DNA of 64,000 nt from Tetradesmus obliquus (lineage: Eukaryota; Chlorophyta; Chlorophyceae; Sphaeropleales; Scenedesmaceae), in contig CP126206.1 of assembly GCA_030272155.1 (NCBI GenBank), forward strand, positions 248,001 through 312,000. The letters are read 5' to 3'. This document shows positions 1-64,000 of this stretch, in pieces. Position 1 is the first letter of the stretch; every line of letters begins with the position of its first letter. The position numbers and the translations under genes are program-made. The notes beneath the pieces are model-generated. The model made no database searches and was not told the origin of the DNA. It worked only from the letters and a program-made list of their open reading frames with translations.

Positions 1-1163
1 GAGCAGTCGCAGTGCTCACTGTACCTGCGGCACCTGGAGCGCGAGCAGCGGCCCGCTGGTAGCAGCGCGCCTGCTGGCAGGGTGGCCTTCCCAAGCCAGC
101 TGGTGCATGACCTGAACGAGCTGCGTCGGAGTGCAGCTGCAAGCAGGGCTACTAGCAGTGAGGGAACTGCACCAGTTGCAGCTAGGCCTGTGGACAGCCG
201 CATCACACCTGATGGTGGCGGCTCAGTGCGCTCCAGCGAGCAGGTGCGCTGTGGTTTGCGGGGACAGGTGGAGATGGTGGTGGTTCTGCATGGGTGGTGG
301 TCTGCCTGACTTCCCTCTCCAAGCCTGCATGCTTGCGTGCATGCTTTTTGATTCGCCTGCCATGCACTCTGCCTGCCTTGTACTCTGTCTGTCTGCCTGC
401 AAGCCTGCCTGCCCAATACCCTGGCTGCCTGCCCAATGCTCCGCACGCATGCCTGCCAGCCTGCCTGCGCAAGAACCTGGCTGTCTGCCCTCCAGCTTGC
501 CGTCACTCTGCATGCCCCTGTGCCCCGTCTGTCTGCTTGACAAATATTTCAGTTTTCCAACTGTGACATCACTCTGTGCCAGACACTGATAACTCCCTTG
601 CCGCCGTGTACCCCCCCCCCCCCCCCCCCCCCCATCCATCTGCCGTACAGCAGCAGCGCCGCGTGTCTCAAGGCCCATTCCCAGCAGTGCTACCAGCTGC
701 AGCGGCTTTAGCAGATGCAGGGCTCGCGCCAGCAGAAGGAGGTGGTGATGCAGATGCTGGCGCTGAGGTGGATGACGACCTGGAGCAGTACCTGCAGACG
801 GCGCAGCAGGAGCCCAGCCCTAGGCGCTCGCCCAGGAACAGATCAACTGCACCACAGCCACAGCAGCAGCAGGGACAGCAGCAGCAGGAGCAGCAGGGAC
901 AAGACCAGCAGGAGCAGGAGGAGCTGCAGGAGCATCCCATGCCGTTTGCTCATGCAGCAGATGCTGCTGGGTTCAGTGCAACCAGCAGCAGCCGTGGCTC
1001 TGACACTGCTGCGGCCGTCACGGCTTCTGCTCCCGCTGCTGGCAGTGCAGCAGGCAGCAGCTCAGGCTCTGCAGCAGCAGCTGCTGCTGCTGCTGTCGAT
1101 GCTGTTGCTGCTGTTGGCGGCGGCGCTGGTGACGGGGCTGGTGGCGCCGCTACCGCTGCTGCA

Positions 1164-1195
<32 letters not shown>

Positions 1196-2039
1196 TCCTG
1201 CGCGCGGCGCTGCCGCGGCAAGAGCTCGCAGGGCACCGCGAGCTCAGCAGCAGACAGGCACAGGACAGCAGCACCAGCCGCCGCAGCAGCAGCCAGCAAC
1301 GGGTGCACAGGCTGCAGAGGCTGCAGCTATTGCAGAAGCACAACCAGAGTTCGACAGAGCTGTTGCAATGGTGCAGGCCTGGCGCTTAGCAGGCATGTCG
1401 GAGGAGCAGGTCAAAGAGTATGCTGAGGAGTCCTTTGGCGCGGTGAGCTGCAGGCAATGCAGACTGCAGGTTTACAGCAGACTGTACAGGTGTCGGCTGC
1501 AGTGCTCCTGCATGCATCGCAGCTGCTAGCATGATGTCCATGAGGTGGTGCATATTCTGCCGGCAAGACAGCTGCTGTGCATGATGGCCACAAGGGGTTG
1601 CATCTTCCTGCAGGCAAGACTAGGTGTGGCTATGCCTGAAGCGCGTCCTTTTGTTGTCTGTTGGCTGCGCCGTCTGCTGCAGGCGTTGTATGAGGCAGTA
1701 CTGGCTGGGCGGCAGCCAGGTGACGGAGCCATGCGCGTGCAGCACCCCACCGACCCAGGCAAGAAGACCAAGCGGCTGTCGGGCAAGGGCAAGGGCAAGA
1801 AGGGGTCAGCGGCTGCGGACGAAGGGGCTGCACTCGCGGCTCGACTCAAGCGCAAGACAGCAGCCGCAGCAGGCAAGAAGGATGCTGCGCCCAAGCGCCG
1901 CAAGCCCAACAGGCGCAAGGCGGCCGTGTCAAGCGAGGACACCGAGGAGGATGTAGGGTGCAGTGAGGATGACGCGCCTGGGGATGGCAAGGCTGCTGCA
2001 GAGGTGGGCAGTGATGATGATGAGTGGAGGGAACTGCAT

Positions 2040-2076
<37 letters not shown>

Positions 2077-2159
2077 GTGTGCAGCAAGCTGGCGTGGGTG
2101 TAGAGTCAGACAAGCGGCCGAGGCGCAGCGCTGGGCTGCCGCTGAGGCTCCAGGAGTGA
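1..2159 (+). CDS. Uncharacterised low-complexity nuclear-type protein, 3' part of a spliced gene
   Basis: Three exons are visible: 1-243 (5' end lies outside the window), 651-1442 and 1683-2159, all joined in phase 0 across GT-AG introns (donors GTGCGC at 244 and GTGAGC at 1443; acceptors TACAG before 651 and CTGCAG before 1683). They give 503 codons before the TGA. The first exon is a charged helix-like stretch (LYLRHLEREQ, LVHDLNELRR). The second is rich in Gln, Ala, Ser and Gly and ends in a short ordered segment (FDRAVAMVQAWRLAGMSEEQ). The third has Lys/Arg clusters that look like nuclear localisation signals (GKKTKRLSGKGKGKK, KRRKPNRRK), an acidic SSEDTEEDVG stretch and a polyglutamine run at 2041-2073. 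I do not recognise a family. A chromatin- or transcription-associated role is inference from composition only. The intron at 244-650 contains CTGC-rich simple sequence and a long poly-C run (about 611-633). Confidence 0.6.
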
Positions 2160-2731
2160 TTGTAGGCGTGGCTATACGGGTTGGTGAAGTGTGCTGGCAC
2201 CAAGATGGCTGATGCCGTGTGTTACACCGTGTTGAATGTACTATTGTGTGCATGTGCGCATGCGCGCCTTGTGTGCATGTGTGTACGCCTTGCGGTGCTG
2301 GAGTGCCAAGCGGGCCCAATGCATCTTGTATGGTGTGCATATTGTGTTCTTTTGATCAGCCTCAATTTCAGTGTGGTACAGTGCGTTGCATAGCAGTAGT
2401 GCCACAGCACCGGATACAGCAGCCCCGAGCTCGAGGGTGGCCCCGCAGCTGTGAACTGGGCTCTGAGGTCTTACGAGCCATGTATTAGGCTTTGTGTTAA
2501 CGTTTTAAATGACATACAGCATTGGAACGCGCTCCCGGCGCTGTTTAAGTTCATCCACGTAATGATCCAGTCGTATCCACAGACCGCAGCAGCCCATCCA
2601 CGGGGTCACTGGATATGGGCCCTCTGTGGATGGCCACTGGACGGCATCCACGGGCCCACTGGACGGCCGTCCGTGGACATTCTGTGGATGTTGTGTGGAT
2701 CAGCCTTTGTCACAGTATTGTATAATAGCAC
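2160..2731. other. Intergenic / 3' flank, no gene seen
   Basis: Downstream of the left-edge gene. It holds TG/CA-rich alternation (about 2225-2290) and a cluster of imperfect TGGATG/CATCCA and CCACTGGACGG words at 2560-2700. No coding potential or RNA gene was recognised. Confidence 0.5.
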
Positions 2732-2885
2732 AGCGGTGTCACCCGGACGCCGATCCTGAGGTCCCTGTTTCTTCTCATGCTATCGACAATGCTGATGAAT
2801 TTTTTCTGTTTCTTCTTGTGCCTCTGACGATGTCTTCTGGATTTTTCCTCCCCCTATAAGCCTCTCGTTGGCTCCAGATTGGGGC
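2732..2885 (+). mobile_element. LINE 3'-end remnant (same family as the LINE at 53191-54680)
   Basis: The translation HPDADPEV...AIDNADEFF and the following LVGS-type DNA match the C-terminus of the LINE inserted in the gypsy integrase (HPDTDPEV...AIDDADEFFSAFSS), with small deletions and an early stop. Only about 150 bp of the 3' coding end and a little 3' UTR remain, so this is a strongly 5'-truncated dead copy. The (TGTAA)n-type tail of the better copy is not present here. Confidence 0.6.
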
Positions 2886-3585
2886 CCACTCTTTGATGAT
2901 GCAACCCCAACCAACATTACCTTGGGCGAGCTGGGTTTTAACGTAACGTATGCAGGGACCGTGGCTCTTTGTAACTTTTCTCAGCTAAGTTATCTGCAAG
3001 TTGAGACTTTGGCGTCTTGTGCATAGCCCCGGGCCGGTAAAAATGCGCTGTCAGTCGGGGCACTGCCGCAACCTTACAGCAGTAGCAGCAATTGTTGTAA
3101 AACATATTTAAGCCATTGCACTTGTCGGATCTTGCAGCAAGGCGTGCAGGCATGGACGCCCACACGGGCCGGAAACGATTGTGCGCACGATTTGGACACA
3201 TGCAGGGCAGTATGGCACCTGAAGAAGCAAATTTTAAACCTACTCAACACGCTTCAACTTTCAGATTGTGCATCAGGACGTGCAGGCATGCACGCCTGCA
3301 GGCGGCGAGTACAGCTCCAATGTAACGCATCATCCAAACTGCTGTAAAGGCGGCTTGTCTTGAGTTTGGCACAGGCACGTGCATAACGTATATGACAGTC
3401 TCTATTGTTCCCACAAGTTCATCAAGCCAGCAGGTTGGAACGATGTCCAGAGTGACTGCAGCTGTCACACTCTTCGCATTGCAAACACATGTGTGTTGAA
3501 CTCGAGCTGAATTTGTCAGAAAAAATCAACATACAAATTTTGTTGCTGTGTTTTCGATTATCAAACACCGCATCGGCAGCAGCAG

Positions 3586-3656
<71 letters not shown>

Positions 3657-3933
3657 CAGCTACCAAGCAGCAGCAGCACAAAGGCTGTGCCATCACCCCG
3701 TCACTTGCAGGACCCGACGTTTGCGCTACGGCTATGGTTTAGTGTTTGGGCTAGTACAAAGAGTTGCAGGAAAGACAGTACATTCTGCGATAGCTGCATG
3801 CAAGAAATTGCTCACATTTGGGCTGCATAGCACCTTCACGGGCCGAACATCTCAGCAACAGGTGTGCCGGTTGCATGGCTGCACACGTGTGTGGCAGCAG
3901 TTGGCCCTACTACACACGCTACACCTCACACGC
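2886..3933. other. Intergenic, no gene supported
   Basis: Several short frames exist but none has recognisable domains. The only clear structure is the CAG microsatellite listed separately. The left end of a DNA transposon follows directly. Confidence 0.4.
3575..3657 (+). repeat. (CAG)n microsatellite
   Basis: About 80 bp of almost pure CAG units. The long Ala or Ser runs translated from it are artefacts of the repeat and are not evidence of a gene. Confidence 0.85.
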
Positions 3934-5932
3934 CGTCCCTAAAAAACCATACATCAGTATTGTAGCTGTCTGGCAATGTCTGGAATGTGTTTGATGTCCA
4001 GACATGGCAAAAGCCAGTCCTGACAAGGGAGAGCCGGACATCAAAGTGACTTGATGTCCAATTATGTAAGGACACCGCGTTGACCACGAACGGCGCCCAA
4101 ACGCAGCAAAAGCTGCACCAAACGATATAATAGGTAACGTTTTGCTAACAGGCACAGCATAAGGGCGAACAGGGCTGCTGCAACTGCATTCAACCCTGTC
4201 ACAACATGTGACAGAACTCAAATTTATCGACAGCTTCGAGCCATGCGTAAACGTTCGTCAGCAATAAAAAGATGTTATGTTGTAAGTGTCCGATTGCAAT
4301 CTTCATGGGAGTAACGCCACTGCATCGCAGCTGTTTGCGACCTACCACAGGTTGCAGACCGTTCGCGGCCTGTACATGCTCGACTGCAAGCCTTTAAGGC
4401 AGTACTTTACAATATTTGAAAGCTTGGTTTGTGTAGGTCGACGTGGGAATCAGCATGCACCTTGAGGACGTGCTACCAGGTGCTTGCCACAATAGCAACT
4501 GCAACCACGTCCTGCAGTGACTGCACCCCTGCACTGCACCAGCACTCACGAAGAAGCCCTGCTTGGTTGAATATGGTAACATGTGAGGCGCTAAAACCCT
4601 GGCTGGTGCGAGAGAGAGAGAGCGGCTGGCAATAGGTGAACACAAAGAGCTTCAGGCACACCAACACTACTGCTGCAGCTGCCAGCAGTACCTCCAGCAA
4701 GCAGCGCCTGGAATGCCAGCAGGTCTACTGCTTTCGGCAGTCACAGCATATATTACCTCCACAGCATTGCTTGCAGTGCGACAGCCTTGTGTGGTGCACG
4801 TCCTACAACCCTTGCATCTGCTGCTTTCATGCTGACAACAGCGTCGCAAGCAGGTGTGCATGCATCTGCCTGCCTGCTTGCCGATTTGTCATGTGTGCCG
4901 TGCCTATGCAGGTGACCAATGCATTGTATACTTCCGGGCCCACTGCAGCTGTCATGTCCTACCCTCCGCTGGTCATCTGTTCAACCACACGCCCTGTAAG
5001 CAAGATGCTGCCCGGAAGATCAGCATCACGCACCTGGACATCCTGCGAGACCTGGTCTGCGCCCAATCAAGATCCACTTCCAGGAGGTGGAAACACCACA
5101 GCAGCCACCAAGCAGCAACCTCTGCGGCTACAGCGCTGCCTACGCCTTCAGCTGCCTGCTGAACAGGGTTGCTCAAGGCAACGACCTGCGCTATGGTAAG
5201 CCACGCACCTGAGCGATTATGAGGACTACCGCTGACCAGGTGCACTGCTGCATAACACATGTGTGTGTGTGCCACAAAGACTGCTCAGCCAGCCCGTTTC
5301 CGTTGCTGCAAACCTCCTACATTATTTTTTCTGCTGTTTTGCTTGCTTTCAACAGTGCCTTGTGTCTAGATGCAACAGTCAAATGCATTTACAACAGCCA
5401 TGCTGCATCGCCTGTGCACGCTCCTGCACTGCATGGCTGCAGCTCACGTACTCTACTGCTGTTGGCTCTCTGATCTTGATTCGCTGCAGAGCGCGCGGGC
5501 ATGGAGCCGCTGAAGTACAGCACGGCGAACCTCATGATGATGCGCACGCAGCTGCTGGTGGGAGGCTTACCAGGCTGTTGTGGAGGGTGACATGGAGATG
5601 CGGAGGATTGTTGATGGCATCAAAGACCCCTTAACTGCTCGCGGCTACCGCTACATTGATGCCGCAGACTATGACACAGCTGTGCTCAGCGACCAGAATG
5701 AGGCCTTTGAGTGAGTCGACTGATCAGGTGGTGCTCTGCATGGGGCTGGTGTTGATGCCTGTGTCTTTACTGCAAGATTGCGCCTGGCATGCTTCATGCT
5801 GCTGCATTATGGCACATCCGCAGCACTGCAGCTACATGCCCTGCACATCATCTGACTGCGCCTGCTCCCCAGCCTGCCAGTACATTGCTTCTGCCATCCT
5901 GTCATTATGTCATCCTGCCACTAGCTGTATGT

Positions 5933-5963
<31 letters not shown>

Positions 5964-7334
5964 CACCACCGCTGCCCTGCCTGCCTGCACGCCATCCTGC
6001 ATTCTGCCCATAATTGCCTGCCCTGCTGCGCTGCCACTGCTGCCCTGCCTGCCTGCAAGCAGTGCCTGCGTGCATGCAATCCCACCACTGCTGCCCTGCC
6101 TGCCTGCAAGCCATCCTGCGACCAGCTGCCTGCCCTGCCTGTCCCACCAATAGCTGCTTACTATGCTTGCATGTCCTGCCATCTGCCGTCTGTCATGTTA
6201 TTGCGCAGGAAGTACACATCGTACCGCGACGACATCCGCATGACCAGGAGCAAGTCACCCATGCCCAGCCGCAGCGCCACGCCTGCACCTGTCAAGCTGA
6301 AGAGAGAGAGCCAGGCCTTACCCTCCTACGGTGTCTACGGGGCAGACAGCGGCAGCCAGTACAAGCCCAGCAAGGAGGCTGCTGACGAAGATGATGCAGC
6401 TGATGCTGAGATGACAGAGCTGGAGTCTGCAGGCCCGGAGGCCTTACCACGCACGGTGGGCAAGAAGGCAAAGCTGCAGAGCCACCATTGCCAGCTTCTG
6501 CTGAATGTTGGCAACAGCAGAAGCAGCAGCAGCATTGTGCTCAGCAGGCTGCCAGGCTCCGGCTGATGGAGTTCAGCGTGTGTGGGATGCATCGCCGGCG
6601 TGCTGAAACTGCTGCTGCTGTGCTATGGGGTGCAGCTTGGCCACTTGCCGCAGCATGGTTGCTGTTTGCTGTGGCGCGTGACTAGAAGGGGAGGGGGATA
6701 GTGTTTCCCAGGGAGATGTCACATGAAACGGTTTCAAGTGCAACTGGAACGGCGCAGCTGCCAGCAAAACAATGCACAGGGTCTGAGTTCATCTGATTGA
6801 ATGACTCACTGAGTGTAGGGCACTGCCGCAGCGTGACGATGCACATGCTGGCATGCCATGTTGTTGTGGCGGGGGAGCGCATGCAGGGCCTGAGAAGGTG
6901 ATCACACAAGCACCCTGCATGTCTTGCGCCGGGAAGCTTTCACGCATGTTCAACACAGAGGTGTTGCCCTGGCAGTGCCACTGTGACAGTGTCACGCTCT
7001 GTGTATATAACATTACACTGTAGCATACAGCTACACTGCACCATGCGAGCCGACATGGCAGGTGGTGCCTGCAACTGTACATACACACCCAACGAGCAGC
7101 ATGCTGCCGTGTTCCAGGCGGAAACTGAGCCTGCAGTCAGCGATGTATAGGTGATGTATAATCATTGTAAAGCGATGTCCTGACATCCATTCCGCGACTT
7201 GCGGCGGACATCCAGTGGAAATCACGACATCTGATGTCCGATGTTTTTTGACTTATAACCACTGACCGGGGACATGGGTCGGTGTCCATGGATGTCAAAC
7301 ATGGATGTAAACATCGCACTAGGTTTTGGGGACG
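3934..7334. mobile_element. DNA transposon with Ulp1-like gene, CGTCCC...GGGGACG ends
   Basis: The left end CGTCCCTAAAAAACC and right end GGTTTTGGGGACG are imperfect inverted repeats and are flanked by CGC on both sides (3931-3933 and 7335-7337), a possible 3-bp target duplication. Both subterminal regions (about 3960-4080 and 7150-7300) are crowded with GATGTCC/GGACATC words in both orientations, as expected for transposase-binding sites. The first ~140 bp and last ~50-70 bp recur at 34385-35376, where a 992-bp relative interrupts a LINE; this defines the termini independently. The interior contains a frameshifted C48-like protease gene. No transposase was recognised, so the element may be non-autonomous. 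The superfamily is not assignable from what I see. Confidence 0.6.
5066..6566 (+). pseudogene. Ulp1/C48-like cysteine protease gene, frameshifted, within transposon
   Basis: Three exons splice in phase: about 5066-5195 (donor GTAAGC), 5490-5710 (acceptor CTGCAG; donor GTGAGT) and 6209-6566. Exon one carries TPQQPPSSNLCGYSAAYAF, which fits the Gln plus Cys-Gly active-site region of Ulp1-type (C48) proteases; the upstream His and Asp were not located. Exon two continues EPLKYSTANLMMMRTQLL, then an extra GTGG at about 5558-5561 shifts the frame before EAYQAVVEGDMEMRR; removing those four bases restores one frame. The last exon is Ser/Lys-rich and acidic. C48 domains are common passengers of several eukaryotic DNA transposon groups. 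The 5' exons were not resolved. Within the intron, 5930-6150 is CTGC-rich simple sequence. Confidence 0.5.
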
Positions 7335-7797
7335 CGCACACAAACACAGCACGACTGAACTCAACTTGCTTTGCTCTAGTTATCTGTATGCATGTTACAT
7401 GTCATCATGTATGCACAGGCACTTCCCATAGCAGGATTTGATTAGGGTGTAAGGGGGCTTGCTGATGAGTGAGACCCCACTCATCATACTGTGGTGGTGC
7501 CACTGCACCCTACAGGGTCTTTTGACATAATTATCAACACAGATAGTGGTTCGGATATGGAATTGGAGTAGCATTTTCTGGCATGGGGAGAACCAGACGA
7601 CTGCGTGCCCGTGTCAGGACTGAACATGGCCACCCTCTGAAACTGTTTCACATACCTGCCTCCCTATTGCTACACTGGCTTCATATACAGCAACACATGA
7701 ACCAGCAAACAAACAAACAAACAAACAAACAAACAGACACGCGTACATGAAACTCTGTCTTGTGCTTGTTGTTTTTGTATAAGAACGAATTTGGGTA
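7335..7797. other. Intergenic with (CAAA)n run
   Basis: No gene is supported. A (CAAA)n simple repeat lies at about 7703-7735. The sequence TTTGTATAAGAACG occurs just left of the adjacent MITE and again just right of it (8082-8095). Confidence 0.4.
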
Positions 7798-8076
7798 GAG
7801 ACTATTTGAACCTGCCACAGGGAGTTCGTTTGTGACACATCAAAAAATGCCCCACCCCCTGGGGCATTGCCTGGAGGGCTGACAACGAGTAATGCCCCTT
7901 CCCCCCCCCCCCCCCTCCCAGGGCCCCAAACTGCCCTGTGCTCAGTGCGTTTTGCAGGCTTTGCAGCAGGTCGCCCGGAGTGCCCCATGCCCCCACCCCT
8001 GGGGGCATGCTCCAGAGCCTCAATGCCCCCCCCCCCCCTTACAAACGAACTCCCTGTGGCAGTTACAAATAGTCTG
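7798..8076. mobile_element. 279-bp MITE with 35-bp TIRs and TA target duplication
   Basis: Inverted repeats at 7799-7833 and 8041-8075 begin AGACTATTTG and run to GGGAGTTCGTTTGT with about two mismatches. TA dinucleotides flank the element at 7796-7797 and 8077-8078, the target duplication typical of Tc1/mariner-Stowaway MITEs. The interior is C-rich and has two perfect short hairpins (around 7848-7866 and 7986-8008: ATGCCCC...GGGGCAT types) and two poly-C runs. It has no coding capacity. Whether the DDE transposase in the 10.5-32.6 kb array could act on it is unknown; the ends are not similar. Confidence 0.75.
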
Positions 8077-8106
8077 TACCCTTTGTATAAGAACGGAGGA
8101 TGTGTT

Positions 8107-8225
8107 CCTCCGAGTCCTCTGAAGAGAAGAGGGGTTACACGGTGTGCACAGGCAACTCCGAGTCCTCGAGAAGAAGAGGGGTTACACGGTGTGCACAGGC
8201 AACTACGTTGCAACGAACACCCAAA
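8107..8225 (-). mobile_element. Two very short LINE 3' tails abutting a recurring target motif
   Basis: The motif CTCCGAGTCCTC(T/G) at 8107-8120 and 8156-8168 is each time followed by GAAGA-type sequence and then AGGGGTTACACGGTGTGCAC, the reverse complement of the 3' end of the LINE at 49.1-51.6 kb. The first tail is only about 30 bp before the motif repeats. The second runs to about 8222 and then leaves the family. I read these as extremely 5'-truncated insertions into the same kind of site. Confidence 0.55.
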
Positions 8226-8400
8226 AACACAGTAAAACTGCAGGAAGCTCAGCACAGGCCGTCACTCATGTGAGGCCCAACCCCAGAGAAATGGCCCCCG
8301 TGTGTAAGTTTCGGCATATGGCCATGCTAGCACAGCCGCCTTCCTTACTCCACACAGTTCGCCCCCAGAAAATGTATCCTCATACGCCTCCGATTCCTCG

Positions 8401-10443
8401 GAAGAAGAAGAGGGGTTACACGGTGTGCACAGGCAACTACGTTGCAACGAACACCCGAAAATCTGGAACGTCGCAGATGACTCAGCAAAAACAGGCTATC
8501 ACTCAAGGAGACTCACCCCAGAAAGTCTCTCTGTGTGTGTAACTTGACATATGGCCTTGCAGGCAAAGCCGTCAGTCACAGCAGACGCAGTGTTGATGCT
8601 AAACAAAGGCAGGACTAGTGTAAACAGTGTCAGTGACAGCAAGCTGCACTTGATGCAGTGCAGCGGGCGGGCTGAACCCACAGAAACAACACCCACCAGC
8701 AGCAACACAGCCTGGCAGGCGGTGGTCTGAGGCGACAAACTGGGGAGAGAGAGCATAGTTGCACGAAACGTGGGGTCCGGCTGTTTATGAAACGAAACGA
8801 AACGTTTAAAACGTGCGTTTTAAACGCCTTCAGTGTGAAACGCTGTATCTAAACGGCAGCTCTAGTGGGGCTCAGGCGTTTGAATGCAGAACCCCTCGTT
8901 ACTCGGCCTAGCGGCCCGTTCAGGTACTCAGGGCTCTTCAAAACATTTACTGTATATCTTTGTTGGTATTTGAATACTTGTTGTTCTCCTATCAGTCACC
9001 GATATGGGCAAGAAGACCACTGATCAGGCTACCATAGCTTGCTGCTCAGTGTCTGTTGTGTTTCAGCCAGCATGGTGCTGAGGTTTGGATGATTGTGCAT
9101 TGAGTCCAGCAGATTAACACAATGACATTTAATGTGTCGCGACTATGCAACTATGTTTACAGTTGCTTGTGTGTGCAGCAGGAGGTGTGCAGGTTGCTCA
9201 GCTCTGTTCCTGTAACCAGTGGTCGCTGCTTTCTTGGTAAGAGACTCAACTGCTGCATTATTAATGTTGCCAGTTTGCTTCTTTGCGTAAACCTTGGGAT
9301 GAAAGCTCATCCCTGATACGCCGAGCAGCCCTCCAGCTGCTGTGGTGCCTCGCTGCACATGGTCCGTGGACATCAACGCATTCACACGATATCACGATTA
9401 ATAAGTAGATTACGCACTGGCACCTCAATTCATTCTGACTTTGCGAAGAGCTGTCGTGCGACGATCACCAAGTATGTTCAAGTGTTGGAGCTGTACTGCT
9501 GTCAACTAGTCAAGCCTGCTGCCGTGCCTTGGCAGCCCTCCAAGCCCGGCAGGCACAGTTCTGGGGTCAATTAATGACTATAAAGACTAGTATTGATCAT
9601 TTACAAACAATTAAAATGCAAAGAATTGATGTAACTGGCCTCTACATGCCTCTAGAGTGCATACTGTGACATGGCGTTTCAGCAGCGTTTCAGCAGCGTT
9701 TCAGTCCAGGCACTGGCGTTTTAAACGCGTTTAGAAACGAAACGTTTCGTTTCAAACGAAACGTTTCGTGCAACTATGAGAGAGAGCAGAGAACAAGCCA
9801 GCTGCTGCAGGGGCCGCACAACTACATGTTGCAGCAGCGATACGGCAACGCACAGCTCCTGCAAAGCAAGACGGCTAGCTCTGGCATGTCAGAAGCTCAC
9901 AGAGATAGCACGTACACACAGTGAGAAGAAGGCCATCACCGCCGCACCACACACAAACCATTGCCACGCAACACAGTATGCCAGGCAATAAAAGGCTGTT
10001 GTGTGAGCAGCCGATTTCTTTACCGTGACGGCACCCTAGCCGTAGCAGCAAAGTCCGCAAGTGCATCCCAAAAAGCACCTACTGCTGCTCTCACAGCCAC
10101 TTGCTCCACCAGCTGGGGTACCCCAAGGTCACTTGACACAGCCCACGCTGCCCTGCGGTCTTTCTCAAAAGCATGCACTGCTGCAAGACAGACCATGTCC
10201 CACACCAACCGATGTACAGCGTTATGAGGGGGGCACGCCAACCATATAGCTCGGCACGGCAGTACAGCACCTGCCGGCAACAAGTTGAACGCCCTTAGTT
10301 GACTTTCCACCTCACGCCGCACCGCCACAGCAACAGGACATGTCCAAAAATGATGCTCCACCCCAGGGCCGGCCCTGCAGCAGAACATGCTGCACACGCA
10401 GCAGTAGTCTGCATACGTTGAGCAGTAGGGAATGCATCCAAAG
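8401..10443 (-). mobile_element. 5'-truncated LINE copy, split by a hAT-like insertion
   Basis: On the minus strand this matches about 50,626-51,620 of the plus-strand LINE: the zinc-binding C-terminal segment (CAACSAAGPG...HHFWTCPVAVAV, then a Trp-rich tail ending ARVPSR, coding about 10443-10020 with a one-frame disruption near 10380) followed by the 3' UTR ending GTAACCCCTCTTCTTCTTC. The insertion at 8755-9777 must be removed to align it. Flanks are CCTCCGATTCCTCG (8387-8400) and CCTCCGAGTCCTCG (10445-10458), each followed by GAAGAAGA, consistent with a long target duplication that includes the (GAA)n used for priming. Confidence 0.7.
8755..9777. mobile_element. 1,023-bp hAT-like non-autonomous element
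   Basis: Ends are inverted repeats of ATAGTTGCACGAAACGT (17 bp perfect). Direct repeats GAGAGAGAGC flank it (8745-8754 and 9778-9787); an 8-bp target duplication, as in hAT elements, fits inside that. The uninterrupted LINE copy at 51272-51281 has the sequence once, giving an internal empty site. Subterminal regions carry many AAACG/CGTTT motifs. Inside is a short stretch reading MGKKTTDQATIACCS, possibly a relic of a host transposase N-terminus, and no intact gene. Confidence 0.75.
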
Positions 10444-10509
10444 TCCTCCGAGTCCTCGAAGAAGAAGATAGGGTGGATTGTACAGGGGCTTGTTTAGATT
10501 CAAGCCGAC

Positions 10510-11230
10510 CAGCTGGGCATGGTACAAATGTAGCGAACAAGTGGCCTACATATAAATGTCAAGCTTTCAACGACGAATCTAAATCAATTTGAGCTGTTAG
10601 CAGTGGCACAGTGTGCTGCAAGAAAAGTGCTAAAACACGTTGCCCTGAAGTGCCCCGACTCGGCTGTTACATATGTTAACTTGCGCTGTAGAGTGTTGCT
10701 GTGGGTGCTGCTGCCTGCAACATGTTTTGATGTGTAATGTAATTCTTCTGGGCTTCCCTTGCTGGCTGATCAGGCACTGCAGTTCTGGTGTGCCAAGTGC
10801 CCTGCCGCTGCTGTTGCGCTCTGCTGCTTGGCGCTGTGCGCTGCACATACAGTTTCAACTGTCATATCTGTTACATAGTGCGCAACACCGCTTCAGGCCC
10901 ACCGGCAGCTGCTGCGCGCGTGCAGCTAGTGTGGCTGCACAGAGTTTGTTGAGGACTAGTATTCTACACAGTTTCCTGCAAACATCCTTCTTGTGTGATC
11001 AAGGCGAATTCTGGAGCTCAAAATTACTAGCAGTTTGGAGCTGCTGCTGCTGGCAGGTGAGGCCCTGCTGTGCAGTTGGGATGCAAGCAAACCAAAGCAG
11101 CAGCACTGGCAGCTGTGCCTTACTGTGCCTGCCACATACAGCAGGTTGCTATGCCAGCATGGCTGTCTGCTTGCAAGCTGTGTTGATTTGTTGCAAAATG
11201 CAGATGCTGCGTTTGTACCATGCCCAGCTG
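10510..11230. repeat. S repeat, copy 1 (721 bp, terminal)
   Basis: S starts CAGCTGGGCATGGTACAAA and ends with the inverse of the same 19 bp; the similarity extends to about 25 bp with two mismatches. It sits between every M segment in direct orientation, like an LTR. It contains a plus-strand open stretch (10534-10737; NLNQFELLAVAQCAARKVLK) and Cys-rich simple frames that do not look coding. The left outer flank is GAC. Confidence 0.85.
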
Positions 11231-11646
11231 AGACTGTAATTGCATGCCAGCCTTTGCTGCAGCAGTTCTTAGCCTGCACTGCATCCCTTCTGTTGCTGTT
11301 CCTGGACTTGGTGCCTGAAGTGCACACCTACCTTTTTATGCTATGGCTGATGTGCTCCTGCTGCTGCTGGGTATGCAGCTGATTTTACTGCGGCAGTAGC
11401 ACTGTTTGCAATCTATGATATCTGCCTGGGCAGGAGCAGCAGCAGCAGCAGACGACAGGAAACGTTACAGCTATGTGTGCTTTGAATCACGGTGGCATGT
11501 GCTTTTCAACTGCAGTTGTTGGTGGGCGTGACAGCAGCAGCATGTGCCAGCAGGTGCCTCACTGCTGCTACCTAATTTTTTTGCGAAGGCTTTCAGTACA
11601 GCGCTGTGTTCAACGTCGTTTAATGTTCATTCCAAATTGTTTACAG

Positions 11647-12003
11647 GTGCTGCAGCAACGCGATCGAGCTGCAGTGCTCTGGACATCCGTGTTGACCCGT
11701 CAGGCTCACCTGCAACGTGGGCTTGCGAGGGCCCTTCAGGATTGGTTTTCTGCCTCAACCAAAGGTACGTTGCATAATGTGTCGACGATGATGATTTGGC
11801 AGCGTGGCAGCTGTGTGGCTCGGAGCAGGCTTGTTTCAGGGCACCTTTCCGTCTTGAAGTTCTTCACCATACCGCAGTTTATTTCGGCTCGAGCCATGCT
11901 TAAATCAATCATCAAATATAAAAGTTAATTTACCGCAAGGTTTCTTGCAGGCTCCGTGCATAAAGCTTGGCAGGCCAACAGTCGTCACAACTCACGCGAG
12001 TGA
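11647..12003 (+). CDS. Small spliced gene of the unit, 3' exons (copy 1), unknown function
   Basis: Two exons join in phase: 11647-11764 (acceptor TTTACAG, donor AAAG/GTACGT) and 11951-12003 (acceptor TTCTTGCAG), ending in TGA. The encoded C-terminus is VLQQRDRAAVLWTSVLTRQ..., a basic helical segment ending NSRHNSRE. The strong splice signals and the in-phase stop are the support; there is no recognised domain. The 5' exon was not fixed. One possibility is the open stretch in S (about 10534-10690), which would make S supply the promoter and first exon. It lies head-on to the transposase gene, about 475 bp from its stop. Confidence 0.4.
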
Positions 12004-12477
12004 CAGCAGCAGGAGCCATGTTCAAGAGCTACGAGCGTAGTTGAATTATGCCAGGAATTTTTCCGTTACATTCGGCAATTCAGCATGACTGCAAATGCCT
12101 GTATGTGAAATGGCCACCAAGTGCCTTGCTGCCTTGCAGCAGTTGTTTGAAGCAGGAACCACTCCTGACAAGTCTGAGCACCAAAGCACAACATCCACAT
12201 GTATTTTACTCATACCATAAGCTTCTGAACATGCCATTTTGTTCCCACACTCGCTCTCAGGTGAACACCAGGAAGTAACCACCCTACAGCAGCATGGTGC
12301 CAGCACCTCCCAAGCCCCGGGCGGTGCGAACATGCAGGACGGCGACAAGCGCAGGTGCCCTCAAACAGGTGAGCTCAAGGGCTCTCTGAGTGACACCCTG
12401 TGCACTGCTGGCTAGCCATCTTGCATGCAGCTGACAGCCACAATCCCTACATGCCATGCAGCAGCACAACAGCAGAC

Positions 12478-14680
12478 TCAGCGCTGGTCTTTCCTGGGGT
12501 AGTCGCCAGCAGTGCCGCGGCGCTGCTTCCCGTCTCGGCACACACAAAGACTCCTCTTGCGGCTGCGCACCATGTTCCACAAATCTGGCAGCTTCAATAC
12601 ATCAGCCATGACAGATGCAGCTGTGATCTTCATAAAGGTGTTGTACAGGCCGTGCTGCAGGTCTCGCGGCTTCACATCAGCACCACCCAGCTGGCAGCTG
12701 TTATACAAGTAGTTGCGGAAGGCTGCTTTGAGGCTGCCAAATGCATGTTCAATGGGCTTGTTGAAATCTGGGGAGTAGGGTGCAAAGTGCAGCAGTTGAT
12801 CTTCATTGATGCCACCTGCAACCAACATCTGTAGGCCATCCTTCCCCAGGTGAACACTTGGGTTGTCAAAGATGTACAGCGGCGTAGTGCCGCGCTGCGC
12901 CTGCTGTTGGTTGGCTATGTCTTTGATCTCCATCATGCAGTGAACAAACTCCAGCTGAGTCATGCTCTTGGCCTGCTGGGTTGGTTTGTCCTTCAACTGC
13001 AGGTGCAAGAATTGCCGGATTGGCAGCGCGCAGCCTTGTTAGCAGCGCAGGAGCGCAACGCAGCGGTGTGGATGGATGCGATGGGACGCTTCTACATCAG
13101 GCTCAGTGCAGACAAGGTCAGATACATCACCAAGTCTATGAGGGGGCAGAGATTGTTCTGGGGCTTGACTGGCTGCTTGCCAGGTGTGCAGCACTTCAAG
13201 TTCTGCGCGCCGCGTGCAGTCGCCACAGCAGCAGCGCTTCAGTGCAAGATGTGTGCATGTGTGCTGGCTGATATGGTTGGCACATGCATGGGCTACATGC
13301 ACACAAGCGAGGAGCAGCTGGTGTGCATGCTGTACTGGTTAGGCACCAGCAGCAGTATGTGTGCTCAGGTAGCAGTGGACTGGTGGGATGGGCGGATTGA
13401 TTTCCTCCATGCACAGCACAACATGCTGATTCAAGCTGATGGCTCATGTCATGACAAGGGTTATTACAGCAGCAGCAGGCAGCTGGTGCTGGAGCGCGAC
13501 TTTGAGTTCTGCGCTGCAGCATATGACAACTGGCTGCAGCCAGGGGGCAGTGTGCTGCGCGTGAGCACGCGCGGATGTGACATGCACCAATCCTTGCACA
13601 TTGGTTTCCAGCTTGCTGCTGCAGGTGGTGTCATTGTACTGTCACCAAGTTACTCTGCTGTTATGTTCACAGCAGAGGACGGGCAGCGCTGCAGCTTCAC
13701 TACAGCACTAAAAAAGCACTGCGGGACTGTTACTACACAGTACAGCAGGGCTGGCATGTCTTTCAATGGCAGGCGCCTGCGCAGTAGCAGCGCACACTCA
13801 CCATGTACGGTACATTGAGGTTGCCAACATGGTCCTTGTTGTCTGTTGTGCCGGTGACAAACTTGCAGTAGACGGGCCCGTGCACAGCGTTGACGGCGCA
13901 GACAAAGTGCAACTTGACCGGCTCTGCGTCCTTGCCCTTGCGCATCCATTTGCATGGCAGCACAGCATGCACGTTTTCATCGTGTGCATCACAATAGACC
14001 TTGACGGAGCCGCCTGCCAGGTCTGACATCCAGAATTTGCACTCATCAATGAAATATATGCGCTGCAGCATGTCGGGGTCACTTTGGTACTTCTGCCACA
14101 GCGCCGCAGCTGCTGCCTTTCGCCTTTGTTTCTGTATCTTTGTCAAGTCCAGCTTCACATCTATTCTCCTGCGCACCAGGTCGGGGTCAGCCCATTTCAT
14201 GTACTTCAGCAGTCTCTTGGGTGTGATGTTGTAGTCAGTGCACAGCTGGCGCAGTGTGTCATTTTCCTGACATGCGACTTCGATTTAAGTCCACCACACG
14301 TGCACATCAACCTTTCTCTTTGATTCTGCAGATGGGTAGGCCTTTACCACCTTGCCAGCCTTGAATATTGTGCTGGCATGGAAGGCGACAGCATGTGGGA
14401 CATTTGAGGGCCTGCCGCCATGCTTGGGTGTAGCCACTGTGCCGTTTGCTGTGAAGTTCTTGTGATGAAGTTTGCAGAACCGGTTCAGGTCCCCGTGTAC
14501 CTCCTTGGCGTAGTCAGGGTACTGCTCTCTGTAATAATATGCGGGCGTAAACTTTTCGTCAGCTGTGGTCAAAGCCATTGTCACACACACCACCGCCGCC
14601 ACCCTCATGGCCGTGGTGCTGCGGTTGCTCTTCCATCCTGAAGGGTGCTTGCGCACCATGGACAGCCCCCCTGCAGGCAT
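12478..14680 (-). CDS. DDE transposase, Tc1/IS630-like, three exons (copy 1)
   Basis: Exons 14680-14312, 14266-13802 and 12996-12478 join in phase 0 (donors AAAG/GTTGAT and ATG/GTGAGT; acceptors ATGTCAG and CACCTGCAG), giving about 450 residues. The first intron is only 45 nt, so it is the less certain one. Exon 2 begins with a helix-turn-helix-like segment (NDTLRQLCTDYNITPKRLLK) and contains IYFIDECKFW, the first catalytic Asp. Exon 3 contains PLYIFDNPSVH, the second Asp, and FAPYSPDFNKPIEHAFGSLK, matching the SPDLNPIE block with the third acid. I count 38 residues between the second Asp and that Glu (DD38E-like). Expected role: cut-and-paste transposition of the element. The reading frame is open in all five copies, so it could be active. 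Intron 2 (12997-13801) houses an opposite-strand nuclease-like frame. Family level is confident, subfamily is not. Confidence 0.75.
13072..13818 (+). CDS. PD-(D/E)XK (DUF559/Vsr-like) nuclease-like frame nested in transposase intron (copy 1)
   Basis: A plus-strand frame is open through the whole antisense of transposase intron 2 and stops at 13818, just inside exon 2. Its second half reads WWDGRIDFLHAQHNMLIQADG then SCH, a run of about 20 residues with ERDFEFC, GGSVLRVSTRGCD, and a hydrophobic GGVIVLSPSYSAVMF. This order (D-F, strand, x-x-x-D-G-x-x-H, R-D helix, G-x-V-L-R strand) matches the core of DUF559/Vsr-type nucleases, except that the usual Glu before the Asp-Gly is Gln here. A splice of 13118-13368 (AAG/GTCAGA to CTCAG) is in phase 0 and would remove the Cys-rich, non-protein-like middle. 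The start at 13072 (MDAMGRFYIRL) is tentative; upstream of about 13000 the frame is just antisense of exon 3. Role unknown: homing-type passenger or accessory of transposition. Copies are identical. Confidence 0.45.
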   Translation: MDAMGRFYIRLSADKVRYITKSMRGQRLFWGLTGCLPGVQHFKFCAPRAVATAAALQCKMCACVLADMVGTCMGYMHTSEEQLVCMLYWLGTSSSMCAQVAVDWWDGRIDFLHAQHNMLIQADGSCHDKGYYSSSRQLVLERDFEFCAAAYDNWLQPGGSVLRVSTRGCDMHQSLHIGFQLAAAGGVIVLSPSYSAVMFTAEDGQRCSFTTALKKHCGTVTTQYSRAGMSFNGRRLRSSSAHSPCTVH

Positions 14681-14788
14681 GAATCCAAAACATATGGATA
14701 TGTTAGCTGTGCTTCTAGCAGCAGTGTGAACAGAAGTAACTGGTCAGGTCAAACAACAGCCTGCGGCATCATGGAGTTTGACCGGTCT

Positions 14789-15509
14789 CAGCTGGGCATG
14801 GTACAAATGTAGCGAACAAGTGGCCTACATATAAATGTCAAGCTTTCAACGACGAATCTAAATCAATTTGAGCTGTTAGCAGTGGCACAGTGTGCTGCAA
14901 GAAAAGTGCTAAAACACGTTGCCCTGAAGTGCCCCGACTCGGCTGTTACATATGTTAACTTGCGCTGTAGAGTGTTGCTGTGGGTGCTGCTGCCTGCAAC
15001 ATGTTTTGATGTGTAATGTAATTCTTCTGGGCTTCCCTTGCTGGCTGATCAGGCACTGCAGTTCTGGTGTGCCAAGTGCCCTGCCGCTGCTGTTGCGCTC
15101 TGCTGCTTGGCGCTGTGCGCTGCACATACAGTTTCAACTGTCATATCTGTTACATAGTGCGCAACACCGCTTCAGGCCCACCGGCAGCTGCTGCGCGCGT
15201 GCAGCTAGTGTGGCTGCACAGAGTTTGTTGAGGACTAGTATTCTACACAGTTTCCTGCAAACATCCTTCTTGTGTGATCAAGGCGAATTCTGGAGCTCAA
15301 AATTACTAGCAGTTTGGAGCTGCTGCTGCTGGCAGGTGAGGCCCTGCTGTGCAGTTGGGATGCAAGCAAACCAAAGCAGCAGCACTGGCAGCTGTGCCTT
15401 ACTGTGCCTGCCACATACAGCAGGTTGCTATGCCAGCATGGCTGTCTGCTTGCAAGCTGTGTTGATTTGTTGCAAAATGCAGATGCTGCGTTTGTACCAT
15501 GCCCAGCTG
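14789..15509. repeat. S repeat, copy 2
   Basis: Internal copy; preceded by GTCT and followed by AGAC, so M itself begins AGAC and ends GTCT. Confidence 0.85.
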
Positions 15510-15925
15510 AGACTGTAATTGCATGCCAGCCTTTGCTGCAGCAGTTCTTAGCCTGCACTGCATCCCTTCTGTTGCTGTTCCTGGACTTGGTGCCTGAAGT
15601 GCACACCTACCTTTTTATGCTATGGCTGATGTGCTCCTGCTGCTGCTGGGTATGCAGCTGATTTTACTGCGGCAGTAGCACTGTTTGCAATCTATGATAT
15701 CTGCCTGGGCAGGAGCAGCAGCAGCAGCAGACGACAGGAAACGTTACAGCTATGTGTGCTTTGAATCACGGTGGCATGTGCTTTTCAACTGCAGTTGTTG
15801 GTGGGCGTGACAGCAGCAGCATGTGCCAGCAGGTGCCTCACTGCTGCTACCTAATTTTTTTGCGAAGGCTTTCAGTACAGCGCTGTGTTCAACGTCGTTT
15901 AATGTTCATTCCAAATTGTTTACAG

Positions 15926-16282
15926 GTGCTGCAGCAACGCGATCGAGCTGCAGTGCTCTGGACATCCGTGTTGACCCGTCAGGCTCACCTGCAACGTGGG
16001 CTTGCGAGGGCCCTTCAGGATTGGTTTTCTGCCTCAACCAAAGGTACGTTGCATAATGTGTCGACGATGATGATTTGGCAGCGTGGCAGCTGTGTGGCTC
16101 GGAGCAGGCTTGTTTCAGGGCACCTTTCCGTCTTGAAGTTCTTCACCATACCGCAGTTTATTTCGGCTCGAGCCATGCTTAAATCAATCATCAAATATAA
16201 AAGTTAATTTACCGCAAGGTTTCTTGCAGGCTCCGTGCATAAAGCTTGGCAGGCCAACAGTCGTCACAACTCACGCGAGTGA
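15926..16282 (+). CDS. Small spliced gene of the unit (copy 2)
   Basis: Exons 15926-16043 and 16230-16282; identical to copy 1. Confidence 0.4.
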
Positions 16283-16756
16283 CAGCAGCAGGAGCCATGT
16301 TCAAGAGCTACGAGCGTAGTTGAATTATGCCAGGAATTTTTCCGTTACATTCGGCAATTCAGCATGACTGCAAATGCCTGTATGTGAAATGGCCACCAAG
16401 TGCCTTGCTGCCTTGCAGCAGTTGTTTGAAGCAGGAACCACTCCTGACAAGTCTGAGCACCAAAGCACAACATCCACATGTATTTTACTCATACCATAAG
16501 CTTCTGAACATGCCATTTTGTTCCCACACTCGCTCTCAGGTGAACACCAGGAAGTAACCACCCTACAGCAGCATGGTGCCAGCACCTCCCAAGCCCCGGG
16601 CGGTGCGAACATGCAGGACGGCGACAAGCGCAGGTGCCCTCAAACAGGTGAGCTCAAGGGCTCTCTGAGTGACACCCTGTGCACTGCTGGCTAGCCATCT
16701 TGCATGCAGCTGACAGCCACAATCCCTACATGCCATGCAGCAGCACAACAGCAGAC

Positions 16757-18959
16757 TCAGCGCTGGTCTTTCCTGGGGTAGTCGCCAGCAGTGCCGCGGC
16801 GCTGCTTCCCGTCTCGGCACACACAAAGACTCCTCTTGCGGCTGCGCACCATGTTCCACAAATCTGGCAGCTTCAATACATCAGCCATGACAGATGCAGC
16901 TGTGATCTTCATAAAGGTGTTGTACAGGCCGTGCTGCAGGTCTCGCGGCTTCACATCAGCACCACCCAGCTGGCAGCTGTTATACAAGTAGTTGCGGAAG
17001 GCTGCTTTGAGGCTGCCAAATGCATGTTCAATGGGCTTGTTGAAATCTGGGGAGTAGGGTGCAAAGTGCAGCAGTTGATCTTCATTGATGCCACCTGCAA
17101 CCAACATCTGTAGGCCATCCTTCCCCAGGTGAACACTTGGGTTGTCAAAGATGTACAGCGGCGTAGTGCCGCGCTGCGCCTGCTGTTGGTTGGCTATGTC
17201 TTTGATCTCCATCATGCAGTGAACAAACTCCAGCTGAGTCATGCTCTTGGCCTGCTGGGTTGGTTTGTCCTTCAACTGCAGGTGCAAGAATTGCCGGATT
17301 GGCAGCGCGCAGCCTTGTTAGCAGCGCAGGAGCGCAACGCAGCGGTGTGGATGGATGCGATGGGACGCTTCTACATCAGGCTCAGTGCAGACAAGGTCAG
17401 ATACATCACCAAGTCTATGAGGGGGCAGAGATTGTTCTGGGGCTTGACTGGCTGCTTGCCAGGTGTGCAGCACTTCAAGTTCTGCGCGCCGCGTGCAGTC
17501 GCCACAGCAGCAGCGCTTCAGTGCAAGATGTGTGCATGTGTGCTGGCTGATATGGTTGGCACATGCATGGGCTACATGCACACAAGCGAGGAGCAGCTGG
17601 TGTGCATGCTGTACTGGTTAGGCACCAGCAGCAGTATGTGTGCTCAGGTAGCAGTGGACTGGTGGGATGGGCGGATTGATTTCCTCCATGCACAGCACAA
17701 CATGCTGATTCAAGCTGATGGCTCATGTCATGACAAGGGTTATTACAGCAGCAGCAGGCAGCTGGTGCTGGAGCGCGACTTTGAGTTCTGCGCTGCAGCA
17801 TATGACAACTGGCTGCAGCCAGGGGGCAGTGTGCTGCGCGTGAGCACGCGCGGATGTGACATGCACCAATCCTTGCACATTGGTTTCCAGCTTGCTGCTG
17901 CAGGTGGTGTCATTGTACTGTCACCAAGTTACTCTGCTGTTATGTTCACAGCAGAGGACGGGCAGCGCTGCAGCTTCACTACAGCACTAAAAAAGCACTG
18001 CGGGACTGTTACTACACAGTACAGCAGGGCTGGCATGTCTTTCAATGGCAGGCGCCTGCGCAGTAGCAGCGCACACTCACCATGTACGGTACATTGAGGT
18101 TGCCAACATGGTCCTTGTTGTCTGTTGTGCCGGTGACAAACTTGCAGTAGACGGGCCCGTGCACAGCGTTGACGGCGCAGACAAAGTGCAACTTGACCGG
18201 CTCTGCGTCCTTGCCCTTGCGCATCCATTTGCATGGCAGCACAGCATGCACGTTTTCATCGTGTGCATCACAATAGACCTTGACGGAGCCGCCTGCCAGG
18301 TCTGACATCCAGAATTTGCACTCATCAATGAAATATATGCGCTGCAGCATGTCGGGGTCACTTTGGTACTTCTGCCACAGCGCCGCAGCTGCTGCCTTTC
18401 GCCTTTGTTTCTGTATCTTTGTCAAGTCCAGCTTCACATCTATTCTCCTGCGCACCAGGTCGGGGTCAGCCCATTTCATGTACTTCAGCAGTCTCTTGGG
18501 TGTGATGTTGTAGTCAGTGCACAGCTGGCGCAGTGTGTCATTTTCCTGACATGCGACTTCGATTTAAGTCCACCACACGTGCACATCAACCTTTCTCTTT
18601 GATTCTGCAGATGGGTAGGCCTTTACCACCTTGCCAGCCTTGAATATTGTGCTGGCATGGAAGGCGACAGCATGTGGGACATTTGAGGGCCTGCCGCCAT
18701 GCTTGGGTGTAGCCACTGTGCCGTTTGCTGTGAAGTTCTTGTGATGAAGTTTGCAGAACCGGTTCAGGTCCCCGTGTACCTCCTTGGCGTAGTCAGGGTA
18801 CTGCTCTCTGTAATAATATGCGGGCGTAAACTTTTCGTCAGCTGTGGTCAAAGCCATTGTCACACACACCACCGCCGCCACCCTCATGGCCGTGGTGCTG
18901 CGGTTGCTCTTCCATCCTGAAGGGTGCTTGCGCACCATGGACAGCCCCCCTGCAGGCAT
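16757..18959 (-). CDS. DDE transposase (copy 2)
   Basis: Exons 18959-18591, 18545-18081 and 17275-16757; translation identical to copy 1. Confidence 0.75.
17351..18097 (+). CDS. PD-(D/E)XK-like nested frame (copy 2)
   Basis: Identical translation; lies opposite transposase intron 17276-18080. Confidence 0.45.
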   Translation: MDAMGRFYIRLSADKVRYITKSMRGQRLFWGLTGCLPGVQHFKFCAPRAVATAAALQCKMCACVLADMVGTCMGYMHTSEEQLVCMLYWLGTSSSMCAQVAVDWWDGRIDFLHAQHNMLIQADGSCHDKGYYSSSRQLVLERDFEFCAAAYDNWLQPGGSVLRVSTRGCDMHQSLHIGFQLAAAGGVIVLSPSYSAVMFTAEDGQRCSFTTALKKHCGTVTTQYSRAGMSFNGRRLRSSSAHSPCTVH

Positions 18960-19067
18960 GAATCCAAAACATATGGATATGTTAGCTGTGCTTCTAGCAG
19001 CAGTGTGAACAGAAGTAACTGGTCAGGTCAAACAACAGCCTGCGGCATCATGGAGTTTGACCGGTCT

Positions 19068-19788
19068 CAGCTGGGCATGGTACAAATGTAGCGAACAAGT
19101 GGCCTACATATAAATGTCAAGCTTTCAACGACGAATCTAAATCAATTTGAGCTGTTAGCAGTGGCACAGTGTGCTGCAAGAAAAGTGCTAAAACACGTTG
19201 CCCTGAAGTGCCCCGACTCGGCTGTTACATATGTTAACTTGCGCTGTAGAGTGTTGCTGTGGGTGCTGCTGCCTGCAACATGTTTTGATGTGTAATGTAA
19301 TTCTTCTGGGCTTCCCTTGCTGGCTGATCAGGCACTGCAGTTCTGGTGTGCCAAGTGCCCTGCCGCTGCTGTTGCGCTCTGCTGCTTGGCGCTGTGCGCT
19401 GCACATACAGTTTCAACTGTCATATCTGTTACATAGTGCGCAACACCGCTTCAGGCCCACCGGCAGCTGCTGCGCGCGTGCAGCTAGTGTGGCTGCACAG
19501 AGTTTGTTGAGGACTAGTATTCTACACAGTTTCCTGCAAACATCCTTCTTGTGTGATCAAGGCGAATTCTGGAGCTCAAAATTACTAGCAGTTTGGAGCT
19601 GCTGCTGCTGGCAGGTGAGGCCCTGCTGTGCAGTTGGGATGCAAGCAAACCAAAGCAGCAGCACTGGCAGCTGTGCCTTACTGTGCCTGCCACATACAGC
19701 AGGTTGCTATGCCAGCATGGCTGTCTGCTTGCAAGCTGTGTTGATTTGTTGCAAAATGCAGATGCTGCGTTTGTACCATGCCCAGCTG
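19068..19788. repeat. S repeat, copy 3
   Basis: Internal copy, same junctions as copy 2. Confidence 0.85.
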
Positions 19789-20204
19789 AGACTGTAATTG
19801 CATGCCAGCCTTTGCTGCAGCAGTTCTTAGCCTGCACTGCATCCCTTCTGTTGCTGTTCCTGGACTTGGTGCCTGAAGTGCACACCTACCTTTTTATGCT
19901 ATGGCTGATGTGCTCCTGCTGCTGCTGGGTATGCAGCTGATTTTACTGCGGCAGTAGCACTGTTTGCAATCTATGATATCTGCCTGGGCAGGAGCAGCAG
20001 CAGCAGCAGACGACAGGAAACGTTACAGCTATGTGTGCTTTGAATCACGGTGGCATGTGCTTTTCAACTGCAGTTGTTGGTGGGCGTGACAGCAGCAGCA
20101 TGTGCCAGCAGGTGCCTCACTGCTGCTACCTAATTTTTTTGCGAAGGCTTTCAGTACAGCGCTGTGTTCAACGTCGTTTAATGTTCATTCCAAATTGTTT
20201 ACAG

Positions 20205-20561
20205 GTGCTGCAGCAACGCGATCGAGCTGCAGTGCTCTGGACATCCGTGTTGACCCGTCAGGCTCACCTGCAACGTGGGCTTGCGAGGGCCCTTCAGGAT
20301 TGGTTTTCTGCCTCAACCAAAGGTACGTTGCATAATGTGTCGACGATGATGATTTGGCAGCGTGGCAGCTGTGTGGCTCGGAGCAGGCTTGTTTCAGGGC
20401 ACCTTTCCGTCTTGAAGTTCTTCACCATACCGCAGTTTATTTCGGCTCGAGCCATGCTTAAATCAATCATCAAATATAAAAGTTAATTTACCGCAAGGTT
20501 TCTTGCAGGCTCCGTGCATAAAGCTTGGCAGGCCAACAGTCGTCACAACTCACGCGAGTGA
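20205..20561 (+). CDS. Small spliced gene of the unit (copy 3)
   Basis: Exons 20205-20322 and 20509-20561; identical to copy 1. Confidence 0.4.
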
Positions 20562-21035
20562 CAGCAGCAGGAGCCATGTTCAAGAGCTACGAGCGTAGTT
20601 GAATTATGCCAGGAATTTTTCCGTTACATTCGGCAATTCAGCATGACTGCAAATGCCTGTATGTGAAATGGCCACCAAGTGCCTTGCTGCCTTGCAGCAG
20701 TTGTTTGAAGCAGGAACCACTCCTGACAAGTCTGAGCACCAAAGCACAACATCCACATGTATTTTACTCATACCATAAGCTTCTGAACATGCCATTTTGT
20801 TCCCACACTCGCTCTCAGGTGAACACCAGGAAGTAACCACCCTACAGCAGCATGGTGCCAGCACCTCCCAAGCCCCGGGCGGTGCGAACATGCAGGACGG
20901 CGACAAGCGCAGGTGCCCTCAAACAGGTGAGCTCAAGGGCTCTCTGAGTGACACCCTGTGCACTGCTGGCTAGCCATCTTGCATGCAGCTGACAGCCACA
21001 ATCCCTACATGCCATGCAGCAGCACAACAGCAGAC

Positions 21036-23238
21036 TCAGCGCTGGTCTTTCCTGGGGTAGTCGCCAGCAGTGCCGCGGCGCTGCTTCCCGTCTCGGCACA
21101 CACAAAGACTCCTCTTGCGGCTGCGCACCATGTTCCACAAATCTGGCAGCTTCAATACATCAGCCATGACAGATGCAGCTGTGATCTTCATAAAGGTGTT
21201 GTACAGGCCGTGCTGCAGGTCTCGCGGCTTCACATCAGCACCACCCAGCTGGCAGCTGTTATACAAGTAGTTGCGGAAGGCTGCTTTGAGGCTGCCAAAT
21301 GCATGTTCAATGGGCTTGTTGAAATCTGGGGAGTAGGGTGCAAAGTGCAGCAGTTGATCTTCATTGATGCCACCTGCAACCAACATCTGTAGGCCATCCT
21401 TCCCCAGGTGAACACTTGGGTTGTCAAAGATGTACAGCGGCGTAGTGCCGCGCTGCGCCTGCTGTTGGTTGGCTATGTCTTTGATCTCCATCATGCAGTG
21501 AACAAACTCCAGCTGAGTCATGCTCTTGGCCTGCTGGGTTGGTTTGTCCTTCAACTGCAGGTGCAAGAATTGCCGGATTGGCAGCGCGCAGCCTTGTTAG
21601 CAGCGCAGGAGCGCAACGCAGCGGTGTGGATGGATGCGATGGGACGCTTCTACATCAGGCTCAGTGCAGACAAGGTCAGATACATCACCAAGTCTATGAG
21701 GGGGCAGAGATTGTTCTGGGGCTTGACTGGCTGCTTGCCAGGTGTGCAGCACTTCAAGTTCTGCGCGCCGCGTGCAGTCGCCACAGCAGCAGCGCTTCAG
21801 TGCAAGATGTGTGCATGTGTGCTGGCTGATATGGTTGGCACATGCATGGGCTACATGCACACAAGCGAGGAGCAGCTGGTGTGCATGCTGTACTGGTTAG
21901 GCACCAGCAGCAGTATGTGTGCTCAGGTAGCAGTGGACTGGTGGGATGGGCGGATTGATTTCCTCCATGCACAGCACAACATGCTGATTCAAGCTGATGG
22001 CTCATGTCATGACAAGGGTTATTACAGCAGCAGCAGGCAGCTGGTGCTGGAGCGCGACTTTGAGTTCTGCGCTGCAGCATATGACAACTGGCTGCAGCCA
22101 GGGGGCAGTGTGCTGCGCGTGAGCACGCGCGGATGTGACATGCACCAATCCTTGCACATTGGTTTCCAGCTTGCTGCTGCAGGTGGTGTCATTGTACTGT
22201 CACCAAGTTACTCTGCTGTTATGTTCACAGCAGAGGACGGGCAGCGCTGCAGCTTCACTACAGCACTAAAAAAGCACTGCGGGACTGTTACTACACAGTA
22301 CAGCAGGGCTGGCATGTCTTTCAATGGCAGGCGCCTGCGCAGTAGCAGCGCACACTCACCATGTACGGTACATTGAGGTTGCCAACATGGTCCTTGTTGT
22401 CTGTTGTGCCGGTGACAAACTTGCAGTAGACGGGCCCGTGCACAGCGTTGACGGCGCAGACAAAGTGCAACTTGACCGGCTCTGCGTCCTTGCCCTTGCG
22501 CATCCATTTGCATGGCAGCACAGCATGCACGTTTTCATCGTGTGCATCACAATAGACCTTGACGGAGCCGCCTGCCAGGTCTGACATCCAGAATTTGCAC
22601 TCATCAATGAAATATATGCGCTGCAGCATGTCGGGGTCACTTTGGTACTTCTGCCACAGCGCCGCAGCTGCTGCCTTTCGCCTTTGTTTCTGTATCTTTG
22701 TCAAGTCCAGCTTCACATCTATTCTCCTGCGCACCAGGTCGGGGTCAGCCCATTTCATGTACTTCAGCAGTCTCTTGGGTGTGATGTTGTAGTCAGTGCA
22801 CAGCTGGCGCAGTGTGTCATTTTCCTGACATGCGACTTCGATTTAAGTCCACCACACGTGCACATCAACCTTTCTCTTTGATTCTGCAGATGGGTAGGCC
22901 TTTACCACCTTGCCAGCCTTGAATATTGTGCTGGCATGGAAGGCGACAGCATGTGGGACATTTGAGGGCCTGCCGCCATGCTTGGGTGTAGCCACTGTGC
23001 CGTTTGCTGTGAAGTTCTTGTGATGAAGTTTGCAGAACCGGTTCAGGTCCCCGTGTACCTCCTTGGCGTAGTCAGGGTACTGCTCTCTGTAATAATATGC
23101 GGGCGTAAACTTTTCGTCAGCTGTGGTCAAAGCCATTGTCACACACACCACCGCCGCCACCCTCATGGCCGTGGTGCTGCGGTTGCTCTTCCATCCTGAA
23201 GGGTGCTTGCGCACCATGGACAGCCCCCCTGCAGGCAT
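21036..23238 (-). CDS. DDE transposase (copy 3)
   Basis: Exons 23238-22870, 22824-22360 and 21554-21036; translation identical to copy 1. Confidence 0.75.
21630..22376 (+). CDS. PD-(D/E)XK-like nested frame (copy 3)
   Basis: Identical translation; lies opposite transposase intron 21555-22359. Confidence 0.45.
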   Translation: MDAMGRFYIRLSADKVRYITKSMRGQRLFWGLTGCLPGVQHFKFCAPRAVATAAALQCKMCACVLADMVGTCMGYMHTSEEQLVCMLYWLGTSSSMCAQVAVDWWDGRIDFLHAQHNMLIQADGSCHDKGYYSSSRQLVLERDFEFCAAAYDNWLQPGGSVLRVSTRGCDMHQSLHIGFQLAAAGGVIVLSPSYSAVMFTAEDGQRCSFTTALKKHCGTVTTQYSRAGMSFNGRRLRSSSAHSPCTVH

Positions 23239-23346
23239 GAATCCAAAACATATGGATATGTTAGCTGTGCTTCTAGCAGCAGTGTGAACAGAAGTAACTG
23301 GTCAGGTCAAACAACAGCCTGCGGCATCATGGAGTTTGACCGGTCT

Positions 23347-24067
23347 CAGCTGGGCATGGTACAAATGTAGCGAACAAGTGGCCTACATATAAATGTCAAG
23401 CTTTCAACGACGAATCTAAATCAATTTGAGCTGTTAGCAGTGGCACAGTGTGCTGCAAGAAAAGTGCTAAAACACGTTGCCCTGAAGTGCCCCGACTCGG
23501 CTGTTACATATGTTAACTTGCGCTGTAGAGTGTTGCTGTGGGTGCTGCTGCCTGCAACATGTTTTGATGTGTAATGTAATTCTTCTGGGCTTCCCTTGCT
23601 GGCTGATCAGGCACTGCAGTTCTGGTGTGCCAAGTGCCCTGCCGCTGCTGTTGCGCTCTGCTGCTTGGCGCTGTGCGCTGCACATACAGTTTCAACTGTC
23701 ATATCTGTTACATAGTGCGCAACACCGCTTCAGGCCCACCGGCAGCTGCTGCGCGCGTGCAGCTAGTGTGGCTGCACAGAGTTTGTTGAGGACTAGTATT
23801 CTACACAGTTTCCTGCAAACATCCTTCTTGTGTGATCAAGGCGAATTCTGGAGCTCAAAATTACTAGCAGTTTGGAGCTGCTGCTGCTGGCAGGTGAGGC
23901 CCTGCTGTGCAGTTGGGATGCAAGCAAACCAAAGCAGCAGCACTGGCAGCTGTGCCTTACTGTGCCTGCCACATACAGCAGGTTGCTATGCCAGCATGGC
24001 TGTCTGCTTGCAAGCTGTGTTGATTTGTTGCAAAATGCAGATGCTGCGTTTGTACCATGCCCAGCTG
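23347..24067. repeat. S repeat, copy 4
   Basis: Internal copy, same junctions as copy 2. Confidence 0.85.
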
Positions 24068-24483
24068 AGACTGTAATTGCATGCCAGCCTTTGCTGCAGC
24101 AGTTCTTAGCCTGCACTGCATCCCTTCTGTTGCTGTTCCTGGACTTGGTGCCTGAAGTGCACACCTACCTTTTTATGCTATGGCTGATGTGCTCCTGCTG
24201 CTGCTGGGTATGCAGCTGATTTTACTGCGGCAGTAGCACTGTTTGCAATCTATGATATCTGCCTGGGCAGGAGCAGCAGCAGCAGCAGACGACAGGAAAC
24301 GTTACAGCTATGTGTGCTTTGAATCACGGTGGCATGTGCTTTTCAACTGCAGTTGTTGGTGGGCGTGACAGCAGCAGCATGTGCCAGCAGGTGCCTCACT
24401 GCTGCTACCTAATTTTTTTGCGAAGGCTTTCAGTACAGCGCTGTGTTCAACGTCGTTTAATGTTCATTCCAAATTGTTTACAG

Positions 24484-24840
24484 GTGCTGCAGCAACGCGA
24501 TCGAGCTGCAGTGCTCTGGACATCCGTGTTGACCCGTCAGGCTCACCTGCAACGTGGGCTTGCGAGGGCCCTTCAGGATTGGTTTTCTGCCTCAACCAAA
24601 GGTACGTTGCATAATGTGTCGACGATGATGATTTGGCAGCGTGGCAGCTGTGTGGCTCGGAGCAGGCTTGTTTCAGGGCACCTTTCCGTCTTGAAGTTCT
24701 TCACCATACCGCAGTTTATTTCGGCTCGAGCCATGCTTAAATCAATCATCAAATATAAAAGTTAATTTACCGCAAGGTTTCTTGCAGGCTCCGTGCATAA
24801 AGCTTGGCAGGCCAACAGTCGTCACAACTCACGCGAGTGA
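24484..24840 (+). CDS. Small spliced gene of the unit (copy 4)
   Basis: Exons 24484-24601 and 24788-24840; identical to copy 1. Confidence 0.4.
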
Positions 24841-25314
24841 CAGCAGCAGGAGCCATGTTCAAGAGCTACGAGCGTAGTTGAATTATGCCAGGAATTTTTC
24901 CGTTACATTCGGCAATTCAGCATGACTGCAAATGCCTGTATGTGAAATGGCCACCAAGTGCCTTGCTGCCTTGCAGCAGTTGTTTGAAGCAGGAACCACT
25001 CCTGACAAGTCTGAGCACCAAAGCACAACATCCACATGTATTTTACTCATACCATAAGCTTCTGAACATGCCATTTTGTTCCCACACTCGCTCTCAGGTG
25101 AACACCAGGAAGTAACCACCCTACAGCAGCATGGTGCCAGCACCTCCCAAGCCCCGGGCGGTGCGAACATGCAGGACGGCGACAAGCGCAGGTGCCCTCA
25201 AACAGGTGAGCTCAAGGGCTCTCTGAGTGACACCCTGTGCACTGCTGGCTAGCCATCTTGCATGCAGCTGACAGCCACAATCCCTACATGCCATGCAGCA
25301 GCACAACAGCAGAC

Positions 25315-27517
25315 TCAGCGCTGGTCTTTCCTGGGGTAGTCGCCAGCAGTGCCGCGGCGCTGCTTCCCGTCTCGGCACACACAAAGACTCCTCTTGCGGC
25401 TGCGCACCATGTTCCACAAATCTGGCAGCTTCAATACATCAGCCATGACAGATGCAGCTGTGATCTTCATAAAGGTGTTGTACAGGCCGTGCTGCAGGTC
25501 TCGCGGCTTCACATCAGCACCACCCAGCTGGCAGCTGTTATACAAGTAGTTGCGGAAGGCTGCTTTGAGGCTGCCAAATGCATGTTCAATGGGCTTGTTG
25601 AAATCTGGGGAGTAGGGTGCAAAGTGCAGCAGTTGATCTTCATTGATGCCACCTGCAACCAACATCTGTAGGCCATCCTTCCCCAGGTGAACACTTGGGT
25701 TGTCAAAGATGTACAGCGGCGTAGTGCCGCGCTGCGCCTGCTGTTGGTTGGCTATGTCTTTGATCTCCATCATGCAGTGAACAAACTCCAGCTGAGTCAT
25801 GCTCTTGGCCTGCTGGGTTGGTTTGTCCTTCAACTGCAGGTGCAAGAATTGCCGGATTGGCAGCGCGCAGCCTTGTTAGCAGCGCAGGAGCGCAACGCAG
25901 CGGTGTGGATGGATGCGATGGGACGCTTCTACATCAGGCTCAGTGCAGACAAGGTCAGATACATCACCAAGTCTATGAGGGGGCAGAGATTGTTCTGGGG
26001 CTTGACTGGCTGCTTGCCAGGTGTGCAGCACTTCAAGTTCTGCGCGCCGCGTGCAGTCGCCACAGCAGCAGCGCTTCAGTGCAAGATGTGTGCATGTGTG
26101 CTGGCTGATATGGTTGGCACATGCATGGGCTACATGCACACAAGCGAGGAGCAGCTGGTGTGCATGCTGTACTGGTTAGGCACCAGCAGCAGTATGTGTG
26201 CTCAGGTAGCAGTGGACTGGTGGGATGGGCGGATTGATTTCCTCCATGCACAGCACAACATGCTGATTCAAGCTGATGGCTCATGTCATGACAAGGGTTA
26301 TTACAGCAGCAGCAGGCAGCTGGTGCTGGAGCGCGACTTTGAGTTCTGCGCTGCAGCATATGACAACTGGCTGCAGCCAGGGGGCAGTGTGCTGCGCGTG
26401 AGCACGCGCGGATGTGACATGCACCAATCCTTGCACATTGGTTTCCAGCTTGCTGCTGCAGGTGGTGTCATTGTACTGTCACCAAGTTACTCTGCTGTTA
26501 TGTTCACAGCAGAGGACGGGCAGCGCTGCAGCTTCACTACAGCACTAAAAAAGCACTGCGGGACTGTTACTACACAGTACAGCAGGGCTGGCATGTCTTT
26601 CAATGGCAGGCGCCTGCGCAGTAGCAGCGCACACTCACCATGTACGGTACATTGAGGTTGCCAACATGGTCCTTGTTGTCTGTTGTGCCGGTGACAAACT
26701 TGCAGTAGACGGGCCCGTGCACAGCGTTGACGGCGCAGACAAAGTGCAACTTGACCGGCTCTGCGTCCTTGCCCTTGCGCATCCATTTGCATGGCAGCAC
26801 AGCATGCACGTTTTCATCGTGTGCATCACAATAGACCTTGACGGAGCCGCCTGCCAGGTCTGACATCCAGAATTTGCACTCATCAATGAAATATATGCGC
26901 TGCAGCATGTCGGGGTCACTTTGGTACTTCTGCCACAGCGCCGCAGCTGCTGCCTTTCGCCTTTGTTTCTGTATCTTTGTCAAGTCCAGCTTCACATCTA
27001 TTCTCCTGCGCACCAGGTCGGGGTCAGCCCATTTCATGTACTTCAGCAGTCTCTTGGGTGTGATGTTGTAGTCAGTGCACAGCTGGCGCAGTGTGTCATT
27101 TTCCTGACATGCGACTTCGATTTAAGTCCACCACACGTGCACATCAACCTTTCTCTTTGATTCTGCAGATGGGTAGGCCTTTACCACCTTGCCAGCCTTG
27201 AATATTGTGCTGGCATGGAAGGCGACAGCATGTGGGACATTTGAGGGCCTGCCGCCATGCTTGGGTGTAGCCACTGTGCCGTTTGCTGTGAAGTTCTTGT
27301 GATGAAGTTTGCAGAACCGGTTCAGGTCCCCGTGTACCTCCTTGGCGTAGTCAGGGTACTGCTCTCTGTAATAATATGCGGGCGTAAACTTTTCGTCAGC
27401 TGTGGTCAAAGCCATTGTCACACACACCACCGCCGCCACCCTCATGGCCGTGGTGCTGCGGTTGCTCTTCCATCCTGAAGGGTGCTTGCGCACCATGGAC
27501 AGCCCCCCTGCAGGCAT
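25315..27517 (-). CDS. DDE transposase (copy 4)
   Basis: Exons 27517-27149, 27103-26639 and 25833-25315; translation identical to copy 1. Confidence 0.75.
25909..26655 (+). CDS. PD-(D/E)XK-like nested frame (copy 4)
   Basis: Identical translation; lies opposite transposase intron 25834-26638. Confidence 0.45.
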   Translation: MDAMGRFYIRLSADKVRYITKSMRGQRLFWGLTGCLPGVQHFKFCAPRAVATAAALQCKMCACVLADMVGTCMGYMHTSEEQLVCMLYWLGTSSSMCAQVAVDWWDGRIDFLHAQHNMLIQADGSCHDKGYYSSSRQLVLERDFEFCAAAYDNWLQPGGSVLRVSTRGCDMHQSLHIGFQLAAAGGVIVLSPSYSAVMFTAEDGQRCSFTTALKKHCGTVTTQYSRAGMSFNGRRLRSSSAHSPCTVH

Positions 27518-27625
27518 GAATCCAAAACATATGGATATGTTAGCTGTGCTTCTAGCAGCAGTGTGAACAGAAGTAACTGGTCAGGTCAAACAACAGCCTG
27601 CGGCATCATGGAGTTTGACCGGTCT

Positions 27626-28346
27626 CAGCTGGGCATGGTACAAATGTAGCGAACAAGTGGCCTACATATAAATGTCAAGCTTTCAACGACGAATCTAAAT
27701 CAATTTGAGCTGTTAGCAGTGGCACAGTGTGCTGCAAGAAAAGTGCTAAAACACGTTGCCCTGAAGTGCCCCGACTCGGCTGTTACATATGTTAACTTGC
27801 GCTGTAGAGTGTTGCTGTGGGTGCTGCTGCCTGCAACATGTTTTGATGTGTAATGTAATTCTTCTGGGCTTCCCTTGCTGGCTGATCAGGCACTGCAGTT
27901 CTGGTGTGCCAAGTGCCCTGCCGCTGCTGTTGCGCTCTGCTGCTTGGCGCTGTGCGCTGCACATACAGTTTCAACTGTCATATCTGTTACATAGTGCGCA
28001 ACACCGCTTCAGGCCCACCGGCAGCTGCTGCGCGCGTGCAGCTAGTGTGGCTGCACAGAGTTTGTTGAGGACTAGTATTCTACACAGTTTCCTGCAAACA
28101 TCCTTCTTGTGTGATCAAGGCGAATTCTGGAGCTCAAAATTACTAGCAGTTTGGAGCTGCTGCTGCTGGCAGGTGAGGCCCTGCTGTGCAGTTGGGATGC
28201 AAGCAAACCAAAGCAGCAGCACTGGCAGCTGTGCCTTACTGTGCCTGCCACATACAGCAGGTTGCTATGCCAGCATGGCTGTCTGCTTGCAAGCTGTGTT
28301 GATTTGTTGCAAAATGCAGATGCTGCGTTTGTACCATGCCCAGCTG
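27626..28346. repeat. S repeat, copy 5
   Basis: Internal copy, same junctions as copy 2. Confidence 0.85.
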
Positions 28347-28762
28347 AGACTGTAATTGCATGCCAGCCTTTGCTGCAGCAGTTCTTAGCCTGCACTGCAT
28401 CCCTTCTGTTGCTGTTCCTGGACTTGGTGCCTGAAGTGCACACCTACCTTTTTATGCTATGGCTGATGTGCTCCTGCTGCTGCTGGGTATGCAGCTGATT
28501 TTACTGCGGCAGTAGCACTGTTTGCAATCTATGATATCTGCCTGGGCAGGAGCAGCAGCAGCAGCAGACGACAGGAAACGTTACAGCTATGTGTGCTTTG
28601 AATCACGGTGGCATGTGCTTTTCAACTGCAGTTGTTGGTGGGCGTGACAGCAGCAGCATGTGCCAGCAGGTGCCTCACTGCTGCTACCTAATTTTTTTGC
28701 GAAGGCTTTCAGTACAGCGCTGTGTTCAACGTCGTTTAATGTTCATTCCAAATTGTTTACAG

Positions 28763-29119
28763 GTGCTGCAGCAACGCGATCGAGCTGCAGTGCTCTGGAC
28801 ATCCGTGTTGACCCGTCAGGCTCACCTGCAACGTGGGCTTGCGAGGGCCCTTCAGGATTGGTTTTCTGCCTCAACCAAAGGTACGTTGCATAATGTGTCG
28901 ACGATGATGATTTGGCAGCGTGGCAGCTGTGTGGCTCGGAGCAGGCTTGTTTCAGGGCACCTTTCCGTCTTGAAGTTCTTCACCATACCGCAGTTTATTT
29001 CGGCTCGAGCCATGCTTAAATCAATCATCAAATATAAAAGTTAATTTACCGCAAGGTTTCTTGCAGGCTCCGTGCATAAAGCTTGGCAGGCCAACAGTCG
29101 TCACAACTCACGCGAGTGA
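28763..29119 (+). CDS. Small spliced gene of the unit (copy 5)
   Basis: Exons 28763-28880 and 29067-29119; identical to copy 1. Confidence 0.4.
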
Positions 29120-29593
29120 CAGCAGCAGGAGCCATGTTCAAGAGCTACGAGCGTAGTTGAATTATGCCAGGAATTTTTCCGTTACATTCGGCAATTCAGC
29201 ATGACTGCAAATGCCTGTATGTGAAATGGCCACCAAGTGCCTTGCTGCCTTGCAGCAGTTGTTTGAAGCAGGAACCACTCCTGACAAGTCTGAGCACCAA
29301 AGCACAACATCCACATGTATTTTACTCATACCATAAGCTTCTGAACATGCCATTTTGTTCCCACACTCGCTCTCAGGTGAACACCAGGAAGTAACCACCC
29401 TACAGCAGCATGGTGCCAGCACCTCCCAAGCCCCGGGCGGTGCGAACATGCAGGACGGCGACAAGCGCAGGTGCCCTCAAACAGGTGAGCTCAAGGGCTC
29501 TCTGAGTGACACCCTGTGCACTGCTGGCTAGCCATCTTGCATGCAGCTGACAGCCACAATCCCTACATGCCATGCAGCAGCACAACAGCAGAC

Positions 29594-31796
29594 TCAGCGC
29601 TGGTCTTTCCTGGGGTAGTCGCCAGCAGTGCCGCGGCGCTGCTTCCCGTCTCGGCACACACAAAGACTCCTCTTGCGGCTGCGCACCATGTTCCACAAAT
29701 CTGGCAGCTTCAATACATCAGCCATGACAGATGCAGCTGTGATCTTCATAAAGGTGTTGTACAGGCCGTGCTGCAGGTCTCGCGGCTTCACATCAGCACC
29801 ACCCAGCTGGCAGCTGTTATACAAGTAGTTGCGGAAGGCTGCTTTGAGGCTGCCAAATGCATGTTCAATGGGCTTGTTGAAATCTGGGGAGTAGGGTGCA
29901 AAGTGCAGCAGTTGATCTTCATTGATGCCACCTGCAACCAACATCTGTAGGCCATCCTTCCCCAGGTGAACACTTGGGTTGTCAAAGATGTACAGCGGCG
30001 TAGTGCCGCGCTGCGCCTGCTGTTGGTTGGCTATGTCTTTGATCTCCATCATGCAGTGAACAAACTCCAGCTGAGTCATGCTCTTGGCCTGCTGGGTTGG
30101 TTTGTCCTTCAACTGCAGGTGCAAGAATTGCCGGATTGGCAGCGCGCAGCCTTGTTAGCAGCGCAGGAGCGCAACGCAGCGGTGTGGATGGATGCGATGG
30201 GACGCTTCTACATCAGGCTCAGTGCAGACAAGGTCAGATACATCACCAAGTCTATGAGGGGGCAGAGATTGTTCTGGGGCTTGACTGGCTGCTTGCCAGG
30301 TGTGCAGCACTTCAAGTTCTGCGCGCCGCGTGCAGTCGCCACAGCAGCAGCGCTTCAGTGCAAGATGTGTGCATGTGTGCTGGCTGATATGGTTGGCACA
30401 TGCATGGGCTACATGCACACAAGCGAGGAGCAGCTGGTGTGCATGCTGTACTGGTTAGGCACCAGCAGCAGTATGTGTGCTCAGGTAGCAGTGGACTGGT
30501 GGGATGGGCGGATTGATTTCCTCCATGCACAGCACAACATGCTGATTCAAGCTGATGGCTCATGTCATGACAAGGGTTATTACAGCAGCAGCAGGCAGCT
30601 GGTGCTGGAGCGCGACTTTGAGTTCTGCGCTGCAGCATATGACAACTGGCTGCAGCCAGGGGGCAGTGTGCTGCGCGTGAGCACGCGCGGATGTGACATG
30701 CACCAATCCTTGCACATTGGTTTCCAGCTTGCTGCTGCAGGTGGTGTCATTGTACTGTCACCAAGTTACTCTGCTGTTATGTTCACAGCAGAGGACGGGC
30801 AGCGCTGCAGCTTCACTACAGCACTAAAAAAGCACTGCGGGACTGTTACTACACAGTACAGCAGGGCTGGCATGTCTTTCAATGGCAGGCGCCTGCGCAG
30901 TAGCAGCGCACACTCACCATGTACGGTACATTGAGGTTGCCAACATGGTCCTTGTTGTCTGTTGTGCCGGTGACAAACTTGCAGTAGACGGGCCCGTGCA
31001 CAGCGTTGACGGCGCAGACAAAGTGCAACTTGACCGGCTCTGCGTCCTTGCCCTTGCGCATCCATTTGCATGGCAGCACAGCATGCACGTTTTCATCGTG
31101 TGCATCACAATAGACCTTGACGGAGCCGCCTGCCAGGTCTGACATCCAGAATTTGCACTCATCAATGAAATATATGCGCTGCAGCATGTCGGGGTCACTT
31201 TGGTACTTCTGCCACAGCGCCGCAGCTGCTGCCTTTCGCCTTTGTTTCTGTATCTTTGTCAAGTCCAGCTTCACATCTATTCTCCTGCGCACCAGGTCGG
31301 GGTCAGCCCATTTCATGTACTTCAGCAGTCTCTTGGGTGTGATGTTGTAGTCAGTGCACAGCTGGCGCAGTGTGTCATTTTCCTGACATGCGACTTCGAT
31401 TTAAGTCCACCACACGTGCACATCAACCTTTCTCTTTGATTCTGCAGATGGGTAGGCCTTTACCACCTTGCCAGCCTTGAATATTGTGCTGGCATGGAAG
31501 GCGACAGCATGTGGGACATTTGAGGGCCTGCCGCCATGCTTGGGTGTAGCCACTGTGCCGTTTGCTGTGAAGTTCTTGTGATGAAGTTTGCAGAACCGGT
31601 TCAGGTCCCCGTGTACCTCCTTGGCGTAGTCAGGGTACTGCTCTCTGTAATAATATGCGGGCGTAAACTTTTCGTCAGCTGTGGTCAAAGCCATTGTCAC
31701 ACACACCACCGCCGCCACCCTCATGGCCGTGGTGCTGCGGTTGCTCTTCCATCCTGAAGGGTGCTTGCGCACCATGGACAGCCCCCCTGCAGGCAT
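29594..31796 (-). CDS. DDE transposase (copy 5)
   Basis: Exons 31796-31428, 31382-30918 and 30112-29594; translation identical to copy 1. Confidence 0.75.
30188..30934 (+). CDS. PD-(D/E)XK-like nested frame (copy 5)
   Basis: Identical translation; lies opposite transposase intron 30113-30917. Confidence 0.45.
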   Translation: MDAMGRFYIRLSADKVRYITKSMRGQRLFWGLTGCLPGVQHFKFCAPRAVATAAALQCKMCACVLADMVGTCMGYMHTSEEQLVCMLYWLGTSSSMCAQVAVDWWDGRIDFLHAQHNMLIQADGSCHDKGYYSSSRQLVLERDFEFCAAAYDNWLQPGGSVLRVSTRGCDMHQSLHIGFQLAAAGGVIVLSPSYSAVMFTAEDGQRCSFTTALKKHCGTVTTQYSRAGMSFNGRRLRSSSAHSPCTVH

Positions 31797-31904
31797 GAAT
31801 CCAAAACATATGGATATGTTAGCTGTGCTTCTAGCAGCAGTGTGAACAGAAGTAACTGGTCAGGTCAAACAACAGCCTGCGGCATCATGGAGTTTGACCG
31901 GTCT

Positions 31905-32625
31905 CAGCTGGGCATGGTACAAATGTAGCGAACAAGTGGCCTACATATAAATGTCAAGCTTTCAACGACGAATCTAAATCAATTTGAGCTGTTAGCAGTG
32001 GCACAGTGTGCTGCAAGAAAAGTGCTAAAACACGTTGCCCTGAAGTGCCCCGACTCGGCTGTTACATATGTTAACTTGCGCTGTAGAGTGTTGCTGTGGG
32101 TGCTGCTGCCTGCAACATGTTTTGATGTGTAATGTAATTCTTCTGGGCTTCCCTTGCTGGCTGATCAGGCACTGCAGTTCTGGTGTGCCAAGTGCCCTGC
32201 CGCTGCTGTTGCGCTCTGCTGCTTGGCGCTGTGCGCTGCACATACAGTTTCAACTGTCATATCTGTTACATAGTGCGCAACACCGCTTCAGGCCCACCGG
32301 CAGCTGCTGCGCGCGTGCAGCTAGTGTGGCTGCACAGAGTTTGTTGAGTACTAGTATTCTACACAGTTTCCTGCAAACATCCTTCTTGTGTGATCAAGGC
32401 GAATTCTGGAGCTCAAAATTACTAGCAGTTTGGAGCTGCTGCTGCTGGCAGGTGAGGCCCTGCTGTGCAGTTGGGATGCAAGCAAACCAAAGCAGCAGCA
32501 CTGGCAGCTGTGCCTTACTGTGCCTGCCACATACAGCAGGTTGCTATGCCAGCATGGCTGTCTGCTTGCAAGCTGTGTTGATTTGTTGCAAAATGCAGAT
32601 GCTGCGTTTGTACCATGCCCAGCTG
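31905..32625. repeat. S repeat, copy 6 (right terminal)
   Basis: Identity to the unit stops exactly after CCCAGCTG, where other copies continue AGACTG but this one continues GACAAGG. It carries the single noticed difference (T at 32349), which removes a stop in one frame without creating a recognisable protein. Confidence 0.85.
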
Positions 32626-33429
32626 GACAAGGGACATACGTCCCCAGCGCACCAAACGCCTGCTCCGGCGTGCGCTCTTCCGCACATCTCGATCCGAGTC
32701 CTCGCGGACCGCAGTGGAGAGAGGCTTGTTACAGGAGAAGGCAAGCTATCACCCGAGAGTGAGTCACTCGCCCTACTTTCAGCTCACATATCGTATGAAC
32801 TCGATAGCAAGCCACAAGATGCCACCAAAGAAAACTCCAGAGGCGTCTCGCAGCCCCTATCTCCCCATAAACGAACATGTACATGCAGGGCAGCAAGTGC
32901 GAAAAGCAGCACGAAAAGCAGCATGTGCTCCACGCACCAGGCAAAAAGCGCACAGGGAAGGACAAGCATGGTCCAAACAGTAAGCGGGGTGCACAAAGGT
33001 GCTGCTCACCATGAATGTCTGGCATGATTGCATCAAGGCACTGCTGTACTCACCAGCTGGTCTGCAGACTGCAGCAAGCAGGAGCAAGCATAACTGACGC
33101 GGTGCACGACTGACAGGCAAATCAAAGCAAACTAAGGCAAACTAAGGCAAACTAGGGCTCTGCTGCTTCTGCAATCCTTACGGCTGACAAGGACAGAAAC
33201 ATGCAGCACGGAGGAAAGAGCTGAGAGACCAGCGCTGTGACACCCAACACATGCAACATGCCCTTGACAGAAACTGGAAAATCGACAACTGCTGACAGCA
33301 CAATATGCAGAGGCAGGAAGGTCAACCAGAGCGGGGCGCCAGTACAATGCGCAGCTGCGCTGGATCAGAGCACAGAAACGGGTGATTGCCAGGCACCGCA
33401 ACCCGCCAAGTAGCGGGCGCTGCCTCTGT

Positions 33430-35971
33430 TTAGGGCCAATCAGCAAGCAACTCCCAAAACCTTAACACCGCTTGCTGCTTAGCCTCCTGTAACATCTGCG
33501 CTACCAGCTGTTGTCGCTGTTGTTGTTGATGCAGCTGCTGCTGCTGTCGGCGCTGCTCTACCAGCTGATTATGCTGTTGCTGCGCAGCAGTGAGAGCTGC
33601 ATGCTGTAGTGTATCAGTAATAAGCGCCTGGCCCGCCGGCAGCGGCGGTGGCTGCTGCACGGCCAGGGCGGGCGGTGGGATGCTCAACTTATTAGCATGT
33701 CGTCTGCCAACATCCATGGCATTCAGAGCAGCTAGACAGACAACCTTCCAAACGCCCCTGTGGAGCTTGGTAGGGCCAGGTGGCGGCTGCATCAACCAAA
33801 CATGCCGCATAGCAAGCGGCGGGCGGCCTGCAGCCCGCGTGCACCAAGCAGCAGGCAACTCAGACAGCACACTGTCAAACACTGCTACCGCAACAGGGCA
33901 CTCCCAAAAATGATGAACCCAACCAGGACAGGCAGCGCCACACATGCAAGTGTCACCCGACTGGTGCATACGCTGCGATGTCGGCAGGCCATCCATAATA
34001 AGCCGCCAGTACAACTCTTTGAAATTATTATCCCAGCGCATCTTCCAAAGCATGCTCTGGTTAGCTGCCACCCACTTCAAGCCATCAATCACTGCTGCTG
34101 GTGCAGCACCTGAGCCCAGCGCAGCCTGGACAAACCCAGTGCGCTTCTCACGGCGCTCAGCACGCAGCGGACCAAGCTGCAGTGAGGTGGCTTCACTAAC
34201 AGACAATTGTGCAACAGGAACAGCCTTGCCTCGGACATTTTGCCAACCCAGCCGAGCCACCAACATGGCCTCAACTTGCTGTTCTGCTGCAGAAGGTATA
34301 CATGGTGGGTCCGGCACAGCCGCAGGCGGCCAAGGCCGGTCTGCGGCAGGATGCTGCACAACAGGCAAAACAGCCATAGTCCATCGTCCCTAAAAAACCA
34401 TACATCAGTATTATAGCTGTCCGGCAATGTCTAGAATGTGTTTGATGTCCAGACATGGCAAAAGCCAGTCCAGACAAGACCGAGCAGGACATCATGTCAT
34501 GTGATGTAAGGACACCGTTGCCCTTGTATTGACATCAGTGCTGGGATGTATTGTAACTTAGTTCAGATGTACATTGTGTTATATGTGTTACATTGCTAAG
34601 TAACTGAGCTGTGACTCTTCAGCCACACACTAGCAACCATTGGTGGGTCTAATGCGTCTACTCATGTGGCTGGCTGGACTTTCTAAACGCATCATGCTGT
34701 CATGGGCAACAGCACCAGCCTGGTGCTATCTGAGATACGCTGCACATCCCACAGAACACCTAATAGCATCCTCATTGCTAGCTGTATGCGATGAAGTGAA
34801 AATGCACAAGCTTCCTGGAAAAAATGTACACCCGATCACAAGCGCTGTTGGGCCCCGACAATATGTACAGCAGGGGGAGGTTCAACCTAAATTATGCATG
34901 CTGCTGGCAGCGGCTTCAGTGATACCGTTGCAACCCAGCACCACAGAATGCAGATAATGTGCAGCGCTAAGAAATGACAAGTGATGTTGCAAACCATACT
35001 TCCAACCAGAACCACTCTGCAAGTATCAGGTGATTCCCGAACAGATGGCGTTGCAACAACAAGTACACGCCCTGGCCCCATTCTACGTGCCATGCAAACA
35101 ACAGGCTTTTCATCATAGCTAACATTGACTGAGGCGATCATGCCAGTCACAAGGGTATCAGTATCAGTATCAATCTAACAAAGTGCAAATAAAAATAAGA
35201 GAGGAGAGGAAATGAAAATGCTATTACTCTGCACACAAGCCAAGCCAGCGCCAGCAGAAGCAGCAGCAGCAGAAGCAGCAGCAACAGCAGCGCCACAGAA
35301 GCAGCAGCAGCAGCAGCCTACGAATGTCCATGGATGTATGACATGGATGTAAACATCGCACTAGGTTTTGGGGACGATGCAACGGGCAGTTTATCAACCA
35401 GGCCTTGCAAATCCTCAGCCTCGTTGTCAGCATTGCTGTAGTTGGAGCCGTAAGGCAGCAACGGGTGCGGCAACTGCTGCTGAACAACACGCTGAATGAG
35501 ATACCACGCCCGAATAAGATCAGCCACAGTGCGAAGACGCGGCCTGCATTTGCCGCCACGACACTCATGCTCCCTGCGCTTAGCGGGCACCGGCAGGCAC
35601 TGCAGCCCGCCCGGCACAAACCCAAGCCCAGCTTGCAGGAAGGGGTTGGCAAACACTGGCGCCAAGCTGCACCAAGCCCCAGGCTCCAGCACTGGCGCGT
35701 CCTGCACAGCCTGCAACTGCTGTCGCAGCTGCTGCATGTCTGACAGCTGCTGCGGATGCGGCAGGGGCAGCACAGGGGAGGGCGCGGCTGGTGCCAGCGC
35801 CTTCACATTACGGACTGGGCCCAGTGCTTGAAGACCAGCAATCATGCGGCGCAGTGGTGGGGGAGGGAGGGACTGCTGGGGAAACGCCTGTGGCAGGTCC
35901 ATAGGCGTTTGCGTGTCTGAGCTGCTGTCAAACAGGGACAGGGGGCCCCACCACTTATGCTTGGAGTGCAA
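33430..35971 (-). pseudogene. LINE ORF, C-terminal half, split
   Basis: Two pieces are seen: 35971-35377 (GLQALGPV, VFANPFL, TVADLIRAWYL, typical of the region after RT in algal LINEs) and 34384-33430, which carries WRLIMDGLPTSQRM, the zinc-binding CMCGAACPGWVHHFWECPV block and a Gln-rich tail ending FWELLADWP. The zinc-binding block corresponds to CAACSAAGPG...HHFWTCPVAVAV in the LINE at 49-51 kb, so the two belong to related families. The break is the transposon insertion. No function is expected. Confidence 0.65.
34385..35376. mobile_element. 992-bp deletion derivative of the Ulp1-type transposon
   Basis: Its left ~140 bp (CGTCCCTAAAAAACC, then GTTTGATGTCCAGACATGG) and right ~50 bp (ATGGATGTAAACATCGCACT to GGTTTTGGGGACG) match the ends of the element at 3934-7334. 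The middle is different and has no gene. Host LINE coding sequence lies on both sides. Immediate flanks are CAT and ATG, so no clear target duplication was found. Confidence 0.65.
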
Positions 35972-36030
35972 CAGCGCCCGCCCAATGCGGATCCAGGGCA
36001 GCTCGGTGTCAGGATGCGGGAGAGGCTGAG

Positions 36031-36260
36031 AGAAGAAGAAGAAGAGGGGTTACACGGTGTGCACAGGCAACTACGTTGCAACGAACACCCGAAAATCTGG
36101 AACGTCGCAGATGACTCAGCAAAACAGGCTGTCACTCAAGGAGACTCACCCCAGAAAGTCTCTCTGTGTGTGTAACTTGACATATGGCCTTGCAGGCAAA
36201 GCCGTCAGTCACAGCACACGCAGTGTTGATGCTAAACAAAGGCAGGACTAGTGTAAACTT
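36031..36260 (-). mobile_element. LINE 3' tail (family of 49.1-51.6 kb)
   Basis: About 225 bp near-identical to 8404-8630 and to the complement of 51.40-51.62 kb, beginning GAAGAAGAAGAAGAGGGGTT. Only 3' UTR remains, so it is severely 5'-truncated. Confidence 0.65.
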
Positions 36261-36308
36261 TTTAAGAAGAAGAGGGGTTTTTTAAGAATGCGCTGGGGTT
36301 GGTAGAAG

Positions 36309-36928
36309 AAGAGGCTTGTTACAGGAGAAGGCAAGCTATCACCCGAGAGTGAGTCACTCGCCCTACTTTCAGCTCACATATCGTATGAACTCGATAGCAA
36401 GCCACAAGACGCCACCAAAGAAAACTCCAGAGGCGTCTCGCAGCCCCTATCTCCCCATAAACGAACATGTACATGCAGGGCAGCAAGTGCGAAAAGCAGC
36501 ACGAAAAGCAGCATGTGCTCCACGCACCAGGCAAAAAGCGCACAGGGAAGGACAAGCATGGTCCAAACAGTAAGCGGGGTGCACAAAGGTGCTGCTCACC
36601 ATGAATGTCTGGCATGATTGCATCAAGGCACTGCTGTACTCACCAGACTGCAGCAAGCAGGAGCATGCATAACTGACGCAGTGCACGACTGACAGGCAAA
36701 TCAAAGCAAACTAAGGCAAACCAAGGCAAACTAGGGCTCTGCTGCTTCTGCAATCCTTACGGCTGACAAGGACAGAAACACGCAGCACGGAGGAAAGAGC
36801 TGAGAAACCAGCGCTGTGACACCCAACACATGCAACATGTCCTTGACAGAAACTGGAAAATCGACAACTGCTGACAGCACAACATGCAGAGGCAGGAAGG
36901 TCAACCAGAGCGGGGCGCCAGTACAATG
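36309..36928 (-). mobile_element. LINE 3' tail, second copy (family of 32.7-36.0 kb)
   Basis: Direct duplicate of 32721-33349 with a few substitutions and an 11-base difference near 36646. It is preceded by GAAGAAGAG (the tail end) and breaks off at GTACAATG. It has no coding capacity. Confidence 0.7.
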
Positions 36929-38211
36929 GTACGAAGTCAGATAATTCTTTCGCCTTTTACTAGTGTAAACTTTTTGTTTGTGTTTGTTACACATGGGGGC
37001 CAGGCAATTCCAGCCTCTTGAACTGGCGTATCATACCAGCCAGGTAGGGTTTCAAGTCCAACTCCGTCCCCCACCACCATTTCGACGGAACAGCAAGTCT
37101 GCAGCCTCACTGCCCGCCTAGCAAATGACCACAATGCTGCAGCAAAACCGAGTGGTCGCCTCCAAGGGACAGCATGGCATGGCAAGCAAGCATGTAAGCG
37201 CATAGCATGATACAGCATGCAAGCAACGCTGACAGAGACCTGGCTGCTACACCATACTGCTGTTGCTGCATGACAAAACACTAAGCTGCACTACACGCAA
37301 GCAAAAAGAAAACCACTCCTACCGCTGCAACTAACTAAGCTGACCTACAAAAAACAAAAACCACTCCTACCGCTGACTACATGCAGCAACTCCACTGTGT
37401 GGCTACACTGTCCCCACAAGAATGGGCACCACCACCGCCCTAGGTAGCTGCCCGACCAACAATGCAGTTGACAACCGGCTGATGTGAGTGCAGCAATATG
37501 AATGCAAGCACATTGCTGCTCCCTACGCACAGCAGATGAAAAATCAAGTAGAATACAACACCCAGACAACCTTAATGGCAGGCAATCCACTGGCCCAGCT
37601 GTTGTCGAGAAGTCTGCTGCAGGCGCGCTGCAGCACTGCTGAGTGAACAGCTGAGCACTTCCAGACACTGGGCCAGCAGTCCAGCACGCTCAACAGTCAC
37701 GGGGGGGTTGCCGTAATCGAACACACACTGGTGATCGACATTTGCAAGGGCGCCGCAGCACACTCGAGCATTACCAGCACCTTGCCTTATTCTGCTGTAG
37801 TCCTGCTGCTGGGGACCATGACGCAACCACAGGCGCCAGCTGCTGCTGACGAGCGCCCAAAAACTAAACTATTGCTGAGCACGTCTTCCTCCGGTTGTAG
37901 CCAGCTGCCTGGGCGTCTACTGCGCGTAGCACGGCTGTCAACTGTGCGGTCTCCTCGGTGACCCGGCGTAGCTGCGTAGGCAGGCAGTATCGGCCTGCAG
38001 GACGCCACTCCTCTTATCTAATATAGCTTCCAGCATTAGAAGAAGCTGCACTAGACGGTCTTCCGACTCGCGGGCCGCAACTGGCGCAGCCGGGCTGGGC
38101 CAGAGGGCAAAGCAAGCCAAGCCTTTTTAAGCCTTTTTAAGCCTTGCTCAGGGTAAACTGAGGCTGAGAGAGGCTGCGAAACTGCGCATTTTGTGTTGCC
38201 CTCCGAGTGTC
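36929..38211. other. Intergenic with a degraded minus-strand coding stretch
   Basis: 36929-37570 shows nothing recognisable. On the minus strand 38120-37570 there are protein-like pieces in changing frames (SEDRLVQLLLMLEAILDKRS; VTEETAQLTAVLRAVDAQAA; then LLAQCLEVLSCSLSSAAARL) that would make a helical coiled-coil-like protein if joined, but stops and shifts separate them. I read it as a decayed gene or TE fragment. Confidence 0.35.
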
Positions 38212-38226
38212 ATCACTGGCACCTGC

Positions 38227-38620
38227 TTAGTCAGGCGGGACGTTAAACACGTGGCGCAGTGGTAATGATGGTCGACTTGTGGCCGAAAGGTTGCAGGTTC
38301 GATTCTGAGCCAAAGCAGTATTTTCCTGGATTCAGGGAAACGGTCGGTGAAAACCAAAGGAAGGATACTGCTATGTCCTCGCGGCTCTCCGCAGGATTCC
38401 GTCGATTGCTGGCTACATACATACCAGCCCTGCCAGGCACGCAGCCAACCGTACGGGTAACCCCCACCTGCTGCCTGGTGAAGGCGGTGAGGGGGTCTGG
38501 GTGGTCTACCCCTCACCAATAGAGAGGCAATAATAGTCGTAGTTTCCGCTCCGTACGGGGCGCGGTTGCCGATGCCGATGACAAGGTATGGCTTACAAGA
38601 AGACTATTATTATTATTATT
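38227..38620 (+). mobile_element. tRNA-derived SINE
   Basis: A 394-bp body starts with a tRNA-like head, continues with an unrelated region (including ACCCCCACCTGCTGCCTGG and CCGTACGGGGCGCGG) and ends in (ATT)n at 38604-38620. The 15-bp direct repeat ATCACTGGCACCTGC flanks it exactly (38212-38226 and 38621-38635), a hallmark of LINE-mediated retroposition. There is no ORF. The (ATT)n tail differs from the CTT-rich tails of the LINEs seen here, so its partner LINE is not among them. Confidence 0.8.
38252..38305 (+). promoter_or_regulatory. Internal RNA polymerase III promoter, A and B boxes of the SINE
   Basis: A box TGGCGCAGTGGT at 38252-38263 and B box GGTTCGATTC at 38296-38305, spaced as in a tRNA without intron. 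The anticodon stem is not convincing, so I do not assign a parental tRNA. Confidence 0.75.
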
Positions 38621-38635
38621 ATCACTGGCACCTGC

Positions 38636-39413
38636 ACCACGGCCTACCTGGCACTACATCAAGGGGGTGCAGTGGGCGCAAGTGACTGCCCTGCTCGAGC
38701 GCGCTCATCTGTCGCTGCTGCTGCCCTGTAAACCTTCTTTGCGCCTACACGTATGCTACCGCATGAGCCCGTGTTACTAGACTGCTGCCTGCATGATCAG
38801 CCCACTCAGAGTGCCACGAGCCTTTGGGCAAGGAGGCTTCTGGTCCAGCATTGCTTGCAGGTGCGCAGTTGTGCATTTACCATGCTTAAAACTGCCTTTT
38901 CACTTCGTGCCTGTACATACATGTTCATGTTCATTTTCACTGGCAACGTTGCGTCGTTGCAAAACGTTGAGATACTGCAGTTCCTTTGCCACAGCATGCA
39001 CAGCGCTACGCATAATGTCTGTTAGTTGATAGACTGTCTTTTACAAGTATTTGTAACCACAGATGGATCACTCCAGAACAAAAACAAAGACACACTGCAA
39101 TAACATAATCAGCACAACCATCAGGCCATCGCTTGTGAACATTGCCAAAACTGCTTCAACCACAAGGCCTTCTCTGTGCCGCACAAAGAATGTTTCAAAC
39201 ACAAGTGCCACACCTGCCTGACATTACACTGGCTGTGAGACCGTTCGCAGCTAGTAGCAGTACATCAACTAGAGAGAAAAAGTCACAGCAAGGCCCTGCT
39301 CGACAGACAGACAATTGGTCCTGTCAGTTTTTTGAATAATCATACAGCCTTCACTTGCTGTTGGTTCGACCCTGTGAAGCTGCATGTCATGCTGACTCCA
39401 GAAAGCCGAGTCC
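38636..39413. other. Intergenic, nothing recognised
   Basis: Short unrelated frames only; no repeat or RNA motif stood out. Confidence 0.35.
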
Positions 39414-39615
39414 TTAGCAATCTTCATATGTACAGTTCAGTTTGAAAAACACGCATGCCTCGGCGACAAACTGACGTAGCTCTCTATCCTGTTCTACAGC
39501 CCGCCTTTTGAGTGTAAGAAGCAGCAGATGCTGGGTTGCCACTGCATGTGGCAGATCTTCAAAGCCATACGCTATACCATTCTTCAGTTCGTCAGCTCCA
39601 TAAATAGATTGAATC
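39414..39615 (-). CDS. Candidate terminal exon of an unknown gene
   Basis: On the minus strand an acceptor TTTGCCTTCAG precedes a protein-like frame (SIYGADELKNGIAYGFEDLP, then a hydrophilic helix with LLLLTLKRRAVEQDRELRQF) that ends in a stop at 39414. It could be the last exon of the membrane protein gene at 40465-42273 on the same strand, but I found no phase-consistent bridge and the sequence does not resemble that family. The function is unknown. Confidence 0.3.
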
Positions 39616-40464
39616 CTGAAGGCAAAAGCAGCATCCAAGCAGCAGTGTGCATTTAATGCTGTCATACGCAGCTGCAACTGTGCACTGAGCAGGCAGACAT
39701 GTGGTGGGTCTCTAGCTGTGGACAGCTGATGGGCATGGCAGTGCAAAGCAAAAGCAAGTGCTGTACTGTATGTGCCCGTTGCACAAGCAATGCATGATTG
39801 TTAGGTTTGCTGCAGAAAGCTATGTGCTGCAAACATCACATTGCACACAACAGGCACGGTGCATTCCAGTCGCATTGCAATCGAAACACGCATGCACTGT
39901 ATGCTGTGTGACAGACTTCGTGCTCACCCCCCTGCACCTGAGCCTGGTGGCGAGCATGTGAAAAGGCTGTTTTAGGCATGGTAATTGCACAACTGCATGT
40001 GCACGCGACACGGCTTCTCACACAAGCTGGCAGCACACGCCATTTGGCTGGCACTCGACATACAAGTGGCCACTCCAACACAACCGATTTGTGCTGTTTG
40101 TGCAACAGTCTGCAAGACAGGTACCAAGCAGGCTGCTTCCTTGTGCACAGCAGCTGGGCAGGGACAGTCTCAAAGCAGCGCAGTGGCTACACTTTAGATG
40201 ATGCACGCCTGTACAGCTGAGGCCGGATAGCTTACTGAATGACGCATTTGTATGGCTACTTGTCTCCACAATACCAAGGTCAACGCATGACTGCGCACTT
40301 CAAGCAATCAGGACTAGAAGCATGTGTGTTGCATGGCATACAAAGCCATGCTGATGCGACTGCCACTGTTGCCACTTGCACAGTCCTGCTAGCGCAATGT
40401 GTGCTGTCAGCACAGCACTGCACGCAATGTTTGCTGGGACTGCCCTGCCCTAGCCATTACTCAC

Positions 40465-42040
40465 TGGGTGCGTTGCGTCGCTGTAGTCTGTGCCAGCGGG
40501 TATGTTGAAGTACTGATACTTGTGGAACAGCTCCTTGGGCAGCTGCGGCAGGCGGCAGGTGCAAGGGTATAGTAGCATGAGATTGTTGAAAAGCGGGATG
40601 CTCAGCCATGCTGTTGATAAAACACGTCTAAAGCAGCAAAGCTGCAAGTTACAAGTGGCATCAGCAAACAGGGCGCACGCAGTGATGCGTTGTCTGGAAA
40701 TGTCTTGTCATTGGGCTGTATCGACATTGAAAGTGAACAGGGGTGGGGGGGTGGGGGGGGGGGGGGGGGGGTGACCTTAGGAGGCTTTCTAGCATGAACT
40801 GCTGCAGGGTCAGCACAGTCAATGTGATGGTGAAAGATGTCCATCAGTGCAGAGTCGTACACGGCATTGCTGAGGCACCGTCGTGTCGCAAATGTCCCCG
40901 CTCCAGCCGACAGATGCGATCACTGCGGCAGTCACAACTCTTGCGTAATTTAGTCGCCACTTGGGCAACACATAAACATCGTTGCTACAGAGACACTGCG
41001 ATGGTGTTGCTCTGCGCAGTGCTGCGGTACCCGCCCCACCTCACTGAAGATTTTACTGGGCGGGTTGGCTGGGATGGCCTCCCAGAGCAGCAGCCGATCC
41101 ATGTCAATGCCGCGCGCCTTGTAGCTCCTGCAAGGCGGCCAGCACAACACAACACAAGCACAGGCAGCCACTGTGCAGCTGCTTCGATGCAAGAGCGTGC
41201 AAGGCGACAGAGTGCACGGCACAAAAGCAGTGTAAGCATCTTGAACAGGACCATTGGCTGCCTCCCGCTACTGACTGCCTGCCATGCCCGCCTAGGTGTC
41301 GTTGTCTGCTCAAGCAATTGGAGGCCGGCCTTATGTGCCACCTGCATGGCCATGTATGCTCAAGCACGCATACAAATGTGGTTATTGCTATCTTGCGGGC
41401 GTTCCTTGCTACCTACTGTTGCTGTGGCTGGCGATGCGTCAGAGTAGGGTGGATGGCAGCTGCTGCTCTCGATATTGTGTTGGGGGTGGGCCAGGGTCAA
41501 CCCGCATGCACGCACATCCCTGCTGCTGGCACTCACGTCAGAAACCATGCCTGCCCTACATGCCCTCTGGAGGTCGGGTCTGGGTCCCAGCGCGTCGCGC
41601 CCAGGTCCATGTAGATGGCCTGGCAGGTGCGGTTGAGGCACGCTTGGACGCCAGGTGGGTGCGCCGCAGCCCGCAGCGCCTGCACATCCGCCTGGTTGGA
41701 CAGCAGCAGATACCCTCTGTCGAAGATGGCGTCAACGCCAGAGCCACAGAATGCGAGCGGGTGTCGCAGGCCATAGGCCAGTGGCTCTATCCACGTTGTG
41801 ACCTCCTGTGGGGGCTGGCCCGGGCAGGTGGCAGTGTTCACGAAGCGGGAGAAGACCTGGGGGTCGTACGCCACCTGCTTGCCTGATGCCTGCTCCTTGA
41901 TTGTGTCCAGCCAGATCTTGGTCCATGCCACCTGCTGAGGCGCCTTGACAGATTCACAGAAGCCTTTTTGCCAGCTGGCAACATTGTCCAGCCATGACTG
42001 CTCAAAGGCCGATGATACATAATGTGTGTCTACTGTGCAT

Positions 42041-42087
<47 letters not shown>

Positions 42088-42273
42088 AGCAGAGCCAAAA
42101 CGGCGGTGGCTGCTGCCTCCCTCAACTTGATGCATGCCCCTGAGGACTGCTGTGCGTGATTGTGTCTCAGAGCTGCTGTAGAGCACTAGCAGCATTGTGC
42201 ATACACAAAATGCTAGGGCAGACTGGTAGTAAACTATTATCTGCCTGCGAGCTGTTTGCTGCATCTTGTACAT
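40465..42273 (-). CDS. Type II membrane protein, FkbM-methyltransferase-like, 5' exons
   Basis: The start at 42273 (MYKMQQTARRQ) puts a basic N-tail before a single membrane anchor (IIVYYQSALAFCVCTMLLVL, about residues 13-32). Exons 42273-41537, 41127-41040 and 40542-40465 splice in phase (donors AC/GTGAGT, GAG/GTGGGG, CCA/GTGAGT; acceptors CTTGCAG and CCGCAG). After a polyglutamine run (encoded by CTG repeats about 42038-42087) comes a lumenal domain with YLLLSNQADVQ, then IYMDLGATRWDPD, which fits the glycine-containing SAM-binding strand of FkbM-like methyltransferases, and GIDMDRLLLWE followed by LPKELFHKYQYFNIPAG, a pattern I associate with algal members. Exons after 40465 were not identified, so the gene may be truncated or have distant exons. 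Golgi/ER location is inferred from the anchor. Confidence 0.5.
40741..40772 (+). repeat. Poly-G run
   Basis: About 32 nearly pure G within an intron of the minus-strand membrane protein gene; prone to sequencing error and possibly G-quadruplex forming. Confidence 0.7.
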
Positions 42274-43406
42274 CAATTTCTGGTTGGCTACACTGCCGTG
42301 ATGAGTCCAGGGTGCCGTAGTCACTGGTAAGTAGGTAGGTAGATAGATAGGTGGGTAGGTCACAGCACTGCACGTCACATGCGGTGTGCAAACACATGTT
42401 TTTTTGTGTGGTCTGGATACCTGCAGCACACGTGACCACGCTTGGAATCCCTGTCACAACAGCTGTAACAGTGGCAGCAACCAAAGCACTGCTGGCAGCA
42501 GCAGTGGGGTTGTGCTTCAGGCAGCGTTAACCCTGAGCCAGCATGACTGCGCATTGGCACTGGTTTTGCAAAAGCATAATAGCCAGGTGATTGTCAACGT
42601 CGGGTGTTGGACGTTTGTTATGGTGATCGTAGGTGACGTAGGATGCTGATGCTGCCTTCTACCCAAACCATTTGGCAGCACCCATGGTACCCATCAGGTG
42701 CAATCATCACCCACCAGCTGAATCCCCTCCCAGGCTTCCGCCCCAACTATGTCTCTCCAGTCTCCAGATCGCAAGTTGCCAAGCAGTGCACGGCACTCTA
42801 CATGGGCAAGAAATGGTTGAAGGAGGTCTGTCAGTTGCCGTGCCCCTGCTACTGCTGTGCGCAACATGGTAAGCAGAATGAGTTGGCAACCTTCAAATCA
42901 GGACTACCGAAAGAGATTGAATTATTAGGTTGTCGTCCCTGCATGATGAATGCCACTCGACCGCGCCGAGCACAAAAGCTGGCTACCAGCTGTTGCAACA
43001 AAGCACTGCTAACGCAAACAGAACGATATATTACTATCTAATAATGCTATTGTTCACCTCATAACACCTGCTTGCGTCAAAAGATTGTATAATGGGCCCG
43101 GCTGCACACCGTAGCTACGGCAGCTTTCTTCTGTAGTCAACGCTGCATCTGCAGACAGCTTTTAGAACAGCGATCAACAAATTTTTGAATAACACCATAG
43201 CCCTTCATGCTCACAAGCACGCGGGAACGTCACTGCCCAGGTACCACCATTAGTGGCTGCGATTCAGCCCTCGTCCGATGGTGACATCACTGCGGTCGCC
43301 AAGCAGCACAAGCAGGACTGCTGATCATCCTGCGACCCAGCACGCCCTTGCTTCAGGGCTTTTGCGGAGTTGTCACGCCTGGCGTGTTGGAGTTGGCAGC
43401 CTGCCA
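42274..43406. other. Intergenic region upstream of the membrane protein gene
   Basis: Contains a GTAG/GATA simple repeat (about 42328-42360). Some plus-strand frames between 42640 and 43040 have no recognisable domain. Presumably it holds the 5' UTR and promoter of the minus-strand gene; no defined motif was found. Confidence 0.4.
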
Positions 43407-46400
43407 AGGGGTGTGCCGTTTCACGGTTTCAAGCCCCGGTGTAAGAAATTTTACTGAAATATGAAATTTAATGAAATCTGAAACGGAAAAGTGAAACGAC
43501 TGAAACATGTCTGAGCAGCAGCAGCAGCAGCAGGCGGGAGGGCAAGTTCAAAATGCTGGCCCTGCCCGCATCGGTTTGGCGCGTTCCCGGCATGCGCTGG
43601 ACGCCGAAGATCCATCGATTAGCAAGAAACCAAGGGGTGCAGCGCCCAGCTTTGCGCACAACGAGATCAGCACTGTGAACGGCCAGAAGAGGTGCAACCA
43701 CTGCAACATGTCTGTACCTGGCAACATTACACGCGTTAAGACCCACCTGTTGACGTGCCAGAAGTTCTTGACAAGTGAAGCCGCTCAGAAGGTAGCAGAG
43801 TCTAACCAGGAGGTGGCAGCTAAACTGAAGGCACTCAAGTGAGCAGCAGCAGCAGCAGCACTACTTGCAGCAGCAGTCATGGTGTGACTTGCATACTAAT
43901 CCCTTGTACGCTTTTGCAGGGAGAAGCGCGGCGGGCAGACAACGCTCACTGGACTGCCAGTTGGCGCTGGCGGCAGTGGTGCTGGCAGCAGCGCAGGCAG
44001 CGGCAGCTCAACAGGTGCTGGCAGGTCCGCATCTGCTTTTCCGGTCAAGGTGTACCCTAAATACAGCGCAGCTGACATTGAGGAGCACAACGAGGCCATC
44101 GCCATCTTCCTGTACGGCTGCAACCAGCCCCTTAGCCTTGTGGAGCACCCTGACTTCCAGCAGATGGTGTTCACGCTTGCTCCGCACATGAAGGGGAAGC
44201 TGATTGGCCGCAAGGCGCTGGCCACCACCATGCTGGACAAGGTTTACGAAAAGACACAGTCCAAAGTGGAGGGCTTTCTGCAGGAGCAGGTGCGGTTGTC
44301 AGCCGCTTGTTAAGCACATGTTGTGTCGTTTTTATTGCACAGGGCTACCAACAGGTATGCAGTCCTACTCTCCATGCTTAGCCATTTGTTGGGCATCAAC
44401 CTGTGTTATGGCTGTCGTAACGGCTGATTTGGCTGCTGCCAATTTCTGTTTGCAGAAGTATGTCGCCACCAGCACAGACGCCTGGTCCAGCTCTCACAAC
44501 GCTGGTGCGCATGTGCTGAACGTGAACGCCATCGCCAACGGCACCAGTGTGTTCCTGGACATGGTGTTTACTGGCGCTGACAGCCACACTGGCAACTACA
44601 TCGCCACACAGGTGGGCATATAGTGCACGGAAACGCGTCAGCACTTGCTTGCGGTTTGGTGGTTGTAAGCGTACAAATGCTGCCTGATGTCTGGTGATGG
44701 TATCAGAACCCATGCTGCTGCACCTCTATTGCTGCTCTTGTGGTGCTGCTGCAGGTGGAGAGCGTGCTGGGCAAGTGGAACATTTTGGACAAGACAGTGG
44801 CGTTCGTCACAGACTGGGGCAGCAACATGGTGAAGGCAGGCGAGTGCCTGCAGGAGATGCTGCCACACTACGCTGGCGGCGTCAACTGCCTGCAGCACCT
44901 GATCAGCAATGGGCTCAAGGACTTCGCCAAAAACGAGTCAGTGGCCAGCATCATGGCCAAGGGCAAGGAGGTGGTGCAGTACCTGACAGGGCGCACCGTA
45001 CCGCGTGCCATCTATGACGAGAAGAAGCAGCATCTGGGTGGCACTGCGCTTGTCAAAGCTGGCACAACGCGCTTTGGCAGCAACGTGCTCTCCATGGAGT
45101 CAGTGGAGCGCAATGAGTGAGCTGCCAGTGTAGCTTGGTGTCCTGGTGATGGAGTTATTGTGCACACTCACTGTGTTCGGTGGCCCTTGCCTGATTAAAC
45201 TACCTGTGCCCCGCTCTCCCTGCTGTTTCTGCGGCTTGCAGGAAGGTGCTGCGCGCTACTGTCAGCAGCGACAAATTTGACTCCTTCATTCAGAGCCAGA
45301 GCAAGGCGACAGACAAGGAAGCAGCAATCAAGTTCAAGGGTCTCATCAACGACACCAGCTCCGTGCTGTTCAGTGACATCAAGTGGACCGTGGACACGCT
45401 GGCACCCTTCCAGTCAGCCATCAAGGAGGTGGGACGCCAGCCTGGCAGCTATGATGACAACAGTAACTGCCTCTATCAACGGCTTGTGTACTTACAGTGC
45501 TGCTCCTGCATCACTGCTTTAGGCATATCAACGACCATATATGCCAGGGGTGATTGGGTGCACCACTGCTGGTGCTGGTACTGCTGCTGCAGCTGCAACT
45601 CCTGCAGCTGACTGCTGCTGCTGCTGCTCCTGCTGGTCACGGTCTCGCTGCAGCTGGCGGGTTTCTGCCTGTTTGGTGAAGCTGTATGGGTTGCAGATCG
45701 ACTGCTTCCAGAGCGCATGGCGCAGCTGCGCGCTGTTCTCCGGAGTGGCATCTGCCCCAAAGCTCAGGGTGAGTTTGCCCAGGGCTTTGCAGTCTGTCAT
45801 GCTGGTGATGTGGTTGATGGTGCCATGCAGCACACAGAACTTTGGAGGTGGCTGGCCAAAGCCCCCTCTGCACCTGAGCAGGGAGCCTGCACCTGACTAA
45901 TGTCATGCGCTCTTTGCTGCTGCGCCTTTTAGGTGGAGGGCGACACAGCAAAGCTGTCAGATGGCTACTACGCTGTGCAGGCGCTGACAAAGCATGTGGA
46001 GAAGATAAGCGCTGCGCAGGGCAGCTACTTAAATATGATGCAGGATGATGACACGCCTGCGCAGACGCTGGCCCTGGCCTTTGACTTTGCTACCAGCGGC
46101 TTTGCTGAGGCCTGGGACACGCGAGCTAAGCAGGCGACCACAGATCTGGTTGTGGCAGCAGCGATTGTGGATCCCATGTGCGCGTCAGCAACTGCAGCAG
46201 CTGTGACGTGCGGCATATACATCACATGCAGCCACACCTCAGTAATGCTTGCAGGTGTGGAGGGTTGTGGTGCTGCTTTAACCTGCATTGCCAAGCTATT
46301 CAGATTGCTGTCATGTTGAATGCAGCCATGGCAGCAGTTTGCTGTCAACCTGGTTCTGCTGCCTGCTCTGAACACTTGATTCTGGTTGTCTGCACCTGCA

Positions 46401-47141
46401 GGTACAAGGACAAGCTGAGCAGCATGCCAGCTGCAGACGTGGTGCGGGGGGAGGCATTCATTGAGCAGCTTGCAGGACGCATGATGGGGCAGCAGGCTCA
46501 GACCAAGGCAAAGGTGAGCAACAGGTACAGCAGAAATACCGTATTTTGGTGGCGCATGTATATTACTCAAGCAATTGCCTGTATACTGTAGCGCCTGTAT
46601 ACTACTCAAGCAAGTGCCCAGCTAACAGACGTCATACCTGATTTGAAGGCATGTTAATTTGGCTTGGATTTGCCACTGCTCAACACTCACTGCTGGCAGT
46701 GAATTGCATTCATCCCAAAAAATCAAGTGCCGCCCACCGCATTGTTTAACCGCCCTGCTGTAGGGGCAACTCTTGAATTACAAGAGCAGGCCCCGGGAGA
46801 TTGGCATAACGCCTGCAGCAGTGGCAGCCACGCAGACGGCTGGCGTGGCGCCTGAGACCTTCTGGACTGACATCTCGCACAGCTGTGCTGAGCTGTCCGA
46901 GGTAGCGCGCATGCTGCTGTCCATCCCCCCAACCAGCGCCACCAGCGAGCGTGTGTTCAGCGCTGTGAGCCAGGTGTGGGATACAGGGCGCAGTTGCATG
47001 GCCAGCGCACGTGTGCGCAAGCTGCTGTTCATCTACTTCAACCGCAAGGCGCTCAGCCGTGACGGAGCAGTGCGTGATGCAGAGGACTTTGCAGCGTACG
47101 TGAAGTGGCTAGACAGCTTGAACAACGAGGAGGAGCAGGAG

Positions 47142-47180
<39 letters not shown>

Positions 47181-47694
47181 CAGCAGTAGGAGCAGGAGCA
47201 GCTGTATTTCAGCAGGTCATGTGGGCGAATGCCACCTGCAGCAGCAATGGCTGCATTGTGCATCTTGATGCTTGTGTGGGTTTGTGATTGCCTGTACATC
47301 TTTGTGTGATTTTTGATTTTATTACTATAATCACTAGTGTTATTGCAGCTGCAGATTTGAAGAAAGGTTCTGACTTCTTAAGGGACCCATCCTGGGCACT
47401 GCATGCTGCAGGCTGCTGGCTACAGCCTTCACCCACTGGCAGTGGATAAGCTGAGCGTGGCAGAGTGTGTGCTGGGCTCCTACTGGTGTTTAGCCCTATT
47501 GTAATGCAGTTATATGAAAGTATGTACATTTTTAGATGCTTTTGACGTGAGCTGCTGCTGTCCTGCGTCTCAAAGCGGACGTTTTGCAATGATTTCATTC
47601 CGTGCAGTGGGGCGTATCGACGAGTGAAATTTGAAACGAAATATGAAATGAAATGAAAGGAATCGAAACGTGAAATTTGAAACGGCACACCCCT
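43407..47694 (+). mobile_element. hAT transposon, apparently complete (4.29 kb)
   Basis: Ends are inverted repeats AGGGGTGTGCCGTTTCA (43407-43423) and its complement (47678-47694). Subterminal regions carry many GAAAC/GAAATTTGAAAC words (43440-43505 and 47620-47690), usual for hAT ends. A full transposase gene lies inside. Flanks are GCCTGCCA on the left and GCCATTGG on the right, so a clean 8-bp target duplication is not visible; it may have mutated. The ends share the GAAACG word with the 8755-9777 element, but the TIRs differ. Confidence 0.8.
43507..47189 (+). CDS. hAT transposase, nine exons, about 733 residues
   Basis: Exons 43507-43838, 43920-44289, 44343-44354, 44456-44611, 44755-45116, 45242-45428, 45933-46177, 46402-46513 and 46764-47189 give one frame ending in TAG. 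Exon 1 has a BED zinc finger (RCNHCNMSVPGNITRVKTHL then LTC). Exon 2 has FLYGCNQPLSLVEHPDFQQM, exon 4 TSTDAWSSSHN with the first catalytic Asp, and exon 5 AFVTDWGSNMVKAG with the second. The junction of exons 7 and 8 creates DPMYKDKL, and exon 9 carries the hAT dimerisation block (LLSIPPTSATSERVFSAVSQ) and a polyglutamine tail. All key blocks are intact and no disabling change was seen, so it may be active. Exon 3 is only 12 nt (GGCTACCAACAG); skipping it also keeps frame. Confidence 0.8.
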
Positions 47695-48428
47695 GCCATT
47701 GGCAATGGCAGGGCAGCTCAAAGCTCTCAAAAATGCTCTAACCCTTTGTTACAGATAGCGTCGTAAGCTGCAGGGAGTTCATGTACCATTTCAATGCGGT
47801 GGCTAGCTTCACGGTAAAATTTCCGCGGCAAAGCGTTCATCAGAACAGCAACTGAACACAACATTTACCACCGAATAAAGGGTGCTGATATCAAATTGTC
47901 ACTGGTGATGAAACCACCGAAATCGGTGGAATCAAAAAGGTGTTGATGGCCAGTTTCATATGGTGGCCGATCATCGGCCATCGGATGGCGTTGATGCTAC
48001 GCTTATGGTAATGATGGATGATTGTAACTAGTTTCGTGTTGGCTGGACATGCTGTGAAAGGGGAAACGGATCATGTGAAAACGCATAGAAGCCACCGTTA
48101 AGGCTCCACCCCCTGCCTGCTTTTGCTAATTATACTTAGCTAATTAGCTGCTTATAAGCAGCACTAGGCACAGCCTGCACAATTATCAGCAGCTATTTAG
48201 CTGCTTATAAGCAGCACTAGGCACAGCCTGCACAGCGATGCGCATAGTGCTCACAGGCAGCACCATACATGTTGCTGCGCGGTACCGCGGTACCGGTTTG
48301 CAAGGAAGCCAGACCTCTGTCGTCTGCATGACCATGGCATAGTGTCATGTGAGGCCTTCTATGCAGCAACAGCATCCAGTCCCCGCACAGCCGCTGCTGA
48401 AACTTCTGCGCAAACGTCTGCTGGCTGC

Positions 48429-48480
<52 letters not shown>

Positions 48481-49129
48481 AGAACTGATGCTGTTCACAC
48501 CAACACCTGCGTGCGTTGCAGATGCTATCGCTTTTGCGGTGATGTTATCAAGTCCAGTGGCAGCTGCGGCCGCCTGCACACCTCAGGCAGCAGCTGCTGC
48601 AGCAGCCTTGCCTTGCTGGGCCTGTGCGCCCAGTACTACTAGTAGCTGTCCTGGCTTTGTCTAGAATTCGTCATTTTACATACAACTTTTGGGCTACACA
48701 AATGCTGAGATCCCAGTCGGTGGTGAAAGCGTGTCCAGTGTGCTGACTGACGCTGACTGATCACAGAGAGGTTGCATATAGCATGTAAGCATGGACGTAG
48801 CCTGAGCACGTTCGATCGAGAAGTCTGTGGTGTGACCACACCATTCACTCGCGTTCAAAACAGCCAATCACCAAGCCAAAGATAATGTTGATTTCCGTGT
48901 GACATTCCAGGAAAAATAACAGCACATATGTTGCCAACATTGTCAGGGTCAGCCTACTAGGCTTCCATGGCATGAAAGCGCAACGATTTAATCACCAGGC
49001 GAATACGCAGAACTTGCCGTAGCCTCAACTTGCAGATATTTCTGGCAGCAGTGTTTACAGGCTGTTACTAACATGTTAGTAACATGGAGTGTTTATAGGC
49101 TTTGTCTGCTTGTTGTTGCACGCCCCTCA
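47695..49129. other. Intergenic with simple and palindromic repeats
   Basis: No gene is supported. It includes a (CTG/CAG)n stretch at about 48423-48480, where the translated poly-Ala frames are artefacts, and a short tandem duplication listed separately. Confidence 0.4.
48146..48234. repeat. Tandem pair of palindrome-containing 37-bp units
   Basis: The unit beginning with the perfect 16-bp palindrome GCTGCTTATAAGCAGC (48147-48162 and 48200-48215) and continuing ACTAGGCACAGCCTGCACA occurs twice, separated by about 15 bp. Each palindrome could form a hairpin. No mobile element was recognised. Confidence 0.7.
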
Positions 49130-51631
49130 CACCCAGGAGTGCGCACGCCACCCGTGTTGCCTTGAGCTCAGTTCCAGAAACAGTTTGAATGAGTCTTCCA
49201 GGCTCTTGTTGAGGTCCAAGGATAGGCAGCATCATGGCTGCGTGGTAGTGTTGGCGGCATGCAGGTTGTGCAGCGCGCCAAATCTCTAGGAGTGCTTTTT
49301 GGTGAGCGTGGCAATAGCAGCGTGGATTGGGAGGGCAGGCTGGAGACAGTGCGTCACCGCATGCAAAATATCAGTCGCATCTCCAAGTTGTCTGCGTTTG
49401 GTAGGGCTTTCGCTGCTAATGCATATGCTCTGTCCACCGTCCTATATGCGGCCCAGTTTGCCGGGCAGCTGCCAGCTAATGTATCAGAACAGCTCAGCAG
49501 GTGGACGGCAGCACTCGTTGATGCTGGCCTGGGGCCTGAGGATGATCTTAGGCGTGCCCCTGGCATCCCTGGGGACGGTATGGCTGCACATCCTAGGTGT
49601 GGTGGGTTTGGCCTTCTGCCCGTTCATCATCACTTGTTGTCTGGCTGGGCTTGTGAAGCAATCCCCCTCCTGCAGGGCGGCGCTGCGCCGTGGGTGACAG
49701 TGGGACGGGAGTTGTGGGCACAGTGGGCTAGCGCTGCAGATTGTCTCACGCGCGCTGCTGCTGGTAGCCCTTGGGGCCTTGCATTGTGTGCCCGTCATCA
49801 TATCTTCCCTGCGGCTCCTGCGGATGCCTGCTTGCCATCGCCTTTGCGTGTTTTGGCGATGGGTTTGCGTGCCCTGCCACCATTGCGTCATGTGGGCAAC
49901 CAGGCTTTGGACGTGGATGGTTTGTGCTGGGAGGCTCCGCTGTGGGCCAATCCTCTGTTTACAGTGGTACAGTCATGGCAATGGTTTGACCAGCAACGTG
50001 AGGTTGAGGTGGGCTTGGAACAGGTGGCGCCGTGTGGCCTGCTGGAGCTCCCTAAGCTGCAGTGTTTGGGTCAGGCAGTGTTGCTGTTGTCAGAACTTGA
50101 ACGTGTCTGTGCCTTGCCAGGGCTTTCTGCTCAGCGCTCCGCTTATGAGCGCGAGATATGGGGCCCGTGGCTGCGCAGTAGACCGCAGTATGGTGATCGG
50201 CAGCAGGCTCGGCAGCATGTGCAGCATCTGCTGTCGTTTGTGCCGACTGTGTGGCTTACTGCAGCACGCGCGCACCTGACAGCTGCCCAAGCTGCTGGTA
50301 CGGGCGTTGCACAACTATCCTCTGTTTCTCCTGTGGACATTTTGATTGCGCGCGAGCAGTTTTGTGCTGATTTGGGTTGGCAGCGACCAGGGGCAGATGG
50401 TTTTATACGTTTGGCTGATCTGCAGGTTGCTGATGCCACGAAGCTACAACGTCTTGCTGCGCTGATGCCATTGCGCCTCGCCATGCTGCCTTTGTTACTC
50501 GGGTTAGAGCCCTGGATGCCCTGCCGGTGGCAGTCAGCCTGCCTGCAGTGCAGTCGGTGTTGTCTCGTTGGTGGCAGGTACGGGTGGCTAACATGTACAA
50601 GGAAGCAGCGTGGCGCTTGGCTTTGGATGCATTCCCTACTGCTCAACGTATGCAGACTACTGCTGCGTGTGCAGCATGTTCTGCTGCAGGGCCCGGGGTG
50701 GAGCATCATTTTTGGACATGTCCTGTTGCTGTGGCGGTGCGGCGTGAGGTGGAAAGTCAACTAAGGGCGTTCAACGTGTTGCCGGCAGGTGCTGTACTGC
50801 CGTGCCGAGCTATATGGTTGGCGTGGCCCCCTCATAACGCTGTACATCGGTTGGTGTGGGACATGGTCTGTCTTGCAGCAGTGCATGCTTTTGAGAAAGG
50901 CCGCAGGGCAGCGTGGGCTGTGTCAAGTGACCTTGGGGTACCCCAGCTGGTGGAGCAAGTGGCTGTGAGAGCAGCAAAAGGTGCTTTTTGGGATGCGCTT
51001 GCGGACTTTGCTGCTACGGCTAGGGTGCCGTCACGGTATAGAAATCGGCTGCTCACACAACAGCCGTTTATTGCCTGGCATACTGTGTTGCGTGGCAATG
51101 GTTTGTGTGTGGTGCGGCGGTGATGGCCTTCTTCTCACTGTGTGTACATGCTTTCTCTGTGAGCTTCTGACACGCCAGAGCTAGCCGTCTTGCTTTGCAG
51201 GAGCTGTGAGTTGCCGTATCGCTGCTGCAGAATGTAGTTGTGCGGGCCTTGCAGCAGCTGGCTTGTTCTCTGCTCTCTCTCCCCAGTTTGTCGCCTCAGG
51301 CCACCGCCTGCCAGGCTGTGTTTCTGCTGGTTGGTGTTGTTCTGTGGGTTCAGCCCGCCCGCTGCACTGCATAAAGTGCAGCTTGCTGTCACTGACACTG
51401 TCTACACTAGTCCTACCTTTGTTTAGCATGAACACTGCGTGTGCTGTGACTGACGGCTTTGCCTGCAAGGCCATATGTCAAGTTACACACACACAGAGAC
51501 TTTCTGGGGTGAGTCTCCTTGAGTTACAGCCTGTTTTGCTGAGTCATCTGCGACGTTCCAGATTTTCAGGTGTTCGTTGCAACGTAGTTGCCTGTGCACA
51601 CCGTGTAACCCCTCTTCTTCTTGGTAGTGTT
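49130..51631 (+). mobile_element. LINE, 5'-truncated, with 3' UTR
   Basis: The coding part begins just after the RT domain and the 3' UTR runs to GTGTAACCCCTCTTCTTCTT at about 51631. The reverse complement of its 3' half is found at 8401-10443. The site GCTCTCTCTC at 51272-51281 is uninterrupted here. The 3' end lies 35 bp from a gypsy LTR (51667). Confidence 0.7.
49259..51123 (+). pseudogene. LINE ORF, post-RT region, frameshifted
   Basis: It opens with RAKSLGVLFGERG, then LSAFGRAFAANAYALSTVLY and GLLPVHHHLLSGWA, usual in algal LINEs downstream of RT. A likely one-base loss near 50487 (ATGCTGCCTTTG) shifts the frame; the correct frame resumes as FVTRVRALDALPV and continues with the zinc-binding block CAACSAAGPG...HHFWTCP and a tail ending GLCVVRR at 51123. 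Upstream of 49259, stops interrupt the RT end. It is non-functional. Confidence 0.7.
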
Positions 51632-51666
51632 GGGTTGTATCCCAGTTGCTGTCACTGACACTGTTT

Positions 51667-51990
51667 TGTAGCACCGGATTTGTTACCTTGTGACATTCGA
51701 CGGCCACATCGTCTGCACACGCTTGACAGCGTTGCAACATACTTCCTTTCTCTTCTTCACACCTGCCAACTCACGGCATTTCATAACCTGTAGCTGTAAC
51801 TGTTACGCTGACTCAGCATAACACTGTTATAACAGCTGGACCTAGAAGCGCAGTGCCTCAGGCTGACTCCTTTATCACAGCAGGCGTACACACAGAAGCT
51901 GTAACACCTTTCCATCCTTACTCTGGCTGTGGTAGATCACACCACAAAGCTTCAGTGAAGTCTATCAGTCAGCGCTGTGTGTAGCCTACA
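51667..51990 (-). repeat. 3' LTR of the Ty3/gypsy element with PHD finger
   Basis: It runs TGTAG...CTACA on either strand (5-bp inverted termini, TG..CA). Directly upstream in element orientation is the purine tract at 51991-52010 (TTTTGGGAGGGGGTGAAGG read on the minus strand). The terminal 21 bp GTAGCACCG(G/A)ATTTGTTACC recur at 52360-52379, near the pol stop. The matching 5' LTR is missing from the window. Confidence 0.65.
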
Positions 51991-52413
51991 CCTTCACCCC
52001 CTCCCAAAAGAGAAGACTGAGGCACAAGCAAGCCATCACAAGCCAACACTAGCACCAAACAACCGACAGGCAATGCAAACAAAGCGTGCCAACACAAACA
52101 ATCCCGAAACAAGCACAGAGCCACACCAACCAGGGACATGCAGATGCAGCACAGCGGTGGCAACAATCCGCACTCACATGAGCCAGTAACCAAGCACCAC
52201 TCAAAACAGCAGAAACTCGAACAAACACCCAACAGTGTTTCACTGCGAGTGTGCTGGCTATAGGCAAGCACCGAGCATGGCATGTGTTACTCAGGGTTCT
52301 GCAACCACAGAGCAGTGCACAGCAACAGCAGAGCGCTGCAAATCACAGACTACATTATGTAGCACCGAATTTGTTACCACCGCTGCGAGCATGTAAGCTG
52401 CAGCCCTCCAAAC

Positions 52414-53190
52414 TCAGGACGCTGCCAGAGCAGCACGCACTGAGCGCTTGTCCAGGTACCTGGCCAGATTGCTGATGTGCCGCGTGAACGCAGCAGCATC
52501 ACGAAAACCTGTACTGCCAGTCGTAAGCAGAACTACACCATTGTCACGCGCTTCCAGCACACGGAAAGGCCCACGCACACCATCTCCTAGGTTCGTAACA
52601 GGGCCTGAAACCACCTCAAGCACAAGATCGCCTTTATTAAAAGTAACAGAGCTGTCAACAGTGCGGCGGGCACCACGCAGGGGCCAAGCACGCGCATTCC
52701 GCTGAAACTGCTGTTTTATCCTGACAAATACATCCTGATCAACAGCCGCCAGCTGCTGACGCAACTGCGCTGCATGCAAAGCCGGATGCTCACATTCAAA
52801 CAACTCAGGCCAAACCCACACTCTAGCAGATGCTGCTACTGCCAGCACATCACGTGCCAAAGGTAACACAGGCACAGGCTGTCTGCCAAACACCATCTCC
52901 TGCGGCGAAATGCCCAAGGTGGCATGTACACGAGCCCAGTACTGCTGCCGCATCACAGGAACACTCTGCACCCAATGAATTGGATGAGAGTTCACATGCC
53001 GCTCCAGCATGCTTTTGAAAGAGCCCACCAACCGCTCCGCCACACCATTAGCAGCAGGATGACAAGCTGACGTTTGAACATGCTTGATGCCCAAACGTGC
53101 CAGCAAATGACCAAACTGAACCTCAAACTCAGTACCATTGTCACTGGTGACATGGCTGGGCACGAAGTACCGGCAGATCCAACTGTAGTA
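52414..53190 (-). pseudogene. Gypsy integrase, C-terminal part
   Basis: The frame begins at the LINE insertion point and carries HVTSDNGTEFE (second catalytic Asp) and HPAANGVAERLVGSFKSML (catalytic Glu). Then a long helical region and a GPF block (GVRGPFRVLEARDNG) of the GPY/F type follow, ending at 52414. It is separated by the LINE from its zinc finger and first Asp, so it cannot be made as one protein. Confidence 0.75.
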
Positions 53191-54680
53191 CATTACATTA
53201 CATTACATTACATGCTCCACTCAACGAGGAGTGGGAACCCCAGTCAGGAGCCAACGAGAGGCTCATAGGGGGAGGAAACATCGAAGAACAACTCATCATC
53301 GTCCAAACCGTCAGACGAAAACGCAGAAAAAAACTCATCAGCATCATCAATAGCTTGAGCAATAGCCTGAGAGGACAGAAGGACCTCAGGATCAGTGTCC
53401 GGGTGACACCGCATCAGATAGCAGCAGTGCACAAAAGCGGCCACCAAAGCAGGTGCCTGCTTCATAAAAGTGATCATGTCATCGCCTGCTGGGTGACAAC
53501 CAGCAATAGTAGCCCATGTTTGTGACGAGTCCCCGAAGGGTTCGAACAACATAGCAAATCGCTCGCGGACTGGTGCATAGAAAGGGCACTCAAAGACCAT
53601 ATGAAACTCATCCTCAACAACCTCAGCCTGGCAGCCAGGGCGTAGGCACACCCTGTCACTTCGCGGCACAGGTGGTCGCTGCCACCTGCCACTGCAGACA
53701 CGTAAATCATGAGCACCCAAACGGAAACGGGTCAAGGACCCCAGATGCTCTCTGTTGATCCCAGCAGTTTGAGAGACATAATCTGGGCACCATAAAGCTG
53801 GGCTCACAGACAGCATGTCAGCAGAAGAGCATGCCGCAAACCACCGCTCATAAGTACTGTAGACACCATGACCACTAGCAGCATCACGCGGGTTGACAGG
53901 GCACCCCTGCCACTGCTGATACAAGACGCCATCAAAAGCACGCGCTATGGTTTTCAGATCCAGAGACTGGAAGTTTTGCAGCCTTTGCACGGCATCTCCC
54001 AGCTGCTGTGAGTGGGCATGCACATATTCAAGTACACGTCGCAACTGTGTGCACCACACTGCGCCGCTGCTGGAAACAGTGGACAGCCGTAAGTTGTCAC
54101 GCATAGCACAGACCAAAAGGGAGGACGCATCCATATCCACAACCCTATTCCACATGCTCACTGCCGCACGAAGCCACAAACTGACCAAAGGCTGGGCCCC
54201 AAATTCTCTTGACAGAAGCAAGCGAGCAGTGGACTTGCGGACGCGTCCTGCAAGTGTACGCAGAAACGTGAACTGCACCCTGCTGATGACATTGTTCTGC
54301 AACTTGCTGACCAAAGCAGCACCCGAGCCCGCCTGGCTCAGCAGGGCTGGACCCCACACTTCGGAACAGTAGCACAGAATTGGAGACACAAGAGAGTTGA
54401 ACAGCTGCACCTGCATTGACAAACTGCGAATGCCATGCTCCTTGCATCTGGCCAGCATAGCCCACATCGCTCTACTACCAGCTGCAGCCAGAGCATCAGT
54501 GCAAACAAACACACCCTGAGTGGAATGGAACTGGACGCCCAAGTACCTGAACTGCTGTGACACCGGAACCTGCTGCCCCTGGTACTGCCACACTGCTGCA
54601 CCGCTGTAGCGCTTCCTGTCAAACACAACTACTTCTGTCTTGCCCACATTAACCTGCATGTCATACTCGCTACAAAATGA
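53191..54680 (-). mobile_element. 5'-truncated LINE inserted in gypsy integrase
   Basis: GTAGTA flanks it on both sides (53185-53190 and 54681-54686). The 3' end is a microsatellite, CATTA repeats on the plus strand (53191-53213), i.e. (TGTAA)n on the minus strand. The coding part starts in the last RT block (MQVNVGKTEVVVFDRKRYSG) and continues through QQFRYLGVQF, SPILCYCSEVWGPAL and a CLRPGCQ...H..FECPFY zinc-binding block to the stop at 53244. Its family also left the remnant at 2732-2885. Confidence 0.85.
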
Positions 54681-56789
54681 GTAGTAGAAAGCCCGAGCAA
54701 CCGAAGCAGCTGTCTTATCATAAATAACAGCAAATTCTGCAGCCTTTGTAAAGTAATCGATCATAACCACCACCCAAGCCTTGAACACCTGCTCCTTTGC
54801 TTCAGGCAAATACAACCGTCCATATACATCAGCACAAGGAGTCACAAAAGGGCCACACAAGTCAACATGCACATGCTCAAACGGCCCCCAAACGACTGGC
54901 TCCTGCATGGGGAAAGGTGCAGGCAGTGCCAGCCGACGGCGCTGACACGCATCACACTGAGCCAGAAACAGCCGAACATCACCAGGCAAGCCCCGCCAGT
55001 GGAAATGCTGTTGCAAATAAGCACATGTCTGCTGGACCCCAGCATGTCCCAAAGCATCATGCATACTGCGCACCAGATCCCAGCGGTAGGACACAGGAGG
55101 GCAGCACAACCACACAGGATTAGCGCCTTTCACATGCCGTAACACCATCAACCAGTCCTGCAAAGTGCGGTGAGGCCGCAGAGCAGTAGCTCTGTGCCGT
55201 ATGGCGCGTACTCTGCTGCGATTTAAACCTTGTAGCACACCATCATCCATACCACTGCGCACATAAGCCAGCAAAAAAGCATCCACGTGAGGATCTCCAG
55301 GTGCATACAGCAGCACTGTATCCGGATCGCACAGCTCAGACACATTGGAAAACCAAGGGTCACATCCAGGGCAAAACCAGTCACCACTGGGAACAGTAGA
55401 CATGGGTGGCATGACACAGCGCAGGTGAAAGCACCGATCGCACCCAGAGCAGATTGCCATGTTATCAAAACCGCCAGGATCCTGACAAACCTCACAACCC
55501 ACCGCATCGAAATCCGACTGCTTCACAACACTGCTAGGCCACGCAGCGCTGCAAATCACCAAAGCACCAGCAGAAACACTCTCCTGCCGACCATCCTCAT
55601 GCTCCAGAACACACGAACTACCAGGTTGCGGACGTGACAAGTAGTCAGCCACACAGTTGGTGGATCCTTTGATATATTGCACCGAAAAATCATACGCCTG
55701 CAGCTGCATCGCCCACCTCTCCAGCTTGGAGTTGGTGAAACGCGCGCTGTCAAGCCACTCCAGAGCTTTGTGGTCTGTGCGCAGCAAGAAACGATTGCCA
55801 TGCAGATAGTAGTGAAATTTATCAACCGCCCACTTCACAGCCAGACATTCACCTTCTGTAGCAGCAGAGTTCTGCTCAGCAGCAGTGAGCGCACGTGAAG
55901 CAAACGCAAGAGGATGCTCCTCACCAGCCGCATTTGCTTGTGACAAAACTGCCCCAATCGCCAGCCGACTCCAATCTGTTGTCAAAATAAACGACAGGGC
56001 CCAGTCTGGCAGTGCAAGCACTGGCGCAGAGCACAGCGCCTGCTTCACCGTATCAAAAGCAGCAACAGCCTCAGCTGTCCAAACATACGGCACATTGCGG
56101 CGCGTCATTAGCTGCAGCGGCGCACACATCGCTGCATAACCGCTGATGTACTTTCTGTACTGCTCCATAACGCCCAAAAAACCTTTCATACCTTTGACCG
56201 AATTAGGACGGGGCAGATCCATGATGGCAGCCACCTTATCCATAACAGGCCGAATGCCCCGAGCAGACACCAAATGGCCCAGGCACACAACTTCCGGTAC
56301 ACAGAAACGGCACTTCATAGGATTCATCTTCAAGTTGTACTCTCGGCTACGTCGAAAGACACACGCCAAGGAGGCCAACTGCTGCTCAAAAGTTGCTGTA
56401 AACACAAAAGTATCATCTATGTATGTTTTTGCACCGCTCACACTATCCAGAACCTCATCCATCAGCCGCTGAAACGTAGATGGCGCAGACATCATGCCCA
56501 TGGCCATCCTGCAAAATTCAAAATTGCCAAAAGGAGTGGTAAAACCAGTCTTATGGCAATCCGCCTCCTTCATTGGCACCTGCCAAAACCCCGTCACATA
56601 ATCCATCTGAGACCACAACGTACATCCACCCATAGCTGCATGCACCTCCTCGATGCGGGGCAGAGGGTAGGGATCTGGCAGAGTGGCCTTGTTGAGTGCA
56701 CGCAGATCCACACACAGACGCAGGCCCCCATTAGGCTTTTTCACCAACACAACCGGGCTCATCCAAGCAGACTTGCTGGGCCGAATCAC
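53244..56789 (-). pseudogene. Chimeric frame: gypsy RT-RNase H-PHD-integrase fused by insertion to LINE C-terminus
   Basis: The 1,181-codon frame is an accident of nesting. Residues 1-703 are gypsy pol: RT (Asp at 63, YIDD at 123-126), RNase H (Asp272, Glu312/314, Asp339), a PHD finger (CEVC at 432-435 to CPGC at 473-476), an HHCC zinc finger (His577, His582, Cys612, Cys615) and the first integrase Asp (643). From 704 on it is LINE sequence. The junction falls inside the GTAGTA target duplication, and the LINE frame happens to stay open. The true start is upstream: codons before 56789 connect to 57160-56786 through a frameshift. Confidence 0.8.
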
Positions 56790-57160
56790 CCCAGCACCCC
56801 AAGCCGTACCAAACGCTTCAACTCAACACGCAGCCACAGCGACTCGTGATGGCTCAGCTTGTAAGGCCGCTGCGTCACCGGCTCAGCAGAACCAGTGGGG
56901 ATGCAGTGAAACACCCCTTTCTCATCAGGCACACAACCAAGAACTGTATCATCAACCGCAAAAACGTCACTATACTCAAACAACAAAGCCTGTAGCTGTT
57001 CAAACTGCTGCAGCGGAAGATGCAAATATGCCTCGCGCTGCAGTTGCAACGCGCGCAGCAGCGCCTCATGCTGCTGCTCACCACCAACCTCCGAAGCCGT
57101 CGGTGAGCTGGGCGCATCACCAGGCATGAAGCACAACTCCTCATCATCACTGGACAACAA
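56786..57160 (-). pseudogene. Gypsy protease-RT linker
   Basis: Encodes an acidic leader (SSDDEELCF), a helical region and FEYSDVFAVDD, then HCIPTGSAEPVTQRPYKLS, the conserved lead-in to gypsy RT. It ends RLGVLG-stop because TGGGGTGC/TGGGGTGA is an imperfect 8-bp duplication; one copy would read RLGVIRPS straight into RT. Confidence 0.7.
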
Positions 57161-57217
57161 CTAAAACGAGGTTGAAGGGGTGTTTACTCCACAACAAGCT
57201 GACTGCTGCTCACCAAC

Positions 57218-58142
57218 CTAGCGGCCTGCTGCCAGCAACGACTCCAGGGGCACGCGCTTGCCGTAGCAGCGGTGCCTGTGCACGACGTAGTGCGCGGCGA
57301 TGCGCGCCGTGAAGATCCAGGAGGCGCGCAGGTGCTGCGGCACGTACCAAGGAGGCTGCGGGTACGCCTGGCCGCGCCGCGCATACTGCCGCGGCACCGG
57401 CAGCTGCAGCTCTGCGCCAACCTGCCTGTTGTGCCAGCTGCGGCTGAAGATCTTGGCTCCGTATGTGTTACAGAAGTCCAGCCCCAGAGTGATGGGGCAG
57501 TTGGCTCCCTCCATGACCAAGAAGTGCTGCGGGTACACGCCAAGGCCCAGGCCCACCGGCACGCTGCGTAGCACGTGTGTGGCGGGCACCTGTATGGGTC
57601 CTGCAAACATGCCCACGCAAAGGGGGTCATCCAGCGAGATGAGGGCGCACGAGGAGCCAAGCTTGCCCAGCACTGACACCAGGTCCTGCGCTTGCGCCAG
57701 GCTCGCAACACTATGCCCGCAGCCACTGTCGACAACAAACTCCACGCTCGCGCCGGCAATGTCGCCGCCCACCCGCATCTGCTCTGCTACGCTCAGGTCC
57801 ACTGCCTCGGAGGTCAGTGCCTGCTTGTACGGCTGTGCGGCCGCGCTGCTGTTGCTGCTGTTGCGGCGGCCCTGCACACCTGCACTGCTGCAGCTGAAAG
57901 CAGCAGCAGGCCGCATGGCGCCTGTCTGAATGAACAGTCCCTGAGGCAGGCTACTGCCGCCGCCGCTGCTGATTGTGCCAGCCGGCCGGCCAGCAGCGCT
58001 GCTGCTGGCCCTGTGGCCACCGCCACCGCTGCTGCCTGTTTTTGGCCCTGCCTCATCGTAGCTGTCGCTGCAGCTGTCAGGGTCGCCCAACGCAGGCAGG
58101 TCAGCAGCCGAACTACTGCTGATGATGCTGCTGCTGCTGCTG
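57218..58142 (-). pseudogene. Gypsy aspartic protease region
   Basis: A Ser/Gly-rich N-terminal part is followed by VEFVVDSGCGHSVASLAQ, the DSG active site of a retropepsin-like protease, and a strand-rich domain with ITLGLDFCNTYGAKI (the second hydrophobic-Gly block). It is cut at its 5' side by the LTR at 58143 and separated from the linker by a stop at 57218. Confidence 0.7.
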
Positions 58143-58372
58143 TGTAACGACTGAGGAAGCGTAGGGAAGCGTATAGAAGACAAAAAGGGTTAATAGGATA
58201 TTATGATAAGCCCGTGGGGAACTCTCAGGAGTCGAATCCCTCCCCTCCTACATTGCAGGGCCTATGTAGTTCTCTCGTCCAACGACCCCGGCTAGGGTAT
58301 AGGTCTCATCTTGGACCTACGGCACGGCTCTCTCTCTAGACCCTACAGTATCTATTATACTGTGCCGTTACA
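58143..58372 (-). repeat. 3' LTR of a chromovirus
   Basis: 230 bp with 7-bp perfect inverted termini TGTAACG...CGTTACA. The polypurine tract of the element adjoins it at 58373-58385. Confidence 0.8.
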
Positions 58373-58385
58373 TACCTCCCCCCTT
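58373..58385 (-). other. Polypurine tract of the chromovirus
   Basis: Minus-strand AAGGGGGGAGGTA directly precedes the LTR TGTAACGG; expected primer site for plus-strand synthesis. Confidence 0.75.
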
Positions 58386-58730
58386 AGGTAGATTGACTGC
58401 CCTCAGTCAGCACCCAGAGGCGTGTAACGCATATATGTTTTGTATGAACATATCTGGCCAAAACTGCTACAGCTCACAGCTGCACAGCAGGGGTTATCAC
58501 CAGAATCACTCCTCAAACTACAACCAGGTTGCAGAGAGCTCAACGTAGCACCCTTGAGGTTAGGCTACACGACAGGTTTCGCTCCCCCAGTTGCAGTACA
58601 GCACCGAAATGCGTGATCCCAGTAAGAGTGTAAAGCACTTGGCTGGTGACACCAGTCACCACACTCGTGGGTCTGTAGTGTGTGTTTAATGCCCCATGAA
58701 GGCAACGCGCGCATAAACGTGAATAAACCT

Positions 58731-61568
58731 TTACACACCAGAAGCAGTAGAACGTAAACGCTTGGATGAGCGCACAGGCTGTAGACCTCCATCTACAGTA
58801 CGTTTCTGCTTATTCGTGCCGGCTCCTGCTCGGATTCGAGCAAAGTAAGCATCGATCTGGTCCTGGCAATTAGTACAATTGCGCTCAGGCTCCCATGTGT
58901 TGTTGCTCTCATCAAAGCCTTTCCACTTGATGAGGTATTGCCTTGCCAGAACAGGCGTCTTTGCTCTGTTCTTCTTCCTTCTCACTTGTACATCTCTGTG
59001 AGCCAAAACTGACTCAACCTCGTACTCCAGCTCACCTTCTAAGAGCTCAGGTACGGGAGGTGGTTGCACACGCCCACCTTGCTGGTAAGGCTTCAGCAGT
59101 GACACGTGGAACACAGGATGAATCTTGAGACTTGGAGGCAGTGTCAACTTGTAGGCCACTTCATTCACACATTGAAGTACCTTAAACGGGCCAATCCACT
59201 TTGGCAACAGCTTGTGTGTTCCAGCTGTTTTCACCTTGATGTTCTTTGTGCTCAAAAGAACCTCATCACCAACTGCCAACAGCAGCTCCCTTCTGTGCGT
59301 ATCTGCATACGCCTTCTGTCTTTGCTGTGCTGCCTGCAAACATAACTTTGCCCGTGCAACAGCAATCTGTATGCGTTCAGCCAGTGATGTTGCTGAATCA
59401 CATGTGGCAGTGCTCTCCTCCCCCCTTGGAACAACAAGATCCAAAGGCAGGTAGGGCCGTTTGCCATACAGCAGCTCAAAGGGTACAGCGCGGATGGATT
59501 CCTGGTAGGAATTGTTGATGGAGAATTGCACCATCGGCAGCAATGAATCCCAGGTGGTCTGTGTGGGATCAATGTAGTGCCGCAGCATATCTTCCAGCAC
59601 ACGATTAACACGTTCAGTGTTACCATCGCTCTGTGGGTGGAATGCAGTGCTCATGCCATGCTGAACACGCATCTGGGCCACAAAGGCCTTCCGGAACTTA
59701 CTTGTAAACCGAATATCGCGATCTGTAACAATGGAGCGGGGCACACCATGATTTGCCACCACCTGAGCAACAAAGATGTCCGCGAGTTGTTCAGCGCTCA
59801 CATCATCAGCACATGGCGCCTGGTGCACCATTTTTGACAACCTGTCAACAAAGACAACGATGGCTGTGAATCCTGCAGCAGTCCGCGGCAGGGACACGAT
59901 GAGGTCCATGCTAACGGACTCCCAAGTGTCACCAGGCACTGGCAGAGGACGCAGCATACCAGCAGGTTTCTGGTTGCTGCTCTTGTTGCGTTGGCAGGAG
60001 TCACACTCCTTGACATAACGCGCAACATCACGTGCCATGCCAGGCCAGTAGAAGTAACGTTGCACATTCTTCAACGTGCGCTTGGTTCCAACATGACCAG
60101 CATACAGCGCATCATGACATTCGTACAGCACCAGCTGCTGCAGCGCAGCATCGGCTGGCAGTACCAGTGTCTTGCCTTTGTAAAAGAGACCAGCCTTTTC
60201 TGTCCAACTGTCTGCATCTGGTGCAAAAGCAGTATCAACGGCATATGCTGCACGCAACCGCACCATAAAGGCTGAGTTCTGCAGCAGTGCGGCCTGGACA
60301 GTAGATGCTGTCAAAACACCAACATATGACACCATACCTGGCTCTGAGTCCACTGCAGGATGACGACTGAGCGCGTCAGCCACAACATTTTGCTTGCCAG
60401 GCTTGTAATTCCATTTCAGCCTGTAGCCCTGCAGCGCTTCAAGCCATCTTGCAGACCGGCGGGACTGCATGGTGTTAGTGTCAAAGAAGGTGTTGGGTTT
60501 GTGATCTGTAAATACATTCACATCTCTGCCTTCAATGTAACAACGCCACTTCTTGACGCAGTACACCACAGCAAGCATCTCAAGCTCTGTGGGCGAGTAG
60601 TTACGTTCTGCTGGTGTTAGTTTGCGTGACTCAAACGCAATTGGATGCCCTGTTTGCATCAACACACCAGACACACCCAAATATGATGCGTCACACACCA
60701 TTTCAAATGGTTCCTGACTATGCCAGTCCGGCAAAATCAACACAGGTGCTGTCGTCAACAGCTCCTTCACTTGTTCAAACGCAGTATGACAAGCTGTCGA
60801 CCAGCGAAAAGCTGCGTCGCCTTTCAGAAGGTCTGTCATAGGATGAACAACCTGTGCATATCTCTTGATGAATTTCCTGAAGTAATTCGTCAGCCCAAGA
60901 AAAGAACGTAGGTGTGAAACATCTTTAGGTGCAGGGAACTCCTTGACTGCTTTCACTTTAGCAGGGTCAACGCGAACTCCCTGTGCATCGACAATATGCC
61001 CGAGGAATAACACTTCCTTCTGATAAAAGGAACATTTCCAATGAGCAGCTGTCAAGTTGTTCGCCTTGAGAATGTTCAGTATGATTCTCAAGTGTTTTTC
61101 GTGTTCTGCTTCATTCTTACTGTACACGATGATGTCGTCAAGGTACACCATAACGAACTTGTACAGGTGCTTCGCAAATAGTTTGTTCATCAGGCTCTGG
61201 AACGCTGATGGGGCGTTCACCAGACCGAAACTAAGTGTTAGGTATTCATAGTGACCGAAGGGCGTCCTAAACGCCGTCTTTGGTACATCCGTATCAAGCA
61301 CCTTTGCCTGATGATAAGCTTGACGAAGATCAATCAAGCTGAACACCTTTGCACCTGTCAAGTGGTCCAGCATCTCGTCAAAACGAGGAAGTGGGAAGGC
61401 AATACGCCTCGTTAATCGATTTATCGCTCGATAATCGATGCACATACGCAGCTCAGTTGAGCGTGGTTTCTTAACAAACAGCACAGGAGCACCAAACGGT
61501 GACAGTAAAGGCTGTATATACAGATGGATGCATCCACAGAGCAGCCACATCTCCGTGTCTCGAAACAC
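58731..61568 (-). CDS. Chromovirus pol: RT-RNase H-integrase-chromodomain
   Basis: 945 codons without interruption. RT has SLIDLRQAY (Asp80) and VYLDDIIVYS (YLDD 142-145). RNase H has Asp293, Glu328/330 and Asp355. The integrase has HHCC (His485, His492, Cys522, Cys525), the DDE triad at about 555, 616 and 652, and GPF at 793-795. A chromodomain follows at about 848-905 (YLIKWKGFDESNNTWEPE), then a basic tail. Chromodomains in this clade direct integration to marked chromatin. The first ~20 residues (MFRDTEMWLLCGCIHLY) come from the truncation junction and are not pol, so the true N-terminus is lost and the protein is partial despite the open frame. Confidence 0.85.
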   Translation of the reverse strand: MFRDTEMWLLCGCIHLYIQPLLSPFGAPVLFVKKPRSTELRMCIDYRAINRLTRRIAFPLPRFDEMLDHLTGAKVFSLIDLRQAYHQAKVLDTDVPKTAFRTPFGHYEYLTLSFGLVNAPSAFQSLMNKLFAKHLYKFVMVYLDDIIVYSKNEAEHEKHLRIILNILKANNLTAAHWKCSFYQKEVLFLGHIVDAQGVRVDPAKVKAVKEFPAPKDVSHLRSFLGLTNYFRKFIKRYAQVVHPMTDLLKGDAAFRWSTACHTAFEQVKELLTTAPVLILPDWHSQEPFEMVCDASYLGVSGVLMQTGHPIAFESRKLTPAERNYSPTELEMLAVVYCVKKWRCYIEGRDVNVFTDHKPNTFFDTNTMQSRRSARWLEALQGYRLKWNYKPGKQNVVADALSRHPAVDSEPGMVSYVGVLTASTVQAALLQNSAFMVRLRAAYAVDTAFAPDADSWTEKAGLFYKGKTLVLPADAALQQLVLYECHDALYAGHVGTKRTLKNVQRYFYWPGMARDVARYVKECDSCQRNKSSNQKPAGMLRPLPVPGDTWESVSMDLIVSLPRTAAGFTAIVVFVDRLSKMVHQAPCADDVSAEQLADIFVAQVVANHGVPRSIVTDRDIRFTSKFRKAFVAQMRVQHGMSTAFHPQSDGNTERVNRVLEDMLRHYIDPTQTTWDSLLPMVQFSINNSYQESIRAVPFELLYGKRPYLPLDLVVPRGEESTATCDSATSLAERIQIAVARAKLCLQAAQQRQKAYADTHRRELLLAVGDEVLLSTKNIKVKTAGTHKLLPKWIGPFKVLQCVNEVAYKLTLPPSLKIHPVFHVSLLKPYQQGGRVQPPPVPELLEGELEYEVESVLAHRDVQVRRKKNRAKTPVLARQYLIKWKGFDESNNTWEPERNCTNCQDQIDAYFARIRAGAGTNKQKRTVDGGLQPVRSSKRLRSTASGV

Positions 61569-62314
61569 TGTTTCATTACTTTTGTTCGAGGCCTAGGCGC
61601 ATGGGTTGACATGGATACAGTTGCCTGGGATGACAGATGAAGACCTCCGGCCACCACCCACCCCTCCCACCATCTTCAAGGCACACTGATTCATTCTTTT
61701 GCATTATGATAAACCTCGTCGTAATTTTGTAGAAAGTTTGCCTGTAGAGGCAAACACCAGCACGCAACCTCTGGCAAAGTCGAAACCCACGCACACAAAC
61801 ACCAGTGAACGCTTCACCAGCGGCCATTGAACATGATTAAGAAGCAGAATTAGGGTTTGCGATACCTCAACTTTAACAACGTTTTGACAAATGAAGGGCA
61901 GACATACTGGCCTGCTTCCACGTATCCAGCGACAGTTACTGCCCTTCGACGCTCTTCAACGCCACTGAGCGCCTCGCGCAAACGCACTTATGTTATAAAT
62001 GACATTATTTTTGTCATTGTTTTCTATATTGCCTTATTGCTTTACGCTCACGACTCCTTCGCAGGCTTATGTAAGCGAGCGCAACTCGCGATCACACGTC
62101 AGCCGCGCGTCCGTGCGGTTTTCGCCCCACCCTTTGCATTTTCAAATACTGCGCCTGCACGAGATGTCGCCCGCTTTTTCTATGGGTAACAGCTGCAGAA
62201 AAGAAACCCTGTCGGAAGGCCACAGTCTCCGTCCTCAGCACATTCGTCCTGGTATATCTCAAGTCCTCATTCCTTCTTTTTTATGGCGGTGTACCTGCAG
62301 CCGGAAACAGCTGA
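61569..62314. other. AT-richer region, possible 5' part of the right-edge gene
   Basis: GC drops here. Plus-strand frames include a hydrophobic leader at 61999 (MTLFLSLFSILPYCFTLTTP) and, in another frame, VINDIIFVIVFYIALLLYA near 61987-62040. Either could be the signal peptide or anchor exon of the downstream gene, but I found no convincing splice to it. Confidence 0.35.
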
Positions 62315-63359
62315 ATGAGTGACATGTGGAACACATGGATTCTCGGCTTGCACTTGTGCGGTCTGCTTGACAGAAATACGGCTGATTCGCCGATAGGAAA
62401 TGCCGCATCTGCCAAGGCTTCTGCAAACCCAGGCGTTCAATATGCAAGCTTCACCAGCGGAAAGCATGCACGTCCTGGTCCATGGCACAGGTCAAATTTT
62501 TCGTACCTTGTCCTGGGGTACTTGCTGGCAGCGCACTGCTGCGAAGCACAGCAGCAGCTGCCCACCTGGAGGACGCACTACCTGCTTGCGAATGCATCAG
62601 TGCAACTGGAGCCCTGTTCAGCAAAGCAGCTTCCTCGCGCTTGGCTGCCAATCAGAGCAGAGCGGCAAGGCACAGCACAACTTCCTGGGACTGCTGAAAT
62701 GCAAAGAATCATCTACGCCCACCAACACCCCAGCGACTGCAGCAACGTCACATTCCTGGTGTTCAGGCATCCATCACACCTTGGTATGGGGGCAATGGTA
62801 GACTACTTGGCTGACGCCCTCGCCTGGGCAATGGCGGAGGGCAGGGTGCTGCTGCTCGACTACGAATCACCTTGGACAAGGTGGTGTACACATGCGCTTG
62901 GTGGTCGGCGTAACTAAACAATACAAACAGCAAGTGGTAGCGCATGCAGTGCACCGCAAATGCATGTTGATTGGTTTACCTAATGCCAATAGCTGACGAC
63001 TGATTCTTTGTATCTGCTTGCAGGGGCTCGCCTAGATCGTAAGTCGCTTGAATGTGGAGCTGCAAGCATTTGCTGGAAGCATGCAGTGTATGCAGTTTGA
63101 CTTGATGCTAAGGTTGTTATGAGTAGACACATAGACAAGTGTGTCTTTGGCAGCATCTCTTTACCAGAAACAGCAGATTAGGAGACTGTCGGCAGGGGTG
63201 CTAATCGGACAAAGCTACACCGGCATATCTGAGCTGGACCATGGGTTATTTAGCAACTTCATGAAGTGTCTATTTCAGCATGCACCCAATCATGCTATTT
63301 GTTGCTCTGCATACCTGAACTCTGCATACCTGCTTCACGCCCTTCTAGAACACAACGCA

Positions 63360-63418
<59 letters not shown>

Positions 63419-63766
63419 CATTGTGATGTGTGCACGCAGTTGGCAATGTGTATCGGCATGCAGTGTGGAATTTGCCCCTTGCTTGTGGGACGGACTATTT
63501 CAAGATTAGCAGCTCCAGCCTTCACTGAACATATGTGTTGACGCAACAGGTACTGCCAGGGCGGCGCATTGGCGTTGGATGAATGCTACTTTGAGCCTGT
63601 GTCCTCCTGCTCCTTGCGTGATGCTTACGGCCCAGACGTAGTGGCAGCATGGGGCAGTTCCTTGCAAGTCGACCTACTGGATGCAGCACGCAAGCGCTTG
63701 CATGGTGACAAGATATTTTTCAATGCAGTCATAAACAGAAATGAATACAGCCGAGTGCCACCGCAG
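62315..63766 (+). CDS. GT23/FUT8-like glycosyltransferase-type protein, 5' exons
   Basis: Exons 62315-62880 and 63550-63766 join in phase (ACAAG/GTGGTG; AACAG/GTACTGC; donor GCAG/GTATGT at 63767); further exons lie beyond the window. The protein has a hydrophobic segment (FSYLVLGYLLAAHCC), then VTFLVFRHPSHLGMGAMVDY and ALAWAMAEGRVLLLDYESPW, followed after the splice by YCQGGALALDECYFEPVSSC. A Gly-rich loop, a helix, R-x-L-x-L-D and W, then C-Y-F-x-P-x-S-x-C recalls the start of the donor/acceptor region in alpha-1,6-fucosyltransferase-like enzymes. This is family resemblance from memory, not a search. Several NxS/T sites suit a secretory protein. The start at 62315 is provisional. Confidence 0.5.
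63363..63417 (+). repeat. (CAG)n in intron
   Basis: About 18 CAG units within the intron 62881-63549 of the GT23-like gene; non-coding. Confidence 0.8.
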
Positions 63767-64000
63767 GTATGTGATATTGTCACTGACTGTGTCAGATCAG
63801 CCATGTGCACCACCACCTGAGCAAACAGCAACCCTGGTGACTGTCGTCAATGTTGCATTCATAGTATACATATATGCATGTACTTGGCGTGGCAATTTTG
63901 TAGTGGTCCAGGAAGTACAGCATGTTAGAGTCGCATTTGACCCAGGCATCAGGTATGTAGCTGGCCCCTGCTGGGCATCAATCAACTCAAGTCGAAGGAC

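Follow-up and report, generated by a model that had tools for sequence, protein, structure and literature searches.

The closest described system to the element reported here is KolobokP, for which the available sections of the report by Kojima and Bao 2022 (PMC9587614) describe an LTDR-INT-LTDR organization, in which an internal region lies between long terminal direct repeats, together with multimers and solo LTDRs. The same sections place KolobokP in animals, assign it a Kolobok transposase and a His-Me finger nuclease, and call it a lineage unique in that its long direct repeats come with both a DDE transposase and a homing-type nuclease. Two other systems bear on the comparison: Sleeping Beauty, whose excision, in the excerpted account, produces CAG overhangs of 3 nt and leaves a scar behind (PMC7351741), and the EDxHD/Vsr-like homing endonucleases, exemplified in the excerpted source by I-Bth0305I (PMC3943268). 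The literature search (with subscription journals, Repbase and bioRxiv outside its scope) returned no combination of LTDR and transposase beyond KolobokP. A preliminary description of the present locus had considered a eukaryotic DNA transposon whose long terminal direct repeats are themselves bounded by TIRs to be new; this LTR-like layout was borne out, and the LTDR-INT-LTDR plan in the available sections on KolobokP (PMC9587614) is a precedent for it.

The window, which is the whole 64,000-nucleotide stretch of Tetradesmus obliquus DNA that was analysed, contains at positions 10510-32625 an array of the form S-(M-S)x5, where S is a repeat of 721 bp in direct orientation and M an internal region of 3558 bp. 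Self-comparison reproduced the layout of the preliminary description exactly, with a unit period of 4279 bp and units starting at 10510, 14789, 19068, 23347 and 27626. On the plus strand, S1 (10510..11230), S2 (14789..15509), S3 (19068..19788), S4 (23347..24067), S5 (27626..28346) and the terminal S6 (31905..32625) alternate with M1 (11231..14788), M2 (15510..19067), M3 (19789..23346), M4 (24068..27625) and M5 (28347..31904). Each S begins with CAGCTGGGCATGGTACAAA and closes with the reverse complement of that sequence, forming 19-bp TIRs (in S1, 10510..10528 on the plus and 11212..11230 on the minus strand); its first letters are CAG and its last letters CTG. The five units are identical, S1 equals S5 in sequence, and S6 differs by one base from both, while the largest self-match, 17,841 bp long, is interrupted by a single mismatch and a single gap. 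Because of this repeat length and identity, a chance origin of the array is excluded, and the earlier view that the units were amplified very recently was judged right. Flank reading (...CCGAC before the first S and GACAAG... after the last) showed a 3-bp target-site duplication, GAC at 10507..10509 and GAC at 32626..32628, that abuts both outer S copies; the outer ends of the array indeed lie at S ends. The Pfam scan, which covered six ORF stretches taken from S and M, gave DDE_3 as the only match at E < 0.01 and no reverse transcriptase, in agreement with the earlier reading of M, and Rfam had no match within the window at the gathering threshold.

A survey of the assembly (104.66 Mb in 17 contigs) found 29 loci that together contain at least 155 M units. 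Arrays make up 15 of these loci, and the largest has at least 27 units. The outer S ends are flanked by a perfect 3-bp duplication at all 25 loci where both ends were read, namely 18 of 18 loci in the first batch, four of four more (C17:993063, C5:1158931, C4:4321501 and C7:5173452) and three of three further solo S copies (L074, L079 and L028). These 25 duplications are of mixed sequence and not TA, and the loci include arrays of 24 units (97 kb) and at least 27 units (111 kb). The genome contains single S-M-S copies, such as that at C5:3649159 with the duplication GCC/GCC, and solo S copies, six of which are among the 25 loci with perfect 3-bp duplications. Within a locus the S copies differ by 0-3 bases and between loci by 0-65; M falls into subfamilies 52-57 bases apart, and haplotypes are locus-specific. 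Inner S-M joints carry no duplication. That last feature, and the resemblance of duplicated solo S to a MITE, would fit a chance composite in which two MITE copies (S) came to flank a transposase segment (M) and were mobilised opportunistically. However, S-M units recur throughout the loci surveyed, and the distance between the M subfamilies means that the arrangement is established; we therefore hold a chance composite to be very improbable. The very high identity of the units might also suggest that repeats were misassembled. Against this stand the perfect duplications, the internal scars and inversions that tag individual units, the megabase contigs, and the single S-M-S copies at other sites, and an assembly artefact can scarcely be entertained. 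It is likely that the loci represent a composite-like family of cut-and-paste DNA transposons in which the mobile unit is S-M-S and inner TIR pairs can also be used.

By its sequence, M codes for an IS630/Tc1-like (DDE_3) transposase on the minus strand. Exon 1 (13802..14659) contains the first candidate catalytic D, and exon 2 (12481..12996), which holds the Pfam DDE_3 match, the candidate second D and E; the intervening intron (12997..13801) is predicted from its GT..AG ends and the frame. Alignment A3 has 14 members (the window transposase and 13 relatives), of which 11 matched DDE_3, with a best value of 1.3e-6; the window protein itself scored 24.6 bits, under the Pfam curated cut-off of 28.6 bits. 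DDE_3 was the sole Pfam match of the transposase, in comparisons that included no Kolobok sequences. The transposase also has an SPDFN(K/R/Q)PIE-type motif, which we take to be a Tc1/mariner family resemblance. Exon 2 had no relatives in the prokaryote genomes searched. Exon 1 is stop-free in 130 of 136 scored genome copies, and all five window units carry an in-frame stop that is also present in C5:3649159. A 45-nt intron over this stop was considered and dropped: relatives code through the stretch, which therefore belongs to the exon, and in the window units the coding sequence is interrupted by a stop. In Tc1/mariner transposases the second D and the E are 34 residues apart, whereas the candidate residues here are 38 apart. 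Zator/ISAzo13-like elements have a 3-bp TSD and a PF07592-type transposase; in the present transposase, by contrast, PF07592 was not matched even at E values as high as 1, which is a weak test.

Beyond the preliminary description, M holds a second conserved open frame, for a putative endonuclease, on the strand opposite to the transposase. It lies antisense over the transposase intron (12835..13815, plus strand, start codon uncertain) and is stop-free in 112 of 125 scored copies. Its 13 relatives share 52-95% identity, five of them being named very-short-patch-repair endonuclease; D189 and H206 are invariant among the relatives, and we take E159, D189, H206 and D207 (alignment A1) as possible EDxHD active-site residues. 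DUF559 was matched in six of eight proteins scanned, always under the cut-off (best E 0.0074), and had no match in the family's own protein. There was likewise no NCBIfam match in five proteins, no match to a solved structure, and no significant profile match to E. coli Vsr (probability 0.3%), so that neither sequence nor structure matched EDxHD/Vsr-like homing endonucleases such as I-Bth0305I significantly. Sequence comparison placed no His-Me nuclease family among the matches, and the two predicted endonuclease structures (pLDDT 38 and 45) were both unusable. A search of viral contigs with the endonuclease alignment found no relatives, and one relative, P0022, had none in phage records. The longest contigs recorded for P0016 and P0028 agree in length, as do those for P0010 and P0019, which may point to linkage of the two genes. 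Among four copies within the genome, pN was about equal to pS with few changes, and no protein-level selection was seen; the coding part of M is less diverged than positions 11531-12131, which may reflect conversion rather than selection. Judged on weak sequence resemblance, the product is probably a Vsr/DUF559-like endonuclease, and we infer that it has a role in the element. Its C-terminus is altered in the window units, which are thus damaged in both genes, a point also new since the preliminary description. With this alteration and the exon-1 stop, the window units look non-autonomous, and the array was presumably mobilised in trans by intact relatives.

At some positions in the arrays, two M regions abut without an S between them. 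Of 30 such joints read, 29 have a 3-nt CAG or CTG scar and one, at C5:1178150-1178205, has the 5-nt insert CACTG, not all of these scars being independent, as segments with scars were amplified. The CACTG insert is still composed of TIR-end letters. A pattern search with a fixed NNN gap recovered 29 M-M joints (18 CAG and 11 CTG; 0 in the control), among which fall 26 of the 27 S-less neighbour pairs from the spacing survey, and a pattern allowing 0-30 nt recovered 11, every one with 3 nt. Since the scars at M-M joints are TIR-derived, S-bounded DNA has been excised within arrays, whether a single S or a longer S-bounded block, which leave indistinguishable joints. Excision of M alone would leave two S copies side by side; a search for exact TIR ends of two S copies no more than 30 nt apart, which covered S copies with unaltered TIRs, found none. 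Neighbouring units are inverted in 6 of 104 measured pairs, and the S-M joints of inverted units were exact wherever the sequence was read. In the C12 array, at C12:3947518-4044497, the spacing alternates between 4280 and 3562 bp, a higher-order unit of 7842 bp that carries a scar, and the C5:1158931-1270228 array likewise has a higher-order unit with a scar; units within one array are mostly alike in score and stop pattern. Segments with scars were re-amplified, and arrays therefore grow in place.

The preliminary description had noted that LTR elements come to lie in such arrays through unequal exchange. In the strict form of this process, one S-M-S insertion would be followed only by homologous recombination between S copies, as in tandem LTR elements, with no part for a transposase or an endonuclease. 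Exchange of this kind fits the single TSD per array, the identical units, the solo S with TSD and the higher-order repeats; alone, it fails to explain the TIR-derived scars or the inverted neighbours, as exchange between direct repeats gives no inversions. The scars, at least, require transposase cutting within the arrays, and it is unlikely that passive exchange was the only process. Alternatively, an S-M circle, formed by S-S recombination or by joined ends, could enter a resident S or be copied by rolling circle, and arrays would then arrive as concatemers. Strict S/M alternation save for the scars, and one TSD per array, are consistent with this route, and in the available sections the KolobokP authors consider insertion of a circle, which they liken to the IS26 translocatable unit (PMC9587614). 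The scar-bearing higher-order units within arrays, however, indicate growth after excision in place, and we doubt that circles were the source of the arrays.

Under the preferred reading of a cut-and-paste family with usable inner TIR pairs, the minus-strand transposase of M would act on the TIRs of S. When the outermost pair is used, S-M-S or S would be inserted with a 3-bp duplication; when inner pairs are used, S or a longer S-bounded block would leave the array, with a short TIR-derived scar that is nearly always CAG or CTG. We infer that the enzyme at work is M's own transposase. By analogy with Sleeping Beauty, it may, at each end, cut one strand 3 nt in from the terminus, which would give S fragments and M ends with mutually fitting 3-nt overhangs. 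S-bounded blocks could then be religated either way round with perfect S-M joints, while at M-M joints the overhangs would mismatch and be resolved to CAG or CTG; this overhang model agrees with the absence of S-S joints. Array breaks made by the transposase, and perhaps also by the Vsr-like endonuclease, may be repaired out of register from adjacent units, so that arrays would grow or shrink, as the available sections propose for KolobokP (PMC9587614).

We further propose, tentatively and at somewhat less than even chances, that the plan of a direct-repeat DNA transposon with an endonuclease had a second, independent origin here. An IS630/Tc1-like algal element would have gained an antisense Vsr-like endonuclease whose cuts add in-place multiplication, and S and M would form a two-part cohesive-end system in which blocks are excised, flipped, religated and re-copied, building satellite-like arrays by the element's own enzymes and not by host recombination alone. 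If a separate lineage, with another transposase, excision chemistry and nuclease, did arrive at this combination, the combination is a recurrent solution, and the link between nuclease and multimerisation becomes testable by comparison. The T. obliquus genome is a favourable system, with near-identical units, many open transposase and endonuclease frames, and about 30 S-less joints that record excisions within arrays. It would also represent a route from a cut-and-paste element to satellite-like DNA.

Among known systems, the family resembles tandem LTR retrotransposons and TRIMs in its tandem units with common terminal direct repeats and in its solo repeats, and differs from them in that no reverse transcriptase occurs in the ORFs scanned and in that S has TIRs of its own and is excised leaving scars. 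It is like Tc1/mariner in the DDE_3 match, found in most of alignment A3 although the window's own falls below the curated cut-off, and, with the one CACTG exception, like Sleeping Beauty in the type of scar given in the excerpted account (PMC7351741); unlike Tc1/mariner, it has a mixed-sequence 3-bp TSD instead of TA, long direct repeats and a second protein. With KolobokP, as far as the available sections describe it (PMC9587614), it shares an internal region between long terminal direct repeats with their own short TIRs, and INT-INT joints ascribed to excision; both families are found as monomers, as solo repeats and as (LTDR-INT)n-LTDR multimers, most of them bordered by TSDs at their outer ends (3 bp in the alga, 3-4 or 4-5 bp in KolobokP). 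Sizes are similar as well (in KolobokP, LTDR of about 450 or 660 bp, and autonomous oyster elements of 4.0-4.7 kb). Measured against the same sections, the algal family differs in its TIRs (starting CAG and ending CTG, versus 5'-RR and YY-3'), in its transposase (probably IS630/Tc1-like, with DDE_3 as its sole Pfam match, versus Kolobok type), in its INT-INT joints (a retained TIR-derived CAG/CTG scar, versus a loss of 3-4 bp), in its nuclease (probably Vsr/DUF559-like and antisense over the transposase intron, versus His-Me finger) and in its host (a photosynthetic eukaryote, versus animals); its arrays, unlike those described for KolobokP, reach at least 24-27 units and contain inverted units. 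The algal family is probably an independent version of a KolobokP-like design.

Self-comparison of the window confirmed the five-fold S-(M-S)x5 array of period 4,279 bp read in the preliminary description: positions 10510-32625 hold five 4279-bp units, each of a 721-bp terminal direct repeat (S) and a 3558-bp internal region (M), followed by a sixth S, and the longest self-match extends over 17,841 bp, interrupted by a single mismatch and a single gap. An inverted repeat (TIR) was seen at both ends of S, as had been claimed, with a length of 19 bp, and the array does end at S ends, with GAC duplicated directly outside the outermost S copies (GAC/GAC). The inner S copies examined have the same M ends on either side (GTCT-S-AGAC) and no target duplication. 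Other interspersed repeats of 95-99% identity lie near the array on either side (9778-10443 with 50621-51281, 32720-33349 with 36310-36928, and 8401-8758 with 51268-51622 and 36035-36258), and a short repetitive motif has related copies in both orientations at 3570-3680, 42021-42086, 47122-47203, 48418-48493 and 63352-63422. The window also contains two minus-strand Gypsy-type polyprotein ORFs (53247-56789 and 58734-61568), both matching reverse transcriptase, RNase H and integrase zinc-binding domains, one with a PHD finger and the other with an integrase core and a chromodomain.

A two-exon transposase gene is predicted on the minus strand of the first M of the array (exon 1, 14659-13802; intron, 13801-12997; exon 2, 12996-12481). 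That M encodes a DDE transposase was upheld by the DDE_3 match of the window exon 2 (E 2.4e-5, below the curated cut-off) and of its relatives. In the alignment of the window sequence with 13 relatives, 11 of the 14 members matched DDE_3 (best 1.3e-6). The candidate catalytic triad of the transposase is the D in FIDE, the D in IFDN and the E in PIEH; 38 residues separate the second D from the E. Relatives were found for both exons (13 proteins each). Antisense across the intron runs a plus-strand ORF, 317 aa in most scored copies, which is free of stops in 112 of the best-scored 125 copies, with TAA in two and TGA in 11, all on contig C17. D189, H206 and many further positions are conserved among its 13 relatives (52-95% identity); five of the 13 bear the source name very-short-patch-repair endonuclease, and six of eight proteins scanned matched DUF559, always below the cut-off, the family's own protein being unmatched. 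No support for this assignment came from NCBIfam, from solved structures, from a comparison of profiles with E. coli Vsr or from two structure predictions. The product is a probable, still putative, Vsr/DUF559-like nuclease. At the neighbouring loci C17:931051 and C17:995390-1034896, the TGA is common to all 11 scored units, and the scored transposase exon-1 copies there are open. Between the subfamilies represented by L084 and L088 (sequences taken around single loci), 31 of 52 mismatches fall within 600 of the ~3560 bp of M (11531-12131 in window coordinates), and the coding part of M is nearly identical, synonymous sites included.

Among the best-scored 136 exon-1 copies, an in-frame stop was present in the five window units and at C5:3649159 and in none of the other 130. 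A one-base length difference changes the last residues of the endonuclease ORF in the window and at C5:3649159. Since the window units have both genes damaged and yet share their haplotype with a second locus and have reached five copies, their mobilisation and amplification presumably took place in trans.

The window is C16:248001-312000 of a genome of 104.66 Mb in 17 contigs. This genome has 52 matches to the chlorophyll a/b-binding family, each above the cut-off; among 14 control genomes, Synechococcus elongatus alone gave a signal. Taken with the intron-bearing transposase and the Gypsy elements, this points to a photosynthetic eukaryote, probably an alga. Across the genome, the 19-bp TIR occurred 441 times when at most 3 mismatches were allowed (219 forward, 222 reverse), compared with 1 and 4 occurrences for the reversed TIR as control. 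The best-scored 125 endonuclease ORFs and 136 exon-1 copies together gave a minimum of 155 M units, spread over 29 or more loci, units less than 13 kb apart being merged as one locus; at least 15 loci had two or more M units, and the largest arrays had at least 27 and at least 24. Two additional M loci (C1:9626276 and C15:2543171) were detected through TIR ends alone. Upstream of C1:10838332, a degraded S-like sequence (428-1136 of L041), 77-80% identical to S, adjoins an S-M-S, which indicates that the family, or one related to it, has long been present in this genome.

The outermost S ends were flanked by identical three bases at all 18 loci with paired outer ends: GAC (window), GCC, GGT, TCT, ACA, TTT, ATT, AGC, TCA, TAC, CGG, AAC, TAC, ACA and TTG at M-bearing loci, and GGC, GGG and TGT at three solo S. 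Four additional loci (C17:993063, ACA; C5:1158931, ATC; C4:4321501, GCT; C7:5173452, ATC) and three additional solo S, one internally deleted (TCT, GTG, TAT), brought perfect duplications to 25 of 25 loci with both ends read, one-end loci being left out. The genome search for solo S with 3-bp duplications that had been suggested thus yielded at least six such copies. Neither TA nor any other common target was found among the 25 duplications. The deleted solo S (C1:9134755; 1501-1845 of L028) retains 345 bp, both TIRs and the TAT duplication. At the right end of the C16 195-225 kb array, the last S (373-1519 of L083) is interrupted by 421 bp of inserted sequence. The S coordinates overlap by 5 bp at this point (45/41), and the insert is probably a different element flanked by a 5-bp duplication.

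The 97-kb array of 24 units and the 111-kb array of at least 27 units each have a single target duplication, and therefore each started from one insertion. Among best-scored ORF copies, score and stop pattern were mostly uniform within an array and different between arrays, except for TAA in two of 10 units at C16:724855 and slightly differing scores in C17 and C16:894128. S differed by 0-3 bases within a locus and by 0-65 between the loci compared. Out-of-register exchange or break repair inside the array would fit this within-locus homogeneity. At C16:891804-923336, a unit spacing of 10,558 bp occurs twice, and the S left ends at 891804, 902362 and 912920 are each preceded by GT instead of an M end; this departs from simple S/M alternation and is possibly a tandem duplication that took in host DNA from the flanks.

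In 27 of 104 measured neighbour pairs, M units were 3561-3564 bp apart, not 4280-4282, and S was absent. A pattern allowing 0-30 nt between M ends found 11 such joints, each with exactly 3 nt, and a fixed-NNN pattern that also admitted a known M variant found 29, 18 CAG and 11 CTG, with none of the other 62 triplets and no match for the control pattern. These 29 include 26 of the 27 S-less pairs; at the 27th (C5:1178150-1178205), five bases lie between the M ends and read CACTG on the M strand. Because S begins with CAG and ends with CTG, CACTG also looks TIR-derived. The 30 S-less joints are not all independent, since scar-bearing segments were amplified. Nowhere in the genome were two S copies with exact TIR ends found joined within 30 nt of each other. 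For Sleeping Beauty, PMC7351741 describes a cut in the non-transferred strand that falls 3 nt within the element; excision leaves a scar, with CAG overhangs that are not complementary. In the C12 array, the spacing alternates between 4280 and 3562 across many units, a 7842-bp scar-carrying higher-order repeat, with one flanking variant common to three successive scars, and the C5:1158931 array shows this type of alternation too. Tandem growth thus went on after the excisions.

In six of the 104 neighbour pairs, the two M units face opposite ways (three +-, three -+). An S- M- S- block lies within the forward array at C16:195-225 kb, the C3 array starts S- M- S+ M+, and C5:6497730 is S+ M- S+; the inversion joints are base-exact where sequence was read at these three loci. 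Exchange between direct repeats does not yield inverted units. We propose that, after a Sleeping Beauty-type cut, the ends of any S-bounded block would fit the donor overhangs either way and so allow inverted religation; recombination between S copies already opposite in orientation could add M flips.

The preliminary description was right in outline, and its suggestion that the architecture might be new gives way to one precedent within the papers searched, the animal DNA transposon family KolobokP. As described in PMC9587614, KolobokP consists of an internal region (INT) flanked by long direct repeats that carry TIRs, with its transposase and nuclease encoded on opposite strands. It also occurs as solo repeats and as multimers with outer duplications of 3-5 bp, and its INT-INT joints are ascribed to excision; the mechanisms put forward there are nuclease-induced unequal crossover or the integration of a circle. 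The S-M family shares this overall plan, opposite-strand genes included, and appears to work like KolobokP. However, measured against that description, it lacks the 5'-RR ends and, judged by sequence, the His-Me nuclease, and differs in scar chemistry, and we therefore do not class it as KolobokP. Unlike Tc1/mariner, it is without the defining TA duplication. It is best treated as an IS630/Tc1-like lineage, as yet unplaced, whose composite plan resembles that of KolobokP, and because the transposase and nuclease appear to be different, we infer an origin independent of KolobokP. The S-M family is probably a convergent variant of the KolobokP-like plan, in which excision and in-place growth have left unusually clear traces.
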